Source of the DNA: Lepidurus packardi
Taxonomy: Eukaryota > Arthropoda > Branchiopoda > Notostraca > Triopsidae
Length of the DNA: 64,000 nucleotides
Reading direction: 5' to 3'
NCBI GenBank assembly: GCA_023053545.1
Contig: JAKZAN010000006.1
Coordinates: 9,766,351 to 9,830,350 of the forward strand
A program made the translations under genes and the position numbers. The notes beneath the pieces were generated by a model that was not told the DNA's origin, did no database searches, and was given only the letters and a program-made list of their open reading frames with translations. This document shows positions 1 to 64,000 of this stretch, one piece after another. The first letter of the stretch is position 1. The number at the start of each line of letters is the position of its first letter.

Positions 1-12
1 CTATCTATCTAG

Positions 13-1566
13 TAGGTTTGCTACCTTTCAAGACAAGTTTGCTGAATCCGTGGCTGGTACCACAAATCCCTCGCCTATTGTACTTTCAACCTTCTTCTAA
101 GTGGTCAACTAAGCTAATTGAGGTCCATATGCTCACAGCGTCGGTTAAGGGCTCTCATCTCCGTCAAGTCGACTTGTGGAACGGGCAACATTTCTTAATT
201 CTAAAAGAGAAAGCAACTTTCCATTGGATCTCTAATAAAAAACCTTCCTTATACGGCCAACCGCTTCGTATTTGCACATTTCATTTCCCACCCAGCATCA
301 TTGAAATGAAGCCGGGCCATTATACCGGCATAGATATAGCAGTTATCGATACTTTGGCCGAGTACATGAATTTTACACCTAGCTATTACCAGCCACCTCG
401 CGGAAAATGGGGCAATTTGATGACGAATGGTACGTGGGATGGGCTGATGGGCCAAGTTTTGGTTGGCGAAGCAGATATGGGTGTGGCTAACCTTTTTATG
501 ACGCGAGACAGAATATCTAACTTTGATATGTCTTTTCCGTATGACGTTGATTGCGCTACGTTCCTAACCCCTTCTCCACTGCCCCTCCCTCAGTGGCAAG
601 TAATGCAAGCTAAAAAAAAAAGTTTATTCACTCAGAAATTCAATTTTCACTTTGATTTAATATATATTTTATCCATCAAAGGCGCTGATCCTGCCGTTCG
701 AATTGCCTTTGTGGCTCGCTGTACTTGCTTGCGTGTTCTTGGGTGGGCTTTCTTTGTACTTTTCGGCGAAACTTTACTATTACTGCATGGATGCGTCGCC
801 TGGGCAATTCCACGACGACCTGGGTGCGGCATGTCTATACAACTTGCAAAGTCTCTGGGGCATTGGGGGACCTAGTGATCGCGGTAGTTGGCCCATTCGT
901 TGGTACAGCTCTTTTCTCTGGCTGTTCTACATGCTGATCACGTCCGATTACCGGGCGGCCCTAACGGCGTTCTTGTCTGTACCCACCACCCAACCACCTA
1001 TGGACAGTCTGCGACAATTGCTCCAAAGCGGGATTGAATGGGGCGGATACAGCGCTGAAATGGCAAGTGTATTCGCCATGTCATTGGAACCCAATGTGCA
1101 TCAAATTGGAATTAAGTACACCATCTTGCCGCTAGAGAAAGCTATAAACCTAACCGCGCGAGGGCTTTTTGCCACTATGGAAAATCGGCAACATGTCGAG
1201 TTCGTTATCAACACAGAACACTTAAACTCGTACGGTCGTCCCACCTTACATGGAATGCAAGAATGCCTCAACTCTTATCCCATTGCCATTGCGTTACCTA
1301 AACGATCTATTTATAAGGCTCGTGTTAATGAAATTATCCAACGGCTGGGCCAAACGGGATTGGTACCCTATTGGCTCCAATTGGCAATTCGGACTGGACG
1401 AGCTACAGCCATGAATCATATGGCCGCTTTCCAAGAGCCACCCGAAAATGCAGTCCTTTCGCTTTATCATCTGCAAGGAGCTTTTTACTGTCTAATCCTA
1501 GGCTTTATCCCCGCTATTTTGGCGTTTTTGCTTGAAAGTTTTTTTTTTACTGGAAAGTCTAATTAA
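13..1566 (+). CDS. Ionotropic glutamate-receptor-like protein (divergent IR type), 3' part
   Basis: This is a ligand-gated cation channel of the ionotropic receptor family, probably chemosensory and in the plasma membrane. Two exons are seen. The first, about 13-599, follows a possible acceptor (CTAG at 9-12) and stays open to the left edge, so the N-terminus is missing. The intron is 600-681. The last exon is 682-1566 and ends in TAA. The first exon encodes a ligand-binding lobe (GIDIAVIDTLAEYMNF, then WDGLMGQVLVGEADMGV and a TRDR..FDMSFPY stretch). The second starts with a membrane segment (LWLAVLACVFLGGLSLYF). It continues with a pore and second helix ending in SDYRAALTAFLSVP, which replaces the SYTANLAAFL signature of true glutamate receptors. 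A second ligand lobe and a last membrane helix near the C-terminus follow. The visible part is about 489 residues. The altered helix motif argues for the insect/crustacean IR clade rather than AMPA, kainate or NMDA receptors. The ligand is unknown. Confidence 0.8.
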
Positions 1567-1930
1567 AAAATACGCAATAATATATTCAATGTATTTAAAT
1601 GTACTACATAAGTACATTGTAATCAAACATAGTCAAACATAGTGAATTAAAAGTAACGCGCAAAACACGGAAAAATTCTACACCAGTTCAACTATTTTAT
1701 AATACAAAAGTTACAAGGCAAGTGTACGTACAAGGCAACGTATCTTGGACAATACACGCATTGGTGACGCGTTCCGTTACAATAGACAAAAACATGAGAA
1801 AGCGTACGTCTATTTAGGTACTTCCTTTTCATAGGAACCCACAACGCTCCGTCCGCCCCGAAGGCACGGGCTTGGCTCGTAACCGAGGAACCGGGCAAAC
1901 TGCACTAATCTGGCCCAGCGCGTCCTCAAC
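1567..1930. other. Intergenic spacer and eIF4H 5' region
   Basis: This AT-rich spacer lies between the receptor gene and the eIF4H start codon. The last ~150 bases (about 1790-1930) are GC-richer and probably hold the eIF4H promoter and 5' UTR. I see no coding region, RNA gene or repeat here. Confidence 0.5.
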
Positions 1931-3313
1931 ATGGCGGGCCGCTACGACGATGATTTTTCCGGGAGGTAAATTAACGTGTTTAAATGTGCTAATATCTCAA
2001 CTCTGCTTTTGATTTCAAAAGGAAATTGTTGTACCTACTTAGAAATAAGCGATTTTTCACGTTTTGTTGGCTTATGAGTGACAAAAATGGTTAAAACTGC
2101 AGACTTGTAACAACTTTTTGCTCGAGTTTGACATGTGCTGTTCATCGTGGAAACGAATTAATCCTGAAATTGTGGCTTAATATTCTGCAGGCAAGGCGGC
2201 TATGGAGATCGTGAACGTTACCGTGGAGGTGGAGGAGGACGTGGTGGAGGTGGAGATGGAAATTATGGAGGTGGTTTTCGTGCAAAGAAACCATTACCTA
2301 CAGAGCCGCCCTATACTGCATATGTTGGAAATTTACCAGATGGCATAGTTCAGGGTGATTTGGAAGAGATTTTCAAGGATTTCAAAGTAGGAAGAGGATG
2401 AATTGATGCTTTAATATTCAAGGGAATTGTCTAACTTGTCTGTTTTAAAATGTCTGTTCAATTTTAGATTCGCAATGTTCGGCTGGTCCGTGATCGTGAG
2501 ACAGATCGTTTCAAGGGGTTTTGTTACGTGGAATTTGAGACTCTGGACGATTTGGAAAGTGCTTTAGATTGTGATGGATCTCTGCTCGAGGGGCGTAGCT
2601 TGCGTGTGGATGTTGCAGAAGGACGAAAGGATGGCGGAGGAGGGCGTGGCGGAGATCGTGGAGGCCGAGGTGGTTTCCGTGGTGGCCGTGATGATGGCCG
2701 TTCTGGTGGTGGCCAAGATTGGAACAGAGGAGGAGGCGGAGGAGGTATTTTCTCTAAATAAGTATCTTCCCCATAACTTTGGTCTGAGTTTCCTTGAATT
2801 TTCCCCCGAAAATTTCTTTAATATTGCTAGTTGTTCTAGTACCTTTGTCGTATTTGAGTTAAATTCTGGAGAATGTTAATGGTTCTACGTTGTAGGTTTT
2901 CGACAAGATTCGTCTAGGGGAGGAGGAAGCTATAATAGAGGCGGAGGGTCCTTTGGGGATCGCCGAGGAGGTGGAATGGGTGGCGACAGACGTGGCGGTG
3001 GAGGCGGAGGAGACTATAGTAATTATGGTAGTAGACCCCGGCGTGATTCTGACCGAAAACCCCCTCCTGAATTCAAAGAAGCTTCTCCAGGTATTTTTTT
3101 CCTAAATAAATCGGTTAGGAGATTAGCTGAAATGTTTTTTTTTTTCTCTTTTTCTGTATAGCGGATGCGGCGCAGAGACCTAGGCTGCAATTGCTCCCAC
3201 GCTCAGTGGAAGTTCCTCCGGCTGCTGTAGCTCCTACGTCCCAGCAGCAAAGTATCTTTGGTGGCGCTCGTCCTCGCGAAGAAGTTCTCAAGGAGAAGAC
3301 GCCCCAGACTTAA
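1931..3313 (+). CDS. EIF4H: Eukaryotic translation initiation factor 4H
   Basis: eIF4H is a cytoplasmic RNA-binding cofactor that stimulates the eIF4A helicase during cap-dependent initiation. Five exons are supported: 1931-1965, 2191-2386, 2468-2744, 2896-3090 and 3162-3313. All have GT..AG borders and matching phases, giving 284 residues. The start ATG at 1931 opens a short first exon ([11 protein letters not shown]). One RRM spans roughly residues 45-120, with RNP2 [11 protein letters not shown] and RNP1 [10 protein letters not shown]. Two Gly/Arg-rich blocks (RGG, GGRGG) are encoded by the ends of exons 3 and 4. The C-terminus carries [12 protein letters not shown] and [12 protein letters not shown], both diagnostic of eIF4H and not eIF4B. 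Human eIF4H is about 248 residues, and the extra length here is RGG sequence. It lies 365 bp downstream of the receptor gene on the same strand. Confidence 0.93.
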
Positions 3314-5068
3314 GGAAAAAAAGATGTCCGGGGCCCTGGTTTTTACCCGAAAAGCCCAGTGGGGAGAAGAAGTGCAGCCGTTATGTTGTGCAGCCGGAGC
3401 AAGAAGAGAAAGAGAAGAAAAAGATGCAGAATTTAAAAACAAGCCACAGCTCCCTCACCTTCGTTCTTTATGTATCAACAAATGGAAAGCGAGAGGAAGT
3501 TCCGTATTGTGTCCCACCTGCATTTATCGTATTTGCAAAGGTGCAGGTCTTAGATTCAGTCATGATCATCTCCATTTTTTTCGTCTTTTTTATGTATTGC
3601 TCATAATACAGTATAAAAAAGGAAGCGCAAGGACCAGTGAGGGCTGACTGAAAGTGAACCAAAAAAATGTGCTACATTTTTTTTTACATTCTTTATTTAT
3701 TATTATTATTATTATTTTGCAAGCAAGTGAGCCTAAGAACGAGAAGGAACAAGAAACCTAAGAACATAGCGCACCAAGAAATAATGATGAGAAAACTGTT
3801 GGAACTTTTCGCATAATTTTGCTACAGAATGTGTTGACTGCAGAATAGGATTGAAATGGATATCTGCGAGGCGTTTTTTGAAGCAAGGTCTGTCGAAATA
3901 TGATTTTAATTGGCAAATTTTGCAATTTTGGGGCAAAATTAAAGTATTCGCCCGGCTGACAAAAATTTCTTTGCAAGCGTTTCCGGGAGCCAACTTGGAA
4001 AAAACATTTTGTCTGTTTGAATGTTGTGTTAATACAGCCACTTCTCTGCCAAAATGGCTCTTTTTTAATTTCCATATTATAGACTGCTAGTTTCTAAAAT
4101 CTTTACCTTCAATTTAATGAACGTTTATAAATTTAATCTTGGTTTTAACAAAATACGATGTTATTTGTAAGAACATTTGTATCGATCAGTTACATTGGGC
4201 GAATAGCGCGTAACTTACGTCTGTCAGTAGCCAATACACAGGCATTGCAGCTTCCTTTGACCTGCTTACCGTTTTGTGTCCCATAATGACGTCACGTCAG
4301 TGAATCGCTCGCTTGATTTTCACTGGATGAGTCGCAATACCAAACTCATCTTTCCTTTGTAAGATGGAGATCGTTAGTGGCATTGAGGAGTTTGTATTTG
4401 ATGACTTACGCGATTGGTGGCGTAAAGCAGCTAACGTGTAATGCGATCTAAACAGCAAGGGATATGCCACAAAATTTCAACTGACCATGATTTAAGGATT
4501 TTGAAATCATGAAGTCATTTTACGCGCAGCACCTCTCCCCGGAACTATTTTTTGTACATCTTTATGTAACAATGAATTCCCGTAGTAATCCCGGTTACAT
4601 ATAGTAGATAACACGTACTAAAATATAAGTTAAACATATTAAAATTGAAAACTATTGTACGGTATGTCTAAATTACTAATAAAAACATTGCGAGACGTCG
4701 AAAATGATTATAAGATAAAGTAAACAAGACAGAGCTGGAAAAGCTAGTAAAAGGATTCAGTCTTTTAGATGCCTAATGCCTTAGGCAAGTTCCCTCAGGC
4801 CATATAAGATCCCCATGTCATAAGTCGCCCTTTCCCCCAAGATAAAGGACAATTGGTGAATTAATTAACGTGAAAAAATAGCTAATGACGACAAGCTCCA
4901 GAAATATAATATTTAAATTAATGCGATCAATAGATGGTTTTCTTTTTAAACTCAAGTAAAGTAGTGCCATTAGTGCATCTAAAACAATACATGGTCACTC
5001 AAAAATGAGATTGTAATTAAAGAATCTTGTTAAAAAACGAACTGTCTTACATAGTCACCACACACTAC
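3314..5068. other. Convergent 3' region of eIF4H and INTS2
   Basis: No convincing coding sequence is present. The left part is probably the eIF4H 3' UTR. Short open frames on both strands at 3733-4090 overlap each other, lack recognisable domains and have AT-rich composition. A full CRE-like TGACGTCA palindrome lies at 4287-4294. The right part should hold the INTS2 3' end. Confidence 0.5.
3694..3717. repeat. (TTA)n microsatellite
   Basis: About seven TTA/ATT units in a row, in the presumed 3' UTR of eIF4H. Confidence 0.8.
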
Positions 5069-8000
5069 TCAATAGATATCCCTTTTTAGCACCCCTGCAT
5101 CCACCATATCTCGAAATGCTCGTCTCACAGCTTCGCACAACAAGTTTCCGGCCGGCATTTCCTTTAAGAGGTTTCTTACTTCCTCTGTCTCTAACCACTT
5201 TTCCGTTTTCAAACGCTTTCGGGTATCACTCAACTCGCCTGGGTCTGTCGGAACTCGCTGGCTTTCCATGAGCTCTCCTTCCTCCCCATCTTCAGGTTCT
5301 TTCTTTATTTTCACGTCACTCGACAAATAGGCCAGCTCCATCTTCTCCTCCTCATTCTTCTCTTCTTTAAACATATCATCTCGTCCTGCTAACGACGAAT
5401 TCGGCAAATAATGCACTGACTCAAGCAAACAAGCTTGCGATCGAGCTACTTTGCCTAAAAGTACTAGCAAGACCATTATGTCTTCCACAAGAGGAGGAAA
5501 AGCTGTCGCAATGCGAACCAGCGCTGGCAAAGCGGGTACGAATAAATCAGATCGTCCGCTGCTAGGCAATACTGGAACAAAAATCAGGACTTCAATTACT
5601 ATAGCATACCCACCATTATACGCCTTACTACTTCCTTGTTATAGATTCATAAAGTACGTTCCCGTACTAATGACGACGCAACAAGAAAACAAAACCTACC
5701 GCTTAAAAGGGTGTAGAGCACGTTGATGGCCAGTCTAGCCACGCCCATGCACTTAGGTAACGCATATTGCAGCGATAAATGTGAAACGAGATCGACTGCA
5801 AATAGCTGCTTTTCCAATTCGGGTTGGGCTAGCAACTCTGGCAAAAAGTCTAGGCAAATGTGCATCGAGGGCACTCCTCGGACGGTTATTGGCAACAAGC
5901 TCGACGGATAGCCTTGAAAGTGTACTAATTTGGCCAGATTGGGATCAGCAATATACAGCTGGTGCAAAAACGAGCAAATCACGCTCTGAATCTCTTTTAA
6001 ATTCGACAATTGCGAAGGAAATATCTACGTGAACATGAACAAAAATCGTTAAAATTTACAAAACAAGAATCAATCAAGAGTTCTTTGCTTTTTTAACAAT
6101 TACCGAGTCTTCCTTGGTAGGAATGCAAATTTCGAGGACTAATTGGACGACTGCACTTTCTTGGGTAGCAACCAAAGCAGCTCGTAACTCTTCTCGGTCA
6201 GTATCTGATGCTATATTCGTATTCTGGCAGGGTAATCCGACGGTTCCTGGTAAGCAAGGTCTTTCCAGTAAATGTCGAGCTAAATACGCCCTCGAGGCTG
6301 CCATTAACGCTTTTAGCATGTGCAGAACGATATGCAAAACCGGGGCGCACCTAAATTTAACACTAAGTTAATCCAAAATAGCTAATCGGTACAAATTTGC
6401 TACCTGAATACATTCGTATCGCAACGTAGTACATGAAGCGGGTCAACTAAAATATCCTCTTGACTTAGTAAATGAGGGACGACTTTAAAGTTATTGAAAC
6501 AATTCGGTCTTAAAGCGTTTACCGTCATGACCCATAAATTACGAGGTAAAATCCGATTTAACCGCAGCCAGACTCTCTTGTAAAGCTCTACAGTAAGTTT
6601 CTATTAGATTTAGCTTTTCGCAATTACCATTAATAACAAAACGGAATTAAGGTACTGTTTTTTCCTCAATTTCTTCACGTTCTCTTTTTTAAGAAAAACA
6701 ATGGAAATAATTACCCTGGACTTGTCTGGGCACTTTGTCGTCCAAAATACAACGGATATGCTTGACAAACACTTCGACCAGCGCCCAAAGTTGCTTTTGG
6801 GGCAAAACTAGTAAACGCCGGAACAAAAGCATGGCTGGCAATGGAAACTCAGCTACTTCTTGAAGTGCTAAAAAAAATAATAAAAAAAATATTAGGATTC
6901 ATTTCAATGTTTTTTTGCTTTTTTTTTGTGTGCTTTGGAGAGCATTTTTCACCTTTTGCTAAAGATACTTGATCACAAGTCAAACTAGGCGATGGTAAAC
7001 TGACAACGTCACAAACATGGGCTTCTTCGTACATCCAATCTTCTACCAAACACAATTGCGGTAAATGTGTCGTAAGGAACCTCAGCAAAGGTGAAAATAA
7101 CCCTAGAAAAGATCAAGATGCAGAAAATTTTGCCCAAACTAACTTAACTAAAGAAATAATGAAAGGAATGAGCTTGTTCAAACAAACCAGCGTATAATTG
7201 TTGATTTTTCTCGGCTTGCCCCAGTAAGTACCGGATCGGTAATTGGTTGAGTAACTGTGTCGGGTAGACTTTCACATTTATGCCGGAAATCAAGTACGTC
7301 TTCCAGTTGGCAAGTCGTATATCTTCGTAGAGCATCAAATAGTACAAAAGGAGCAATTGAGCCGTAATGGAGGAATCGTTGGATGCTTTATTTGCTGACG
7401 AATTCCACGTGTTTTGGAAAACTGCTCGAATTTCCCGCTCTGATATGGGTTCATTGGTGTGCTCGCTTACAATAGTATGTACTCCTCCTTTGGGAGTCAA
7501 GGATAGCATCGAATTTACATAAGCGTCGACCAAGGATGGAAGGAGAGGATGTAACGGAGGTCTCGACTCGCAAATTTGCCTTAAAAAAACGATTAATATT
7601 GTTTTCAAAATAAAACATTTCGTGCTTTACTTGTATATCCACGCTTTAATAGGAACCTTGTGTTTGGTAAAGGCTCGGCTTTTGAGCAACTGGTAGATAC
7701 AATGTACCGGCAGATAGCCAGACATGTCTGCGTTCAGGCCAATAGTAACAGGAACTTTAACAGCTAACGAAGCTACGACCTAATATTGAAAAATATGGAA
7801 ATAATTTAATCCGTTTCTTTGTTTCCTTTTTCTTAAAGTTAGAAAGCTCTACCTGTTCAGTGAATATATCTTGCGTGAAAACTTGTTTCATACGAGCAAC
7901 ACTATGGGGCCTGATGGGGAGTTTCATGCCTAGTGTGGAGCTGACCAGATCGCAAACAGCGCTTAATTGATTACTGTGGAAGTGAAGGGCGAGTAAAAGC

Positions 8001-9943
8001 AAAAGCTCCCCGCAGGAAGTGCTGGTTGAACTAACCCCACCAGTACTGAAAAGACATCAAGAGAAGTGAGGAAAAAAAAAGATTAAATAATGTTACAGCA
8101 ACTCGAAGCTTTTACTACCTTAACCATTTAAACTACAACTGCTGTTAACAAACTGAAGCTTTAAAAAGTAGTTTTTACAAGAATTTTGGAGACAAAAATG
8201 CTACCTTTGCAGAAAAGCTTCTTCTTTGATGAGCCAGCGAATCCAGTGAATACTCCGCTGCTCTTGATCTGTAGAGGCTAGTAGAGAAGGACACGCTAAA
8301 AGCATGCACAAACTCAAGCCAATCAGTCTACAGCCAGCTGTGGTCAACGAAGGCCTGCTGGTGATTAGCTGGAGTAACAAATGACCCTCTTCGTCGAAAA
8401 ATCTGAAGCAAATTCAATGCAGAAAAGCGAAAAAATTGAACGAAATCTCTCCAAAAAAACATTTTTTACTTTAGGTTAGCGATTCCTTTCAACGCACAAT
8501 ATAAGCGGAGTAAAGCAGCTGCTTCTACTGCTTCTTGATCTGGTAAAGGCGCTTCAGAACTGCATCGAACCAGCATTTGAAGCCTAACGAGCAATTCCTC
8601 CCGCAACTTATGCAGCCCAGAGCCAGTATCATGTTTCTGGAAAACGCCCGTAATAAAAGAAAGAGGTTAACTGATGAGCGAAATGCTTTTTTTCTGAAAT
8701 TTGTATGAAGATTTATAACATTTTTTTAAAAAAGGAGTGACAAGATTTCGAGAAATTTGCGAGGGATTTAGAAACCTTGAGAAATTTGTGGAAAAATGTG
8801 AAAATTTTTTAAGACTGTTCTGGAAATCCTCACCTTTTGGACATTTTTTATATATCCTGAAAACCAATTCTTGACATTGGTATCTGAACCCAGTAAAAGG
8901 CCGCTAACAAACGGAACCAGATCCCCGTCTTCAACCTGGTTTTGACTTTTATCCAAAGTGATGAAAATAGTTAACGCAGATAATTTGCATTGCTCAACAC
9001 ATAAGGCCCGTATGGTAGAAACTTGAGCTGGACTCGTTCGTGCCAACATCCTTAGAGCTTCCATCCGAACTCGGCAATCCAACGAATCACCCTCACATTG
9101 CTCTCCATTGGCAATTAAATATGAACAAACTAAAGAAACAAAAATAGAAAATCAAGACTTAAATACTTCAGTTCTTAAAATAAACTTAAGTTTCTAAATA
9201 AAGAACTAAAATAACCTTACAAAAATCACGCTAAACTTAAAAAGATAAAATTTACAAATAAGAATTAATTACTGCATAAGAAGTTTAAAAGAGAGCACCG
9301 CACCTTCTGTGAAGGTGTCTGGCATGTTAGCTACAATTCGACAGATAAGCCAAGGTCCACAGGAAACTCGGAGCAATGCTTCAGACACTTCTGCCATAGA
9401 AAGTAAACCTGGCAATTCTGCCAGTACGACGCATAAGGCGTCGCAAACTTCCTCCAAGTAAACGGACTGGTCCAACAAATCGCTGACTTTGAGTGTAAAC
9501 TCCGCATGGACTATTTTGGCGTCCCGGACTTGTGCCATGAGGAATAGGAGTTCCGATAGCAACAAACGTAGTCGCCTTGTGGCGTCGCTTCTTTCGAATT
9601 CCAAGGCGATTCCTTGGGGTAAGGATTGGATTAGGATGGAATCCTCGGCTTGGCTGCCACTTTTCTGGCGGAGTTGTTGCTCTTTACGGACGTCTATTTC
9701 CAACGCGTGAAAATCGATTGAAAGAAGACCTACGATGCTGTTGACCAATTCGATTCCTGAGAGAATCTTGAAAACGCTTTTCCGAGCCAATCCACATTGA
9801 CGAGAGAGGTCCAACGGAGTAATTAGACTCATTCGCACAAGGCAAGGCAAAACGGGACGAATTTTGGGCAAAGGAAACTGCGACAAAGCTTCCATGTCCA
9901 CGTTTTGCATAGCGCGAAACACGTCCGGATGCACAGGATTCAT
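5069..9943 (-). CDS. INTS2: Integrator complex subunit 2
   Basis: INTS2 is a scaffold subunit of the nuclear Integrator complex, which cleaves snRNA 3' ends and attenuates paused RNA polymerase II. Thirteen exons were placed in transcript order: 9943-9304, 9129-8834, 8636-8470, 8402-8205, 8045-7853, 7779-7631, 7579-7188, 7102-6953, 6867-6715, 6587-6404, 6350-6104, 6024-5700 and 5571-5069. All introns are GT..AG and the phases close, giving 1198 residues; human INTS2 is about 1200. The N-terminus has the family pattern FRAMQNVDMEALSQF, then RPVLPCLVRMSL and IVGLLSIDFHALE. Exon 2 has LVPFVSGLLLGSDTNVKNWF, and the last exon has LVRIATAFPPLVEDI. The ATG at 9943 is the first in frame and fits the family start. 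The gene looks complete and undamaged. Exon 7 must splice at 7188: reading on meets a stop at 7144, whereas splicing restores the conserved YAG-LFSPLLRFL join. Confidence 0.95.
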
Positions 9944-10602
9944 GACGAGTGCTTATTTTTCCTATCCTTACTTATCTTTCCAAATCACCTGTAAGTAGAC
10001 AAGAAAGTAATATTTAGTACCTTTACAGTACTTTTAAACTCGTAAAAAACCCAACAAAACTAACCGTGCCAAATTAATTTTGTTTTCCATGTCCTCCTAT
10101 ACGTTATTGTAGGAAAATAGTAGTTGTTTATCATTTCAGAAATACACTTTTTTCTTACGCTTATGGTATTTCTTTAGATAATTGGGAATCTTACATAAAA
10201 ACATTAATCGCTTACGTTAAATTCCCAAGTTTTTGTCATACACAAGTTGTCCTGTTTTTACTAGTTATAACAATTCCACTGTGCTTTTACTATCGGCACA
10301 CGTTCGCGGGTTCTGCTGCAGAATCGCTGCAAGGTAGTGGCTCGCTCTAAGCGCTCTAATTCAGCTGCAGGGAGTTCCGAAACCGCTGAAGGAGTTGTCG
10401 AAACAAGAGTTATGGTATGGTGGATATGGTTTCGCTGTCGTGCTTGATGACCTGTTCGATCGAAACTAAAATGTTTCAGCTGCTACTAATTGTCGCGTTT
10501 TGGGAGACTGTTTTGCTTCGAGCTTCTAGATAGCTCCCGACAGGGGGCTATGCAGTTGTATCTCAACTGCTCCATAACTGGCAGAGCAACGTTTCCACGT
10601 CT

Positions 10603-10650
10603 AGTTAAGTTAGGTTAGATTTAGTTAGGTTAGGTTAAGTTAAGTTAGGA
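10603..10650 (+). repeat. Degenerate TTAGG/TTAAG tract
   Basis: GTTAGGTTAG-type pentamers mixed with GTTAAG variants run for about 48 bases. TTAGG is the canonical arthropod telomere repeat. This is an interstitial, degenerate copy or simply low-complexity sequence. Confidence 0.6.
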
Positions 10651-10895
10651 GTCACCCACCCTTCCCTCAAAAGCATAAATGTTCAACTCTAACGAATTTT
10701 TGTTTTAACTAAAGGGTGACTTCGTTAGGTCACAGCATGTACTGGTTGAAGACGAAGGAAAACCTTCTGCCGAAATGCGTCAAATAGTTGTGTGTAAATC
10801 TTGCCCCATTTTTAAACATTTTTAAAAATTGTTTTATTAGTTGTTATTATTACTCCAAGCTAGCTTACGTTTGTGTAATTCAGATTTTGTTTGGT

Positions 10896-10950
10896 TTAGT
10901 TAGGTTAGGTTGATTTAGGTTAGATAAATGTTACTTAGGTTAGGTAATAA
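10896..10950 (+). repeat. Second degenerate TTAGG-like tract
   Basis: Scattered TTAGGTTAGG units separated by AT-rich spacers, similar to the tract at 10603-10650. Confidence 0.5.
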
Positions 10951-12228
10951 TTATGTAGGGCTTCTTAGTCACAATTAGTTACGTTAGATTTAGTTACGGT
11001 TAGCTAACTAAAAACCATACCATAGAAAACTAAAAACACTTAGTCTTCTAATTCCTTCCTGTTCCTTCTTGCGTGAGATGTGCATTTGATCATAATAATT
11101 AGGCCAAGTTAGGTCATATTTAGCAAGATGTAGCGCTACACTCAGATTAGCTTTACGTATAGTTTGTTTTCAAAGTCACAGTGTAATGTTTCTCATGCAA
11201 TTACTGGCAAAATGGTGCCCTTACAGCGCTTTGGCAGCTGGCTGTGTACGACGTCATCAGACAAAACATCAAACGTGACACTGACATACCGACCTGATTC
11301 CCGCGTTGCGTTTTGAAATAAGCAAAATTTGTTTACGCCGGTTAATTAATATAAATTTCCTGTATTTATTTTTCAATTTTATTAGTTTTGCCCATTTTTA
11401 TGATAGCTATTTTCGCGAACGATACTGATACAATAAAATTTTAATATTTAAATGAGCATGTGAAACGTCGTTTTAGGCTAACATTCTTAGTAGAAAAAAA
11501 ACACGAACTACTCTTGCGTATGCTTAGGTACAGTCTAGTTTAAGACAAAAAAGTAAATTTAGCGATTTCTTGAATGAAAACAGACCAGACACGAACAAAG
11601 GGAAATTAGCTGGTAAAATTTAAAACAAGAGCACGGTCTAGCTCGCAATTTTGACATCAAGAAGGCAGAACTTATGCTACGCAATGTAATCCCAGATTAC
11701 TTTCGTTTTAAAGTTTCTAAGATTTGGAGGAATTTCATATTTTTTGTACCCTACTTTGGAGCTCTTTGAAAAGCACCAGAACGAATAAAAAAATTGTGAC
11801 AATTTCACAGTTTGACAGTTGTACGCATGAGAAACTAACCAATTGGAATACCAAATTAAAAATCAAACTTTGATTTTTCTTTGATTCAAAGAACATCGTT
11901 AAAGTACAAAAGTTGTTCCTGATAGCTGAGTAATCAAAATTCTTTATCCTTTGATTTTTTTAAAGAGGCAATTAGTAGCAGCTTATATATTTACTGTATG
12001 TGGAAAACGCTTTGAACCCAAAACTGTGTAAACTGTATCCTCCTGGCCTCTAGCGGCTCCAAATATGACTAAGAATCAAAAACATGCGTTTAATTCGGCT
12101 GAACGTGCTAGATCAATAAGAATAACAATACGCCGGTTTGCACTTCCTAGCAAAGCTGCAATACTGAAAACCTTGATTAAAATAAAAATTTCAAAGCATA
12201 CCTTTACCGTAACTTGGTGATTTCCAAG

Positions 12229-13688
12229 ATGTTGTTTACTTTGCTAGCCATTCGACAGTAAGTAGTTTTTGACTCAACACTGAAAAAAACTGCCACTACA
12301 CTCAGTACTGAAACTTCATTTCGACTAACTATGAAAAATAAAGCTTAAGTTCGCGTCATTTAGATATTATCTATCTCAAACGCGTTCTGAAAAACCTTAA
12401 TATTCGAGCAGTTTAGTAAAGCGACGTGGGTTGTGTACTTTCATAATGAGAAGTTAAGTCAAATCTTGACTCATGTTTATGATAAACAACATGTCGGCCG
12501 AATACAAGTCAGAATAACCAGCGATATTGTCTAGAAGAGAAGAAAATCCTAAACTTGGCCCTGGAGTTAGTTTTACAGCGCAATGTTACATGGGCGAGAC
12601 GGCAATTTCATTGTTGAGCGGGCTATATAATTTTAGATCTAAATTATGTCTATTTTGGTTGAATTATCTTTAATCAAGTGGAGAGACGCTGCATAATAAA
12701 GAGAGTGTTATACAAGGCCAACTCGATGTTCCTTTATCTCCCACCGGCCGTCAACAAGCCATTCATTTGGGGAACGTATTCTCGCAAAACGACATCAGTC
12801 AGCTTTGGAGCAGCGATTTACAAAGAGCCCTACACACCACGCAAATTGCACTTGAAGCCTCATCTAAGGATTATTCCATTCAAACAAGCGCTCTGCTGCG
12901 AGAAAGAGTGAGTAAGGCACCTTACAGAGCAAAAAACGATTTCAAAACAAACCTGAAACTATTTTTCTAGCATTATGGAGAGGCCCAAGGTCAACCTCTG
13001 GCAGATTTGCGGAAAATCGCTGCTGAAGCGGGCAAAACCTTACCGCAGTTTACGCCCTCGGGCGCTGAAACACCACAACAATTTCGAAGTCGAGTAACAA
13101 CCTTTTTCCAGGTAAAGAAATGTTTAAATATCGAAGTAATGTTCAAAATAATTTTTACATAATGCTCGAGTTAAGTTGTTGTTTCTGTCAGTTCAAATTA
13201 GTTTTTGTTGACTTTGCATGACTTTTTCGGATTTCGCTATTTTTTACGCCGCTCAATTTATTTCGAGTTTGTTCACTAGTTTTAAAACTAGTGATCCGAA
13301 GTTTTAAAATTGCAAATGAGATTTTACAATAACATTAATTGATTGGGAATTTCAATTTCAGGAGCTTTGCGATCATTGCAATTCCTTCAGAAAGTCAGAA
13401 AATGGACCCGAAAAACCCAGTGGACCCATGGGGCCCGATAGTAGCCTCACTGTAGCAATTGTGTGTCACGGTGGCTGGCTAAGGGATTTTTTCACTTATT
13501 TGGTGGAAGACTTGCATTGCGTAGTCCCTGGCGGACTCAGCGAAGTAAGTAGGATAACTCCTAACACTGCCGTATCCAAATTCTGTATAAATTTGAACGG
13601 AACTGGCAAGCCAGCTGTTATTTGCGAAACGTTACACGATACGGCTCATTTAAGCCAAGACCTTTTCCGCGCTAGCGTAGCGTTATAG
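12229..13688 (+). CDS. TIGAR: TIGAR-like fructose-2,6-bisphosphatase / histidine phosphatase
   Basis: This belongs to the histidine phosphatase (phosphoglycerate mutase-like) superfamily and is closest to TIGAR, which dephosphorylates fructose-2,6-bisphosphate and related sugar phosphates. Four exons: 12229-12257, 12679-12907, 12971-13111 and 13362-13688, with GT..AG introns and closed phases, giving 241 residues (human TIGAR 270). Exon 1 is only 29 nt and ends inside the catalytic histidine codon: LLAIRH joins GETLHN to give the RHGET phosphohistidine motif. Then follow QGQLDVPLSPTGRQQA, SSDLQRALHTTQIAL, LRERHYGEAQGQPL and TPSGAETPQQF. The second catalytic histidine is in VCHGGWLRDFF. The C-terminal ITPNTAVSKF matches TIGAR. 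It is convergent with IFT22, with 61 bp between the stop codons. Another member of the superfamily acting on a different phosphate ester is possible. Confidence 0.88.
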
Positions 13689-13749
13689 TTGGAACAGTTA
13701 AGCTATTTCCTGCTTGTATTAAATTAACACATTGTGGAATTGATAGATT

Positions 13750-14537
13750 TTAGTATTTTCTTCCTTGTAAAATATTTTGCTCTTCTTCTTCTCGTTGTGC
13801 GTTTATCTCCGAGTCAATAGCAGCAATAAAGCGTTGAAATTCTGAAGTGATTCGGCTATTTTCTTCCCAGATGACTGTGTTTAGTTTCCTGAGAATTCCA
13901 GCTACAACAAAACATTATTTTTAACCATATCATATAGGATGGCTATAGTTTTTGTAAAAGTTTACGAAGTGGAGGTGGATACGCAATTTGAGAGTTGTGT
14001 TGGTTAGCAATAATGAGGTAGCGATTATCCGCAAGATGCTGATTCCTAAAATTTTCACAGAAATTCTCCAAAATCCTAACTTGGTCTTCATGATTAGTAC
14101 CGCTCTCGGGACAGTAGACTAAGACGATGCCATGAGCATCGCGAATTGCAGCTGACCAGCAAGCTTCATAACTGTTACTATCATTTGATAACTGAATTGT
14201 GCGAAGCAACTGAAATGATGCTACCGTTCATTGCCACTGCAGTCCCATATCTGAAGCTCCAGTGCTTCTTTATTACTACCACGAGCAGTATTTTGCATTT
14301 GCATTTCCAAGATTCGAGCGCCTTTGGTAGGACGATAGCTACTATTCCCAGGAGTGTCCTTAGCATCCGCCAGCATATTCGCTAGAAAGGACTTGCCAGT
14401 CTGAAGGAAAATTTCGAATTACTGTTCAGAATTGTGTTAACGAACTATCTGCAAGCTATTTTTATTTGTAGAACATCGTATTTTTGTTTCACCTGCACTG
14501 GTCCTATCAAGACGATTTTCAGGGGTGACAAACTCAT
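13750..14537 (-). CDS. IFT22: Intraflagellar transport protein 22 (Rab-like 5)
   Basis: IFT22 is an atypical small GTPase-like subunit of the IFT-B complex that moves cargo in cilia. In an arthropod that usually means sensory neuron cilia and sperm. Four exons in transcript order: 14537-14493, 14400-14225, 14171-13966 and 13901-13750. Phases close to give 192 residues (human 185). Exon 1 (MSLSPLKIVLIGPVQ) joins TGKSF to form the P-loop GPVQTGKS. Then come SYRPTKGARILEM and the switch II-like IWDCSGNE, joined across a 53-nt intron to RYEACWSAAIRDAHG. The G4/G5 motifs are weak, as in the family (YLIIANQHNSQ). A charged C-terminal helix (ITSEFQRFIAAIDSEI) is encoded by the last exon. Reading past 13966 gives an early stop at 13943, so the splice there is needed to recover the conserved tail. 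Confidence 0.88.
13825..13830 (+). promoter_or_regulatory. Candidate AATAAA poly(A) signal for the TIGAR-like gene
   Basis: AATAAA lies 137 bp after the TIGAR-like stop codon, antisense to the last IFT22 exon. If used, the two convergent transcripts overlap at their 3' ends. Confidence 0.4.
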
Positions 14538-14934
14538 GTTTTAAGTTACTATCGTTCGATATTGCCGTTGCTTAACAGACACTACGAGTTAGTTTGAATT
14601 GTTGTTGCCGACCGTAACCATGGAAACCCAATATTAGCCCTAGATTGGTTTATTCGGAGTGAAGGAAATCGCCTAATTTGAGTGATTGGACTTTAGGGAA
14701 TAAGTTAAGCTTTTTGTCTGTTTTAAGCTATTCTGATGACGCCCGAGCTATTTTTCATGGATTTAAGCTCGCTTTCTATTATAATTAATTTCTATTTTTT
14801 TTGTTATTTCATTTGACATGACCAGTTATCTTAACTGGGCTTCTTACCATTGAGTACATAAAAAACGCAAATATAAGAACGTAAAAACCATAGTAAGAAT
14901 ACACATACAATTCGCTTTCCTTGAAAATGTCTAC
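14538..14934. other. Spacer between IFT22 and the BEL/Pao remnant
   Basis: Holds the presumed IFT22 promoter (14538-14640) and AT-rich sequence. No coding region or clear LTR of the BEL element was recognised. Confidence 0.45.
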
Positions 14935-16700
14935 CGGAGTGTTAGGGTTTCCTCCTCTAGGCAAGAAATGATTTGGGGTAACGGGTGGTAGATCGGACAG
15001 ATCGAAGCTAACGTGAGTTAACGGCCGTCCATTAATCAGGGTTCAACCTCTGCCTTCACAGGAAGAAGAACCTCGTCGGTGACTGTGCGTTTCTTCAACG
15101 TAGCCCGCAACGGTCTTCGCCGAACCCACCAATCGTTCCCACACTCCTCCGATTTGGGGCGCGGCTGGCGAAGAAAACTCCATTTTATTCCGTGTTGAAC
15201 AGCTTCTTCGCCCACGCGAATGTGATCAATACGACTGAGGCAATCTTTTAACTCTTTCTCTGCTGCAACTAAGTTCGTCCCGTCTTCATCAAGGTAGGGT
15301 TTAAGTTTAAGTAGTCTCGAGGTAAATTTCGTCGGTTTCGCCGCCTTCAACGTGTCGATTTCCTTCTTAATGGCGTTCAACTCAGCTGCTCTCAAGCAAG
15401 CATGGGAAGCTTTCTTTACCTCTTCCACCTGTAGAGGTCCAATCGTGCGCAATCCCTTCTTAGTACGGCAGTTACGGCCGAAACGAAGTACGTAAGCTAT
15501 CACCCTTTTAAGTCTGCCAAGATTGTTAGAACGCGCAAAAAGATACGTGTACAAGTTCAACAACTTCAGTCAATAATACCACCCATTTCGAAGGCAGGAT
15601 CTCAGGATCCTCTTCAATTCACTCGGCAGGCCACTCACAGGTCGGTTGTCGAAGGAAGGCTGGCCCGTTGAACCATCGATTTGGCGAAATTAGGGATGTC
15701 GCATCTAGGCCTCTGAAACTATCATATGCGGGTTCAGCTTTCTAGGAACATGTTTCCACTTGTTGGCATTGGTAAGTTGAAGGATTTCGGAAACCCTATT
15801 CACGAGAAACGTCTTAAATCGGCAAGTATTCGACTTAATCCACTTCAGGACAGTAGATGAATCCACCCAAAAGAAGGTTTCGTCAATTTTCAGTAGGAGT
15901 TCGGTAGAAATCGTGTCAGCCATCCTCGCGGCCAGCAAAGCTCCTTGCAACTCCAGGCGAGGGATAGTCAGTTACCGCAACGGAGTTACTCGGGACTTCG
16001 CGGTGACGAAGTTAACGATCGCATCCACTCGATCAGTGACATGTAGGTAGGCGACAGCTCCAAACGCTAGCTCCGACGCATCTGCGAATACACGGAGTTA
16101 GAAGGAAAGAAGGCTCGGGAAAAGGTAGAAAACAACGGGGAATCGTTACAACTTCCAGTTTCTGAAGGTCGGCTAGCCAAGAGCTCCAAGGCTCAGCAAG
16201 GCTGTCTGGAATCTCTTCATCCCACGGTATCTCCAGCCTCTAGATTTCCCTGCAAGAGGGATTTCGTTGTTAAAGTGACCGGGACGAGAAATCCAATCGA
16301 AATTCAGTCGAAATCCAGTCGAAATCCAATCGAGAAATCCAGTCGAAAGCGCTGGCCACGAACCGAAGTATTTTCCACTTAGTCGGTTTCGCCGATCTTT
16401 GCTTCACGCGAAAGGCACATTTGTCTGTTTCGGCGTTCCACCAAACTCCAAGGGTTCGCTCGATGGGAAGTTGATCCAATTTCAGGCTCATTCCTGGGGT
16501 CTCCTCGGCCGGAAAAGAGGCCAATACTTTACGAGAGGAATATTTCCACTTGGTTAAAGGGAATCCACCATGAAGAAGGACATCCTTTAGGTCACGACAG
16601 ATGTCAGTGGCTTCTTGCTGTTCTCGCATGGAGTCCAGGTAGCCGTTCACATAGTTTCGTTCGACTCGGGGTGGAATGTTCGGGTACTCATCAGCTTGAT
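14935..16700 (-). pseudogene. BEL/Pao retrotransposon remnant: distal RT, RNase H and integrase
   Basis: This is the 3' part of a decayed BEL/Pao pol gene read on the minus strand. From right to left: distal reverse transcriptase at about 16370-16700 (IPPRVERNYVNGYLDS, DLKDVLLHGGFPLTKWKYSS, IERTLGVWWN); RNase H at about 15705-15950 (FFWVDSSTVLKWIKS, WKHVPRKLNPHMIVSEA); integrase N-terminus at about 15400-15563 (RLKRVIAYVLRFGRNCRTKK); and the integrase core tail with the TVTDEVLL and AEVEP..NGRPLT-like end at about 14935-15180. Several frameshifts, stops and internal losses separate the blocks, so it is non-functional. Its reading frame continues into the tandem array at 16701, so this is the element in which the array grew. 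Confidence 0.85.
16275..16345. repeat. Short tandem repeat in the BEL remnant
   Basis: Four to five degenerate copies of an ~11-bp unit (AATCCAGTCGA and close variants) interrupt the BEL reading frame. The repeat probably expanded after the element decayed. Confidence 0.7.
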
Positions 16701-18386
16701 CAAGATCAACTGATGAGGTAATGAGTAGTTTTACGCAACACGTAATTGCAGACGGTTGGCGAAGATTTGGTGCCAAATATCTGCACCGTCATCTCGTAGG
16801 TTTGTGGAGGAATACTGCTCCCAGGAGGCCGCCAGAAAAAGCGGAGAACATGTAGACCACGTGGGATGACTCCTACTTGGTGAAACATGGACTAAATGGC
16901 TACCGAGTACTCTCTAAAGCGCAACAGAACGCCGAGTAGGTTGTTTAACAAGCCGGCCCAGCCAATAGAGCATCATTCAGAGATACGCCATCCGTTTTAG
17001 CTGCTGTGTCAAACACCACCCTGACCACAGTATAAAGGTTTACACAGTATACTGGTAACTGGGTAACTGGTAACAGTATACTGGTAGGTAACTGGGGTAT
17101 CTTCGAATGTAAAGGGATTAAGACGATTTTCTCGGTCTCAAGAGGATGTGGGGGTAACAAGGCACATAGGAGGGATGGATTCACAGACTTGCCCATCCTA
17201 CCCCAGAAGTAGGCATTCCAAATCTACTACAAGAAGGGTTCGAAAAGAGAACAAAACATTCACAAAACGGGGGACTGGTGACCTTTCTCTCGAGGGAGTT
17301 TGGGGCTGACGTAAGATTCGACTAGCATTGCGCGATTTTGAAAGTTTTTCTCCAGGAAATGATTATGCTGGATCTTGGTATTAAAGTCTTACGGTAATAT
17401 CTTTCACTTCACATTGCTTGCTAATCCGCAAAGAAAGACAAGCACTTGCTACGTTCTACTGTTTTTAATTTCATATAAATAGCGTCGTCTCATCAACTCG
17501 TCAGCAATTGCTATTGCGCTTCCGTGCAGTTTGTTGCAAATTTCACAGAGCTCACTCGCAATTTCTTTCAAAGCAGATTTTTACCGTTTTCTTAACACGA
17601 CTCTCTTAACACGACGAGGTATTTTATAGTATATGGGGTTAAACCTGTATACTATAAAACACCTATGTATGGGTTGCAAAATAGACTGCCTCCTCGTGGT
17701 GCAACCTGGGTAACGCGAAATAGTCTATAATGTGTATACGTGTTGTGCTTTGACCTAGTTCATTCATCTTTTATTTTAAGCTTAAAGCTTTTATTTTAAG
17801 CTTCATAGTTTAAAGCAATAGATTTAAATTACGCGCTTTGTAAACCGTCGTGACCTTTTTTGAGCTGCACTGGGAGGTTTGCGAATGTACCCTTTCATTT
17901 TCTGGCCTTTTACCTGAATATTACTCTGGGGGCCGAGAAGGTCGTCAGAAAACCTTAACATTGGAAGATACCCCTGTTACCATACTGTGTAAAGCTTTAT
18001 ACTGTGACCCTGACTTTCCCTGGCTTGTTAGGGTTAGTCACCGCGTTGTGAGGAAGGTACCGGGTACGTGGGAAGTGCGTTCCCAAATCTGATGGGCTGA
18101 GTTTGCGTGCGTGGCTGTCTGCCATGTAGACGTCGATGGTCTTCAGAGATGGTGTTGCGAGGTCCGGATTCGAGTTCAGGTTTCTTTCGAGAGCGAAGAA
18201 TCGTTGCATAGACATGTTGCGGTTGTCACACAGGCTGACGGTTTGGGAAGACCATAGCATTCCGTCTTCATGCCGGTCACCAACGAGACGAACGGTGGTT
18301 TCTAATAATTTAACGCCAATGAGTCAACTTCTGGAACTATCTTGCTCGCTAGAGGTTGGATTCCGGGCGACTCCGTAGTCCAGAAC
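16701..18386 (-). pseudogene. BEL/Pao reverse transcriptase fragment split by an inverted-repeat element (unit 1)
   Basis: Read on the minus strand, 18386-18007 encodes the RT N-terminal region (LCDNRNMSMQRFFALERNL, ARKLSPSDLGTHFPRT, YLPHNAVTNPNKPGKVRV). The frame is cut by the element at 17026-18006 and resumes at 17025 with VVFDTAAKTDGVSLNDALL. It continues in broken frames through FHQVGVIPRGLHVLRFFW and VQIFGTKSSPTVCNY to the array border. These blocks match the conserved Pao RT order. Stops and frameshifts make it non-coding. Confidence 0.85.
17026..18006. mobile_element. Non-autonomous inverted-repeat DNA transposon (MITE-like), unit 1
   Basis: The ends are inverted copies starting CACAGTATAAAG. 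In the uninterrupted units, three mismatches occur over the first ~50 bp, and similarity fades over about 100 bp. The element is flanked by perfect 8-bp direct repeats ACCCTGAC at 17018-17025 and 18007-18014, a target duplication made within the BEL RT gene. An 8-bp duplication suggests hAT or P-type mobilisation. It has no transposase frame. Inside, a 12-bp-arm palindrome (TTTTATAGTATA) lies near 17622-17670. This copy has a 36-bp internal expansion of TACTGGTAACTGG-type sequence in its left arm (about 17047-17095). Confidence 0.85.
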
Positions 18387-18606
18387 GTTTTGACTGTCCC
18401 CTCAAGTCCCCAAGTTTGGACAAGTCCCCTCAAGCTCCAACCGAATGGAGTACACCTTCATCAACACGGGTTGCCAATAGTACTAAATGTATTCCCCTTA
18501 TCACTTGACGAAACATGAGTATGCACGTGGTAGTTTGAGTCGAGTCGTCTCGAGTCAACTCTTCCCACACTTTCCGCTCTATTGTGTCATGTCGAGTCTT
18601 TTATAG
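18387..18606. other. Non-coding flank 3' of the Gypsy insertion
   Basis: About 220 bp between the recognisable BEL RT N-terminus and the Gypsy LTR. It has CCCCTCAAG repeats near 18397-18430 and GAGTCGAGTC motifs near 18537-18560. It is presumably degenerate BEL protease-RT linker. The same stretch recurs before copies 2-5. Confidence 0.5.
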
Positions 18607-18855
18607 TGTAAGGACCTCTGTGCGTAGGCTAAGACTCTCTATTTGGCATTAACATTCAGTATATATACACACCAGGACAAAGGGTCAATCAGGAAATATA
18701 GGTTAAGGAAGAGGTCAACGTCGTGTACCAAGAAGCGGGTCAGTAGTCAGTTCCTAGTACAATTAGAGAGGTCACTTTTGGTCAAGTCTCAGGAGTCACC
18801 CAGGGCAAAGGAACACAATTGCATATGGTTCATTTCATTTCTACCACACTACACT
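18607..18855 (-). repeat. Gypsy copy 1, 3' LTR
   Basis: 249 bp. On the minus strand it starts AGTGTAG and ends TTACA. A TATATATA box at about 18659-18666 is the likely promoter core of the LTR. Confidence 0.9.
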
Positions 18856-18862
18856 CGCCCCC

Positions 18863-21800
18863 TTAACAACTTTTAGCGTCTTTTTCTCGCGTTTCGTGGC
18901 ATAAATCCAAGGGCTGTCCTGGTTCCACATATACCAGCCTTAATGGTGGCCGTCGAACTCGACAGCTCCTACGTGCAGGAATATTTTCGGTATCGGGACA
19001 AGTTGTTCCTAGCCCATTCTCATTCGGTAAAACATCCTCAGGGTCGTTTTCTGGAATGTGGGCTTCAGGTTCGTCATCCTTGCGTACAGTGTCATCTTCG
19101 CCATTGTTTTCAGAAATGTTTGTTTCAGGTTCGTCTTCATTCCGTACATTTTCATCTTCGCCATCGCTGTCCAAGACACACCAGTCATCATACAATTCCA
19201 GGAACTGTGGAGATGCAGGACGTTCTTGATTCACAGGGGTCACGCGTTCTGGCAAAATGGGCGTTTCTTCGGGCTCCTCGGCGTCGCGTGGCACTAGCAC
19301 TTCTTCGTGCTCGTCTTCCGTCGTACAAGGCTTGACATTATTAAAATGCACCACCTTGCGAGCACCAGTTACTTTGTTCTTTACCCTAAAGACTTCTTCG
19401 GATATTCTCTTGATGACGATAAACGGCCCAACCCACGGCCTATGAAACTTCGGGGATTTTCCTCTTTTGGGGACAGGAGCATGCACCCACACATGGTCAC
19501 CGACCCGTAAAGTTTTACCGGCAACATCACGGTCATAATACTGTTTTTGCCTGACTCTAACTGCAAGCAAACGTTGGTTGGCTTTCTCGTACACGTTTTT
19601 AAGATCCTGTTCTAAATTACTGGCATACTCGGAAGCCGAAGTCCCGGTTTTAACCACATTTCCCGCGTGAAACACTACATCGGCCGGTAAAAGGAGTTCG
19701 CGTCCCAAGTGAAGCTTTGAAGGGGTACAATCTGTCGACGCTTGAATACCAGACCGATACGCTAGCAAGACTTTGGGCAGCATGCTATCCCACGTATCCT
19801 CTCCTTGGTCTAGAAGCTTACTCAATCCGGCCAATATCGTCCGGTTCGCGCGCTCCACGAAACCATCACTTTGAGGATGGTACGGAGTAGTTCTGGTTTT
19901 CTGGATCTTCAAAATGTCGCATACTTCCTTAAAAACGTTTCCAACAAAATTCCTACCTTGGTCCGTGTGCAACTGTTCCGGTGCGCCCCATCGACATACA
20001 TACTCATTGAAGAATTTGTCGGCTATTACTGAGGCCTCTTGTGTGGGAATAGGGTAAGCTTCGAGCCATTTCGTAAACAAATCCCCCACCACCAAAACGT
20101 ATCGATTACCGCACACGGTTTCGGGCAGGGGACCCAAAATGTCCATAGCAACGATTTCGCCAGGACGCTTGGCATTCAAAGATCGCAACGGGGCGCGTCT
20201 CTTCTGTTGAGGCGGATTACTCTGTCCACAAGTAAAACATTTTTTGCACCAAGCCATAACGTCCTCTTGCATCTTAGGCCAGTAGAATCTTTGCCGCAAT
20301 TTTGCTAAAGTCCGCGCGACACCCATGTGTGCGGCCGTTTCCTCGTTGTGATAGGTTCTAAGAAGTGTCTCCACAACCTTCTTAGGCACCAAAGGGAGGA
20401 GGCGTTCCCCCTCTTCACTTGTCCATTTTCTGTACAGCGTTTCGTCTTGCACGCACAACTTACTTCTCTGGACCCAATAACTCCTTAATGTTGAATTTAA
20501 ACCTTGCGGCGATTTCGGAATGACGTTTGGTGTCTTCAACCAACTGGACACTACGTTGAGGTCTTCATCGTTCTTCTGATGAAAGGTTATCGACGTCTCC
20601 GTGGTCTCCACGGTACTCACAACCGGGTCAGCCAACAGGTTGGAGCAGGGCATATCAGGGACATCTCCATCTTCTTCTTCTTCCAGATCCTCGGACTCGT
20701 CGTCTTGAATTCCACATTGAGTACATGGACGTCTTGACAACGCGTCCGCATTACCATGTTTTCTTCCTGGACGATGATCTATTTCAAATTGGTACGCAGC
20801 CATCAGTTGGAGCCACCGCAACACTTGGCCGGAAGGATTTTTACACTTCTTCATCCATGCCACGGCACTGTTGTCGGTCCTAATCTTGAATGGCTTTCCC
20901 AAAAGGTAATGACTGAATTGTGTTAGCGCAAATTTAACGGCCAAAAGTTCTTTTCGTGTCACGCAGTACCTGGATTCCGCCCGAGACAACCCACGGCTTG
21001 CAAATGCCACAGGTCTTTCAACTCCATCAATAACTTGTGACAGAACAGCTCCCAAACCCACATTGCTTGCGTCGGAGTCCACCAGAAACGGTTTTGATAA
21101 ATCAGGGAAAGCCAGGATGGGTGTCGACGTAAGCGCAGCTTTTAAAGCCTGGAATGCTTCTTCACAAACAGTGGACCATTCAAACTTAACCGTCGGCTCT
21201 GACAATTTGTAAAGTGGCTTTGCGATGTTAGCAAAGTTTCGAACGAATCTTCTGTAGTACGACGCCAGTCCTAGGAATCGGGATACCTGATCCGCATTGA
21301 TCGGTCTTGGCCATTCTGCAATGGCCCCGGTCTTCTCGGGATCCGTTTGTATACCATCCTGACTAATTACATGTCCAAGGAAGGTAACATTGTCTCGAAA
21401 CAATTTGCATTTGCATCATCTTGCAAGCGTTGACAAACTTCTTCCAGTCTCGCTAAGTGCTCTTCAAATGTTCGGCTGAAGATTACAATATCATCTAAGT
21501 AGATCAGGCAGACGCTCCATTGCAAACCCCTTAGGACGAGTTCCATGAGCCTTTGGAAACTACTTGGCCCATTGCATAAGCCAAAAGGCATGACGTTGAA
21601 CTCGAACAAGCCCTGGGGCGTTTGGAGTGCCGTTTTTAGTCGATCTTCGGTTTCAACTTCTAATTGGTAATAACCGCTTATCAGGTCCAGCGTAGAAAAA
21701 TACTTTGCTCCCGCTAAAGCATCCAAAGTGTCGTCGATTCTGGGGAGAGGATACGCATCCTTGACTGTTACGTTATTCAGGCCCCGGTAGTCCACGCATA

Positions 21801-22911
21801 AGCGAAGAGTCCCGTCTTTCTTTTTCACCATGACTATGGGTGAACTCCAAGGGCTCGATGAAGGGGAAATGGCTCCTTGACCCAAGAGATCATGCACCAT
21901 CGTATCTAACTGCGGTTTCCAGTGCGCTGGGACTCTTCTGGGCTGTACCCGAACAGGGGGTTGTGTCCCCGTGTTAATGCGATGCTTGAAGTAGGTAGTT
22001 CTTCCCAAATCGCTCGAATGTAGCGACAAAATACTCTTGTGTCTTCTGAGGAAATTTTCCAACTGATGTTTCTGACTTACCGTTAGGGATTTAGATGGTT
22101 CTCCAAAAAGGGGAAGGTATGGGGCGTCAATTTCCTCGGTAGAATTAGGCTGTTTGTTGGTTGTAGTGCGCGATTCTGAAGTATGATCGATGCTTGTAGT
22201 TAATAGCTCACTCACTTCATCCCCCAATGGCGTAAATACTCCTACTCTGGTACCAGATTTAAGACGAACAGGCTTGTCAGTAACGTTCATAAGTCTTACA
22301 GGAACACGTCCGTTCCCAACAGTAACTAATGCCCGCGCAACAAATAACCCATCCGGGTCTATGTTGTTGGGCAATTTTTCTATCAGGCCTTGACCTGTGA
22401 CTGAACCTGGTATGCAAGTCATCACTAAAAGTTCATGTCGTGCTGGAATCACTGTTGTTTCCGCTACTTCGATGGCCACCTCTGGTGAAGCTTTTTCTTC
22501 CAAAACCACTTGTTCGCTTCCAAACCGCAGTACGTCGTCTTTAAAATCAATCGCCATTCCGAAGTATTTCAAAAAATCTCTGCCCAAAATGACTTCTTGG
22601 TTCATGTCATCGGTAACGTAGGCATTAAACGTAAATGTTCTCTCGTTTATCACAAACGTAACGACAGTGCAACCCAAAATGTTCATAACTTGGCATCCCG
22701 CCTTCGCCGTTCTGACCCGAATGACCACCGGCAGAATACACAAATCTTGGACAAGATAGGATTTAACTAATGTAATGTCTGATCCAGAATCCACAAGCAT
22801 AGGGACAACTGTTTTACCACAAAAACCTTTGACATAAGCGGCAATATTCACATGCGCAACGTCAAATTCCAAATCGGCCCCTTCATATCCGTGAACTGGA
22901 GTCGGAGCCAC
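18863..22911 (-). pseudogene. pol: Gypsy copy 1 Pol, broken in RT
   Basis: Two open blocks remain. 21367-22911 holds protease (MLVDSGSD) and RT up to the YLDD box. 18863-21403 holds the RT tail, RNase H, integrase and GPY/F domain. Between them a net 19-bp deletion (TTTGCATCATCTTG instead of the longer sequence in copies 3-5) shifts the frame at about 21415. The same deletion is in copy 2. A private G-to-A change at about 21638 replaces a Pro-type codon by Leu (EDRLKT). The protein domains match those described for copy 5. Confidence 0.9.
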
Positions 22912-22935
22912 GCTTCCAGTTAGTTGGAGTTTCCC
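22894..22935 (-). promoter_or_regulatory. Gag-pol -1 frameshift signal (copy 1)
   Basis: The slippery heptamer GGGAAAC lies at 22935-22929 in the correct register (caG GGA AAC in the gag frame). A 7-nt spacer follows, then a perfect 7-bp stem AACTGGA (22921-22915) / TCCAGTT (22900-22894) with a 14-nt loop. The gag stop falls at the spacer/stem border. The pol frame is open in -1 through this site. The same signal is at 29519-29525 (copy 2), 42095-42101 (copy 4) and 49739-49745 (copy 5), and is deleted in copy 3. Confidence 0.8.
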
Positions 22936-23771
22936 TGGTTCTGCATACTGCCACTGGCCTTCTTTGGTTTAGTGCAGGTTGCTCGAAAATGGCCAGGTTC
23001 TCCACAGTTAAAGCAGGTCCTCGGAGTGTTCCCCTTGTTGGCTGATCTACGCTGATTAAAATAATTAGTTTTCAGTTCTTCCATAATTTTCTCGAAAGTG
23101 CCAAATCGCTGCTCCATCATTTTCGCCATGTTGGCAAGCTTCTGGTCAACCGTACTTGACGCCATGGTTGCTACTTCAGCCTGTTCAGAAGACTCGAGGT
23201 CTGCTACCATCTTCACTTTACGAATTGCTTCTTGTTGGGCTCCTCTTTCGTATCCTCGGATCTTCTCTATAGCTGCATCCAAGGAAATATCTTTCATCCC
23301 ATTCAGCTGCATTCGCAGCTCTCGCGGCTCCGTTGCATCGATAAGACGGCTTACTAACATTCGTTCTTGACTCACTGCATCCAACGATGGAAAAGCCTTC
23401 TTCAGGGTGTAGCGAAGCTGACGCGCGAATTCGGTCACGGAGTCCTTCGTGCCTCTACTCATAGTTTCAAATTTTCGCTGATACGTTATCACGTCCGTGT
23501 CTCGGAACATATCACTTATGGCTGCCACAGCACTGTCGTACTTAACTTGTAAATCACCGTCTAAAAGAGAGTACATTCTTTCGGCGCGTCCTCTTAATGA
23601 CATTGCGAAATGTTCCACTTTCTGTGTTTCGTCCAAAACACTGAACTTAGCGTACCGCTCAAAGCGTCGGCACCACGCTTCCCACTCTTCTTCCGTGCCA
23701 TCGGAAAAAAACTCTGGTGCGAATTTGGGAGAGCGTTTGTCAACGAGTTGAGGGTCTACCGACTGCGCCAT
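22920..23771 (-). CDS. gag: Gypsy copy 1 Gag (283 aa)
   Basis: Gag is the structural protein that forms the cytoplasmic retrotransposon particle and binds element RNA. The ATG at 23771 follows the 5' LTR directly and overlaps the tRNA-Ser primer-binding site. The N-terminal two thirds is a retrotransposon-gag helical domain (EEWEAWCRRFERYAKF, VEHFAMSLRGRAERMY, TEFARQLRYTLKKAFP). The C-terminus has one CCHC zinc knuckle, CFNCGEPGHFRATC, at about residues 258-271. Four codons from the end sits the slippery heptamer GGGAAAC (22929-22935), and the TAA stop is at 22920-22922. The frame is fully open in this copy. Identity to the gag of copies 2 and 4 appears complete. Confidence 0.93.
   Translation of the reverse strand: MAQSVDPQLVDKRSPKFAPEFFSDGTEEEWEAWCRRFERYAKFSVLDETQKVEHFAMSLRGRAERMYSLLDGDLQVKYDSAVAAISDMFRDTDVITYQRKFETMSRGTKDSVTEFARQLRYTLKKAFPSLDAVSQERMLVSRLIDATEPRELRMQLNGMKDISLDAAIEKIRGYERGAQQEAIRKVKMVADLESSEQAEVATMASSTVDQKLANMAKMMEQRFGTFEKIMEELKTNYFNQRRSANKGNTPRTCFNCGEPGHFRATCTKPKKASGSMQNQGNSN
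23759..23770 (-). other. Primer-binding site, tRNA-Ser type (copy 1)
   Basis: TGGCGCAGTCGG lies one base after the LTR end (TTACA). Its complement is CCGACTGCGCCA, the expected 3' end of a eukaryotic tRNA-Ser. Its first two bases are the TG of the gag ATG. Confidence 0.75.
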
Positions 23772-24020
23772 TGTAACGACCTCTGGGCGTAGGCTAAGAC
23801 TCTCTATTTGGCATTAACATTCAGTATATATACACACCAGGACAAAGGGTCAATCAGGAAATATAGGTTAAGGAAGAGGTCAACGTCGTGTACCAAGAAG
23901 CGGGTCAGTAGTCAGTTCCTAGTACAATTAGAGAGGTCACTTTTGGTCAAGTCTCAGGAGTCACCCAGGGCAAAGGAACACAATTGCATATGGTTCATTT
24001 CATTTCTACCACACTACACT
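23772..24020 (-). repeat. Gypsy copy 1, 5' LTR
   Basis: 249 bp. Differs from the 3' LTR at two sites close to its inner end (GTAACG/GTAAGG and GGGCG/GTGCG). Confidence 0.9.
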
Positions 24021-24109
24021 AGCAAATCAACGTTTATATAGCAAAGTCAGTCGTTCATAGCATGTCAAATTTAGAATCACAGTATGGAATATTACAGAGA
24101 GTGTCAGAT
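24021..24109. other. Short AT-rich flank 5' of the Gypsy insertion (unit 1)
   Basis: 89 bp between the Gypsy 5' LTR and the BEL protease remnant. No feature was recognised; it is repeated in all units. Confidence 0.5.
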
Positions 24110-24357
24110 TCAAGTGAAACAGATTAGTACTGCGCGAGGCCCTCTTACTCCAAGAGACGGTTTATTGATATCGTCGTAGTCATGGGCTTCGGATATGTCC
24201 TCACCAATTTGGACGGTCACTTCTCCAGGATCTGCTTCGTCTAACGGAACATCGCTCAGGTGTGGCCACGCTTGGCGCAAATACGGTAAGTTCCGAGTGC
24301 GACATGGAGCTACCAAATTCGGTATCGCTGTGGCTTCTTTGGCTTCGAAACATTTTT
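24110..24357 (-). pseudogene. BEL/Pao protease-region fragment (unit 1)
   Basis: Minus-strand frame with FEAKEATAIPNLV, RNLPYLRQAWPHLSDVPLD and VQIGEDISEAHDYDD, the conserved Pao block after the aspartic protease. The frame ends soon after RGPRAVL. Copies recur in each unit. Confidence 0.8.
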
Positions 24358-24361
24358 CAAA

Positions 24362-26010
24362 CAAGATCAACTGATGAGCTAATGAGTAGTTTACGCAACA
24401 CGTAATTGCAGACGGTTGGCGAAGATTTGGTGCCAAATATCTGCACCGTCATCTCGTAGGTTTGTGGAGGAATACTGCTCCCAGGAGGCCGCCAGAAAAA
24501 GCGGAGAACATGTAGACCACGTGGGATGACTCCTACTTGGTGAAACATGGACTAAATGGCTACCGAGTACTCTCTAAAGCGCAACAGAACGCCGAGTAGG
24601 TTGTTAAACAAGCCGGCCCAGCCATTAGAGCATCATTCAGAGATACGCCATCCGTTTTAGCTGCTGTGTCAAACACCACCCTGACCACAGTATAAAGGTT
24701 TACACAGTATGGTAACTGGGGTATCTTCGAATGTAAAGGGATTAAGACGATTTTCTCGGTCTCAAGAGGATGTGGGGGTAACAAGGCACATAGGAGGGAT
24801 GGATTCACAGACTTGCCCATCCTACCCCAGAAGTAGGCATTCCAAATCTACTACAAGAAGGGTTCGAAAAGAGAACAAAACATTCACAAAACGGGGGACT
24901 GGTGACCTTTCTCTCGAGGGAGTTTGGGGCTGACGTAAGATTCGACTAGCATTGCGCGATTTTGAAAGTTTTTCTCCAGGAAATGATTATGCTGGATCTT
25001 GGTATTAAAGTCTTACGGTAATATCTTTCACTTCACATTGCTTGCTAATCCGCAAAGAAAGACAAGCACTTGCTACGTTCTACTGTTTTTAATTTCATAT
25101 AAATAGCGTCGTCTCATCAACTCGTCAGCAATTGCTATTGCGCTTCCGTGCAGTTTGTTGCAAATTTCACAGAGCTCACTCGCAATTTCTTTCAAAGCAG
25201 ATTTTTACCGTTTTCTTAACACGACTCTCTTAACACGACGAGGTATTTTATAGTATATGGGGTTAAACCTGTATACTATAAAACACCTATGTATGGGTTG
25301 CAAAATAGACTGCCTCCTCGTGGTGCAACCTGGGTAACGCGAAATAGTCTATAATGTGTATACGTGTTGTGCTTTGACCTAGTTCATTCATCTTTTATTT
25401 TAAGCTTAAAGCTTTTATTTTAAGCTTCATAGTTTAAAGCAATAGATTTAAATTACGCGCTTTGTAAACCGTCGTGACCTTTTTTGAGCTGCACTGGGAG
25501 GTTTGCGAATGTACCCTTTCATTTTCTGGCCTTTTACCTGAATATTACTCTGGGGGCCGAGAAGGTCGTCAGAAAACCTTAACATTGGAAGATACCCCTG
25601 TTACCATACTGTGTAAAGCTTTATACTGTGACCCTGACTTTCCCTGGCTTGTTAGGGTTAGTCACCGCGTTGTGAGGAAGGTACCAGGTACGTGGGAAGT
25701 GCGTTCCCAAATCTGATGGGCTGAGTTTGCGTGCGTGGCTGTCTGCCATGTAGACGTCGATGGTCTTCAGAGATGGTGTTGCGAGGTCCGGATTCGAGTT
25801 CAGGTTTCTTTCGAGAGCGAAGAATCGTTGCATAGACATGTTGCGGTTGTCACACAGGCTGACGGTTTGGGAAGACCATAGCATTCCGTCTTCATGCCGG
25901 TCACCAACGAGACGAACGGTGGTTTCTAATAATTTAACGCCAATGAGTCAACTTCTGGAACTATCTTGCTCGCTAGAGGTTGGATTCCGGGCGACTCCGT
26001 AGTCCAGAAC
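24362..26010 (-). pseudogene. BEL/Pao RT fragment (unit 2)
   Basis: Copy of the 16701-18386 fragment, split by the inverted-repeat element at 24686-25630. It lacks one T in the GTAGTTTACG run, like unit 3. Confidence 0.85.
24686..25630. mobile_element. Inverted-repeat DNA transposon, unit 2 (945 bp)
   Basis: Same element without the left-arm expansion. The ACCCTGAC target duplication is at 24678-24685 and 25631-25638. Confidence 0.87.
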
Positions 26011-26230
26011 GTTTTGACTGTCCCCTCAAGTCCCCAAGTTTGGACAAGTCCCCTCAAGCTCCAACCGAATGGAGTACACCTTCATCAACACGGGTTGCCA
26101 ATAGTACTAAATGTATTCCCCTTATCACTTGACGAAACATGAGTATGCACGTGGTAGTTTGAGTCGAGTCGTCTCGAGTCAACTCTTCCCACACTTTCCG
26201 CTCTATTGTGTCATGTCGAGTCTTTTATAG

Positions 26231-26479
26231 TGTAAGGACCTCTGTGCGTAGGCTAAGACTCTCTATTTGGCATTAACATTCAGTATATATACACACCAGG
26301 ACAAAGGGTCAATCAGGAAATATAGGTTAAGGAAGAGGTCAACGTCGTGTACCAAGAAGCGGGTCAGTAGTCAGTTCCTAGTACAATTAGAGAGGTCACT
26401 TTTGGTCAAGTCTCAGGAGTCACCCAGGGCAAAGGAACACAATTGCATATGGTTCATTTCATTTCTACCACACTACACT
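26231..26479 (-). repeat. Gypsy copy 2, 3' LTR
   Basis: 249 bp, same sequence as the copy 1 3' LTR by eye. Confidence 0.9.
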
Positions 26480-26486
26480 CGCCCCC

Positions 26487-29400
26487 TTAACAACTTTTAG
26501 CGTCTTTTTCTCGCGTTTCGTGGCATAAATCCAAGGGCTGTCCTGGTTCCACATATACCAGCCTTAATGGTGGCCGTCGAACTCGACAGCTCCTACGTGC
26601 AGGAATATTTTCGGTATCGGGACAAGTTGTTCCTAGCCCATTCTCATTCGGTAAAACATCCTCAGGGTCGTTTTCTGGAATGTGGGCTTCAGGTTCGTCA
26701 TCCTTGCGTACAGTGTCATCTTCGCCATTGTTTTCAGAAATGTTTGTTTCAGGTTCGTCTTCATTCCGTACATTTTCATCTTCGCCATCGCTGTCCAAGA
26801 CACACCAGTCATCATACAATTCCAGGAACTGTGGAGATGCAGGACGTTCTTGATTCACAGGGGTCACGCGTTCTGGCAAAATGGGCGTTTCTTCGGGCTC
26901 CTCGGCGTCGCGTGGCACTAGCACTTCTTCGTGCTCGTCTTCCGTCGTACAAGGCTTGACATTATTAAAATGCACCACCTTGCGAGCACCAGTTACTTTG
27001 TTCTTTACCCTAAAGACTTCTTCGGATATTCTCTTGATGACGATAAACGGCCCAACCCACGGCCTATGAAACTTCGGGGATTTTCCTCTTTTGGGGACAG
27101 GAGCATGCACCCACACATGGTCACCGACCCGTAAAGTTTTACCGGCAACATCACGGTCATAATACTGTTTTTGCCTGACTCTAACTGCAAGCAAACGTTG
27201 GTTGGCTTTCTCGTACACGTTTTTAAGATCCTGTTCTAAATTACTGGCATACTCGGAAGCCGAAGTCCCGGTTTTAATCCTCGGACTCGTCGTCTTGAAT
27301 TCCACATTGAGTACATGGACGTCTTGACAACGCGTCCGCATTACCATGTTTTCTTCCTGGACGATGATCTATTTCAAATTGGTACGCAGCCATCAGTTGG
27401 AGCCACCGCAACACTTGGCCGGAAGGATTTTTACACTTCTTCATCCATGCCACGGCACTGTTGTCGGTCCTAATCTTGAATGGCTTTCCCAAAAGGTAAT
27501 GACTGAATTGTGTTAGCGCAAATTTAACGGCCAAAAGTTCTTTTCGTGTCACGCAGTACCTGGATTCCGCCCGAGACAACCCACGGCTTGCAAATGCCAC
27601 AGGTCTTTCAACTCCATCAATAACTTGTGACAGAACAGCTCCCAAACCCACATTGCTTGCGTCGGAGTCCACCAGAAACGGTTTTGATAAATCAGGGAAA
27701 GCCAGGATGGGTGTCGACGTAAGCGCAGCTTTTAAAGCCTGGAATGCTTCTTCACAAACAGTGGACCATTCAAACTTAACCGTCGGCTCTGACAATTTGT
27801 AAAGTGGCTTTGCGATGTTAGCAAAGTTTCGAACGAATCTTCTGTAGTACGACGCCAGTCCTAGGAATCGGGATACCTGATCCGCATTGATCGGTCTTGG
27901 CCATTCTGCAATGGCCCCGGTCTTCTCGGGATCCGTTTGTATACCATCCTGACTAATTACATGTCCAAGGAAGGTAACATTGTCTCGAAACAATTTGCAT
28001 TTGCATCATCTTGCAAGCGTTGACAAACTTCTTCCAGTCTCGCTAAGTGCTCTTCAAATGTTCGGCTGAAGATTACAATATCATCTAAGTAGATCAGGCA
28101 GACGCTCCATTGCAAACCCCTTAGGACGAGTTCCATGAGCCTTTGGAAACTACTTGGCCCATTGCATAAGCCAAAAGGCATGACGTTGAACTCGAACAAG
28201 CCCTGGGGCGTTTGGAGTGCCGTTTTTGGTCGATCTTCGGTTTCAACTTCTAATTGGTAATAACCGCTTATCAGGTCCAGCGTAGAAAAATACTTTGCTC
28301 CCGCTAAAGCATCCAAAGTGTCGTCGATTCTGGGGAGAGGATACGCATCCTTGACTGTTACGTTATTCAGGCCCCGGTAGTCCACGCATAAGCGAAGAGT
28401 CCCGTCTTTCTTTTTCACCATGACTATGGGTGAACTCCAAGGGCTCGATGAAGGGGAAATGGCTCCTTGACCCAAGAGATCATGCACCATCGTATCTAAC
28501 TGCGGTTTCCAGTGCGCTGGGACTCTTCTGGGCTGTACCCGAACAGGGGGTTGTGTCCCCGTGTTAATGCGATGCTTGAAGTAGGTAGTTCTTCCCAAAT
28601 CGCTCGAATGTAGCGACAAAATACTCTTGTGTCTTCTGAGGAAATTTTCCAACTGATGTTTCTGACTTACCGTTAGGGATTTAGATGGTTCTCCAAAAAG
28701 GGGAAGGTATGGGGCGTCAATTTCCTCGGTAGAATTAGGCTGTTTGTTGGTTGTAGTGCGCGATTCTGAAGTATGATCGATGCTTGTAGTTAATAGCTCA
28801 CTCACTTCATCCCCCAATGGCGTAAATACTCCTACTCTGGTACCAGATTTAAGACGAACAGGCTTGTCAGTAACGTTCATAAGTCTTACAGGAACACGTC
28901 CGTTCCCAACAGTAACTAATGCCCGCGCAACAAATAACCCATCCGGGTCTATGTTGTTGGGCAATTTTTCTATCAGGCCTTGACCTGTGACTGAACCTGG
29001 TATGCAAGTCATCACTAAAAGTTCATGTCGTGCTGGAATCACTGTTGTTTCCGCTACTTCGATGGCCACCTCTGGTGAAGCTTTTTCTTCCAAAACCACT
29101 TGTTCGCTTCCAAACCGCAGTACGTCGTCTTTAAAATCAATCGCCATTCCGAAGTATTTCAAAAAATCTCTGCCCAAAATGACTTCTTGGTTCATGTCAT
29201 CGGTAACGTAGGCATTAAACGTAAATGTTCTCTCGTTTATCACAAACGTAACGACAGTGCAACCCAAAATGTTCATAACTTGGCATCCCGCCTTCGCCGT
29301 TCTGACCCGAATGACCACCGGCAGAATACACAAATCTTGGACAAGATAGGATTTAACTAATGTAATGTCTGATCCAGAATCCACAAGCATAGGGACAACT

Positions 29401-29501
29401 GTTTTACCACAAAAACCTTTGACATAAGCGGCAATATTCACATGCGCAACGTCAAATTCCAAATCGGCCCCTTCATATCCGTGAACTGGAGTCGGAGCCA
29501 C
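26487..29501 (-). pseudogene. pol: Gypsy copy 2 Pol, two deletions
   Basis: Open blocks: 27957-29501 (protease and RT to YLDD), 27274-27993 (RT tail and RNase H, ending ..GIQDDESED) and 26487-27347 (integrase tail with GPY/F). The net 19-bp RT deletion and the 1034-bp integrase deletion each break the frame. The second removes the HHCC zinc finger and the DDE catalytic core. Confidence 0.9.
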
Positions 29502-29509
29502 GCTTCCAG

Positions 29510-30361
29510 TTAGTTGGAGTTTCCCTGGTTCTGCATACTGCCACTGGCCTTCTTTGGTTTAGTGCAGGTTGCTCGAAAATGGCCAGGTTCTCCACAGTTA
29601 AAGCAGGTCCTCGGAGTGTTCCCCTTGTTGGCTGATCTACGCTGATTAAAATAATTAGTTTTCAGTTCTTCCATAATTTTCTCGAAAGTGCCAAATCGCT
29701 GCTCCATCATTTTCGCCATGTTGGCAAGCTTCTGGTCAACCGTACTTGACGCCATGGTTGCTACTTCAGCCTGTTCAGAAGACTCGAGGTCTGCTACCAT
29801 CTTCACTTTACGAATTGCTTCTTGTTGGGCTCCTCTTTCGTATCCTCGGATCTTCTCTATAGCTGCATCCAAGGAAATATCTTTCATCCCATTCAGCTGC
29901 ATTCGCAGCTCTCGCGGCTCCGTTGCATCGATAAGACGGCTTACTAACATTCGTTCTTGACTCACTGCATCCAACGATGGAAAAGCCTTCTTCAGGGTGT
30001 AGCGAAGCTGACGCGCGAATTCGGTCACGGAGTCCTTCGTGCCTCTACTCATAGTTTCAAATTTTCGCTGATACGTTATCACGTCCGTGTCTCGGAACAT
30101 ATCACTTATGGCTGCCACAGCACTGTCGTACTTAACTTGTAAATCACCGTCTAAAAGAGAGTACATTCTTTCGGCGCGTCCTCTTAATGACATTGCGAAA
30201 TGTTCCACTTTCTGTGTTTCGTCCAAAACACTGAACTTAGCGTACCGCTCAAAGCGTCGGCACCACGCTTCCCACTCTTCTTCCGTGCCATCGGAAAAAA
30301 ACTCTGGTGCGAATTTGGGAGAGCGTTTGTCAACGAGTTGAGGGTCTACCGACTGCGCCAT
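29510..30361 (-). CDS. gag: Gypsy copy 2 Gag (283 aa)
   Basis: Intact gag frame identical in extent to copy 1: same start overlapping the primer-binding site, same CCHC knuckle and same GGGAAAC heptamer (29519-29525). See the copy 1 entry for domains. Confidence 0.92.
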   Translation of the reverse strand: MAQSVDPQLVDKRSPKFAPEFFSDGTEEEWEAWCRRFERYAKFSVLDETQKVEHFAMSLRGRAERMYSLLDGDLQVKYDSAVAAISDMFRDTDVITYQRKFETMSRGTKDSVTEFARQLRYTLKKAFPSLDAVSQERMLVSRLIDATEPRELRMQLNGMKDISLDAAIEKIRGYERGAQQEAIRKVKMVADLESSEQAEVATMASSTVDQKLANMAKMMEQRFGTFEKIMEELKTNYFNQRRSANKGNTPRTCFNCGEPGHFRATCTKPKKASGSMQNQGNSN

Positions 30362-30610
30362 TGTAACGACCTCTGGGCGTAGGCTAAGACTCTCTATTTG
30401 GCATTAACATTCAGTATATATACACACCAGGACAAAGGGTCAATCAGGAAATATAGGTTAAGGAAGAGGTCAACGTCGTGTACCAAGAAGCGGGTCAGTA
30501 GTCAGTTCCTAGTACAATTAGAGAGGTCACTTTTGGTCAAGTCTCAGGAGTCACCCAGGGCAAAGGAACACAATTGCATATGGTTCATTTCATTTCTACC
30601 ACACTACACT
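30362..30610 (-). repeat. Gypsy copy 2, 5' LTR
   Basis: 249 bp, same GGGCG variant as the copy 1 5' LTR. Confidence 0.9.
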
Positions 30611-30699
30611 AGCAAATCAACGTTTATATAGCAAAGTCAGTCGTTCATAGCATGTCAAATTTAGAATCACAGTATGGAATATTACAGAGAGTGTCAGAT

Positions 30700-30947
30700 T
30701 CAAGTGAAACAGATTAGTACTGCGCGAGGCCCTCTTACTCCAAGAGACGGTTTATTGATATCGTCGTAGTCATGGGCTTCGGATATGTCCTCACCAATTT
30801 GGACGGTCACTTCTCCAGGATCTGCTTCGTCTAACGGAACATCGCTCAGGTGTGGCCACGCTTGGCGCAAATACGGTAAGTTCCGAGTGCGACATGGAGC
30901 TACCAAATTCGGTATCGCTGTGGCTTCTTTGGCTTCGAAACATTTTT
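30700..30947 (-). pseudogene. BEL/Pao protease-region fragment (unit 2)
   Basis: Copy of the 24110-24357 fragment. Confidence 0.8.
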
Positions 30948-30951
30948 CAAA

Positions 30952-32600
30952 CAAGATCAACTGATGAGCTAATGAGTAGTTTACGCAACACGTAATTGCA
31001 GACGGTTGGCGAAGATTTGGTGCCAAATATCTGCACCGTCATCTCGTAGGTTTGTGGAGGAATACTGCTCCCAGGAGGCCGCCAGAAAAAGCGGAGAACA
31101 TGTAGACCACGTGGGATGACTCCTACTTGGTGAAACATGGACTAAATGGCTACCGAGTACTCTCTAAAGCGCAACAGAACGCCGAGTAGGTTGTTAAACA
31201 AGCCGGCCCAGCCATTAGAGCATCATTCAGAGATACGCCATCCGTTTTAGCTGCTGTGTCAAACACCACCCTGACCACAGTATAAAGGTTTACACAGTAT
31301 GGTAACTGGGGTATCTTCGAATGTAAAGGGATTAAGACGATTTTCTCGGTCTCAAGAGGATGTGGGGGTAACAAGGCACATAGGAGGGATGGATTCACAG
31401 ACTTGCCCATCCTACCCCAGAAGTAGGCATTCCAAATCTACTACAAGAAGGGTTCGAAAAGAGAACAAAACATTCACAAAACGGGGGACTTGTGACCTTT
31501 CTCTCGAGGGAGTTTGGGGCTGACGTAAGATTCGACTAGCATTGCGCGATTTTGAAAGTTTTTCTCCCGGAAATGATTATGCTGGATCTTGGTATTAAAG
31601 TCTTACGGTAATATCTTTCACTTCACATTGCTTGCTAATCCGCAAAGAAAGACAAGCACTTGCTACGTTCTACTGTTTTTAATTTCATATAAATAGCGTC
31701 GTCTCATCAACTCGTCAGCAATTGCTATTGCGCTTCCGTGCAGTTTGTTGCAAATTTCACAGAGCTCACTCGCAATTTCTTTCAAAGCAGATTTTTACCG
31801 TTTTCTTAACACGACTCTCTTAACACGACGAGGTATTTTATAGTATATGGGGTTAAACCTGTATACTATAAAACACCTATGTATGGGTTGCAAAATAGAC
31901 TGCCTCCTCGTGGTGCAACCTGGGTAACGCGAAATAGTCTATAATGTGTATACGTGTTGTGCTTTGACCTAGTTCATTCATCTTTTATTTTAAGCTTAAA
32001 GCTTTTATTTTAAGCTTCATAGTTTAAAGCAATAGATTTAAATTACGCGCTTTGTAAACCGTCGTGACCTTTTTTGAGCTGCACTGGGAGGTTTGCGAAT
32101 GTACCCTTTCATTTTCTGGCCTTTTACCTGAATATTACTCTGGGGGCCGAGAAGGTCGTCAGAAAACCTTAACATTGGAAGATACCCCTGTTACCATACT
32201 GTGTAAAGCTTTATACTGTGACCCTGACTTTCCCTGGCTTGTTAGGGTTAGTGACCGCGTTGTGAGGAAGGTACCAGGTACGTGGGAAGTGCGTTCCCAA
32301 ATCTGATGGGCTGAGTTTGCGTGCGTGGCTGTCTGCCATGTAGACGTCGATGGTCTTCAGAGATGGTGTTGCGAGGTCCGGATTCGAGTTCAGGTTTCTT
32401 TCGAGAGCGAAGAATCGTTGCATAGACATGTTGCGGTTGTCACACAGGCTGACGGTTTGGGAAGACCATAGCATTCCGTCTTCATGCCGGTCACCAACGA
32501 GACGAACGGTGGTTTCTAATAATTTAACGCCAATGAGTCAACTTCTGGAACTATCTTGCTCGCTAGAGGTTGGATTCCGGGCGACTCCGTAGTCCAGAAC
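30952..32600 (-). pseudogene. BEL/Pao RT fragment (unit 3)
   Basis: Copy of the same fragment, split at 31276-32220. Shares the single-T loss with unit 2. Confidence 0.85.
31276..32220. mobile_element. Inverted-repeat DNA transposon, unit 3 (945 bp)
   Basis: Same element. Target duplication at 31268-31275 and 32221-32228. It shares three base changes in and next to the element with units 4 and 5 (GGACTTGTG, CTCCCGG, GTTAGTGACC). Confidence 0.87.
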
Positions 32601-32820
32601 GTTTTGACTGTCCCCTCAAGTCCCCAAGTTTGGACAAGTCCCCTCAAGCTCCAACCGAATGGAGTACACCTTCATCAACACGGGTTGCCAATAGTACTAA
32701 ATGTATTCCCCTTATCACTTGACGAAACATGAGTATGCACGTGGTAGTTTGAGTCGAGTCGTCTCGAGTCAACTCTTCCCACACTTTCCGCTCTATTGTG
32801 TCATGTCGAGTCTTTTATAG

Positions 32821-33069
32821 TGTAAGGACCTCTGTGCGTAGGCTAAGACTCTCTATTTGGCATTAACATTCAGTATATATACACACCAGGACAAAGGGTC
32901 AATCAGGAAATATAGGTTAAGGAAGAGGTCAACGTCGTGTACCAAGAAGCGGGTCAGTAGTCAGTTCCTAGTACAATTAGAGAGGTCACTTTTGGTCAAG
33001 TCTCAGGAGTCACCCAGGGCAAAGGAACACAATTGCATATGGTTCATTTCATTTCTACCACACTACACT
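32821..33069 (-). repeat. Gypsy copy 3, 3' LTR
   Basis: 249 bp, GTGCG variant. Confidence 0.9.
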
Positions 33070-33076
33070 CGCCCCC

Positions 33077-36000
33077 TTAACAACTTTTAGCGTCTTTTTC
33101 TCGCGTTTCGTGGCATAAATCCAAGGGCTGTCCTGGTTCCACATATACCAGCCTTAATGGTGGCCGTCGAACTCGACAGCTCCTACGTGCAGGAATATTT
33201 TCGGTATCGGGACAAGTTGTTCCTAGCCCATTCTCATTCGGTAAAACATCCTCAGGGTCGTTTTCTGGAATGTGGGCTTCAGGTTCGTCATCCTTGCGTA
33301 CAGTGTCATCTTCGCCATTGTTTTCAGAAATGTTTGTTTCAGGTTCGTCTTCATTCCGTACATTTTCATCTTCGCCATCGCTGTCCAAGACACACCAGTC
33401 ATCATACAATTCCAGAAACTGTGGAGATGCAGGACGTTCTTGATTCACAGGGGTCACGCGTTCTGGCAAAATGGGCGTTTCTTCGGGCTCCTCGGCGTCG
33501 CGTGGCACTAGCACTTCTTCGTGCTCGTCTTCCGTCGTACAAGGCTTGACATTATTAAAATGCACCACCTTGCGAGCACCAGTTACTTTGTTCTTTACCC
33601 TAAAGACTTCTTCGGATATTCTCTTGATGACGATAAACGGCCCAACCCACGGCCTATGAAACTTCGGGGATTTTCCTCTTTTGGGGACAGGAGCATGCAC
33701 CCACACATGGTCACCGACCCGTAAAGTTTTACCGGCAACATCACGGTCATAATACTGTTTTTGCCTGACTCTAACTGCAAGCAAACGTTGGTTGGCTTTC
33801 TCGTACACGTTTTTAAGATCCTGTTCTAAATTACTGGCATACTCGGAAGCCGAAGTCCCGGTTTTAACCACATTTCCCGCGTGAAACACTACATCGGCCG
33901 GTAAAAGGAGTTCGCGTCCCAAGTGAAGCTTTGAAGGGGTAAAATCTGTCTACGCTTGAATACCAGACCGATACGCTAGCAAGACTTTGGGCAGCATGCT
34001 ATCCCACGTATCCTCTCCTTGGTCTAGAAGCTTACTCAATCCGGCCAATATCGTCCGGTTCGCGCGCTCCACGAAACCATCACTTTGAGGATGGTACGGA
34101 GTAGTTCTGGTTTTCTGGATCTTCAAAATGTCGCATACTTCCTTAAAAACGTTTCCAACAAAATTCCTACCTTGGTCCGTGTGCAACTGTTCCGGTGCGC
34201 CCCATCGACATACATACTCATTGAAGAATTTGTCGGCTATTACTGAGGCCTCTTGTGTGGGAATAGGGTAAGCTTCGAGCCATTTCGTAAACAAATCCCC
34301 CACCACCAAAACGTATCGATTACCGCACACGGTTTCGGGCAGGGGACCCAAAATGTCCATAGCAACGATTTCGCCAGGACGCTTGGCATTCAAAGATCGC
34401 AACGGGGCGCGTCTCTTCTGTTGAGGCGGATTACTCTGTCCACAAGTAAAACATTTTTTGCACCAAGCCATAACGTCCTCTTGCATCTTAGGCCAGTAGA
34501 ATCTTTGCCGCAATTTTGCTAAAGTCCGCGCGACACCCATGTGTGCGGCCGTTTCCTCGTTGTGATAGGTTCTAAGAAGTGTCTCCACAACCTTCTTAGG
34601 CACCAAAGGGAGGAGGCGTTCCCCCTCTTCACTTGTCCATTTTCTGTACAGCGTTTCGTCTTGCACGCACAACTTACTTCTCTGGACCCAATAACTCCTT
34701 AATGTTGAATTTAAACCTTGCGGCGATTTCGGAATGACGTTTGGTGTCTTCAACCAACTGGACACTACGTTGAGGTCTTCATCGTTCTTCTGATGAAAGG
34801 TTATCGACGTCTCCGTGGTCTCCACGGTACTCACAACCGGGTCAGCCAACAGGTTGGAGCAGGGCATATCAGGGACATCTCCATCTTCTTCTTCTTCCAG
34901 ATCCTCGGACTCGTCGTCTTGAATTCCACATTGAGTACATGGACGTCTTGACAACGCGTCCGCATTACCATGTTTTCTTCCTGGACGATGATCTATTTCA
35001 AATTGGTACGCAGCCATCAGTTGGAGCCACCGCAACACTTGGCCGGAAGGATTTTTACACTTCTTCATCCATGCCACGGCACTGTTGTCGGTCCTAATCT
35101 TGAATGGCTTTCCCAAAAGGTAATGACTGAATTGTGTTAGCGCAAATTTAACGGCCAAAAGTTCTTTTCGTGTCACGCAGTACCTGGATTCCGCCCGAGA
35201 CAACCCACGGCTTGCAAATGCCACAGGTCTTTCAACTCCATCAATAACTTGTGACAGAACAGCTCCCAAACCCACATTGCTTGCATCGGAGTCCACCAGA
35301 AACGGTTTTGATAAATCAGGGAAAGCCAGGATGGGTGTCGACGTAAGCGCAGCTTTTAAAGCCTGGAATGCTTCTTCACAAACAGTGGACCATTCAAACT
35401 TAACCGTCGGCTCTGACAATTTGTAAAGTGGCTTTGCGATGTTAGCAAAGTTTCGAACGAATCTTCTGTAGTACGACGCCAGTCCTAGGAATCGGGATAC
35501 CTGATCCGCATTGATCGGTCTTGGCCATTCTGCAATGGCCCCGGTCTTCTCGGGATCCGTTTGTATACCATCCTGACTAACTACATGTCCAAGGAAGGTA
35601 ACATCGTCTCGAAACAATTTGCATTTGCTCGGTTTTATTTTCAAATTAGCATCTTGCAAGCGTTGACAAACTTCTTCCAGTCTCGCTAAGTGCTCTTCAA
35701 ATGTTCGGCTGAAGATTACAATATCATCTAAGTAGATCAGGCAGACGCTCCATTGCAAACCCCTTAGGACGAGTTCCATGAGCCTTTGGAAACTACTTGG
35801 CCCATTGCATAAGCCAAAAGGCATGACGTTGAACTCGAACAAGCCCTGGGGCGTTTGGAGTGCCGTTTTTGGTCGATCTTCGGTTTCAACTTCTAATTGG
35901 TAATAACCGCTTATCAGGTCCAGCGTAGAAAAATACTTTGCTCCCGCTAAAGCATCCAAAGTGTCGTCGATTCTGGGGAGAGGATACGCATCCTTGACTG

Positions 36001-36327
36001 TTACGTTATTCAGGCCCCGGTAGTCCACGCATAAGCGAAGAGTCCCGTCTTTCTTTTTCGGAACATATCACTTATGGCTGCCACAGCACTGTCGTACTTA
36101 ACTTGTAAATCACCGTCTAAAAGAGAGTACATTCTTTCGGCGCGTCCTCTTAATGACATTGCGAAATGTTCCACTTTCTGTGTTTCGTCCAAAACACTGA
36201 ACTTAGCGTACCGCTCAAAGCGTCGGCACCACGCTTCCCACTCTTCTTCCGTGCCATCGGAAAAAAACTCTGGTGCGAATTTGGGAGAGCGTTTGTCAAC
36301 GAGTTGAGGGTCTACCGACTGCGCCAT
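33077..36327 (-). pseudogene. Gypsy copy 3 Gag-Pol remnant
   Basis: The first ~89 codons of gag (36327 to about 36059) are fused out of frame to RT by a ~1.68-kb deletion. From 36058 to 33950 the RT, RNase H and integrase core are open. A C-to-A change makes TAG at about 33950 (SIQA-stop instead of the Ser codon), and a second change nearby turns Cys to Phe. The last block, 33077-33922, keeps the GPY/F domain. This copy cannot make complete Gag or Pol. Confidence 0.9.
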
Positions 36328-36576
36328 TGTAACGACCTCTGGGCGTAGGCTAAGACTCTCTATTTGGCATTAACATTCAGTATATATACACACCAGGACA
36401 AAGGGTCAATCAGGAAATATAGGTTAAGGAAGAGGTCAACGTCGTGTACCAAGAAGCGGGTCAGTAGTCAGTTCCTAGTACAATTAGAGAGGTCACTTTT
36501 GGTCAAGTCTCAGGAGTCACCCAGGGCAAAGGAACACAATTGCATATGGTTCATTTCATTTCTACCACACTACACT
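36328..36576 (-). repeat. Gypsy copy 3, 5' LTR
   Basis: 249 bp, GGGCG variant. Confidence 0.9.
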
Positions 36577-36665
36577 AGCAAATCAACGTTTATATAGCAA
36601 AGTCAGTCGTTCATAGCATGTCAAATTTAGAATCACAGTATGGAATATTACAGAGAGTGTCAGAT

Positions 36666-36913
36666 TCAAGTGAAACAGATTAGTACTGCGCGAGGCCCTC
36701 TTACTCCAAGAGACGGTTTATTGATATCGTCGTAGTCATGGGCTTCGGATATGTCCTCACCAATTTGGACGGTCACTTCTCCAGGATCTGCTTCGTCTAA
36801 CGGAACATCGCTCAGGTGTGGCCACGCTTGGCGCAAATACGGTAAGTTCCGAGTGCGACATGGAGCTACCAAATTCGGTATCGCTGTGGCTTCTTTGGCT
36901 TCGAAACATTTTT
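36666..36913 (-). pseudogene. BEL/Pao protease-region fragment (unit 3)
   Basis: Copy of the 24110-24357 fragment. Confidence 0.8.
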
Positions 36914-36917
36914 CAAA

Positions 36918-38567
36918 CAAGATCAACTGATGAGCTAATGAGTAGTTTTACGCAACACGTAATTGCAGACGGTTGGCGAAGATTTGGTGCCAAATATCTG
37001 CACCGTCATCTCGTAGGTTTGTGGAGGAATACTGCTCCCAGGAGGCCGCCAGAAAAAGCGGAGAACATGTAGACCACGTGGGATGACTCCTACTTGGTGA
37101 AACATGGACTAAATGGCTACCGAGTACTCTCTAAAGCGCAACAGAACGCCGAGTAGGTTGTTAAACAAGCCGGCCCAGCCATTAGAGCATCATTCAGAGA
37201 TACGCCATCCGTTTTAGCTGCTGTGTCAAACACCACCCTGACCACAGTATAAAGGTTTACACAGTATGGTAACTGGGGTATCTTCGAATGTAAAGGGATT
37301 AAGACGATTTTCTCGGTCTCAAGAGGATGTGGGGGTAACAAGGCACATAGGAGGGATGGATTCACAGACTTGCCCATCCTACCCCAGAAGTAGGCATTCC
37401 AAATCTACTACAAGAAGGGTTCGAAAAGAGAACAAAACATTCACAAAACGGGGGACTTGTGACCTTTCTCTCGAGGGAGTTTGGGGCTGACGTAAGATTC
37501 GACTAGCATTGCGCGATTTTGAAAGTTTTTCTCCCGGAAATGATTATGCTGGATCTTGGTATTAAAGTCTTACGGTAATATCTTTCACTTCACATTGCTT
37601 GCTAATCCGCAAAGAAAGACAAGCACTTGCTACGTTCTACTGTTTTTAATTTCATATAAATAGCGTCGTCTCATCAACTCGTCAGCAATTGCTATTGCGC
37701 TTCCGTGCAGTTTGTTGCAAATTTCACAGAGCTCACTCGCAATTTCTTTCAAAGCAGATTTTTACCGTTTTCTTAACACGACTCTCTTAACACGACGAGG
37801 TATTTTATAGTATATGGGGTTAAACCTGTATACTATAAAACACCTATGTATGGGTTGCAAAATAGACTGCCTCCTCGTGGTGCAACCTGGGTAACGCGAA
37901 ATAGTCTATAATGTGTATACGTGTTGTGCTTTGACCTAGTTCATTCATCTTTTATTTTAAGCTTAAAGCTTTTATTTTAAGCTTCATAGTTTAAAGCAAT
38001 AGATTTAAATTACGCGCTTTGTAAACCGTCGTGACCTTTTTTGAGCTGCACTGGGAGGTTTGCGAATGTACCCTTTCATTTTCTGGCCTTTTACCTGAAT
38101 ATTACTCTGGGGGCCGAGAAGGTCGTCAGAAAACCTTAACATTGGAAGATACCCCTGTTACCATACTGTGTAAAGCTTTATACTGTGACCCTGACTTTCC
38201 CTGGCTTGTTAGGGTTAGTGACCGCGTTGTGAGGAAGGTACCAGGTACGTGGGAAGTGCGTTCCCAAATCTGATGGGCTGAGTTTGCGTGCGTGGCTGTC
38301 TGCCATGTAGACGTCGATGGTCTTCAGAGATGGTGTTGCGAGGTCCGGATTCGAGTTCAGGTTTCTTTCGAGAGCGAAGAATCGTTGCATAGACATGTTG
38401 CGGTTGTCACACAGGCTGACGGTTTGGGAAGACCATAGCATTCCGTCTTCATGCCGGTCACCAACGAGACGAACGGTGGTTTCTAATAATTTAACGCCAA
38501 TGAGTCAACTTCTGGAACTATCTTGCTCGCTAGAGGTTGGATTCCGGGCGACTCCGTAGTCCAGAAC
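36918..38567 (-). pseudogene. BEL/Pao RT fragment (unit 4)
   Basis: Copy of the same fragment, split at 37243-38187. Retains the four-T run, like units 1 and 5. Confidence 0.85.
37243..38187. mobile_element. Inverted-repeat DNA transposon, unit 4 (945 bp)
   Basis: Same element. Target duplication at 37235-37242 and 38188-38195. Confidence 0.87.
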
Positions 38568-38787
38568 GTTTTGACTGTCCCCTCAAGTCCCCAAGTTTGG
38601 ACAAGTCCCCTCAAGCTCCAACCGAATGGAGTACACCTTCATCAACACGGGTTGCCAATAGTACTAAATGTATTCCCCTTATCACTTGACGAAACATGAG
38701 TATGCACGTGGTAGTTTGAGTCGAGTCGTCTCGAGTCAACTCTTCCCACACTTTCCGCTCTATTGTGTCATGTCGAGTCTTTTATAG

Positions 38788-39036
38788 TGTAAGGACCTCT
38801 GTGCGTAGGCTAAGACTCTCTATTTGGCATTAACATTCAGTATATATACACACCAGGACAAAGGGTCAATCAGGAAATATAGGTTAAGGAAGAGGTCAAC
38901 GTCGTGTACCAAGAAGCGGGTCAGTAGTCAGTTCCTAGTACAATTAGAGAGGTCACTTTTGGTCAAGTCTCAGGAGTCACCCAGGGCAAAGGAACACAAT
39001 TGCATATGGTTCATTTCATTTCTACCACACTACACT
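38788..39036 (-). repeat. Gypsy copy 4, 3' LTR
   Basis: 249 bp, GTGCG variant. Confidence 0.9.
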
Positions 39037-39043
39037 CGCCCCC

Positions 39044-42000
39044 TTAACAACTTTTAGCGTCTTTTTCTCGCGTTTCGTGGCATAAATCCAAGGGCTGTCC
39101 TGGTTCCACATATACCAGCCTTAATGGTGGCCGTCGAACTCGACAGCTCCTACGTGCAGGAATATTTTCGGTATCGGGACAAGTTGTTCCTAGCCCATTC
39201 TCATTCGGTAAAACATCCTCAGGGTCGTTTTCTGGAATGTGGGCTTCAGGTTCGTCATCCTTGCGTACAGTGTCATCTTCGCCATTGTTTTCAGAAATGT
39301 TTGTTTCAGGTTCGTCTTCATTCCGTACATTTTCATCTTCGCCATCGCTGTCCAAGACACACCAGTCATCATACAATTCCAGAAACTGTGGAGATGCAGG
39401 ACGTTCTTGATTCACAGGGGTCACGCGTTCTGGCAAAATGGGCGTTTCTTCGGGCTCCTCGGCGTCGCGTGGCACTAGCACTTCTTCGTGCTCGTCTTCC
39501 GTCGTACAAGGCTTGACATTATTAAAATGCACCACCTTGCGAGCACCAGTTACTTTGTTCTTTACCCTAAAGACTTCTTCGGATATTCTCTTGATGACGA
39601 TAAACGGCCCAACCCACGGCCTATGAAACTTCGGGGATTTTCCTCTTTTGGGGACAGGAGCATGCACCCACACATGGTCACCGACCCGTAAAGTTTTACC
39701 GGCAACATCACGGTCATAATACTGTTTTTGCCTGACTCTAACTGCAAGCAAACGTTGGTTGGCTTTCTCGTACACGTTTTTAAGATCCTGTTCTAAATTA
39801 CTGGCATACTCGGAAGCCGAAGTCCCGGTTTTAATCCTCGGACTCGTCGTCTTGAATTCCACATTGAGTACATGGACGTCTTGACAACGCGTCCGCATTA
39901 CCATGTTTTCTTCCTGGACGATGATCTATTTCAAATTGGTACGCAGCCATCAGTTGGAGCCACCGCAACACTTGGCCGGAAGGATTTTTACACTTCTTCA
40001 TCCATGCCACGGCACTGTTGTCGGTCCTAATCTTGAATGGCTTTCCCAAAAGGTAATGACTGAATTGTGTTAGCGCAAATTTAACGGCCAAAAGTTCTTT
40101 TCGTGTCACGCAGTACCTGGATTCCGCCCGAGACAACCCACGGCTTGCAAATGCCACAGGTCTTTCAACTCCATCAATAACTTGTGACAGAACAGCTCCC
40201 AAACCCACATTGCTTGCGTCGGAGTCCACCAGAAACGGTTTTGATAAATCAGGGAAAGCCAGGATGGGTGTCGACGTAAGCGCAGCTTTTAAAGCCTGGA
40301 ATGCTTCTTCACAAACAGTGGACCATTCAAACTTAACCGTCGGCTCTGACAATTTGTAAAGTGGCTTTGCGATGTTAGCAAAGTTTCGAACGAATCTTCT
40401 GTAGTACGACGCCAGTCCTAGGAATCGGGATACCTGATCCGCATTGATCGGTCTTGGCCATTCTGCAATGGCCCCGGTCTTCTCGGGATCCGTTTGTATA
40501 CCATCCTGACTAACTACATGTCCAAGGAAGGTAACATCGTCTCGAAACAATTTGCATTTGCTCGGTTTTATTTTCAAATTAGCATCTTGCAAGCGTTGAC
40601 AAACTTCTTCCAGTCTCGCTAAGTGCTCTTCAAATGTTCGGCTGAAGATTACAATATCATCTAAGTAGATCAGGCAGACGCTCCATTGCAAACCCCTTAG
40701 GACGAGTTCCATGAGCCTTTGGAAACTACTTGGCCCATTGCATAAGCCAAAAGGCATGACGTTGAACTCGAACAAGCCCTGGGGCGTTTGGAGTGCCGTT
40801 TTTGGTCGATCTTCGGTTTCAACTTCTAATTGGTAATAACCGCTTATCAGGTCCAGCGTAGAAAAATACTTTGCTCCCGCTAAAGCATCCAAAGTGTCGT
40901 CGATTCTGGGGAGAGGATACGCATCCTTGACTGTTACGTTATTCAGGCCCCGGTAGTCCACGCATAAGCGAAGAGTCCCGTCTTTCTTTTTCACCATGAC
41001 TATGGGTGAACTCCAAGGGCTCGATGAAGGGGAAATGGCTCCTTGACCCAAGAGATCATGCACCATCGTATCTAACTGCGGTTTCCAGTGCGCTGGGACT
41101 CTTCTGGGCTGTACCCGAACAGGGGGTTGTGTCCCCGTGTTAATGCGATGCTTGAAGTAGGTAGTTCTTCCCAAATCGCTCGAATGTAGCGACAAAATAC
41201 TCTTGTGTCTTCTGAGGAAATTTTCCAACTGATGTTTCTGACTTACCGTTAGGGATTTAGATGGTTCTCCAAAAAGGGGAAGGTATGGGGCGTCAATTTC
41301 CTCGGTAGAATTAGGCTGTTTGTTGGTTGTAGTGCGCGATTCTGAAGTATGATCGATGCTTGTAGTTAATAGCTCACTCACTTCATCCCCCAATGGCGTA
41401 AATACTCCTACTCTGGTACCAGATTTAAGACGAACAGGCTTGTCAGTAACGTTCATAAGTCTTACAGGAACACGTCCGTTCCCAACAGTAACTAATGCCC
41501 GCGCAACAAATAACCCATCCGGGTCTATGTTGTTGGGCAATTTTTCTATCAGGCCTTGACCTGTGACTGAACCTGGTATGCAAGTCATCACTAAAAGTTC
41601 ATGTCGTGCTGGAATCACTGTTGTTTCCGCTACTTCGATGGCCACCTCTGGTGAAGCTTTTTCTTCCAAAACCACTTGTTCGCTTCCAAACCGCAGTACG
41701 TCGTCTTTAAAATCAATCGCCATTCCGAAGTATTTCAAAAAATCTCTGCCCAAAATGACTTCTTGGTTCATGTCATCGGTAACGTAGGCATTAAACGTAA
41801 ATGTTCTCTCGTTTATCACAAACGTAACGACAGTGCAACCCAAAATGTTCATAACTTGGCATCCCGCCTTCGCCGTTCTGACCCGAATGACCACCGGCAG
41901 AATACACAAATCTTGGACAAGATAGGATTTAACTAATGTAATGTCTGATCCAGAATCCACAAGCATAGGGACAACTGTTTTACCACAAAAACCTTTGACA

Positions 42001-42077
42001 TAAGCGGCAATATTCACATGCGCAACGTCAAATTCCAAATCGGCCCCTTCATATCCGTGAACTGGAGTCGGAGCCAC
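39044..42077 (-). pseudogene. pol: Gypsy copy 4 Pol lacking integrase core
   Basis: 39831-42077 is one open frame of 748 codons with protease, complete RT (YLDD) and RNase H. It runs out of frame at the 1034-bp integrase deletion (about 39834), identical to that of copy 2. The integrase tail remains at 39044-39904 in another frame. Enzymatically complete up to RNase H, it could reverse transcribe but not integrate; this is inferred from domain content only. Confidence 0.9.
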
Positions 42078-42085
42078 GCTTCCAG

Positions 42086-42937
42086 TTAGTTGGAGTTTCC
42101 CTGGTTCTGCATACTGCCACTGGCCTTCTTTGGTTTAGTGCAGGTTGCTCGAAAATGGCCAGGTTCTCCACAGTTAAAGCAGGTCCTCGGAGTGTTCCCC
42201 TTGTTGGCTGATCTACGCTGATTAAAATAATTAGTTTTCAGTTCTTCCATAATTTTCTCGAAAGTGCCAAATCGCTGCTCCATCATTTTCGCCATGTTGG
42301 CAAGCTTCTGGTCAACCGTACTTGACGCCATGGTTGCTACTTCAGCCTGTTCAGAAGACTCGAGGTCTGCTACCATCTTCACTTTACGAATTGCTTCTTG
42401 TTGGGCTCCTCTTTCGTATCCTCGGATCTTCTCTATAGCTGCATCCAAGGAAATATCTTTCATCCCATTCAGCTGCATTCGCAGCTCTCGCGGCTCCGTT
42501 GCATCGATAAGACGGCTTACTAACATTCGTTCTTGACTCACTGCATCCAACGATGGAAAAGCCTTCTTCAGGGTGTAGCGAAGCTGACGCGCGAATTCGG
42601 TCACGGAGTCCTTCGTGCCTCTACTCATAGTTTCAAATTTTCGCTGATACGTTATCACGTCCGTGTCTCGGAACATATCACTTATGGCTGCCACAGCACT
42701 GTCGTACTTAACTTGTAAATCACCGTCTAAAAGAGAGTACATTCTTTCGGCGCGTCCTCTTAATGACATTGCGAAATGTTCCACTTTCTGTGTTTCGTCC
42801 AAAACACTGAACTTAGCGTACCGCTCAAAGCGTCGGCACCACGCTTCCCACTCTTCTTCCGTGCCATCGGAAAAAAACTCTGGTGCGAATTTGGGAGAGC
42901 GTTTGTCAACGAGTTGAGGGTCTACCGACTGCGCCAT
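42086..42937 (-). CDS. gag: Gypsy copy 4 Gag (283 aa)
   Basis: Intact gag frame as in copies 1 and 2, with the CCHC knuckle and the GGGAAAC heptamer at 42095-42101. In this copy the -1 frame opens directly into protease, RT and RNase H. Confidence 0.92.
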   Translation of the reverse strand: MAQSVDPQLVDKRSPKFAPEFFSDGTEEEWEAWCRRFERYAKFSVLDETQKVEHFAMSLRGRAERMYSLLDGDLQVKYDSAVAAISDMFRDTDVITYQRKFETMSRGTKDSVTEFARQLRYTLKKAFPSLDAVSQERMLVSRLIDATEPRELRMQLNGMKDISLDAAIEKIRGYERGAQQEAIRKVKMVADLESSEQAEVATMASSTVDQKLANMAKMMEQRFGTFEKIMEELKTNYFNQRRSANKGNTPRTCFNCGEPGHFRATCTKPKKASGSMQNQGNSN

Positions 42938-43186
42938 TGTAACGACCTCTGGGCGTAGGCTAAGACTCTCTATTTGGCATTAACATTCAGTATATATACA
43001 CACCAGGACAAAGGGTCAATCAGGAAATATAGGTTAAGGAAGAGGTCAACGTCGTGTACCAAGAAGCGGGTCAGTAGTCAGTTCCTAGTACAATTAGAGA
43101 GGTCACTTTTGGTCAAGTCTCAGGAGTCACCCAGGGCAAAGGAACACAATTGCATATGGTTCATTTCATTTCTACCACACTACACT
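42938..43186 (-). repeat. Gypsy copy 4, 5' LTR
   Basis: 249 bp, GGGCG variant. Confidence 0.9.
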
Positions 43187-43275
43187 AGCAAATCAACGTT
43201 TATATAGCAAAGTCAGTCGTTCATAGCATGTCAAATTTAGAATCACAGTATGGAATATTACAGAGAGTGTCAGAT

Positions 43276-43523
43276 TCAAGTGAAACAGATTAGTACTGCG
43301 CGAGGCCCTCTTACTCCAAGAGACGGTTTATTGATATCGTCGTAGTCATGGGCTTCGGATATGTCCTCACCAATTTGGACGGTCACTTCTCCAGGATCTG
43401 CTTCGTCTAACGGAACATCGCTCAGGTGTGGCCACGCTTGGCGCAAATACGGTAAGTTCCGAGTGCGACATGGAGCTACCAAATTCGGTATCGCTGTGGC
43501 TTCTTTGGCTTCGAAACATTTTT
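43276..43523 (-). pseudogene. BEL/Pao protease-region fragment (unit 4)
   Basis: Copy of the 24110-24357 fragment. Confidence 0.8.
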
Positions 43524-43527
43524 CAAA

Positions 43528-45177
43528 CAAGATCAACTGATGAGCTAATGAGTAGTTTTACGCAACACGTAATTGCAGACGGTTGGCGAAGATTTGGTGC
43601 CAAATATCTGCACCGTCATCTCGTAGGTTTGTGGAGGAATACTGCTCCCAGGAGGCCGCCAGAAAAAGCGGAGAACATGTAGACCACGTGGGATGACTCC
43701 TACTTGGTGAAACATGGACTAAATGGCTACCGAGTACTCTCTAAAGCGCAACAGAACGCCGAGTAGGTTGTTAAACAAGCCGGCCCAGCCATTAGAGCAT
43801 CATTCAGAGATACGCCATCCGTTTTAGCTGCTGTGCCAAACACCACCCTGACCACAGTATAAAGGTTTACACAGTATGGTAACTGGGGTATCTTCGAATG
43901 TAAAGGGATTAAGACGATTTTCTCGGTCTCAAGAGGATGTGGGGGTAACAAGGCACATAGGAGGGATGGATTCACAGACTTGCCCATCCTACCCCAGAAG
44001 TAGGCATTCCAAATCTACTACAAGAAGGGTTCGAAAAGAGAACAAAACATTCACAAAACGGGGGACTTGTGACCTTTCTCTCGAGGGAGTTTGGGGCTGA
44101 CGTAAGATTCGACTAGCATTGCGCGATTTTGAAAGTTTTTCTCCCGGAAATGATTATGCTGGATCTTGGTATTAAAGTCTTACGGTAATATCTTTCACTT
44201 CACATTGCTTGCTAATCCGCAAAGAAAGACAAGCACTTGCTACGTTCTACTGTTTTTAATTTCATATAAATAGCGTCGTCTCATCAACTCGTCAGCAATT
44301 GCTATTGCGCTTCCGTGCAGTTTGTTGCAAATTTCACAGAGCTCACTCGCAATTTCTTTCAAAGCAGATTTTTACCGTTTTCTTAACACGACTCTCTTAA
44401 CACGACGAGGTATTTTATAGTATATGGGGTTAAACCTGTATACTATAAAACACCTATGTATGGGTTGCAAAATAGACTGCCTCCTCGTGGTGCAACCTGG
44501 GTAACGCGAAATAGTCTATAATGTGTATACGTGTTGTGCTTTGACCTAGTTCATTCATCTTTTATTTTAAGCTTAAAGCTTTTATTTTAAGCTTCATAGT
44601 TTAAAGCAATAGATTTAAATTACGCGCTTTGTAAACCGTCGTGACCTTTTTTGAGCTGCACTGGGAGGTTTGCGAATGTACCCTTTCATTTTCTGGCCTT
44701 TTACCTGAATATTACTCTGGGGGCCGAGAAGGTCGTCAGAAAACCTTAACATTGGAAGATACCCCTGTTACCATACTGTGTAAAGCTTTATACTGTGACC
44801 CTGACTTTCCCTGGCTTGTTAGGGTTAGTGACCGCGTTGTGAGGAAGGTACCAGGTACGTGGGAAGTGCGTTCCCAAATCTGATGGGCTGAGTTTGCGTG
44901 CGTGGCTGTCTGCCATGTAGACGTCGATGGTCTTCAGAGATGGTGTTGCGAGGTCCGGATTCGAGTTCAGGTTTCTTTCGAGAGCGAAGAATCGTTGCAT
45001 AGACATGTTGCGGTTGTCACACAGGCTGACGGTTTGGGAAGACCATAGCATTCCGTCTTCATGCCGGTCACCAACGAGACGAACGGTGGTTTCTAATAAT
45101 TTAACGCCAATGAGTCAACTTCTGGAACTATCTTGCTCGCTAGAGGTTGGATTCCGGGCGACTCCGTAGTCCAGAAC
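43528..45177 (-). pseudogene. BEL/Pao RT fragment (unit 5)
   Basis: Copy of the same fragment, split at 43853-44797. Private T-to-C change just before the element (CTGTGCCAAACACC). Confidence 0.85.
43853..44797. mobile_element. Inverted-repeat DNA transposon, unit 5 (945 bp)
   Basis: Same element. Target duplication at 43845-43852 and 44798-44805. Confidence 0.87.
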
Positions 45178-45397
45178 GTTTTGACTGTCCCCTCAAGTCC
45201 CCAAGTTTGGACAAGTCCCCTCAAGCTCCAACCGAATGGAGTACACCTTCATCAACACGGGTTGCCAATAGTACTAAATGTATTCCCCTTATCACTTGAC
45301 GAAACATGAGTATGCACGTGGTAGTTTGAGTCGAGTCGTCTCGAGTCAACTCTTCCCACACTTTCCGCTCTATTGTGTCATGTCGAGTCTTTTATAG

Positions 45398-45646
45398 TGT
45401 AAGGACCTCTGTGCGTAGGCTAAGACTCTCTATTTGGCATTAACATTCAGTATATATACACACCAGGACAAAGGGTCAATCAGGAAATATAGGTTAAGGA
45501 AGAGGTCAACGTCGTGTACCAAGAAGCGGGTCAGTAGTCAGTTCCTAGTACAATTAGAGAGGTCACTTTTGGTCAAGTCTCAGGAGTCACCCAGGGCAAA
45601 GGAACACAATTGCATATGGTTCATTTCATTTCTACCACACTACACT
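45398..45646 (-). repeat. Gypsy copy 5, 3' LTR
   Basis: 249 bp, GTGCG variant. Confidence 0.9.
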
Positions 45647-45653
45647 CGCCCCC

Positions 45654-48600
45654 TTAACAACTTTTAGCGTCTTTTTCTCGCGTTTCGTGGCATAAATCCA
45701 AGGGCTGTCCTGGTTCCACATATACCAGCCTTAATGGTGGCCGTCGAACTCGACAGCTCCTACGTGCAGGAATATTTTCGGTATCGGGACAAGTTGTTCC
45801 TAGCCCATTCTCATTCGGTAAAACATCCTCAGGGTCGTTTTCTGGAATGTGGGCTTCAGGTTCGTCATCCTTGCGTACAGTGTCATCTTCGCCATTGTTT
45901 TCAGAAATGTTTGTTTCAGGTTCGTCTTCATTCCGTACATTTTCATCTTCGCCATCGCTGTCCAAGACACACCAGTCATCATACAATTCCAGGAACTGTG
46001 GAGATGCAGGACGTTCTTGATTCACAGGGGTCACGCGTTCTGGCAAAATGGGCGTTTCTTCGGGCTCCTCGGCGTCGCGTGGCACTAGCACTTCTTCGTG
46101 CTCGTCTTCCGTCGTACAAGGCTTGACATTATTAAAATGCACCACCTTGCGAGCACCAGTTACTTTGTTCTTTACCCTAAAGACTTCTTCGGATATTCTC
46201 TTGATGACGATAAACGGCCCAACCCACGGCCTATGAAACTTCGGGGATTTTCCTCTTTTGGGGACAGGAGCATGCACCCACACATGGTCACCGACCCGTA
46301 AAGTTTTACCGGCAACATCACGGTCATAATACTGTTTTTGCCTGACTCTAACTGCAAGCAAACGTTGGTTGGCTTTCTCGTACACGTTTTTAAGATCCTG
46401 TTCTAAATTACTGGCATACTCGGAAGCCGAAGTCCCGGTTTTAACCACATTTCCCGCGTGAAACACTACATCGGCCGGTAAAAGGAGTTCGCGTCCCAAG
46501 TGAAGCTTTGAAGGGGTACAATCTGTCGACGCTTGAATACCAGACCGATACGCTAGCAAGACTTTGGGCAGCATGCTATCCCACGTATCCTCTCCTTGGT
46601 CTAGAAGCTTACTCAATCCGGCCAATATCGTCCGGTTCGCGCGCTCCACGAAACCATCACTTTGAGGATGGTACGGAGTAGTTCTGGTTTTCTGGATCTT
46701 CAAAATGTCGCATACTTCCTTAAAAACGTTTCCAACAAAATTCCTACCTTGGTCCGTGTGCAACTGTTCCGGTGCGCCCCATCGACATACATACTCATTG
46801 AAGAATTTGTCGGCTATTACTGAGGCCTCTTGTGTGGGAATAGGGTAAGCTTCGAGCCATTTCGTAAACAAATCCCCCACCACCAAAACGTATCGATTAC
46901 CGCACACGGTTTCGGGCAGGGGACCCAAAATGTCCATAGCAACGATTTCGCCAGGACGCTTGGCATTCAAAGATCGCAACGGGGCGCGTCTCTTCTGTTG
47001 AGGCGGATTACTCTGTCCACAAGTAAAACATTTTTTGCACCAAGCCATAACGTCCTCTTGCATCTTAGGCCAGTAGAATCTTTGCCGCAATTTTGCTAAA
47101 GTCCGCGCGACACCCATGTGTGCGGCCGTTTCCTCGTTGTGATAGGTTCTAAGAAGTGTCTCCACAACCTTCTTAGGCACCAAAGGGAGGAGGCGTTCCC
47201 CCTCTTCACTTGTCCATTTTCTGTACAGCGTTTCGTCTTGCACGCACAACTTACTTCTCTGGACCCAATAACTCCTTAATGTTGAATTTAAACCTTGCGG
47301 CGATTTCGGAATGACGTTTGGTGTCTTCAACCAACTGGACACTACGTTGAGGTCTTCATCGTTCTTCTGATGAAAGGTTATCGACGTCTCCGTGGTCTCC
47401 ACGGTACTCACAACCGGGTCAGCCAACAGGTTGGAGCAGGGCATATCAGGGACATCTCCATCTTCTTCTTCTTCCAGATCCTCGGACTCGTCGTCTTGAA
47501 TTCCACATTGAGTACATGGACGTCTTGACAACGCGTCCGCATTACCATGTTTTCTTCCTGGACGATGATCTATTTCAAATTGGTACGCAGCCATCAGTTG
47601 GAGCCACCGCAACACTTGGCCGGAAGGATTTTTACACTTCTTCATCCATGCCACGGCACTGTTGTCGGTCCTAATCTTGAATGGCTTTCCCAAAAGGTAA
47701 TGACTGAATTGTGTTAGCGCAAATTTAACGGCCAAAAGTTCTTTTCGTGTCACGCAGTACCTGGATTCCGCCCGAGACAACCCACGGCTTGCAAATGCCA
47801 CAGGTCTTTCAACTCCATCAATAACTTGTGACAGAACAGCTCCCAAACCCACATTGCTTGCGTCGGAGTCCACCAGAAACGGTTTTGATAAATCAGGGAA
47901 AGCCAGGATGGGTGTCGACGTAAGCGCAGCTTTTAAAGCCTGGAATGCTTCTTCACAAACAGTGGACCATTCAAACTTAACCGTCGGCTCTGACAATTTG
48001 TAAAGTGGCTTTGCGATGTTAGCAAAGTTTCGAACGAATCTTCTGTAGTACGACGCCAGTCCTAGGAATCGGGATACCTGATCCGCATTGATCGGTCTTG
48101 GCCATTCTGCAATGGCCCCGGTCTTCTCGGGATCCGTTTGTATACCATCCTGACTAACTACATGTCCAAGGAAGGTAACATTGTCTCGAAACAATTTGCA
48201 TTTGCTCGGTTTTATTTTCAAATTAGCATCTTGCAAGCGTTGACAAACTTCTTCCAGTCTCGCTAAGTGCTCTTCAAATGTTCGGCTGAAGATTACAATA
48301 TCATCTAAGTAGATCAGGCAGACGCTCCATTGCAAACCCCTTAGGACGAGTTCCATGAGCCTTTGGAAACTACTTGGCCCATTGCATAAGCCAAAAGGCA
48401 TGACGTTGAACTCGAACAAGCCCTGGGGCGTTTGGAGTGCCGTTTTTGGTCGATCTTCGGTTTCAACTTCTAATTGGTAATAACCGCTTATCAGGTCCAG
48501 CGTAGAAAAATACTTTGCTCCCGCTAAAGCATCCAAAGTGTCGTCGATTCTGGGGAGAGGATACGCATCCTTGACTGTTACGTTATTCAGGCCCCGGTAG

Positions 48601-49721
48601 TCCACGCATAAGCGAAGAGTCCCGTCTTTCTTTTTCACCATGACTATGGGTGAACTCCAAGGGCTCGATGAAGGGGAAATGGCTCCTTGACCCAAGAGAT
48701 CATGCACCATCGTATCTAACTGCGGTTTCCAGTGCGCTGGGACTCTTCTGGGCTGTACCCGAACAGGGGGTTGTGTCCCCGTGTTAATGCGATGCTTGAA
48801 GTAGGTAGTTCTTCCCAAATCGCTCGAATGTAGCGACAAAATACTCTTGTGTCTTCTGAGGAAATTTTCCAACTGATGTTTCTGACTTACCGTTAGGGAT
48901 TTAGATGGTTCTCCAAAAAGGGGAAGGTATGGGGCGTCAATTTCCTCGGTAGAATTAGGCTGTTTGTTGGTTGTAGTGCGCGATTCTGAAGTATGATCGA
49001 TGCTTGTAGTTAATAGCTCACTCACTTCATCCCCCAATGGCGTAAATACTCCTACTCTGGTACCAGATTTAAGACGAACAGGCTTGTCAGTAACGTTCAT
49101 AAGTCTTACAGGAACACGTCCGTTCCCAACAGTAACTAATGCCCGCGCAACAAATAACCCATCCGGGTCTATGTTGTTGGGCAATTTTTCTATCAGGCCT
49201 TGACCTGTGACTGAACCTGGTATGCAAGTCATCACTAAAAGTTCATGTCGTGCTGGAATCACTGTTGTTTCCGCTACTTCGATGGCCACCTCTGGTGAAG
49301 CTTTTTCTTCCAAAACCACTTGTTCGCTTCCAAACCGCAGTACGTCGTCTTTAAAATCAATCGCCATTCCGAAGTATTTCAAAAAATCTCTGCCCAAAAT
49401 GACTTCTTGGTTCATGTCATCGGTAACGTAGGCATTAAACGTAAATGTTCTCTCGTTTATCACAAACGTAACGACAGTGCAACCCAAAATGTTCATAACT
49501 TGGCATCCCGCCTTCGCCGTTCTGACCCGAATGACCACCGGCAGAATACACAAATCTTGGACAAGATAGGATTTAACTAATGTAATGTCTGATCCAGAAT
49601 CCACAAGCATAGGGACAACTGTTTTACCACAAAAACCTTTGACATAAGCGGCAATATTCACATGCGCAACGTCAAATTCCAAATCGGCCCCTTCATATCC
49701 GTGAACTGGAGTCGGAGCCAC
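45654..49721 (-). CDS. pol: Gypsy copy 5 Pol (protease-RT-RNase H-integrase), full length
   Basis: One open frame of 1355 codons encodes the enzymes for polyprotein cleavage, reverse transcription and integration. Domains in order: aspartic protease with LVDSGSD at residues 39-45; RT with LDLISGYYQ and YLDD at about 471; RNase H with FLVDSDASNVGLGAV and TRKELLAVKF; the integrase HHCC finger (HMGVARTLAKLRQRFYWP, CKKCFTC); the DDE core (AMDILGP, HTDQGRNFVG, SDGFVERANR); and a GPY/F domain (FHRPWVGPFIV). The acidic tail ends at a TAA overlapping the purine tract. The nominal first codon is GTG, and the frame is open upstream through the -1 frameshift site, so Pol is probably made as Gag-Pol. There is no chromodomain and no env. 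It is the only complete pol of the five. Confidence 0.93.
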   Translation of the reverse strand: MAPTPVHGYEGADLEFDVAHVNIAAYVKGFCGKTVVPMLVDSGSDITLVKSYLVQDLCILPVVIRVRTAKAGCQVMNILGCTVVTFVINERTFTFNAYVTDDMNQEVILGRDFLKYFGMAIDFKDDVLRFGSEQVVLEEKASPEVAIEVAETTVIPARHELLVMTCIPGSVTGQGLIEKLPNNIDPDGLFVARALVTVGNGRVPVRLMNVTDKPVRLKSGTRVGVFTPLGDEVSELLTTSIDHTSESRTTTNKQPNSTEEIDAPYLPLFGEPSKSLTVSQKHQLENFLRRHKSILSLHSSDLGRTTYFKHRINTGTQPPVRVQPRRVPAHWKPQLDTMVHDLLGQGAISPSSSPWSSPIVMVKKKDGTLRLCVDYRGLNNVTVKDAYPLPRIDDTLDALAGAKYFSTLDLISGYYQLEVETEDRPKTALQTPQGLFEFNVMPFGLCNGPSSFQRLMELVLRGLQWSVCLIYLDDIVIFSRTFEEHLARLEEVCQRLQDANLKIKPSKCKLFRDNVTFLGHVVSQDGIQTDPEKTGAIAEWPRPINADQVSRFLGLASYYRRFVRNFANIAKPLYKLSEPTVKFEWSTVCEEAFQALKAALTSTPILAFPDLSKPFLVDSDASNVGLGAVLSQVIDGVERPVAFASRGLSRAESRYCVTRKELLAVKFALTQFSHYLLGKPFKIRTDNSAVAWMKKCKNPSGQVLRWLQLMAAYQFEIDHRPGRKHGNADALSRRPCTQCGIQDDESEDLEEEEDGDVPDMPCSNLLADPVVSTVETTETSITFHQKNDEDLNVVSSWLKTPNVIPKSPQGLNSTLRSYWVQRSKLCVQDETLYRKWTSEEGERLLPLVPKKVVETLLRTYHNEETAAHMGVARTLAKLRQRFYWPKMQEDVMAWCKKCFTCGQSNPPQQKRRAPLRSLNAKRPGEIVAMDILGPLPETVCGNRYVLVVGDLFTKWLEAYPIPTQEASVIADKFFNEYVCRWGAPEQLHTDQGRNFVGNVFKEVCDILKIQKTRTTPYHPQSDGFVERANRTILAGLSKLLDQGEDTWDSMLPKVLLAYRSGIQASTDCTPSKLHLGRELLLPADVVFHAGNVVKTGTSASEYASNLEQDLKNVYEKANQRLLAVRVRQKQYYDRDVAGKTLRVGDHVWVHAPVPKRGKSPKFHRPWVGPFIVIKRISEEVFRVKNKVTGARKVVHFNNVKPCTTEDEHEEVLVPRDAEEPEETPILPERVTPVNQERPASPQFLELYDDWCVLDSDGEDENVRNEDEPETNISENNGEDDTVRKDDEPEAHIPENDPEDVLPNENGLGTTCPDTENIPARRSCRVRRPPLRLVYVEPGQPLDLCHETREKDAKSC

Positions 49722-49729
49722 GCTTCCAG

Positions 49730-50568
49730 TTAGTTGGAGTTTCCCTGGTTCTGCATACTGCCACTGGCCTTCTTTGGTTTAGTGCAGGTTGCTCGAAAAT
49801 GGCCAGGTTCTCCACAGTTAAAGCAGGTCCTCGGAGTGTTCCCCTTGTTGGCTGATCTACGCTGATTAAAATAATTAGTTTTCAGTTCTTCCATAATTTT
49901 CTCGAAAGTGCCAAATCGCTGCTCCATCATTTTCGCCATGTTGGCAAGCTTCTGGTCAACCGTACTTGACGCCATGGTTGCTACTTCAGCCTGTTCAGAA
50001 GACTCGAGGTCTGCTACCATCTTCACTTTACGAATTGCTTCTTGTTGGGCTCCTCTTTCGTATCCTCGGATCTTCTCTATAGCTGCATCCAAGGAAATAT
50101 CTTTCATCCCATTCAGCTGCATTCGCAGCTCTCGCGGCTCCGTTGCATCGATAAGACGGCTTACTAACATTCGTTCTTGACTCACTGCATCCAACGATGG
50201 AAAAGCCTTCTTCAGGGTGTAGCGAAGCTGACGCGCGAATTCGGTCACGGAGTCCTTCGTGCCTCTACTCATAGTTTCAAATTTTCGCTGATACGTTATC
50301 ACGTCCGTGTCTCGGAACATATCACTTATGGCTGCCACAGCACTGTCGTACTTAACTTGTAAATCACCGTCTAAAAGAGAGTACATTCTTTCGGCGCGTC
50401 CTCTTAATGACATTGCGAAATGTTCCACTTTCTGTGTTTCGTCCAAAACACTGAACTTAGCGTACCGCTCAAAGCGTCGGCACCACGCTTCCCACTCTTC
50501 TTCCGTGCCATCGGAAAGAATTTGGGAGAGCGTTTGTCAACGAGTTGAGGGTCTACCGACTGCGCCAT
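49730..50568 (-). pseudogene. gag: Gypsy copy 5 Gag, frameshifted near the start
   Basis: The ATG at 50568 and the first ~16 codons are as in copy 1. A private 13-bp deletion at about 50516 then shifts the frame. The rest of gag (open from at least 50446 to 49730) is unchanged, including the CCHC knuckle and frameshift heptamer (49739-49745). No full-length Gag can be made unless an internal start is used. Confidence 0.9.
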
Positions 50569-50817
50569 TGTAACGACCTCTGTGCGTAGGCTAAGACTCG
50601 CTATTTGGCATTAACATTCAGTATATATACACACCAGGACAAAGGGTCAATCAGGAAATATAGGTTAAGGAAGAGGTCAACGTCGTGTACCAAGAAGCGG
50701 GTCAGTAGTCAGTTCCTAGTACAATTAGAGAGGTCACTTTTGGTCAAGTCTCAGGAGTCACCCAGGGCAAAGGAACACAATTGCATATGGTTCATTTCAT
50801 TTCTACCACACTACACT
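50569..50817 (-). repeat. Gypsy copy 5, 5' LTR
   Basis: 249 bp. Unlike the other 5' LTRs it has GTGCG and a private CTCGC. Confidence 0.9.
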
Positions 50818-50906
50818 AGCAAATCAACGTTTATATAGCAAAGTCAGTCGTTCATAGCATGTCACATTTAGAATCACAGTATGGAATATTACAGAGAGTG
50901 TCAGAT

Positions 50907-51330
50907 TCAAGTGAAACAGATTAGTACTGCGCGAGGCCCTCTTACTCCAAGAGACGGTTTATTGATATCGTCGTAGTCATGGGCTTCGGATATGTCCTCA
51001 CCAATTTGGACGGTCACTTCTCCAGGATCTGCTTCGTCTAACGGAACATCGCTCAGGTGTGGCCACGCTTGGCGCAAATACGGTAAGTTCCGAGTGCGAC
51101 ATGGAGGTACCAAATTCGGTATCGCTGTGGCTTCTTTGGCTTCGAAACATTTTTGCCATCGATTGACGCTATGTGAAAGTTGACTATTCGGGTCAGAGTC
51201 TTCGGTTCGCGACCTTTGTAGGTGCTGAACTCAGTTTCCTCCATAGGACCCAAACCCCTCCATTTTTCAAACCCCTCCATAGGACCCAAACCCCTCCATA
51301 CTGAACTCAGTTTCCTCCATAGGACTCAAA
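50907..51330 (-). pseudogene. BEL/Pao protease-region fragment (unit 5) and native right flank
   Basis: 50907-51154 repeats the protease-side fragment. From 51155 the sequence no longer matches the other units and continues the BEL frame upstream (GREPKTLTRIVNFHIASIDGK). This is therefore the original, unduplicated right border of the amplified segment. It carries private changes (TGTCACATTT, ATGGAGGTACC). Confidence 0.8.
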
Positions 51331-51336
51331 CCCCTT
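51236..51336. repeat. Minisatellite CCTCCATAGGACCCAAACC
   Basis: Four degenerate copies of a 20-25-bp unit built on CATAGGACCCAAACCCCTCC, sometimes with TGAACTCAGTTTCCTC inserted. It lies just beyond the array in the BEL remnant. Confidence 0.7.
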
Positions 51337-51931
51337 CAACAACTTTATCGCAAAGGTTTGTTAACTATATCCGGTGCACTAAAAACAACGCCCTCTGCAG
51401 CAATTGAAGTTCAGGGCGTGTCAGAACGACCTGAAGTGCTGTGATTGGTTAAACTGTGACTAGAATTGAGTTATTTTGTTACAAAATGAATTTTTGCTAG
51501 GTTAGGTCATTCAGTTCGTTTTGACAAGCCCTGAATTCTATAGCCGGTCGTTAGAAGCACGGTCGTCTGACACGGTCGTTGCTGTGCACAGTCGTTTTGC
51601 ATCAGGTCGTTTTCACCTCAACCCACCGTATCTATAACTTCAATCTATAACTATAGAACTTCGTACATTAAAGAGCCGAGTTAGAAATCCCTTGTCCTTT
51701 TCTCTAGTTATATCTTAATTTTTCGAAACGTGTTTTCTTTATTTCATCGAAGAAAATCATTGTTATTTTATATTTAAGAAAATATGTCGAGAAGTATGTT
51801 AATATGCAAAATGCGAGAACTCTGAATAGACAAACTACTAACTAATCGTAACGATTAGTTACGATTAGAACGATTTATAATTAGATTAGATTAGAATGAT
51901 TTATAATTCAGTTACTGGTTACGAGTAACTA
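51337..51931. other. Non-coding sequence between the BEL remnant and the hAT element
   Basis: No gene was recognised. CGGTCGT occurs repeatedly at 51545-51615, and GATTAGATTAGAA-type AT-rich repeats run at about 51840-51910. An isolated TAGGTTAGGT lies near 51500. Confidence 0.5.
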
Positions 51932-51948
51932 ACTGGGAATAGGGTTCC

Positions 51949-52072
51949 CGAAAGCCCGGCTTTGAAGCCAAAAGCCCAAAAAATCTGGCTTCGGCTTCGG
52001 CTTTGGCTTCTTGGCTTTTGGCTTTTGAAGCCAGACTTTTTGGCTTCGGCTTTGGCTTTGGCTTTGTCTTGA
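51949..52072. repeat. hAT left subterminal GGCTT repeats
   Basis: More than ten GGCTTY/RAAGCC motifs in about 120 bp, in both orientations. Confidence 0.8.
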
Positions 52073-52187
52073 ACTAGGCAGTCACGTGATGTTCTGTGAT
52101 TGGCCAAAGCTCAATGTAGGCGTCGCTATTAATGCTTTGTATTTTTTTACTACCATGCTTTCAGCAAAAGGGCTAAAGAGATAAAAA

Positions 52188-54864
52188 ATGGAGGTCGAAG
52201 TCACTGAATTAGTACTAGTAGTTGAAAAGCGAGGTAAATATAATCGAATGTAAATTATCTGTGTTAATAATAGTTCATTATAGCACCTGACATCCAACAG
52301 TCTGAATTTTATGCCTTTCTTCCCACGGATGATGAAAAATCAACGTGGGAGTGCATACTTTGCCGCAATTCGAGCAGCACTTCTTCAAGAACGTATGACT
52401 GCACGAAATCAGTTTCGTCGGCTGCTCGTCACTTAGTTAAGTGTCACCCGAATAATCAATTGGTTATGCAATCAAAATGGAGAGCGGTGCAAAGCTTGTT
52501 GAAGGCGAAAAAGGCACACCCAGCTGCAGCGCAATCAGCATTGGTAATGGAGAAAGGCAAGCTTACTCTACGACTCCCCTACTCAAAGGAAACTTGGAAC
52601 CGAAAGGTTGCTAGACTGATAGCAGCAGATCGATTGCCTATTTCGTTGTCAGACTCCAAGTATTTTCGGGACGCGGTAGCATTCTTGTTCCCCCAAGCCG
52701 AAAAGGACTTATACCACTCATCAGCAATGAAAGATACACTCATTGATGAGCTTTGCGAAGTATGTATTTTCCATTATGTGTGTTATACATTTCCGTAACT
52801 CTATTTTGGATCTAGTTACAGGGAAAAGTCAAGGCGTTCCTTGCAAATCGTGTGGGCCGTGTCACAGTAATGGTAGATGGCTGGACGAGCAAAAGCTTCA
52901 CAGGACACTTCGGTGTCCTTGGTTCGTTTTTCATTCGCGCTCCAGCTCCAGGTGGTAGATCCGTCCTTTTGAAAAAACAAGTTGTTCTGGATATGGTAGA
53001 ATGCACCGAGCATGCTGCACTTGACCTCGCTCGCGTTATTAAAGGCGTTCTGAGTGACTATGACTTGCCCCTGGACCAGGTAATGGCAATGACGTGCGAC
53101 AACGCTAGCGTAAACGCAGCAGCAGTTCGAGAATTGAACGCAGATATCCAAAGATTGTTCCCCGGTAGTCCTCACCAGATAGAATGTGTGCAATGCTTCC
53201 AGCACAGTGTAAATCTGGCCTGCCAGGCCATCATGTCACTGACAAATCGAACTTTACATCGGCTGCGTAAAACAGTTCGTCATATCCGCTACTCCCCTCG
53301 TTTAAGAAAGGCACTGTTAGCTATAGTTAAAATGAATGATGATCAAGAAATCCATCGGTTGGTTGAAGAAGGGGCCATGAGCCTGAAAGAGGCCAATTCT
53401 TTAAGGCGTCCTGGTACGATTATACTGGACGTGAGGACACGCTGGAATAGCACATCTATGATGATAGACCGTCTTCTTCTGCTCAAGCGGGACTTACTGT
53501 TGTTATTTAGGAACGAGAATGATTCAATAAGGCGAGACAAAATCGTGCCAATAACGGATTCTGAATGGATGATTGTTGGTAAGACAGTATTTATTTCTCT
53601 GCTACGTTCTGCCTTACAGTATTTTATTGTCCTAGAATCATTGCAGCCGCTTCTGAAATCAGTAGCCAAGATTAGTAAAATGGTTGGAAGTGACGGAGAA
53701 ACTTTGCAGATGGTTATTCCGGCTTATAATAATCTCATCGATTTATGCAGTAAGTTAAGCGAAGACATCAGTGACACCGATTTCAGCAACGTTGCCTACA
53801 CTGTATGTGACTACGTTCAGTCACACATATCCACAAATCGGGAAGAGTTGGTTGATGCTGCAGTTAAGGACTTGGAATGGAACGAGAACGATGACAACGC
53901 GGAGAATCTAAGGGAGGTCGATGCTATTACACCAACTGGATCAACTGAAGGGAAATCGAACTCTTCAGAAAAGAAAACGAAGAAGAAAACGAAGAAAAGG
54001 GAAGAAGACGAAGAAAGGCCGATCACTCAAGACGACGTAGATTTTGCAATTGAAATGGAATTTATCCAGAGTATTACAGTTACGCGATCGGGACGTACAA
54101 GCCGCCCCCCTGCAAGCTTGTTTGTGGGGAAAACCCTTTCTGATTTGACAGCTGCGGAATTTGTTGCTTTGTGCGCCCGAGTTGCGAAACCAATTCTCAC
54201 TCGCTATTTAGAAAAACAGAGTGACCTAGCAACTTTTGCACTTGTACTTGATCCGAGGCTGAATTTGACCTACTTCTTGAACAAAAACTACGCCAATGTA
54301 ACTTCGAAAATCATTCCAACGTACGTATTAATACCATACAGTAACTGTTCAAGAAAGTTAATCTATAATTTTAACTTTAGGATCGAGAAATACATCAAGA
54401 AATACCGCGACGAAATGCCTTCTGCAGAGCGAGACGGATCATACTCTATCTCACGAGCCACTCGAGCAGCGACATTCTTGAACAGGATGGAAGAAGAAAA
54501 AGATGACTTCGATTATTTAGATATCGATGGAGCTTCGACGCGACCCAACCTTCCGGACTTTCAGATAGATGACCGTGAAGCGTCGTATTTCCACATGGCA
54601 CCGCAAGCTGGAGGAAAAGCTGTGCGGCCTATCGATGTGTGGGAAGACAGTTTGAAGTTTACTTACCCAGTGCTTTACAAAGCTGTCTGTGATATTTTAT
54701 GCGTACCAGCTAGTTCAACAAGTGTCGAGCGACTCTTTAGTCAGGCCGGCTTAGTGCAGACCAAGATACGCAATCGCTTACTACCTGAATCGGTTCGAGT
54801 TTTGGTTTTGCTGCACCAGTGGATTAAAATGTTTGAAGACGAAGATCTCAGCACATATGTTTGA
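52188..54864 (+). CDS. hAT family transposase
   Basis: The protein cuts and pastes the surrounding element and acts in the nucleus. Four exons: 52188-52233, 52284-52759, 52816-54320 and 54381-54864, all GT..AG with closed phases, giving 836 residues. A BED-type zinc finger lies near the N-terminus (WECILC..HLVKCH, about residues 40-80). The RNase H-like core starts with VMVDGWTSKSFTGHFGVLG and AMTCDNASVNAAAV, whose aspartates are the expected catalytic positions; TRWNST follows. A lysine/glutamate-rich low-complexity stretch precedes DDVDFAIEMEF. The C-terminus is the hAT dimerisation domain (YPVLYKAVCDILCVPASSTSVERLFS, KIRNRLLPESVRVLVLL). The 60-nt intron at 54321-54380 has no in-frame stop, so retention would give an 856-residue form. 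No frameshift or nonsense codon was found. Confidence 0.9.
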
Positions 54865-56164
54865 AGTAATTTTCTAAAGATTGCTACTATTACCAATAGG
54901 GTTTAAGGCCTCGATATACAAAACGCGCTTCCTATCCAATTACATAGGGAATGGCGTCAGTGACCACGCTAAAACGGTTTTTTTAGCTAGAAGTGTGTTT
55001 TGCCAGTAAAATTTTCAAGCACAACGCGAGTGTCTTATATGTTGCCGATTTTTTAAAAAATAGTTAGTAAATTTTTTTAATTATTTTGATTTTTTAACTT
55101 TTCCTATATGCTTAAAATCAGAATTCTGTTCCATTCTTAAATAATCACTGACGCCAATTTTCATGTAATGGGAAAGTAAGCACGTTTTGGTATACCGTGG
55201 CCTTAAACAGGGCTTAAAGTGGCCTTAAAACATAAATCCATAGCTACTGCTTCACGGGCTTTAATTTGTTGGCCCAAATCTTAAGAAGCTTTCTTATGTC
55301 TCGCACTCTAATCACATGAACGCCTAATCAAGGCGCTAAACCTCACCTTGTCATGTTGTAACTAATTGCTTACCAAAGGATTAATTTTACGCATTTTATT
55401 ACACACTACCTGATTATATCCCAGATCCATTACCAGTGTAACCTTAATTTTGCTCACTGTAATGCATTGTTTGGTTGTATTCGAATGTATTCAATGAATC
55501 TCAAGTGTTAATTTCGAAAATTATGAAATTTCCAGGTCCAAATGATCTCGTTATGGAAAGTAAAGAATATCGTTAATGCAATGCCAAAGGCCAAGTGTTT
55601 TCCCTGCCAAATTTTTGCCAAAAATAAAAGAATTTCGAGTTCATTAGGAAATATTTTTCTAACCTTTAACCATGCGAAAATTTACAGTTATGTTGTGCTT
55701 CATCATCCACAAATTTAGCAGCTACCACTTTTTTGTACTACTTAAGCACTCTTGTAAGTTAATAAAACTTTTTGGTGTCGAGCATATCTCTTTTCGTTTG
55801 AGTCGCTTAAGTTGAAGGCGCTTTTCATTTTAATCTCTAGCCCAGTTGGTGTTAGTAGCACGAAAAATTAACTGGCATAGGTAAGTTTACTGAGTTGGTA
55901 GTAACCAGTGATATGTTATTGTAAATTCTTTTATTACGGAATTTTCTTATTCTCTTAACAAGCTATAACTACATAAAAAAGAGTTCACATACGCATGTGC
56001 ATAGCGCATTGCGTTAAGCGCATTTGTATTAATAACAGCAACGCATGTGAGGTTCACGCACAGTAGACTAAATTTTGTAGCAGAAAATAAAAACAATCCA
56101 AATCATGTGTATTTGTTTACAATGGAGGTGGGAAGGGACAGTTCACAAGGGGTGTGGCTTCCTC
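54865..56164. other. Non-coding 3' part of the hAT element
   Basis: About 1.3 kb of AT-rich sequence with no supportable coding region or cargo gene. It presumably holds the transposase 3' UTR and filler. Confidence 0.55.
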
Positions 56165-56307
56165 CGAGCAACGACTGGAAGCCGGTTTTAAAGCCAGCTT
56201 CGCGGCTTTTGGCTTTTTGGCTTTCATTGCCTCAGGCCGGCTTTAAAGCCGGAGACGGTCAAGGTCAAAGCCGGCTTCAAAGCTGGCTTTGCCAAAGCCG
56301 GCTTTCG
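56165..56307. repeat. hAT right subterminal GGCTT/AAGCC repeats
   Basis: About a dozen GGCTT or AAGCC motifs, many as the palindrome AAAGCCGGCTTT. They mirror the left subterminal block. Confidence 0.8.
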
Positions 56308-56324
56308 GGATCCCTAACTGGGAA

Positions 56325-56924
56325 GTTTGTTTTTAATCGGAATGTGCAGAACGAGGATTATTCAATAAATTTATTCAATATTCAATAAATTTAGTTAATT
56401 GATAAAGGAAAACCCCGTTCCTTTTACGAAAAGGAAAACCCCACAAATTGTCTGGTTTGTTTTAGTTCACTGTATTTGTATAACTCACTCGAAAATTCAC
56501 GTAAAATATTTCAACTATAAAATTTCCCGCTACAATTTTACTTCTACCAACTACAGCTACTTGCCATGACTCGTTACCACGCTTGAGACCCACTACTCTG
56601 CCTCAGCAACTCCTAGCTCATCTCTCAACAAGATATAAAGAGCCATCTAAAGAGCTTCGGGAACATTAATTTACATACAACTTTACCCGTTACAATACTA
56701 AACCGCGAACGCTCATGTGGTAGCACATTGCAAGCGGGTTTCGTGAGTTAATCGCGGTTTATGGCATGCGAATCAATCATGGGTCCTGACAAGAAAGTAA
56801 AATAACAGGTCCTTTTTTTAGAGAGTTGCAATAAAAATAATTCAATCAAACAATAAGCCAGCGAACATTTTTCACAATGCATTGTAAAAATACTATGCAT
56901 GGCATTCATACTGCCCATTTGAAA
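56325..56924. other. Spacer right of the hAT element
   Basis: AT-rich sequence with a short TTCAATAAATTTA repeat near 56363-56395. No gene was recognised. Confidence 0.5.
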
Positions 56925-57087
56925 ATCGTCGTAACTTTCTTGAACGGCACTAGGAGGTCTGCGACTGTATCCTTTGGTATTATCGCCTTTTTACCTGAAT
57001 GTACTCTGGGGACCGAGAAGAGCGGTCCAAAATCTTTACATTGGAAGATAGCCGTGTTATCCTACTGTCTAAACCTTTATATTGTGA
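56925..57087 (+). mobile_element. Diverged relative of the inverted-repeat element (right arm only)
   Basis: About 160 bp resembles the right arm of the element at 17850-18006. Shared blocks are CACTRGGAGGT, TTTTACCTGAAT, ACTCTGGGG.CCGAGAAG, ACATTGGAAGATA and a terminal CTTTATATTGTG. I found no matching left arm nearby, so it is probably truncated. It shows that the family has other, older members in the genome. Confidence 0.65.
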
Positions 57088-57675
57088 CTGTAACAGCAAT
57101 AAAGGCCAAGAAACTGCCCAACATGCTAGGTAGAAGGAACGACAAGCAGTGAAGAAGAATATTGCTGGTAGTCAAAAACTGGTATGGTTTGCTGCGGATC
57201 GCTAGGCTCCACCTACGCACTGAGCCCCATAGAGCCGAGCTCAACGAAACGGCGACACGCCGCAATGGCAGATAATTCAATTAGATATAAAGGGCGGTGA
57301 TTTGAAACTCAGTAACGTTTTCGATACGTTTTTTTCTTTTCTTTTACACATCTGAAGTTTTTATAGAAACCGATATTTGAGCACAACACTTAACAATAAG
57401 CAAAACATTGCGTTTAACTCTCTAGAAAAATAGAAAAACACAGATTAAGACAAAACTGTTCCGAGTGTTTGACCAACGTAATGTATGCTTAATTTACGGA
57501 TACACAAATCCAGAACACGTAAAAGAAAAGAATACTCTAATTAATCGCTTGAAAATTATCAAGAGTGTCTAGGCGTTTGTTTTTTGTAGAAGCGTCAGCT
57601 TCCGACTGGAATTATGTAGCGTTAGCTTGGCCATATCTTAATGATGTGTCTCTTCTGAAATGTGCCATTTTTAAT
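57088..57675. other. Spacer and presumed HSPA4 3' UTR
   Basis: No domain-bearing reading frame was found. Short open stretches on both strands look spurious. The right part should be the 3' UTR of the minus-strand Hsp110 gene. Confidence 0.5.
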
Positions 57676-60600
57676 CTACTCTGTCTCCATCCCGTCTTGA
57701 GACTGCGGCTGAGAGCTCGCATTAGGTGCTTGCCCTTTTTCTGCTCCTGTACTGTCGCTCCCTGCACCTGCAGCCGGGGCGGGGGGTGGTTTAGGCTTGG
57801 CTTTGTTGATGATAGGATTGGTAGCCGAGTCGAATGCTCGAATTTCTTGTTCGATGGCTGAAGTCTTGACAGGGTTGTCTAAATGCTTCGGGGTACTGTG
57901 TGCCAACGCTGCATGCTTATCAAGCCACGTTTGCTTCTCGCTGATGGCTTTATCCAGATTCGCAGCATCTTCACTGTTTAAATGATCGTAAGCTTCATCT
58001 CCGCGACGATGAGAATCCAACGTTTTCCGAGCGCGTTGCAGATTAACAGCTAGGCGCTCAAGAGCATGAGGACGGTCCGAGAATTCCTTGTGCCTGATCC
58101 GCGCGGTGTCAGTTAGTTCCTAACCAAATATTCCAATGAATGCAACTATTTTTTACATTCTGTAATTTTTTTTTTACAATACAGTAAAAACCGTTTAACC
58201 CCAAATCGCTTAACACGCTTAAAACCTGTTACCACAAAATGGAATTCAGGTCCGGAGAAACGCTATGTAACTCCATCTTTATCTGTTAGCACGAAATCCT
58301 TTTATCACGATAAAATTACTCCGGTCCCTTCGGTTTGCGTTAAACGGTTTTCACTGTACTTCATTATGTTTCGATTTTTTGTTTGATTCGCTAATGGATT
58401 ATTTTTAAATGAATGTTTATTTTGTAATAAATATTCCCTAAATTACCTTATTGAGTTAGTAACATTTTTGTTAATTAATATCTTAGATTACCATACTTTT
58501 AAGTTAATTATTTGCTATACTTGTGAAATTTTAGTAGTATAAGGGAGTATTTTTCTTACTTTAATTTGCTCCAAACGTTGCGTGTACTCTTGTCGAGGAC
58601 AGTCTTCTCCATCTTCGTAGAGCCAGTTTTCCGTTTCGTCGCAGAACTTAGCCACCTTAACTCGCTCCTGTTCTTCCAAAAAAGGAGCTAGATCATCTGG
58701 ATCACTGAAGCGATTACGTGAATCCAAGACCAACTCTTCAAGCGAGTTCTTGGAGTCAATACGCATCTGCTCAGCCCTGTCAGCAGAACGCAACTGAGCC
58801 TAAAATATCAAACAAAATAAAAATAGCAATCCAGACCTCAACTAATTCCAGATTCTTCTTATTGTTCACGAAAAGGTAGGCTTACCTCTTGCTCAATGAG
58901 ACTGTCCACTACATTCTTTGACAAACTTCCAGTGCGGCTGTCAATCTCCAACTCTATAGCTTTGAACTTGTCTCCTGGCTTCTTACCAGCTGTGGCGGAA
59001 GGGTTAACGTCCATATCTTGGGTCTGTTCCGTTTCCATCTTAGCCTAGTGGGCACAATTCAATAGACGGAGTTGATAAAATTAGAAACAGTTCAATAAGC
59101 GGAAAACCTGAGACATAATATATAAAATTAAGCAATAGTACTTCGTCTTGGGTCTTGGTTTCATCTTTTTCTTCAGCAGCAGCTGGCTGGACCTGTTGCT
59201 GAGGAGAAGGTTGTCCTTCGATCTCCATTGGAACAATGTGTTCTTTGGTGGCGGGTACTTTCTCCATCAAAGCTGCGCTGGACAGCTGGAAAATGCCATT
59301 GGGATTCAAACGAGCCTTCACTTTCACCTTCTGCGGCTCTCCTTGTGCCGAAGGTTTCACACCGTGTATCAAAAACTCTCCTATATTAGGGAAAAAATCC
59401 AGTGAAAGCCTAGTCAGAAACGTACGAATAAGTAAAGGGAACTGTCTTACCAATGAATTTGTCGTTTGTAAAAACGTCGCCTCCGTAGTACGCCGTTAGT
59501 TTAAATGGGTCTTTGCGCACGAAAGTAAGCATTTTGGAAAAAGGGAAAGCATGGAACTTGCTAAACACCTCCATTTCCCTAGAGACCAAGAGATTTGACA
59601 CGTTAGAACATTAGAAACATCAAAAGATGGGATCAAAACTTACCCTTCTTCGCCCATGTCCGGGCTCCAAGCCAGGCGAATCGAAAAAGGCGTAGCATCC
59701 GTAACGGAGAACTCACGCACTTTGAAAGCTGGAGAAAGCATCGCAGCCATTATGGCAGCACCACGAGCCACAGCCTCGTCCTGGTTGAGTGTAGTCATGG
59801 GTGGTTTGCCATAAACCTTCTCAATACGGGCCTTAACAGCCGGAATACGAGTGGATCCGCCCACCACTTCCACCTCGTCGATGTCAGCCGCAGTCAAACC
59901 TGCTTCGTGCAAGGATCTCTTCAACGTTGCTTCCAAACGATCAAATAAATAACCACACATCTCTTCCATCTCCACTCTAGAACAGAAAGAATCCAATTAC
60001 GATTATTATAAAAAAAAATAAAAATAAACTGCAAATTAACCTCCCACCTTTTCATTGCAATCGTGACGTCCTTCTCGTCATAGAAACACTCGATACTCAA
60101 AGGAAGGCTGGTCGCATTAGCGGACATTTGTCTCTTGAGCTTATCGACTTCAGTCAAGAGTCGCAGAACCGCGCGGCGTTGAGCGGTGGTGCCATCTTTT
60201 ATATGATCAGCTCGCAAATTGAGCTTGTAACGTGTTTGCCACTGTTCCAAGACGTGGATGACCAGAAGGCGGTCAAAATCGCGGCCGCCCAGTTCTGCAT
60301 CGTAGGCTATGGATATTACTTTCAATTTGCCCTTGTTAAAAGCCACAATGGCCACTTGAAGTTGGGCCTGGCCGAAGTCTACAAAGGCCACGTGCTTGGG
60401 TTTGGCTTCCGGAGCAGGTAAGTCGGATTTGTACAAGCCGTATGTTAGAGCTGTCGCCGTAGTCTCGTTGAGCAAACGAAGAACGTTTAAGCCAGCCAAG
60501 GCTGCGGAATCCAGTACAGCTCGACGCTGACGGTCAGTAAAATAGACTGGAATCTATAGAAAGTCACATAATTTAAGCTAATTTAGTACCAGAAGGTGGA

Positions 60601-61154
60601 AACTAAACAGAAAGGATTGTAAAGAGCTAGAAACAACATTAATGTACCGTAATGACACAGTCGGAGACTTTACAGGACAACCACGCCTCGGAGATGTCTT
60701 TAAGCTTGCTGAAGAGCATGGCCGTTATTTGCTCAGCCGAAAAAACGCGTTCTTCGCCTTGCAGTTGGACTTTGACGCCAACTCCTCCTTCCTGGGTGGG
60801 TACAATCGTGAAAGGTAGGTGCCTGACTTCATGTTCCACACATGCTTCGTTTAAGTCCAAGCCCAGAAGGCGCTTAAAGCTGGTAATGGTGTTGCTAATG
60901 TTGGTGACTTGCTGGGACTTTGCCGAAACCCCAATGAGACGGTTACGCGTATGGAAAGCCACGCAAGACCTTTAGGTATACTGTATTTAATTACAGTCCT
61001 CTAAGTTGAACGAAAAATTGATCTATAGATAGTCAACTTACGGCGTATCTCTTAGACTGTAGTCGTTTGTTAGCACTTCAATGCCACCCGCTTTTGCTAC
61101 GGCGACGTAGCAAGATTCGTTTCCAAAATCGATCCCAATAACAGGTTGGGCCAT
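57676..61154 (-). CDS. HSPA4: Hsp110-type chaperone (HSPA4 / Hsc70Cb)
   Basis: Hsp110 proteins are cytosolic Hsp70 relatives that act as nucleotide-exchange factors and holdases for Hsp70. With Hsp40 and Hsp70 they resolve aggregates. Nine exons in transcript order: 61154-61042, 60969-60648, 60553-60048, 59976-59644, 59578-59451, 59380-59142, 59044-58886, 58799-58560 and 58119-57676. Phases close and give 827 residues (human HSPA4 840). The ATG at 61154 begins [20 protein letters not shown], the Hsp110 form of the ATPase phosphate loop. [21 protein letters not shown] and [13 protein letters not shown] complete the nucleotide-binding domain to about residue 385. A beta-sandwich domain follows with a long acidic/Gln-rich insertion ([18 protein letters not shown]). 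The helical C-terminal domain then ends in a low-complexity tail [10 protein letters not shown]. No damage was seen. Confidence 0.95.
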
Positions 61155-61542
61155 TTTATGTCTTGTGTGAAGTTAATCGAAGAACAAGGCCTGTCAACAA
61201 ACAAATGAGACTTAAAACATACATCCAACCAGGACCAAAACGTAATTCCCCGCAGTCTAATGGTAATGTAATATTAGTAAGCTAACCGTTAGTAGATGAC
61301 TAGAAGCAAATGCCCAATTCAAGCTGCGCCTTATGAGGTGTGCTTGACTCAACAATGAAATTTGAAACGGGTAACATGGCAGCTTAATTGCTCGTCAAAT
61401 CATTTTAAAATTAACTACTTACTCTCGGATAAAAACACCCTGTCGAATCCTAGAGAACCAAAATATTCCACGTGTCTCAAAAAACTAACGCCGGCTTGAT
61501 AACTCTTGTCTGTAAAGCTTCAGCTTACCGCAAGGCGGAGCG

Positions 61543-61550
61543 TGACGTCA
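61543..61550. promoter_or_regulatory. CRE/ATF-like palindrome upstream of HSPA4
   Basis: A full TGACGTCA palindrome 389 bp upstream of the HSPA4 start codon, in a GC-richer stretch next to heat-shock-element-like motifs. Confidence 0.45.
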
Positions 61551-61558
61551 TCCGACTG

Positions 61559-61592
61559 TTCTAGAACCTCCCTGAGGCGACGCTTTCCAGAA
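61559..61592. promoter_or_regulatory. Heat-shock-element-like motifs upstream of HSPA4
   Basis: TTCTAGAACCTCC (61559-61571) has three alternating 5-bp units of the HSF1 site, the third with one mismatch. TTCCAGAA (61585-61592) adds another inverted pair. The position ~405-440 bp upstream of the HSPA4 start fits a heat-inducible promoter. Confidence 0.55.
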
Positions 61593-62039
61593 CTACGTCG
61601 AAATGTGTGGTACGTTGGACGAGTCACAGCCAATGCTTCCGGAAATACACTAATGTCACAAGCAAACATGAAGAATAATTACACAATTCTACAACAATAA
61701 TAATAGTTCATATATCATCACAATAGTCGTCTTTATTTCATATTTGTTTTAAGACAAGTTTTCTACCAAAAATCTGTACCTCATTTCGTCGAAAAAAAAA
61801 AGATATGACCAAACGTTTAATTAATCCTTCTAGGGGTAAATAATGAAATAAATATCCGCAAAGGTAGCACGAAATCTTTACACACGTATCATGATAAAAA
61901 CTAGCTATCATGGGTAGCGTTTAGAGGGGGGCAGGATTTTTTAACAACTCTTTTTATCATCAGAAGAAAATTTTCCGTTTTTTGGAAAAATAAAAGTTAC
62001 AATGATTTCTGTTTTATTTGCTTAAATTTTTAGGAAACA

Positions 62040-64000
62040 TCACGCAGGAGCCTTCGATTTCCGTGATGTATAAGACTGGCTGGGTACGACTCCTGTACTT
62101 GTGCTGCTCACGGTCTTCTTCTGCATATGCCGGAACTTCCGGACATAACCATCCACTAATTGCTTGATTTTGGCCGGGTTAATCTCTCCACTTTTCGTGT
62201 GGCAAACCTATAAAAAAAATACAATAAAATAATAGGCTTACAGTAAAATCATAATAATACTTTAGACATATTTGTCAATAAGTAACTTGCTAAGAATAGT
62301 TCAGAAAAGAAATAGTTCAGAAAGAAAAGGAAGAAGGTAATTAATATTCTAAATATAGTAGACATGCGTTGTACCTCACTATTTTAGTTTAGTACAAAAT
62401 TATAGGTGATCATTTCAGTAAAGAATTTTGTTTCCATAATCCCTTTCTAGGTTACCCTAGCAGCTAAATCCTACTAAACGAAGTACTTGAAATTTAGTAC
62501 TCGTATTAAGTATTAAGTGAAATTCGTACTCGTATTAAGTGAAATTTAGTACTCGAAGTACTTGAAATTTAGTACTCGTATTAAGCCTATTTCATGCTTT
62601 CATAGGAAACCTACGAAATTTCTACAAAACAACATATCAATCTTATCCGAAATTCGTTCTACGAGGCGCGCTATGAAACCTGACTGTTTGGCCCAAATTC
62701 TTTAAATAAAGCTGCATCAACGGAGTAAGAAGTCGAAAAAAAAGTATCTTACTTTGGGGACTGCCCTGCGCAAAATCTCCTTGTAATCTTCCTTGGATAC
62801 CAGCTTCTTATGGTAATACGGTTTGAGGGCCAATTTCACTTCCTCGATGACTCTTTCTTGACGGTTCAATTTGACCAAAAACTGCCAGCCAAAAACCAGT
62901 CCCATTATTAATCTTTCTGCATTCAATCCTTTACTATCAAGCCTTACCTTTTCTTTGACCATCAGGTCAGCAGCCGAACCAGGCAGCTCTTCCACGGGCT
63001 TTCCATTTTCGCCTTGTACCAGGAGCTTACCTGCACAACTCGGCAAATTCTTCTCGGCCTTACTTTTTTCTCGACTCTTAACCTCTGTAAGTCCTTTACT
63101 GTAATTGAGAATCTTTCCTGCTTTCTTAGAGTTTTCCGGCGAAAACAAGTGATCGAACGTATTCGTATTGCCCGACGCTTTTAACGGCGGCGGGGACATG
63201 GATTGCGAAGGCGTAGGTGACGGAGGCGACATGGAAGGCGGTCCTAACAAGATACTTCCCTCACTCGAAGTCGGTGAAGGTGCTCCGGTCGCTTCCATCA
63301 ACCCTGCGGACGTCACAATGGACGTCGAATTGGTGGTTACCGTACTAGCAGCAGCCGATATCTGTCCACGGTATGCTTGCCGGGCAGGGGCATTGTTGAC
63401 CAATAACGGTCTCACTGGTGCTGGGATGAACATAGTCGCTGGTCGGGGCTGGTTAAGGTTATCGTACGCCATCCGCTGAGGATTAAAGGGCATTCCAGGG
63501 TGGCCCGGGTGGCCGGGGTGGCCGGGGTGCATAAAGGGCATCAAATTAGGGTTGAACGAAATAGGCGGGACCGAAAAGAAGGGTTGGAACATGGAACTAC
63601 TGGTGAGCGACACATTAACCTGGAGGTGTGCCGGTGGCTGTAAGGAAGGCGGCGGTAGATGGATTGGCGTGTAAAGCGCCGGTTTAGGTGAATGCGGAAC
63701 ACACCCACTCTTTGACGATGCGTTGGGTGAGTCATTCGTAGGATCATCAGGGTCGTACGAAGAGGGTAACAACTGACTCGGCAAGGTGATAGCCGGAACT
63801 CCTCCGGTGGTCGCTAAAGTGGTCACCGTCGTCGCCGTCTCTTCCAGTGGGTTGTTCTCATCTTCGTCTTCATTGCAGAGCGGATTGACAAAGGGAAGTA
63901 CCGGACGCTTGTTAACGAGCGTGAACTTAACTGTCGGTTCCGGTGGCGTTTTAGGACCCGCGAGGAGTTTGGTTGGGGTTGATTTAGGAGGCGGATCTCT
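62040..64000 (-). CDS. PHRF1: PHRF1/SCAF1-type RNA polymerase II CTD-associated protein, C-terminal part
   Basis: The visible C-terminal 449 residues come from three exons in transcript order: 64000-62948 (open at the window edge), 62881-62753 and 62207-62040. The last exons give the conserved tail [59 protein letters not shown]. This tail is shared by PHRF1 (PHD and RING finger protein 1) and SCAF1/SFR19. The rest is a Pro/Ser-rich disordered region with an HPGHPGHPG repeat and long [15 protein letters not shown]-type stretches. The PHD and RING domains that would settle the assignment lie outside the window. The 66-nt intron at 62882-62947 has no in-frame stop, so its retention would keep the frame. 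The product is expected in the nucleus. Confidence 0.72.
62481..62586. repeat. Minisatellite in a PHRF1-like intron
   Basis: Three to four degenerate copies of a ~25-bp unit (GAAATTTAGTACTCGTATTA) in the 545-bp last intron. Confidence 0.75.

Follow-up and report, generated by a model that had tools for sequence, protein, structure and literature searches.

A five-unit tandem array of nested transposable elements, probably grown in place within a dead BEL/Pao element

The window analysed here, a 64-kb stretch of DNA, contains a tandem array of nested transposable elements with host-gene fragments on both sides, and its gene set looks animal-like. The features of the window are collected in Table 1. 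A hAT transposon that looks recent lies at 51940-56316, 786 bp beyond the array on its right side; it has 17-bp TIRs (94% complementary), a perfect 8-bp target duplication and two long open frames of 174 and 682 amino acids, and it matches the hAT dimerisation profile, with a BED zinc finger narrowly missing the cut-off. TTAGG-like repeats form a short run at 10603-10649, 6 kb to the left of the array. Rfam and tRNA searches of the window (the latter by ARAGORN with the bacterial code) returned no matches.

The array runs from 16701 to 51154 and is filled by five head-to-tail units in a single orientation, as determined by self-comparison of the window and alignment of the units. An initial annotation of this DNA had described a five-unit block, and its outer edges were confirmed to the base; its length arithmetic, in which unit 1 exceeds unit 2 by 1034 + 36 + 1 bp, also agreed with the unit alignment. 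All 39 repeat pairs of at least 150 bp that were detected in the 64-kb window fall inside the array, and none of them has a copy in the flanks. Substitutions occur in 20 of the 7680 columns of the five-unit alignment. All ten pairs of units are 99.75-99.98% identical where aligned (1 to 15 substitutions in each pair, or 0.02-0.25%), so chance likeness of the units is not in question; 15 of 7608 aligned bases distinguish unit 1 from unit 5, and 1 of 4932 distinguishes unit 3 from unit 4. The same alignment shows that 19 bp are absent from units 1 and 2, and that unit 5 lacks both 13 bp and the 4-bp junction filler described below. The additional 36 bp of unit 1 are more likely to be an insertion in that unit than a loss from the others, because the opposite TIR arm agrees with the short form.

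Table 1. Positions of the array, its nested elements and the neighbouring features within the 64-kb window.
Feature	Position	Strand	Remarks
Left-side host-gene fragments			ligand-gated channel, INTS2, histidine phosphatase
Left-side GTPase-like frame	ends 2283 bp from left edge		Roc match 24.6 bits, below cut-off of 27
Left-flank BEL/Pao element, two pieces	15708..16097	-	Pao peptidase PF05380, E 2.2e-8 and 1.4e-9
Hairpin at left edge	16687..16717	.	8 + 5 bp stem, one bulge, 4-base loop at 16701-16704
Unit 1	16701..24361	+	7661 bp; taken as founder type A; 36-bp insertion near end of TIR element; 19-bp deletion in pol
Unit 2	24362..30951	+	6590 bp; hybrid; lacks 1034 bp of pol; 19-bp deletion in pol
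Unit 3	30952..36917	+	5966 bp; hybrid; lacks 1677 bp of gag-pol
Unit 4	36918..43527	+	6610 bp; hybrid, pattern as in unit 3; lacks same 1034 bp as unit 2
Unit 5	43528..51154	+	7627 bp; taken as founder type B; 13-bp deletion near gag start
TIR element, unit 1 copy	17026..18006	.	outer arms 25 nt, 96% complementary; present in every unit
Target duplication of TIR element, unit 1	17018-17025 and 18007-18014		8 bp
Gypsy (Ty3-like) LTR retrotransposon, unit 1 copy	18607..24018	-	assigned from LTRs and profile matches
Gypsy LTRs, unit 1	18607-18853 and 23772-24018		247 bp each, 2 differences
Gypsy gag frame, unit 1	22920-23813	-	pol to its left
Gypsy pol frame, unit 5	45654-49778	-	open over 1374 aa
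Inner junction 12-mer, four identical copies	24351-24362, 30941-30952, 36907-36918, 43517-43528	+	
Only other window copy of junction 12-mer	51261..51272	+	right flank
Minisatellite	51238..51335	+	19-bp period; right flank; holds junction 12-mer
Open frame across right array edge	51056..51325	-	90 aa; no Pfam match
Right-side host gene			HSP70-family

Two elements are nested at the same sites and in the same orientation in all five units. For the TIR element, the 8-mer of the target duplication occurs ten times in the window when both strands are counted, twice per unit and nowhere else. Its unit 1 copy also contains, at 17617-17664, a 24-nt inverted repeat (83% complementary, without a spacer) that includes no variable column of the unit alignment.

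The second nested element is classed as Gypsy (Ty3-like) on the predicted gag, protease, reverse transcriptase, RNase H and integrase pieces found between its LTRs in unit 1; in the profile search, zf-CCHC, RT_RNaseH, Integrase_p58_C and RVT_1 exceeded their curated cut-offs, and gag-asp_proteas (27.0 bits, cut-off 28.2) and rve (22.9 bits, cut-off 32.6) fell short of theirs. The LTR ends were set by the general rule for LTR termini, and both LTRs recur in all units. Three differences between the LTRs were recorded: one is present in all five units, the second lies in the 5' LTR of units 1-4, and the third in the 5' LTR of unit 5 only. The difference common to the five units indicates that the Gypsy element had been inserted, and was already diverging, before the duplication. 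Its genes are intact in none of the units, being interrupted by the 19-bp deletion (units 1 and 2), the 1034-bp deletion (units 2 and 4), the 1677-bp deletion (unit 3) or the 13-bp deletion (unit 5). The bases immediately outside the LTRs (18603-18606 and 24019-24022) agree at three of four positions, an imperfect target duplication despite the near-identical LTRs. Around the element, about 230 bp (within 18401-18606 and 24019-24180) are not BEL-like and are bounded by a 7-bp direct repeat and by 8-bp inverted matches, which are short enough to have arisen by chance; the Gypsy element may sit within a fourth, small nested insert.

Three scans of viral_contigs, made for sequences related to the RNase H piece of the Gypsy element and to two of the pieces read as BEL, gave 11, 10 and 23 pattern matches and no confirmed relative. 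In genome_contigs, one scan yielded 114 pattern matches, with a single confirmed relative (E 2e-7, 39% identity) on a bacterial MAG contig. This was set aside as a chance match: the common stretch is short, and the last 1.6 kb of that locus, translated in its three forward frames, showed no retroelement frame.

The array itself is likely to lie inside one decayed BEL/Pao element, for which the support is best on the left. Eleven pieces of the window were read as BEL, and PF05380 scored above its cut-off in two of them, both in the left flank; the profile search gave no PF05380 match in the BEL-read pieces inside the unit or in the right flank. In those two regions we take the motifs to be those of a BEL/Pao protease and reverse transcriptase, and the 90-residue frame at the right edge is presumably a continuation of the BEL protease region, again judged from its motif. 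Open frames span the left edge (172 amino acids) as well as the right, and a frame of 96 amino acids likewise spans an inner junction, so edge-crossing frames alone lend weak support to one continuous element. The proposal in the initial annotation that the array sits inside one dead element is therefore largely upheld by the Pao peptidase of the left flank and, more weakly, by these frames. Its further proposal, that the same BEL fragments are present in every unit, holds as far as their recurrence is concerned, the BEL identity having a profile match in the left flank only. An 11-bp repeat array of 5.4 copies occurs at 16288-16348, within the left-flank BEL frame.

The four inner junctions are identical, each consisting of the right end of a unit, four filler bases and the left end of the next unit. 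With the sharing of nested sites, this bears out the earlier claim that the nested cluster was amplified as one segment and not by repeated insertion. The junction 12-mer has one further exact copy in the window, which starts 107 bp past the right edge of the array on the same strand, where 0.05 copies would be expected by chance; when one mismatch is allowed, the 12-mer is found at the same five places, with 1.08 expected. One founding duplication is likely, since the inner junctions are identical and the 12-mer occurs only once elsewhere in the window. Matches to lesser parts of the junction, the longest of them 11-mers, are also found in the flanks (an 11-mer at 56864 and, over the filler and the left end, a 10-mer at 12879), as chance allows. 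Because of these matches the copy in the right flank is a likely, rather than a certain, source of the 4-bp filler. Two routes fit the data: template switching at the common 7-base stretch, or a breakpoint originally placed at that copy and followed by a later loss of the DNA between. A count of the 12-mer in random windows (23 of 20000) was not used as a control, as it can only recount the known site.

At the left edge, the array starts on the first base of the hairpin loop. The hairpin has a z-score of -4.46, and none of 200 shuffles gave one as good; it is one of 37 comparable hairpin clusters in the approximately 37 kb outside units 2-5. An edge would fall in a loop by chance in about 0.5% of cases per breakpoint, or 1% for two, on a post hoc calculation that allows five bases per apex. 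The coincidence of edge and hairpin loop is suggestive.

The internal differences between units were examined by painting, with units 1 and 5 treated as founders A and B, respectively; 18 differences (substitutions and indels, with the filler excluded) separate the two. Outside the painting stand the variants at which units 1 and 5 agree, namely columns 29, 2502, 4371 and 4691, two substitutions within the stretch of 1034 bp, and the deletions of 1034 and 1677 bp. Unit 2 is of type B up to alignment column 386 (except at site 309) and of type A from column 577 (except at sites 1362 and 4957), and units 3 and 4 are of type B to column 4957 (except at site 309) and of type A from column 7027. 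All three inner units are therefore B on the left and A on the right, with one switch each, apart from sites 309, 1362 and 4957. The state at each of these exceptions is seen in a single founder unit and is explained by a private change at a late stage. When misaligned direct repeats exchange in a way that adds copies, the resulting hybrids must have this B-left/A-right polarity. The array shows the shared non-homologous junction (four of four) and the hybrids of one polarity (three of three) of an array grown by unequal crossing-over, although units 3 and 4 have one common history and are not independent.

The sites private to one founder lie towards the outer ends of the array (permutation p = 0.0017 for the 18 sites; exact p = 0.0076, or 5788 of 756756, for the 15 substitutions; p = 0.0004 under a null of uniform positions), although these values flatter the model, the sites being few and linked and the founders and tests having been chosen after the table was seen. 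Two variants cut across the A/B pattern. The 1034-bp pol deletion, which has 1 bp of microhomology at its ends, is found in units 2 and 4 only; this conflicts with single switches and calls for an extra conversion or double exchange, for which a single event between columns 2502 and 4667 would be enough. Also in conflict is the 1-base difference at column 29 (units 2 and 3), which sits in a short T run. A view of the array as a repeated dimer (long-short-long-short-long) was rejected, as it explains the 1034-bp deletion and not the ordered A/B sites.

The best explanation for these observations, to which a probability of roughly 0.77 is given, is that part of a dead BEL/Pao element underwent tandem segmental duplication in place and that the array then grew through misaligned exchange. 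This probability takes account of the shorter junction matches elsewhere and the lack of a BEL profile match inside the unit. The starting point would have been a dead BEL/Pao element that already held the TIR element and a fairly young Gypsy element. Judging from the junction, the duplication would have joined a right breakpoint in or near the minisatellite to a left breakpoint at the hairpin loop; the four filler bases match the right flank, which fits either microhomology-guided template switching or end joining. The pattern of sites suggests that founder copies A (unit 1) and B (unit 5) then diverged by about 0.2%, and strongly suggests that the three inner units, all of B-left/A-right type, arose afterwards by misaligned exchange. 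Deletions in single units complete the history, the 1034-bp deletion having been either passed between two inner units or inherited across the pattern; the alignment fixes this last step in all but its direction. The array most likely behaves passively, as a repeat whose number of copies varies.

The length of the array, which exceeds that of many long reads, and the near identity of its units raise the question of an assembly artefact, in which one to three units, many more than five, or two haplotypes strung together were rendered by the assembler as five. Such an artefact is unlikely: each unit has its own combination of indels and substitutions, units 2-4 are ordered mosaics, the window contains no N, the flanks hold no copy among the repeat pairs of at least 150 bp, and the inner junction requires at least two real units.

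The in-place duplication is compatible with an additional possibility, that a genuine satellite is in formation here, with more arrays elsewhere in the genome. A review, in the passages available from it, puts forward nested TE remnants as the source of composite satellites, the 'TE graveyard' hypothesis (PMC12628747), and to that extent lends this possibility support. It is nonetheless quite unlikely, as there are five units only, at this one locus, and host-gene fragments flank the array on both sides; in the sequence of the window, these fragments argue against a heterochromatic location. Five units close to genes are not in themselves a satellite, and the suggestion in the initial annotation of a satellite being born goes beyond what this locus shows. 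A related pair of ideas is offered jointly as a doubtful proposal: that the array is an early intermediate on the way from nested dead transposons to composite satellites, with its founders still at both ends, and that both founding breakpoints may lie at unstable motifs (the hairpin loop on the left, the minisatellite on the right), the dead element having supplied the fragile site.

Growth by successive duplications and mutation alone, without hybrid units, was also considered. One unrooted tree, ((u1,u2),(u3,u4),u5), does accommodate every site class other than the 1034-bp deletion and column 29. Under such growth, however, the founder-private sites should be scattered, and they cluster towards the outer ends (p 0.0004 to 0.0076); in addition, the 1034-bp deletion, with its 1 bp of microhomology, would then need two identical events. 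Tree-like growth is therefore very unlikely. Rolling-circle or extrachromosomal-circle amplification with reinsertion, which also predicts identical inner junctions, is highly improbable, because one element appears to run on into both flanks, so that reinsertion must have hit the source site, and because such amplification would not be expected to leave founder types in order at the two ends.

Macrosatellites have units of several kilobases. An array grown by in-place duplication and misaligned exchange, as preferred here, resembles macrosatellites and other large tandem arrays in having near-identical multi-kilobase units for which copy-number variation is expected, and differs from those described in the available parts of two reports in its few units and lack of a known function (PMC3081327, PMC2588610). 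Tandem arrays of LTR elements have been described in plants, for example for Cassandra (PMC7215508). As portrayed in excerpts of that source, Cassandra arrays likewise consist of head-to-tail DNA that includes LTR elements, with unequal exchange proposed for changes in copy number, but their LTRs alternate with internal domains and neighbours share LTRs (PMC7215508). In the present array, by contrast, the unit ends lie outside the LTR element and two LTRs are kept per unit, and an origin by LTR-LTR recombination was rejected on these two grounds. In composite satellites, too, a segment assembled from several TE remnants has been amplified in tandem; their monomers, in the review as excerpted, contain short TE-like segments, whereas here a unit of 6 to 7.7 kb contains long recognisable elements in five copies (PMC12628747). 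Satellite arrays and adjacent TEs are also the subject of a paper on rye (PMC4857426). A literature search of open-licence papers, at the level of listings, found no animal array of nested BEL and Gypsy elements with mapped founders.

The array therefore belongs to a known kind, the TE-derived tandem segmental array, and its value lies in an unusually clear record of its origin. The growth process itself is ordinary, here caught early and clearly. With five units at about 99.8% identity, the locus is also a useful test case for assembly. In our view, the origins of TE-derived tandem arrays have mostly been inferred from old, homogenised arrays. In this case, one sequence shows which copies are the likely founders, where the founding junction lies, what its template probably was and which polarity the later exchanges took, so that the step from duplication to array is directly testable in other individuals.
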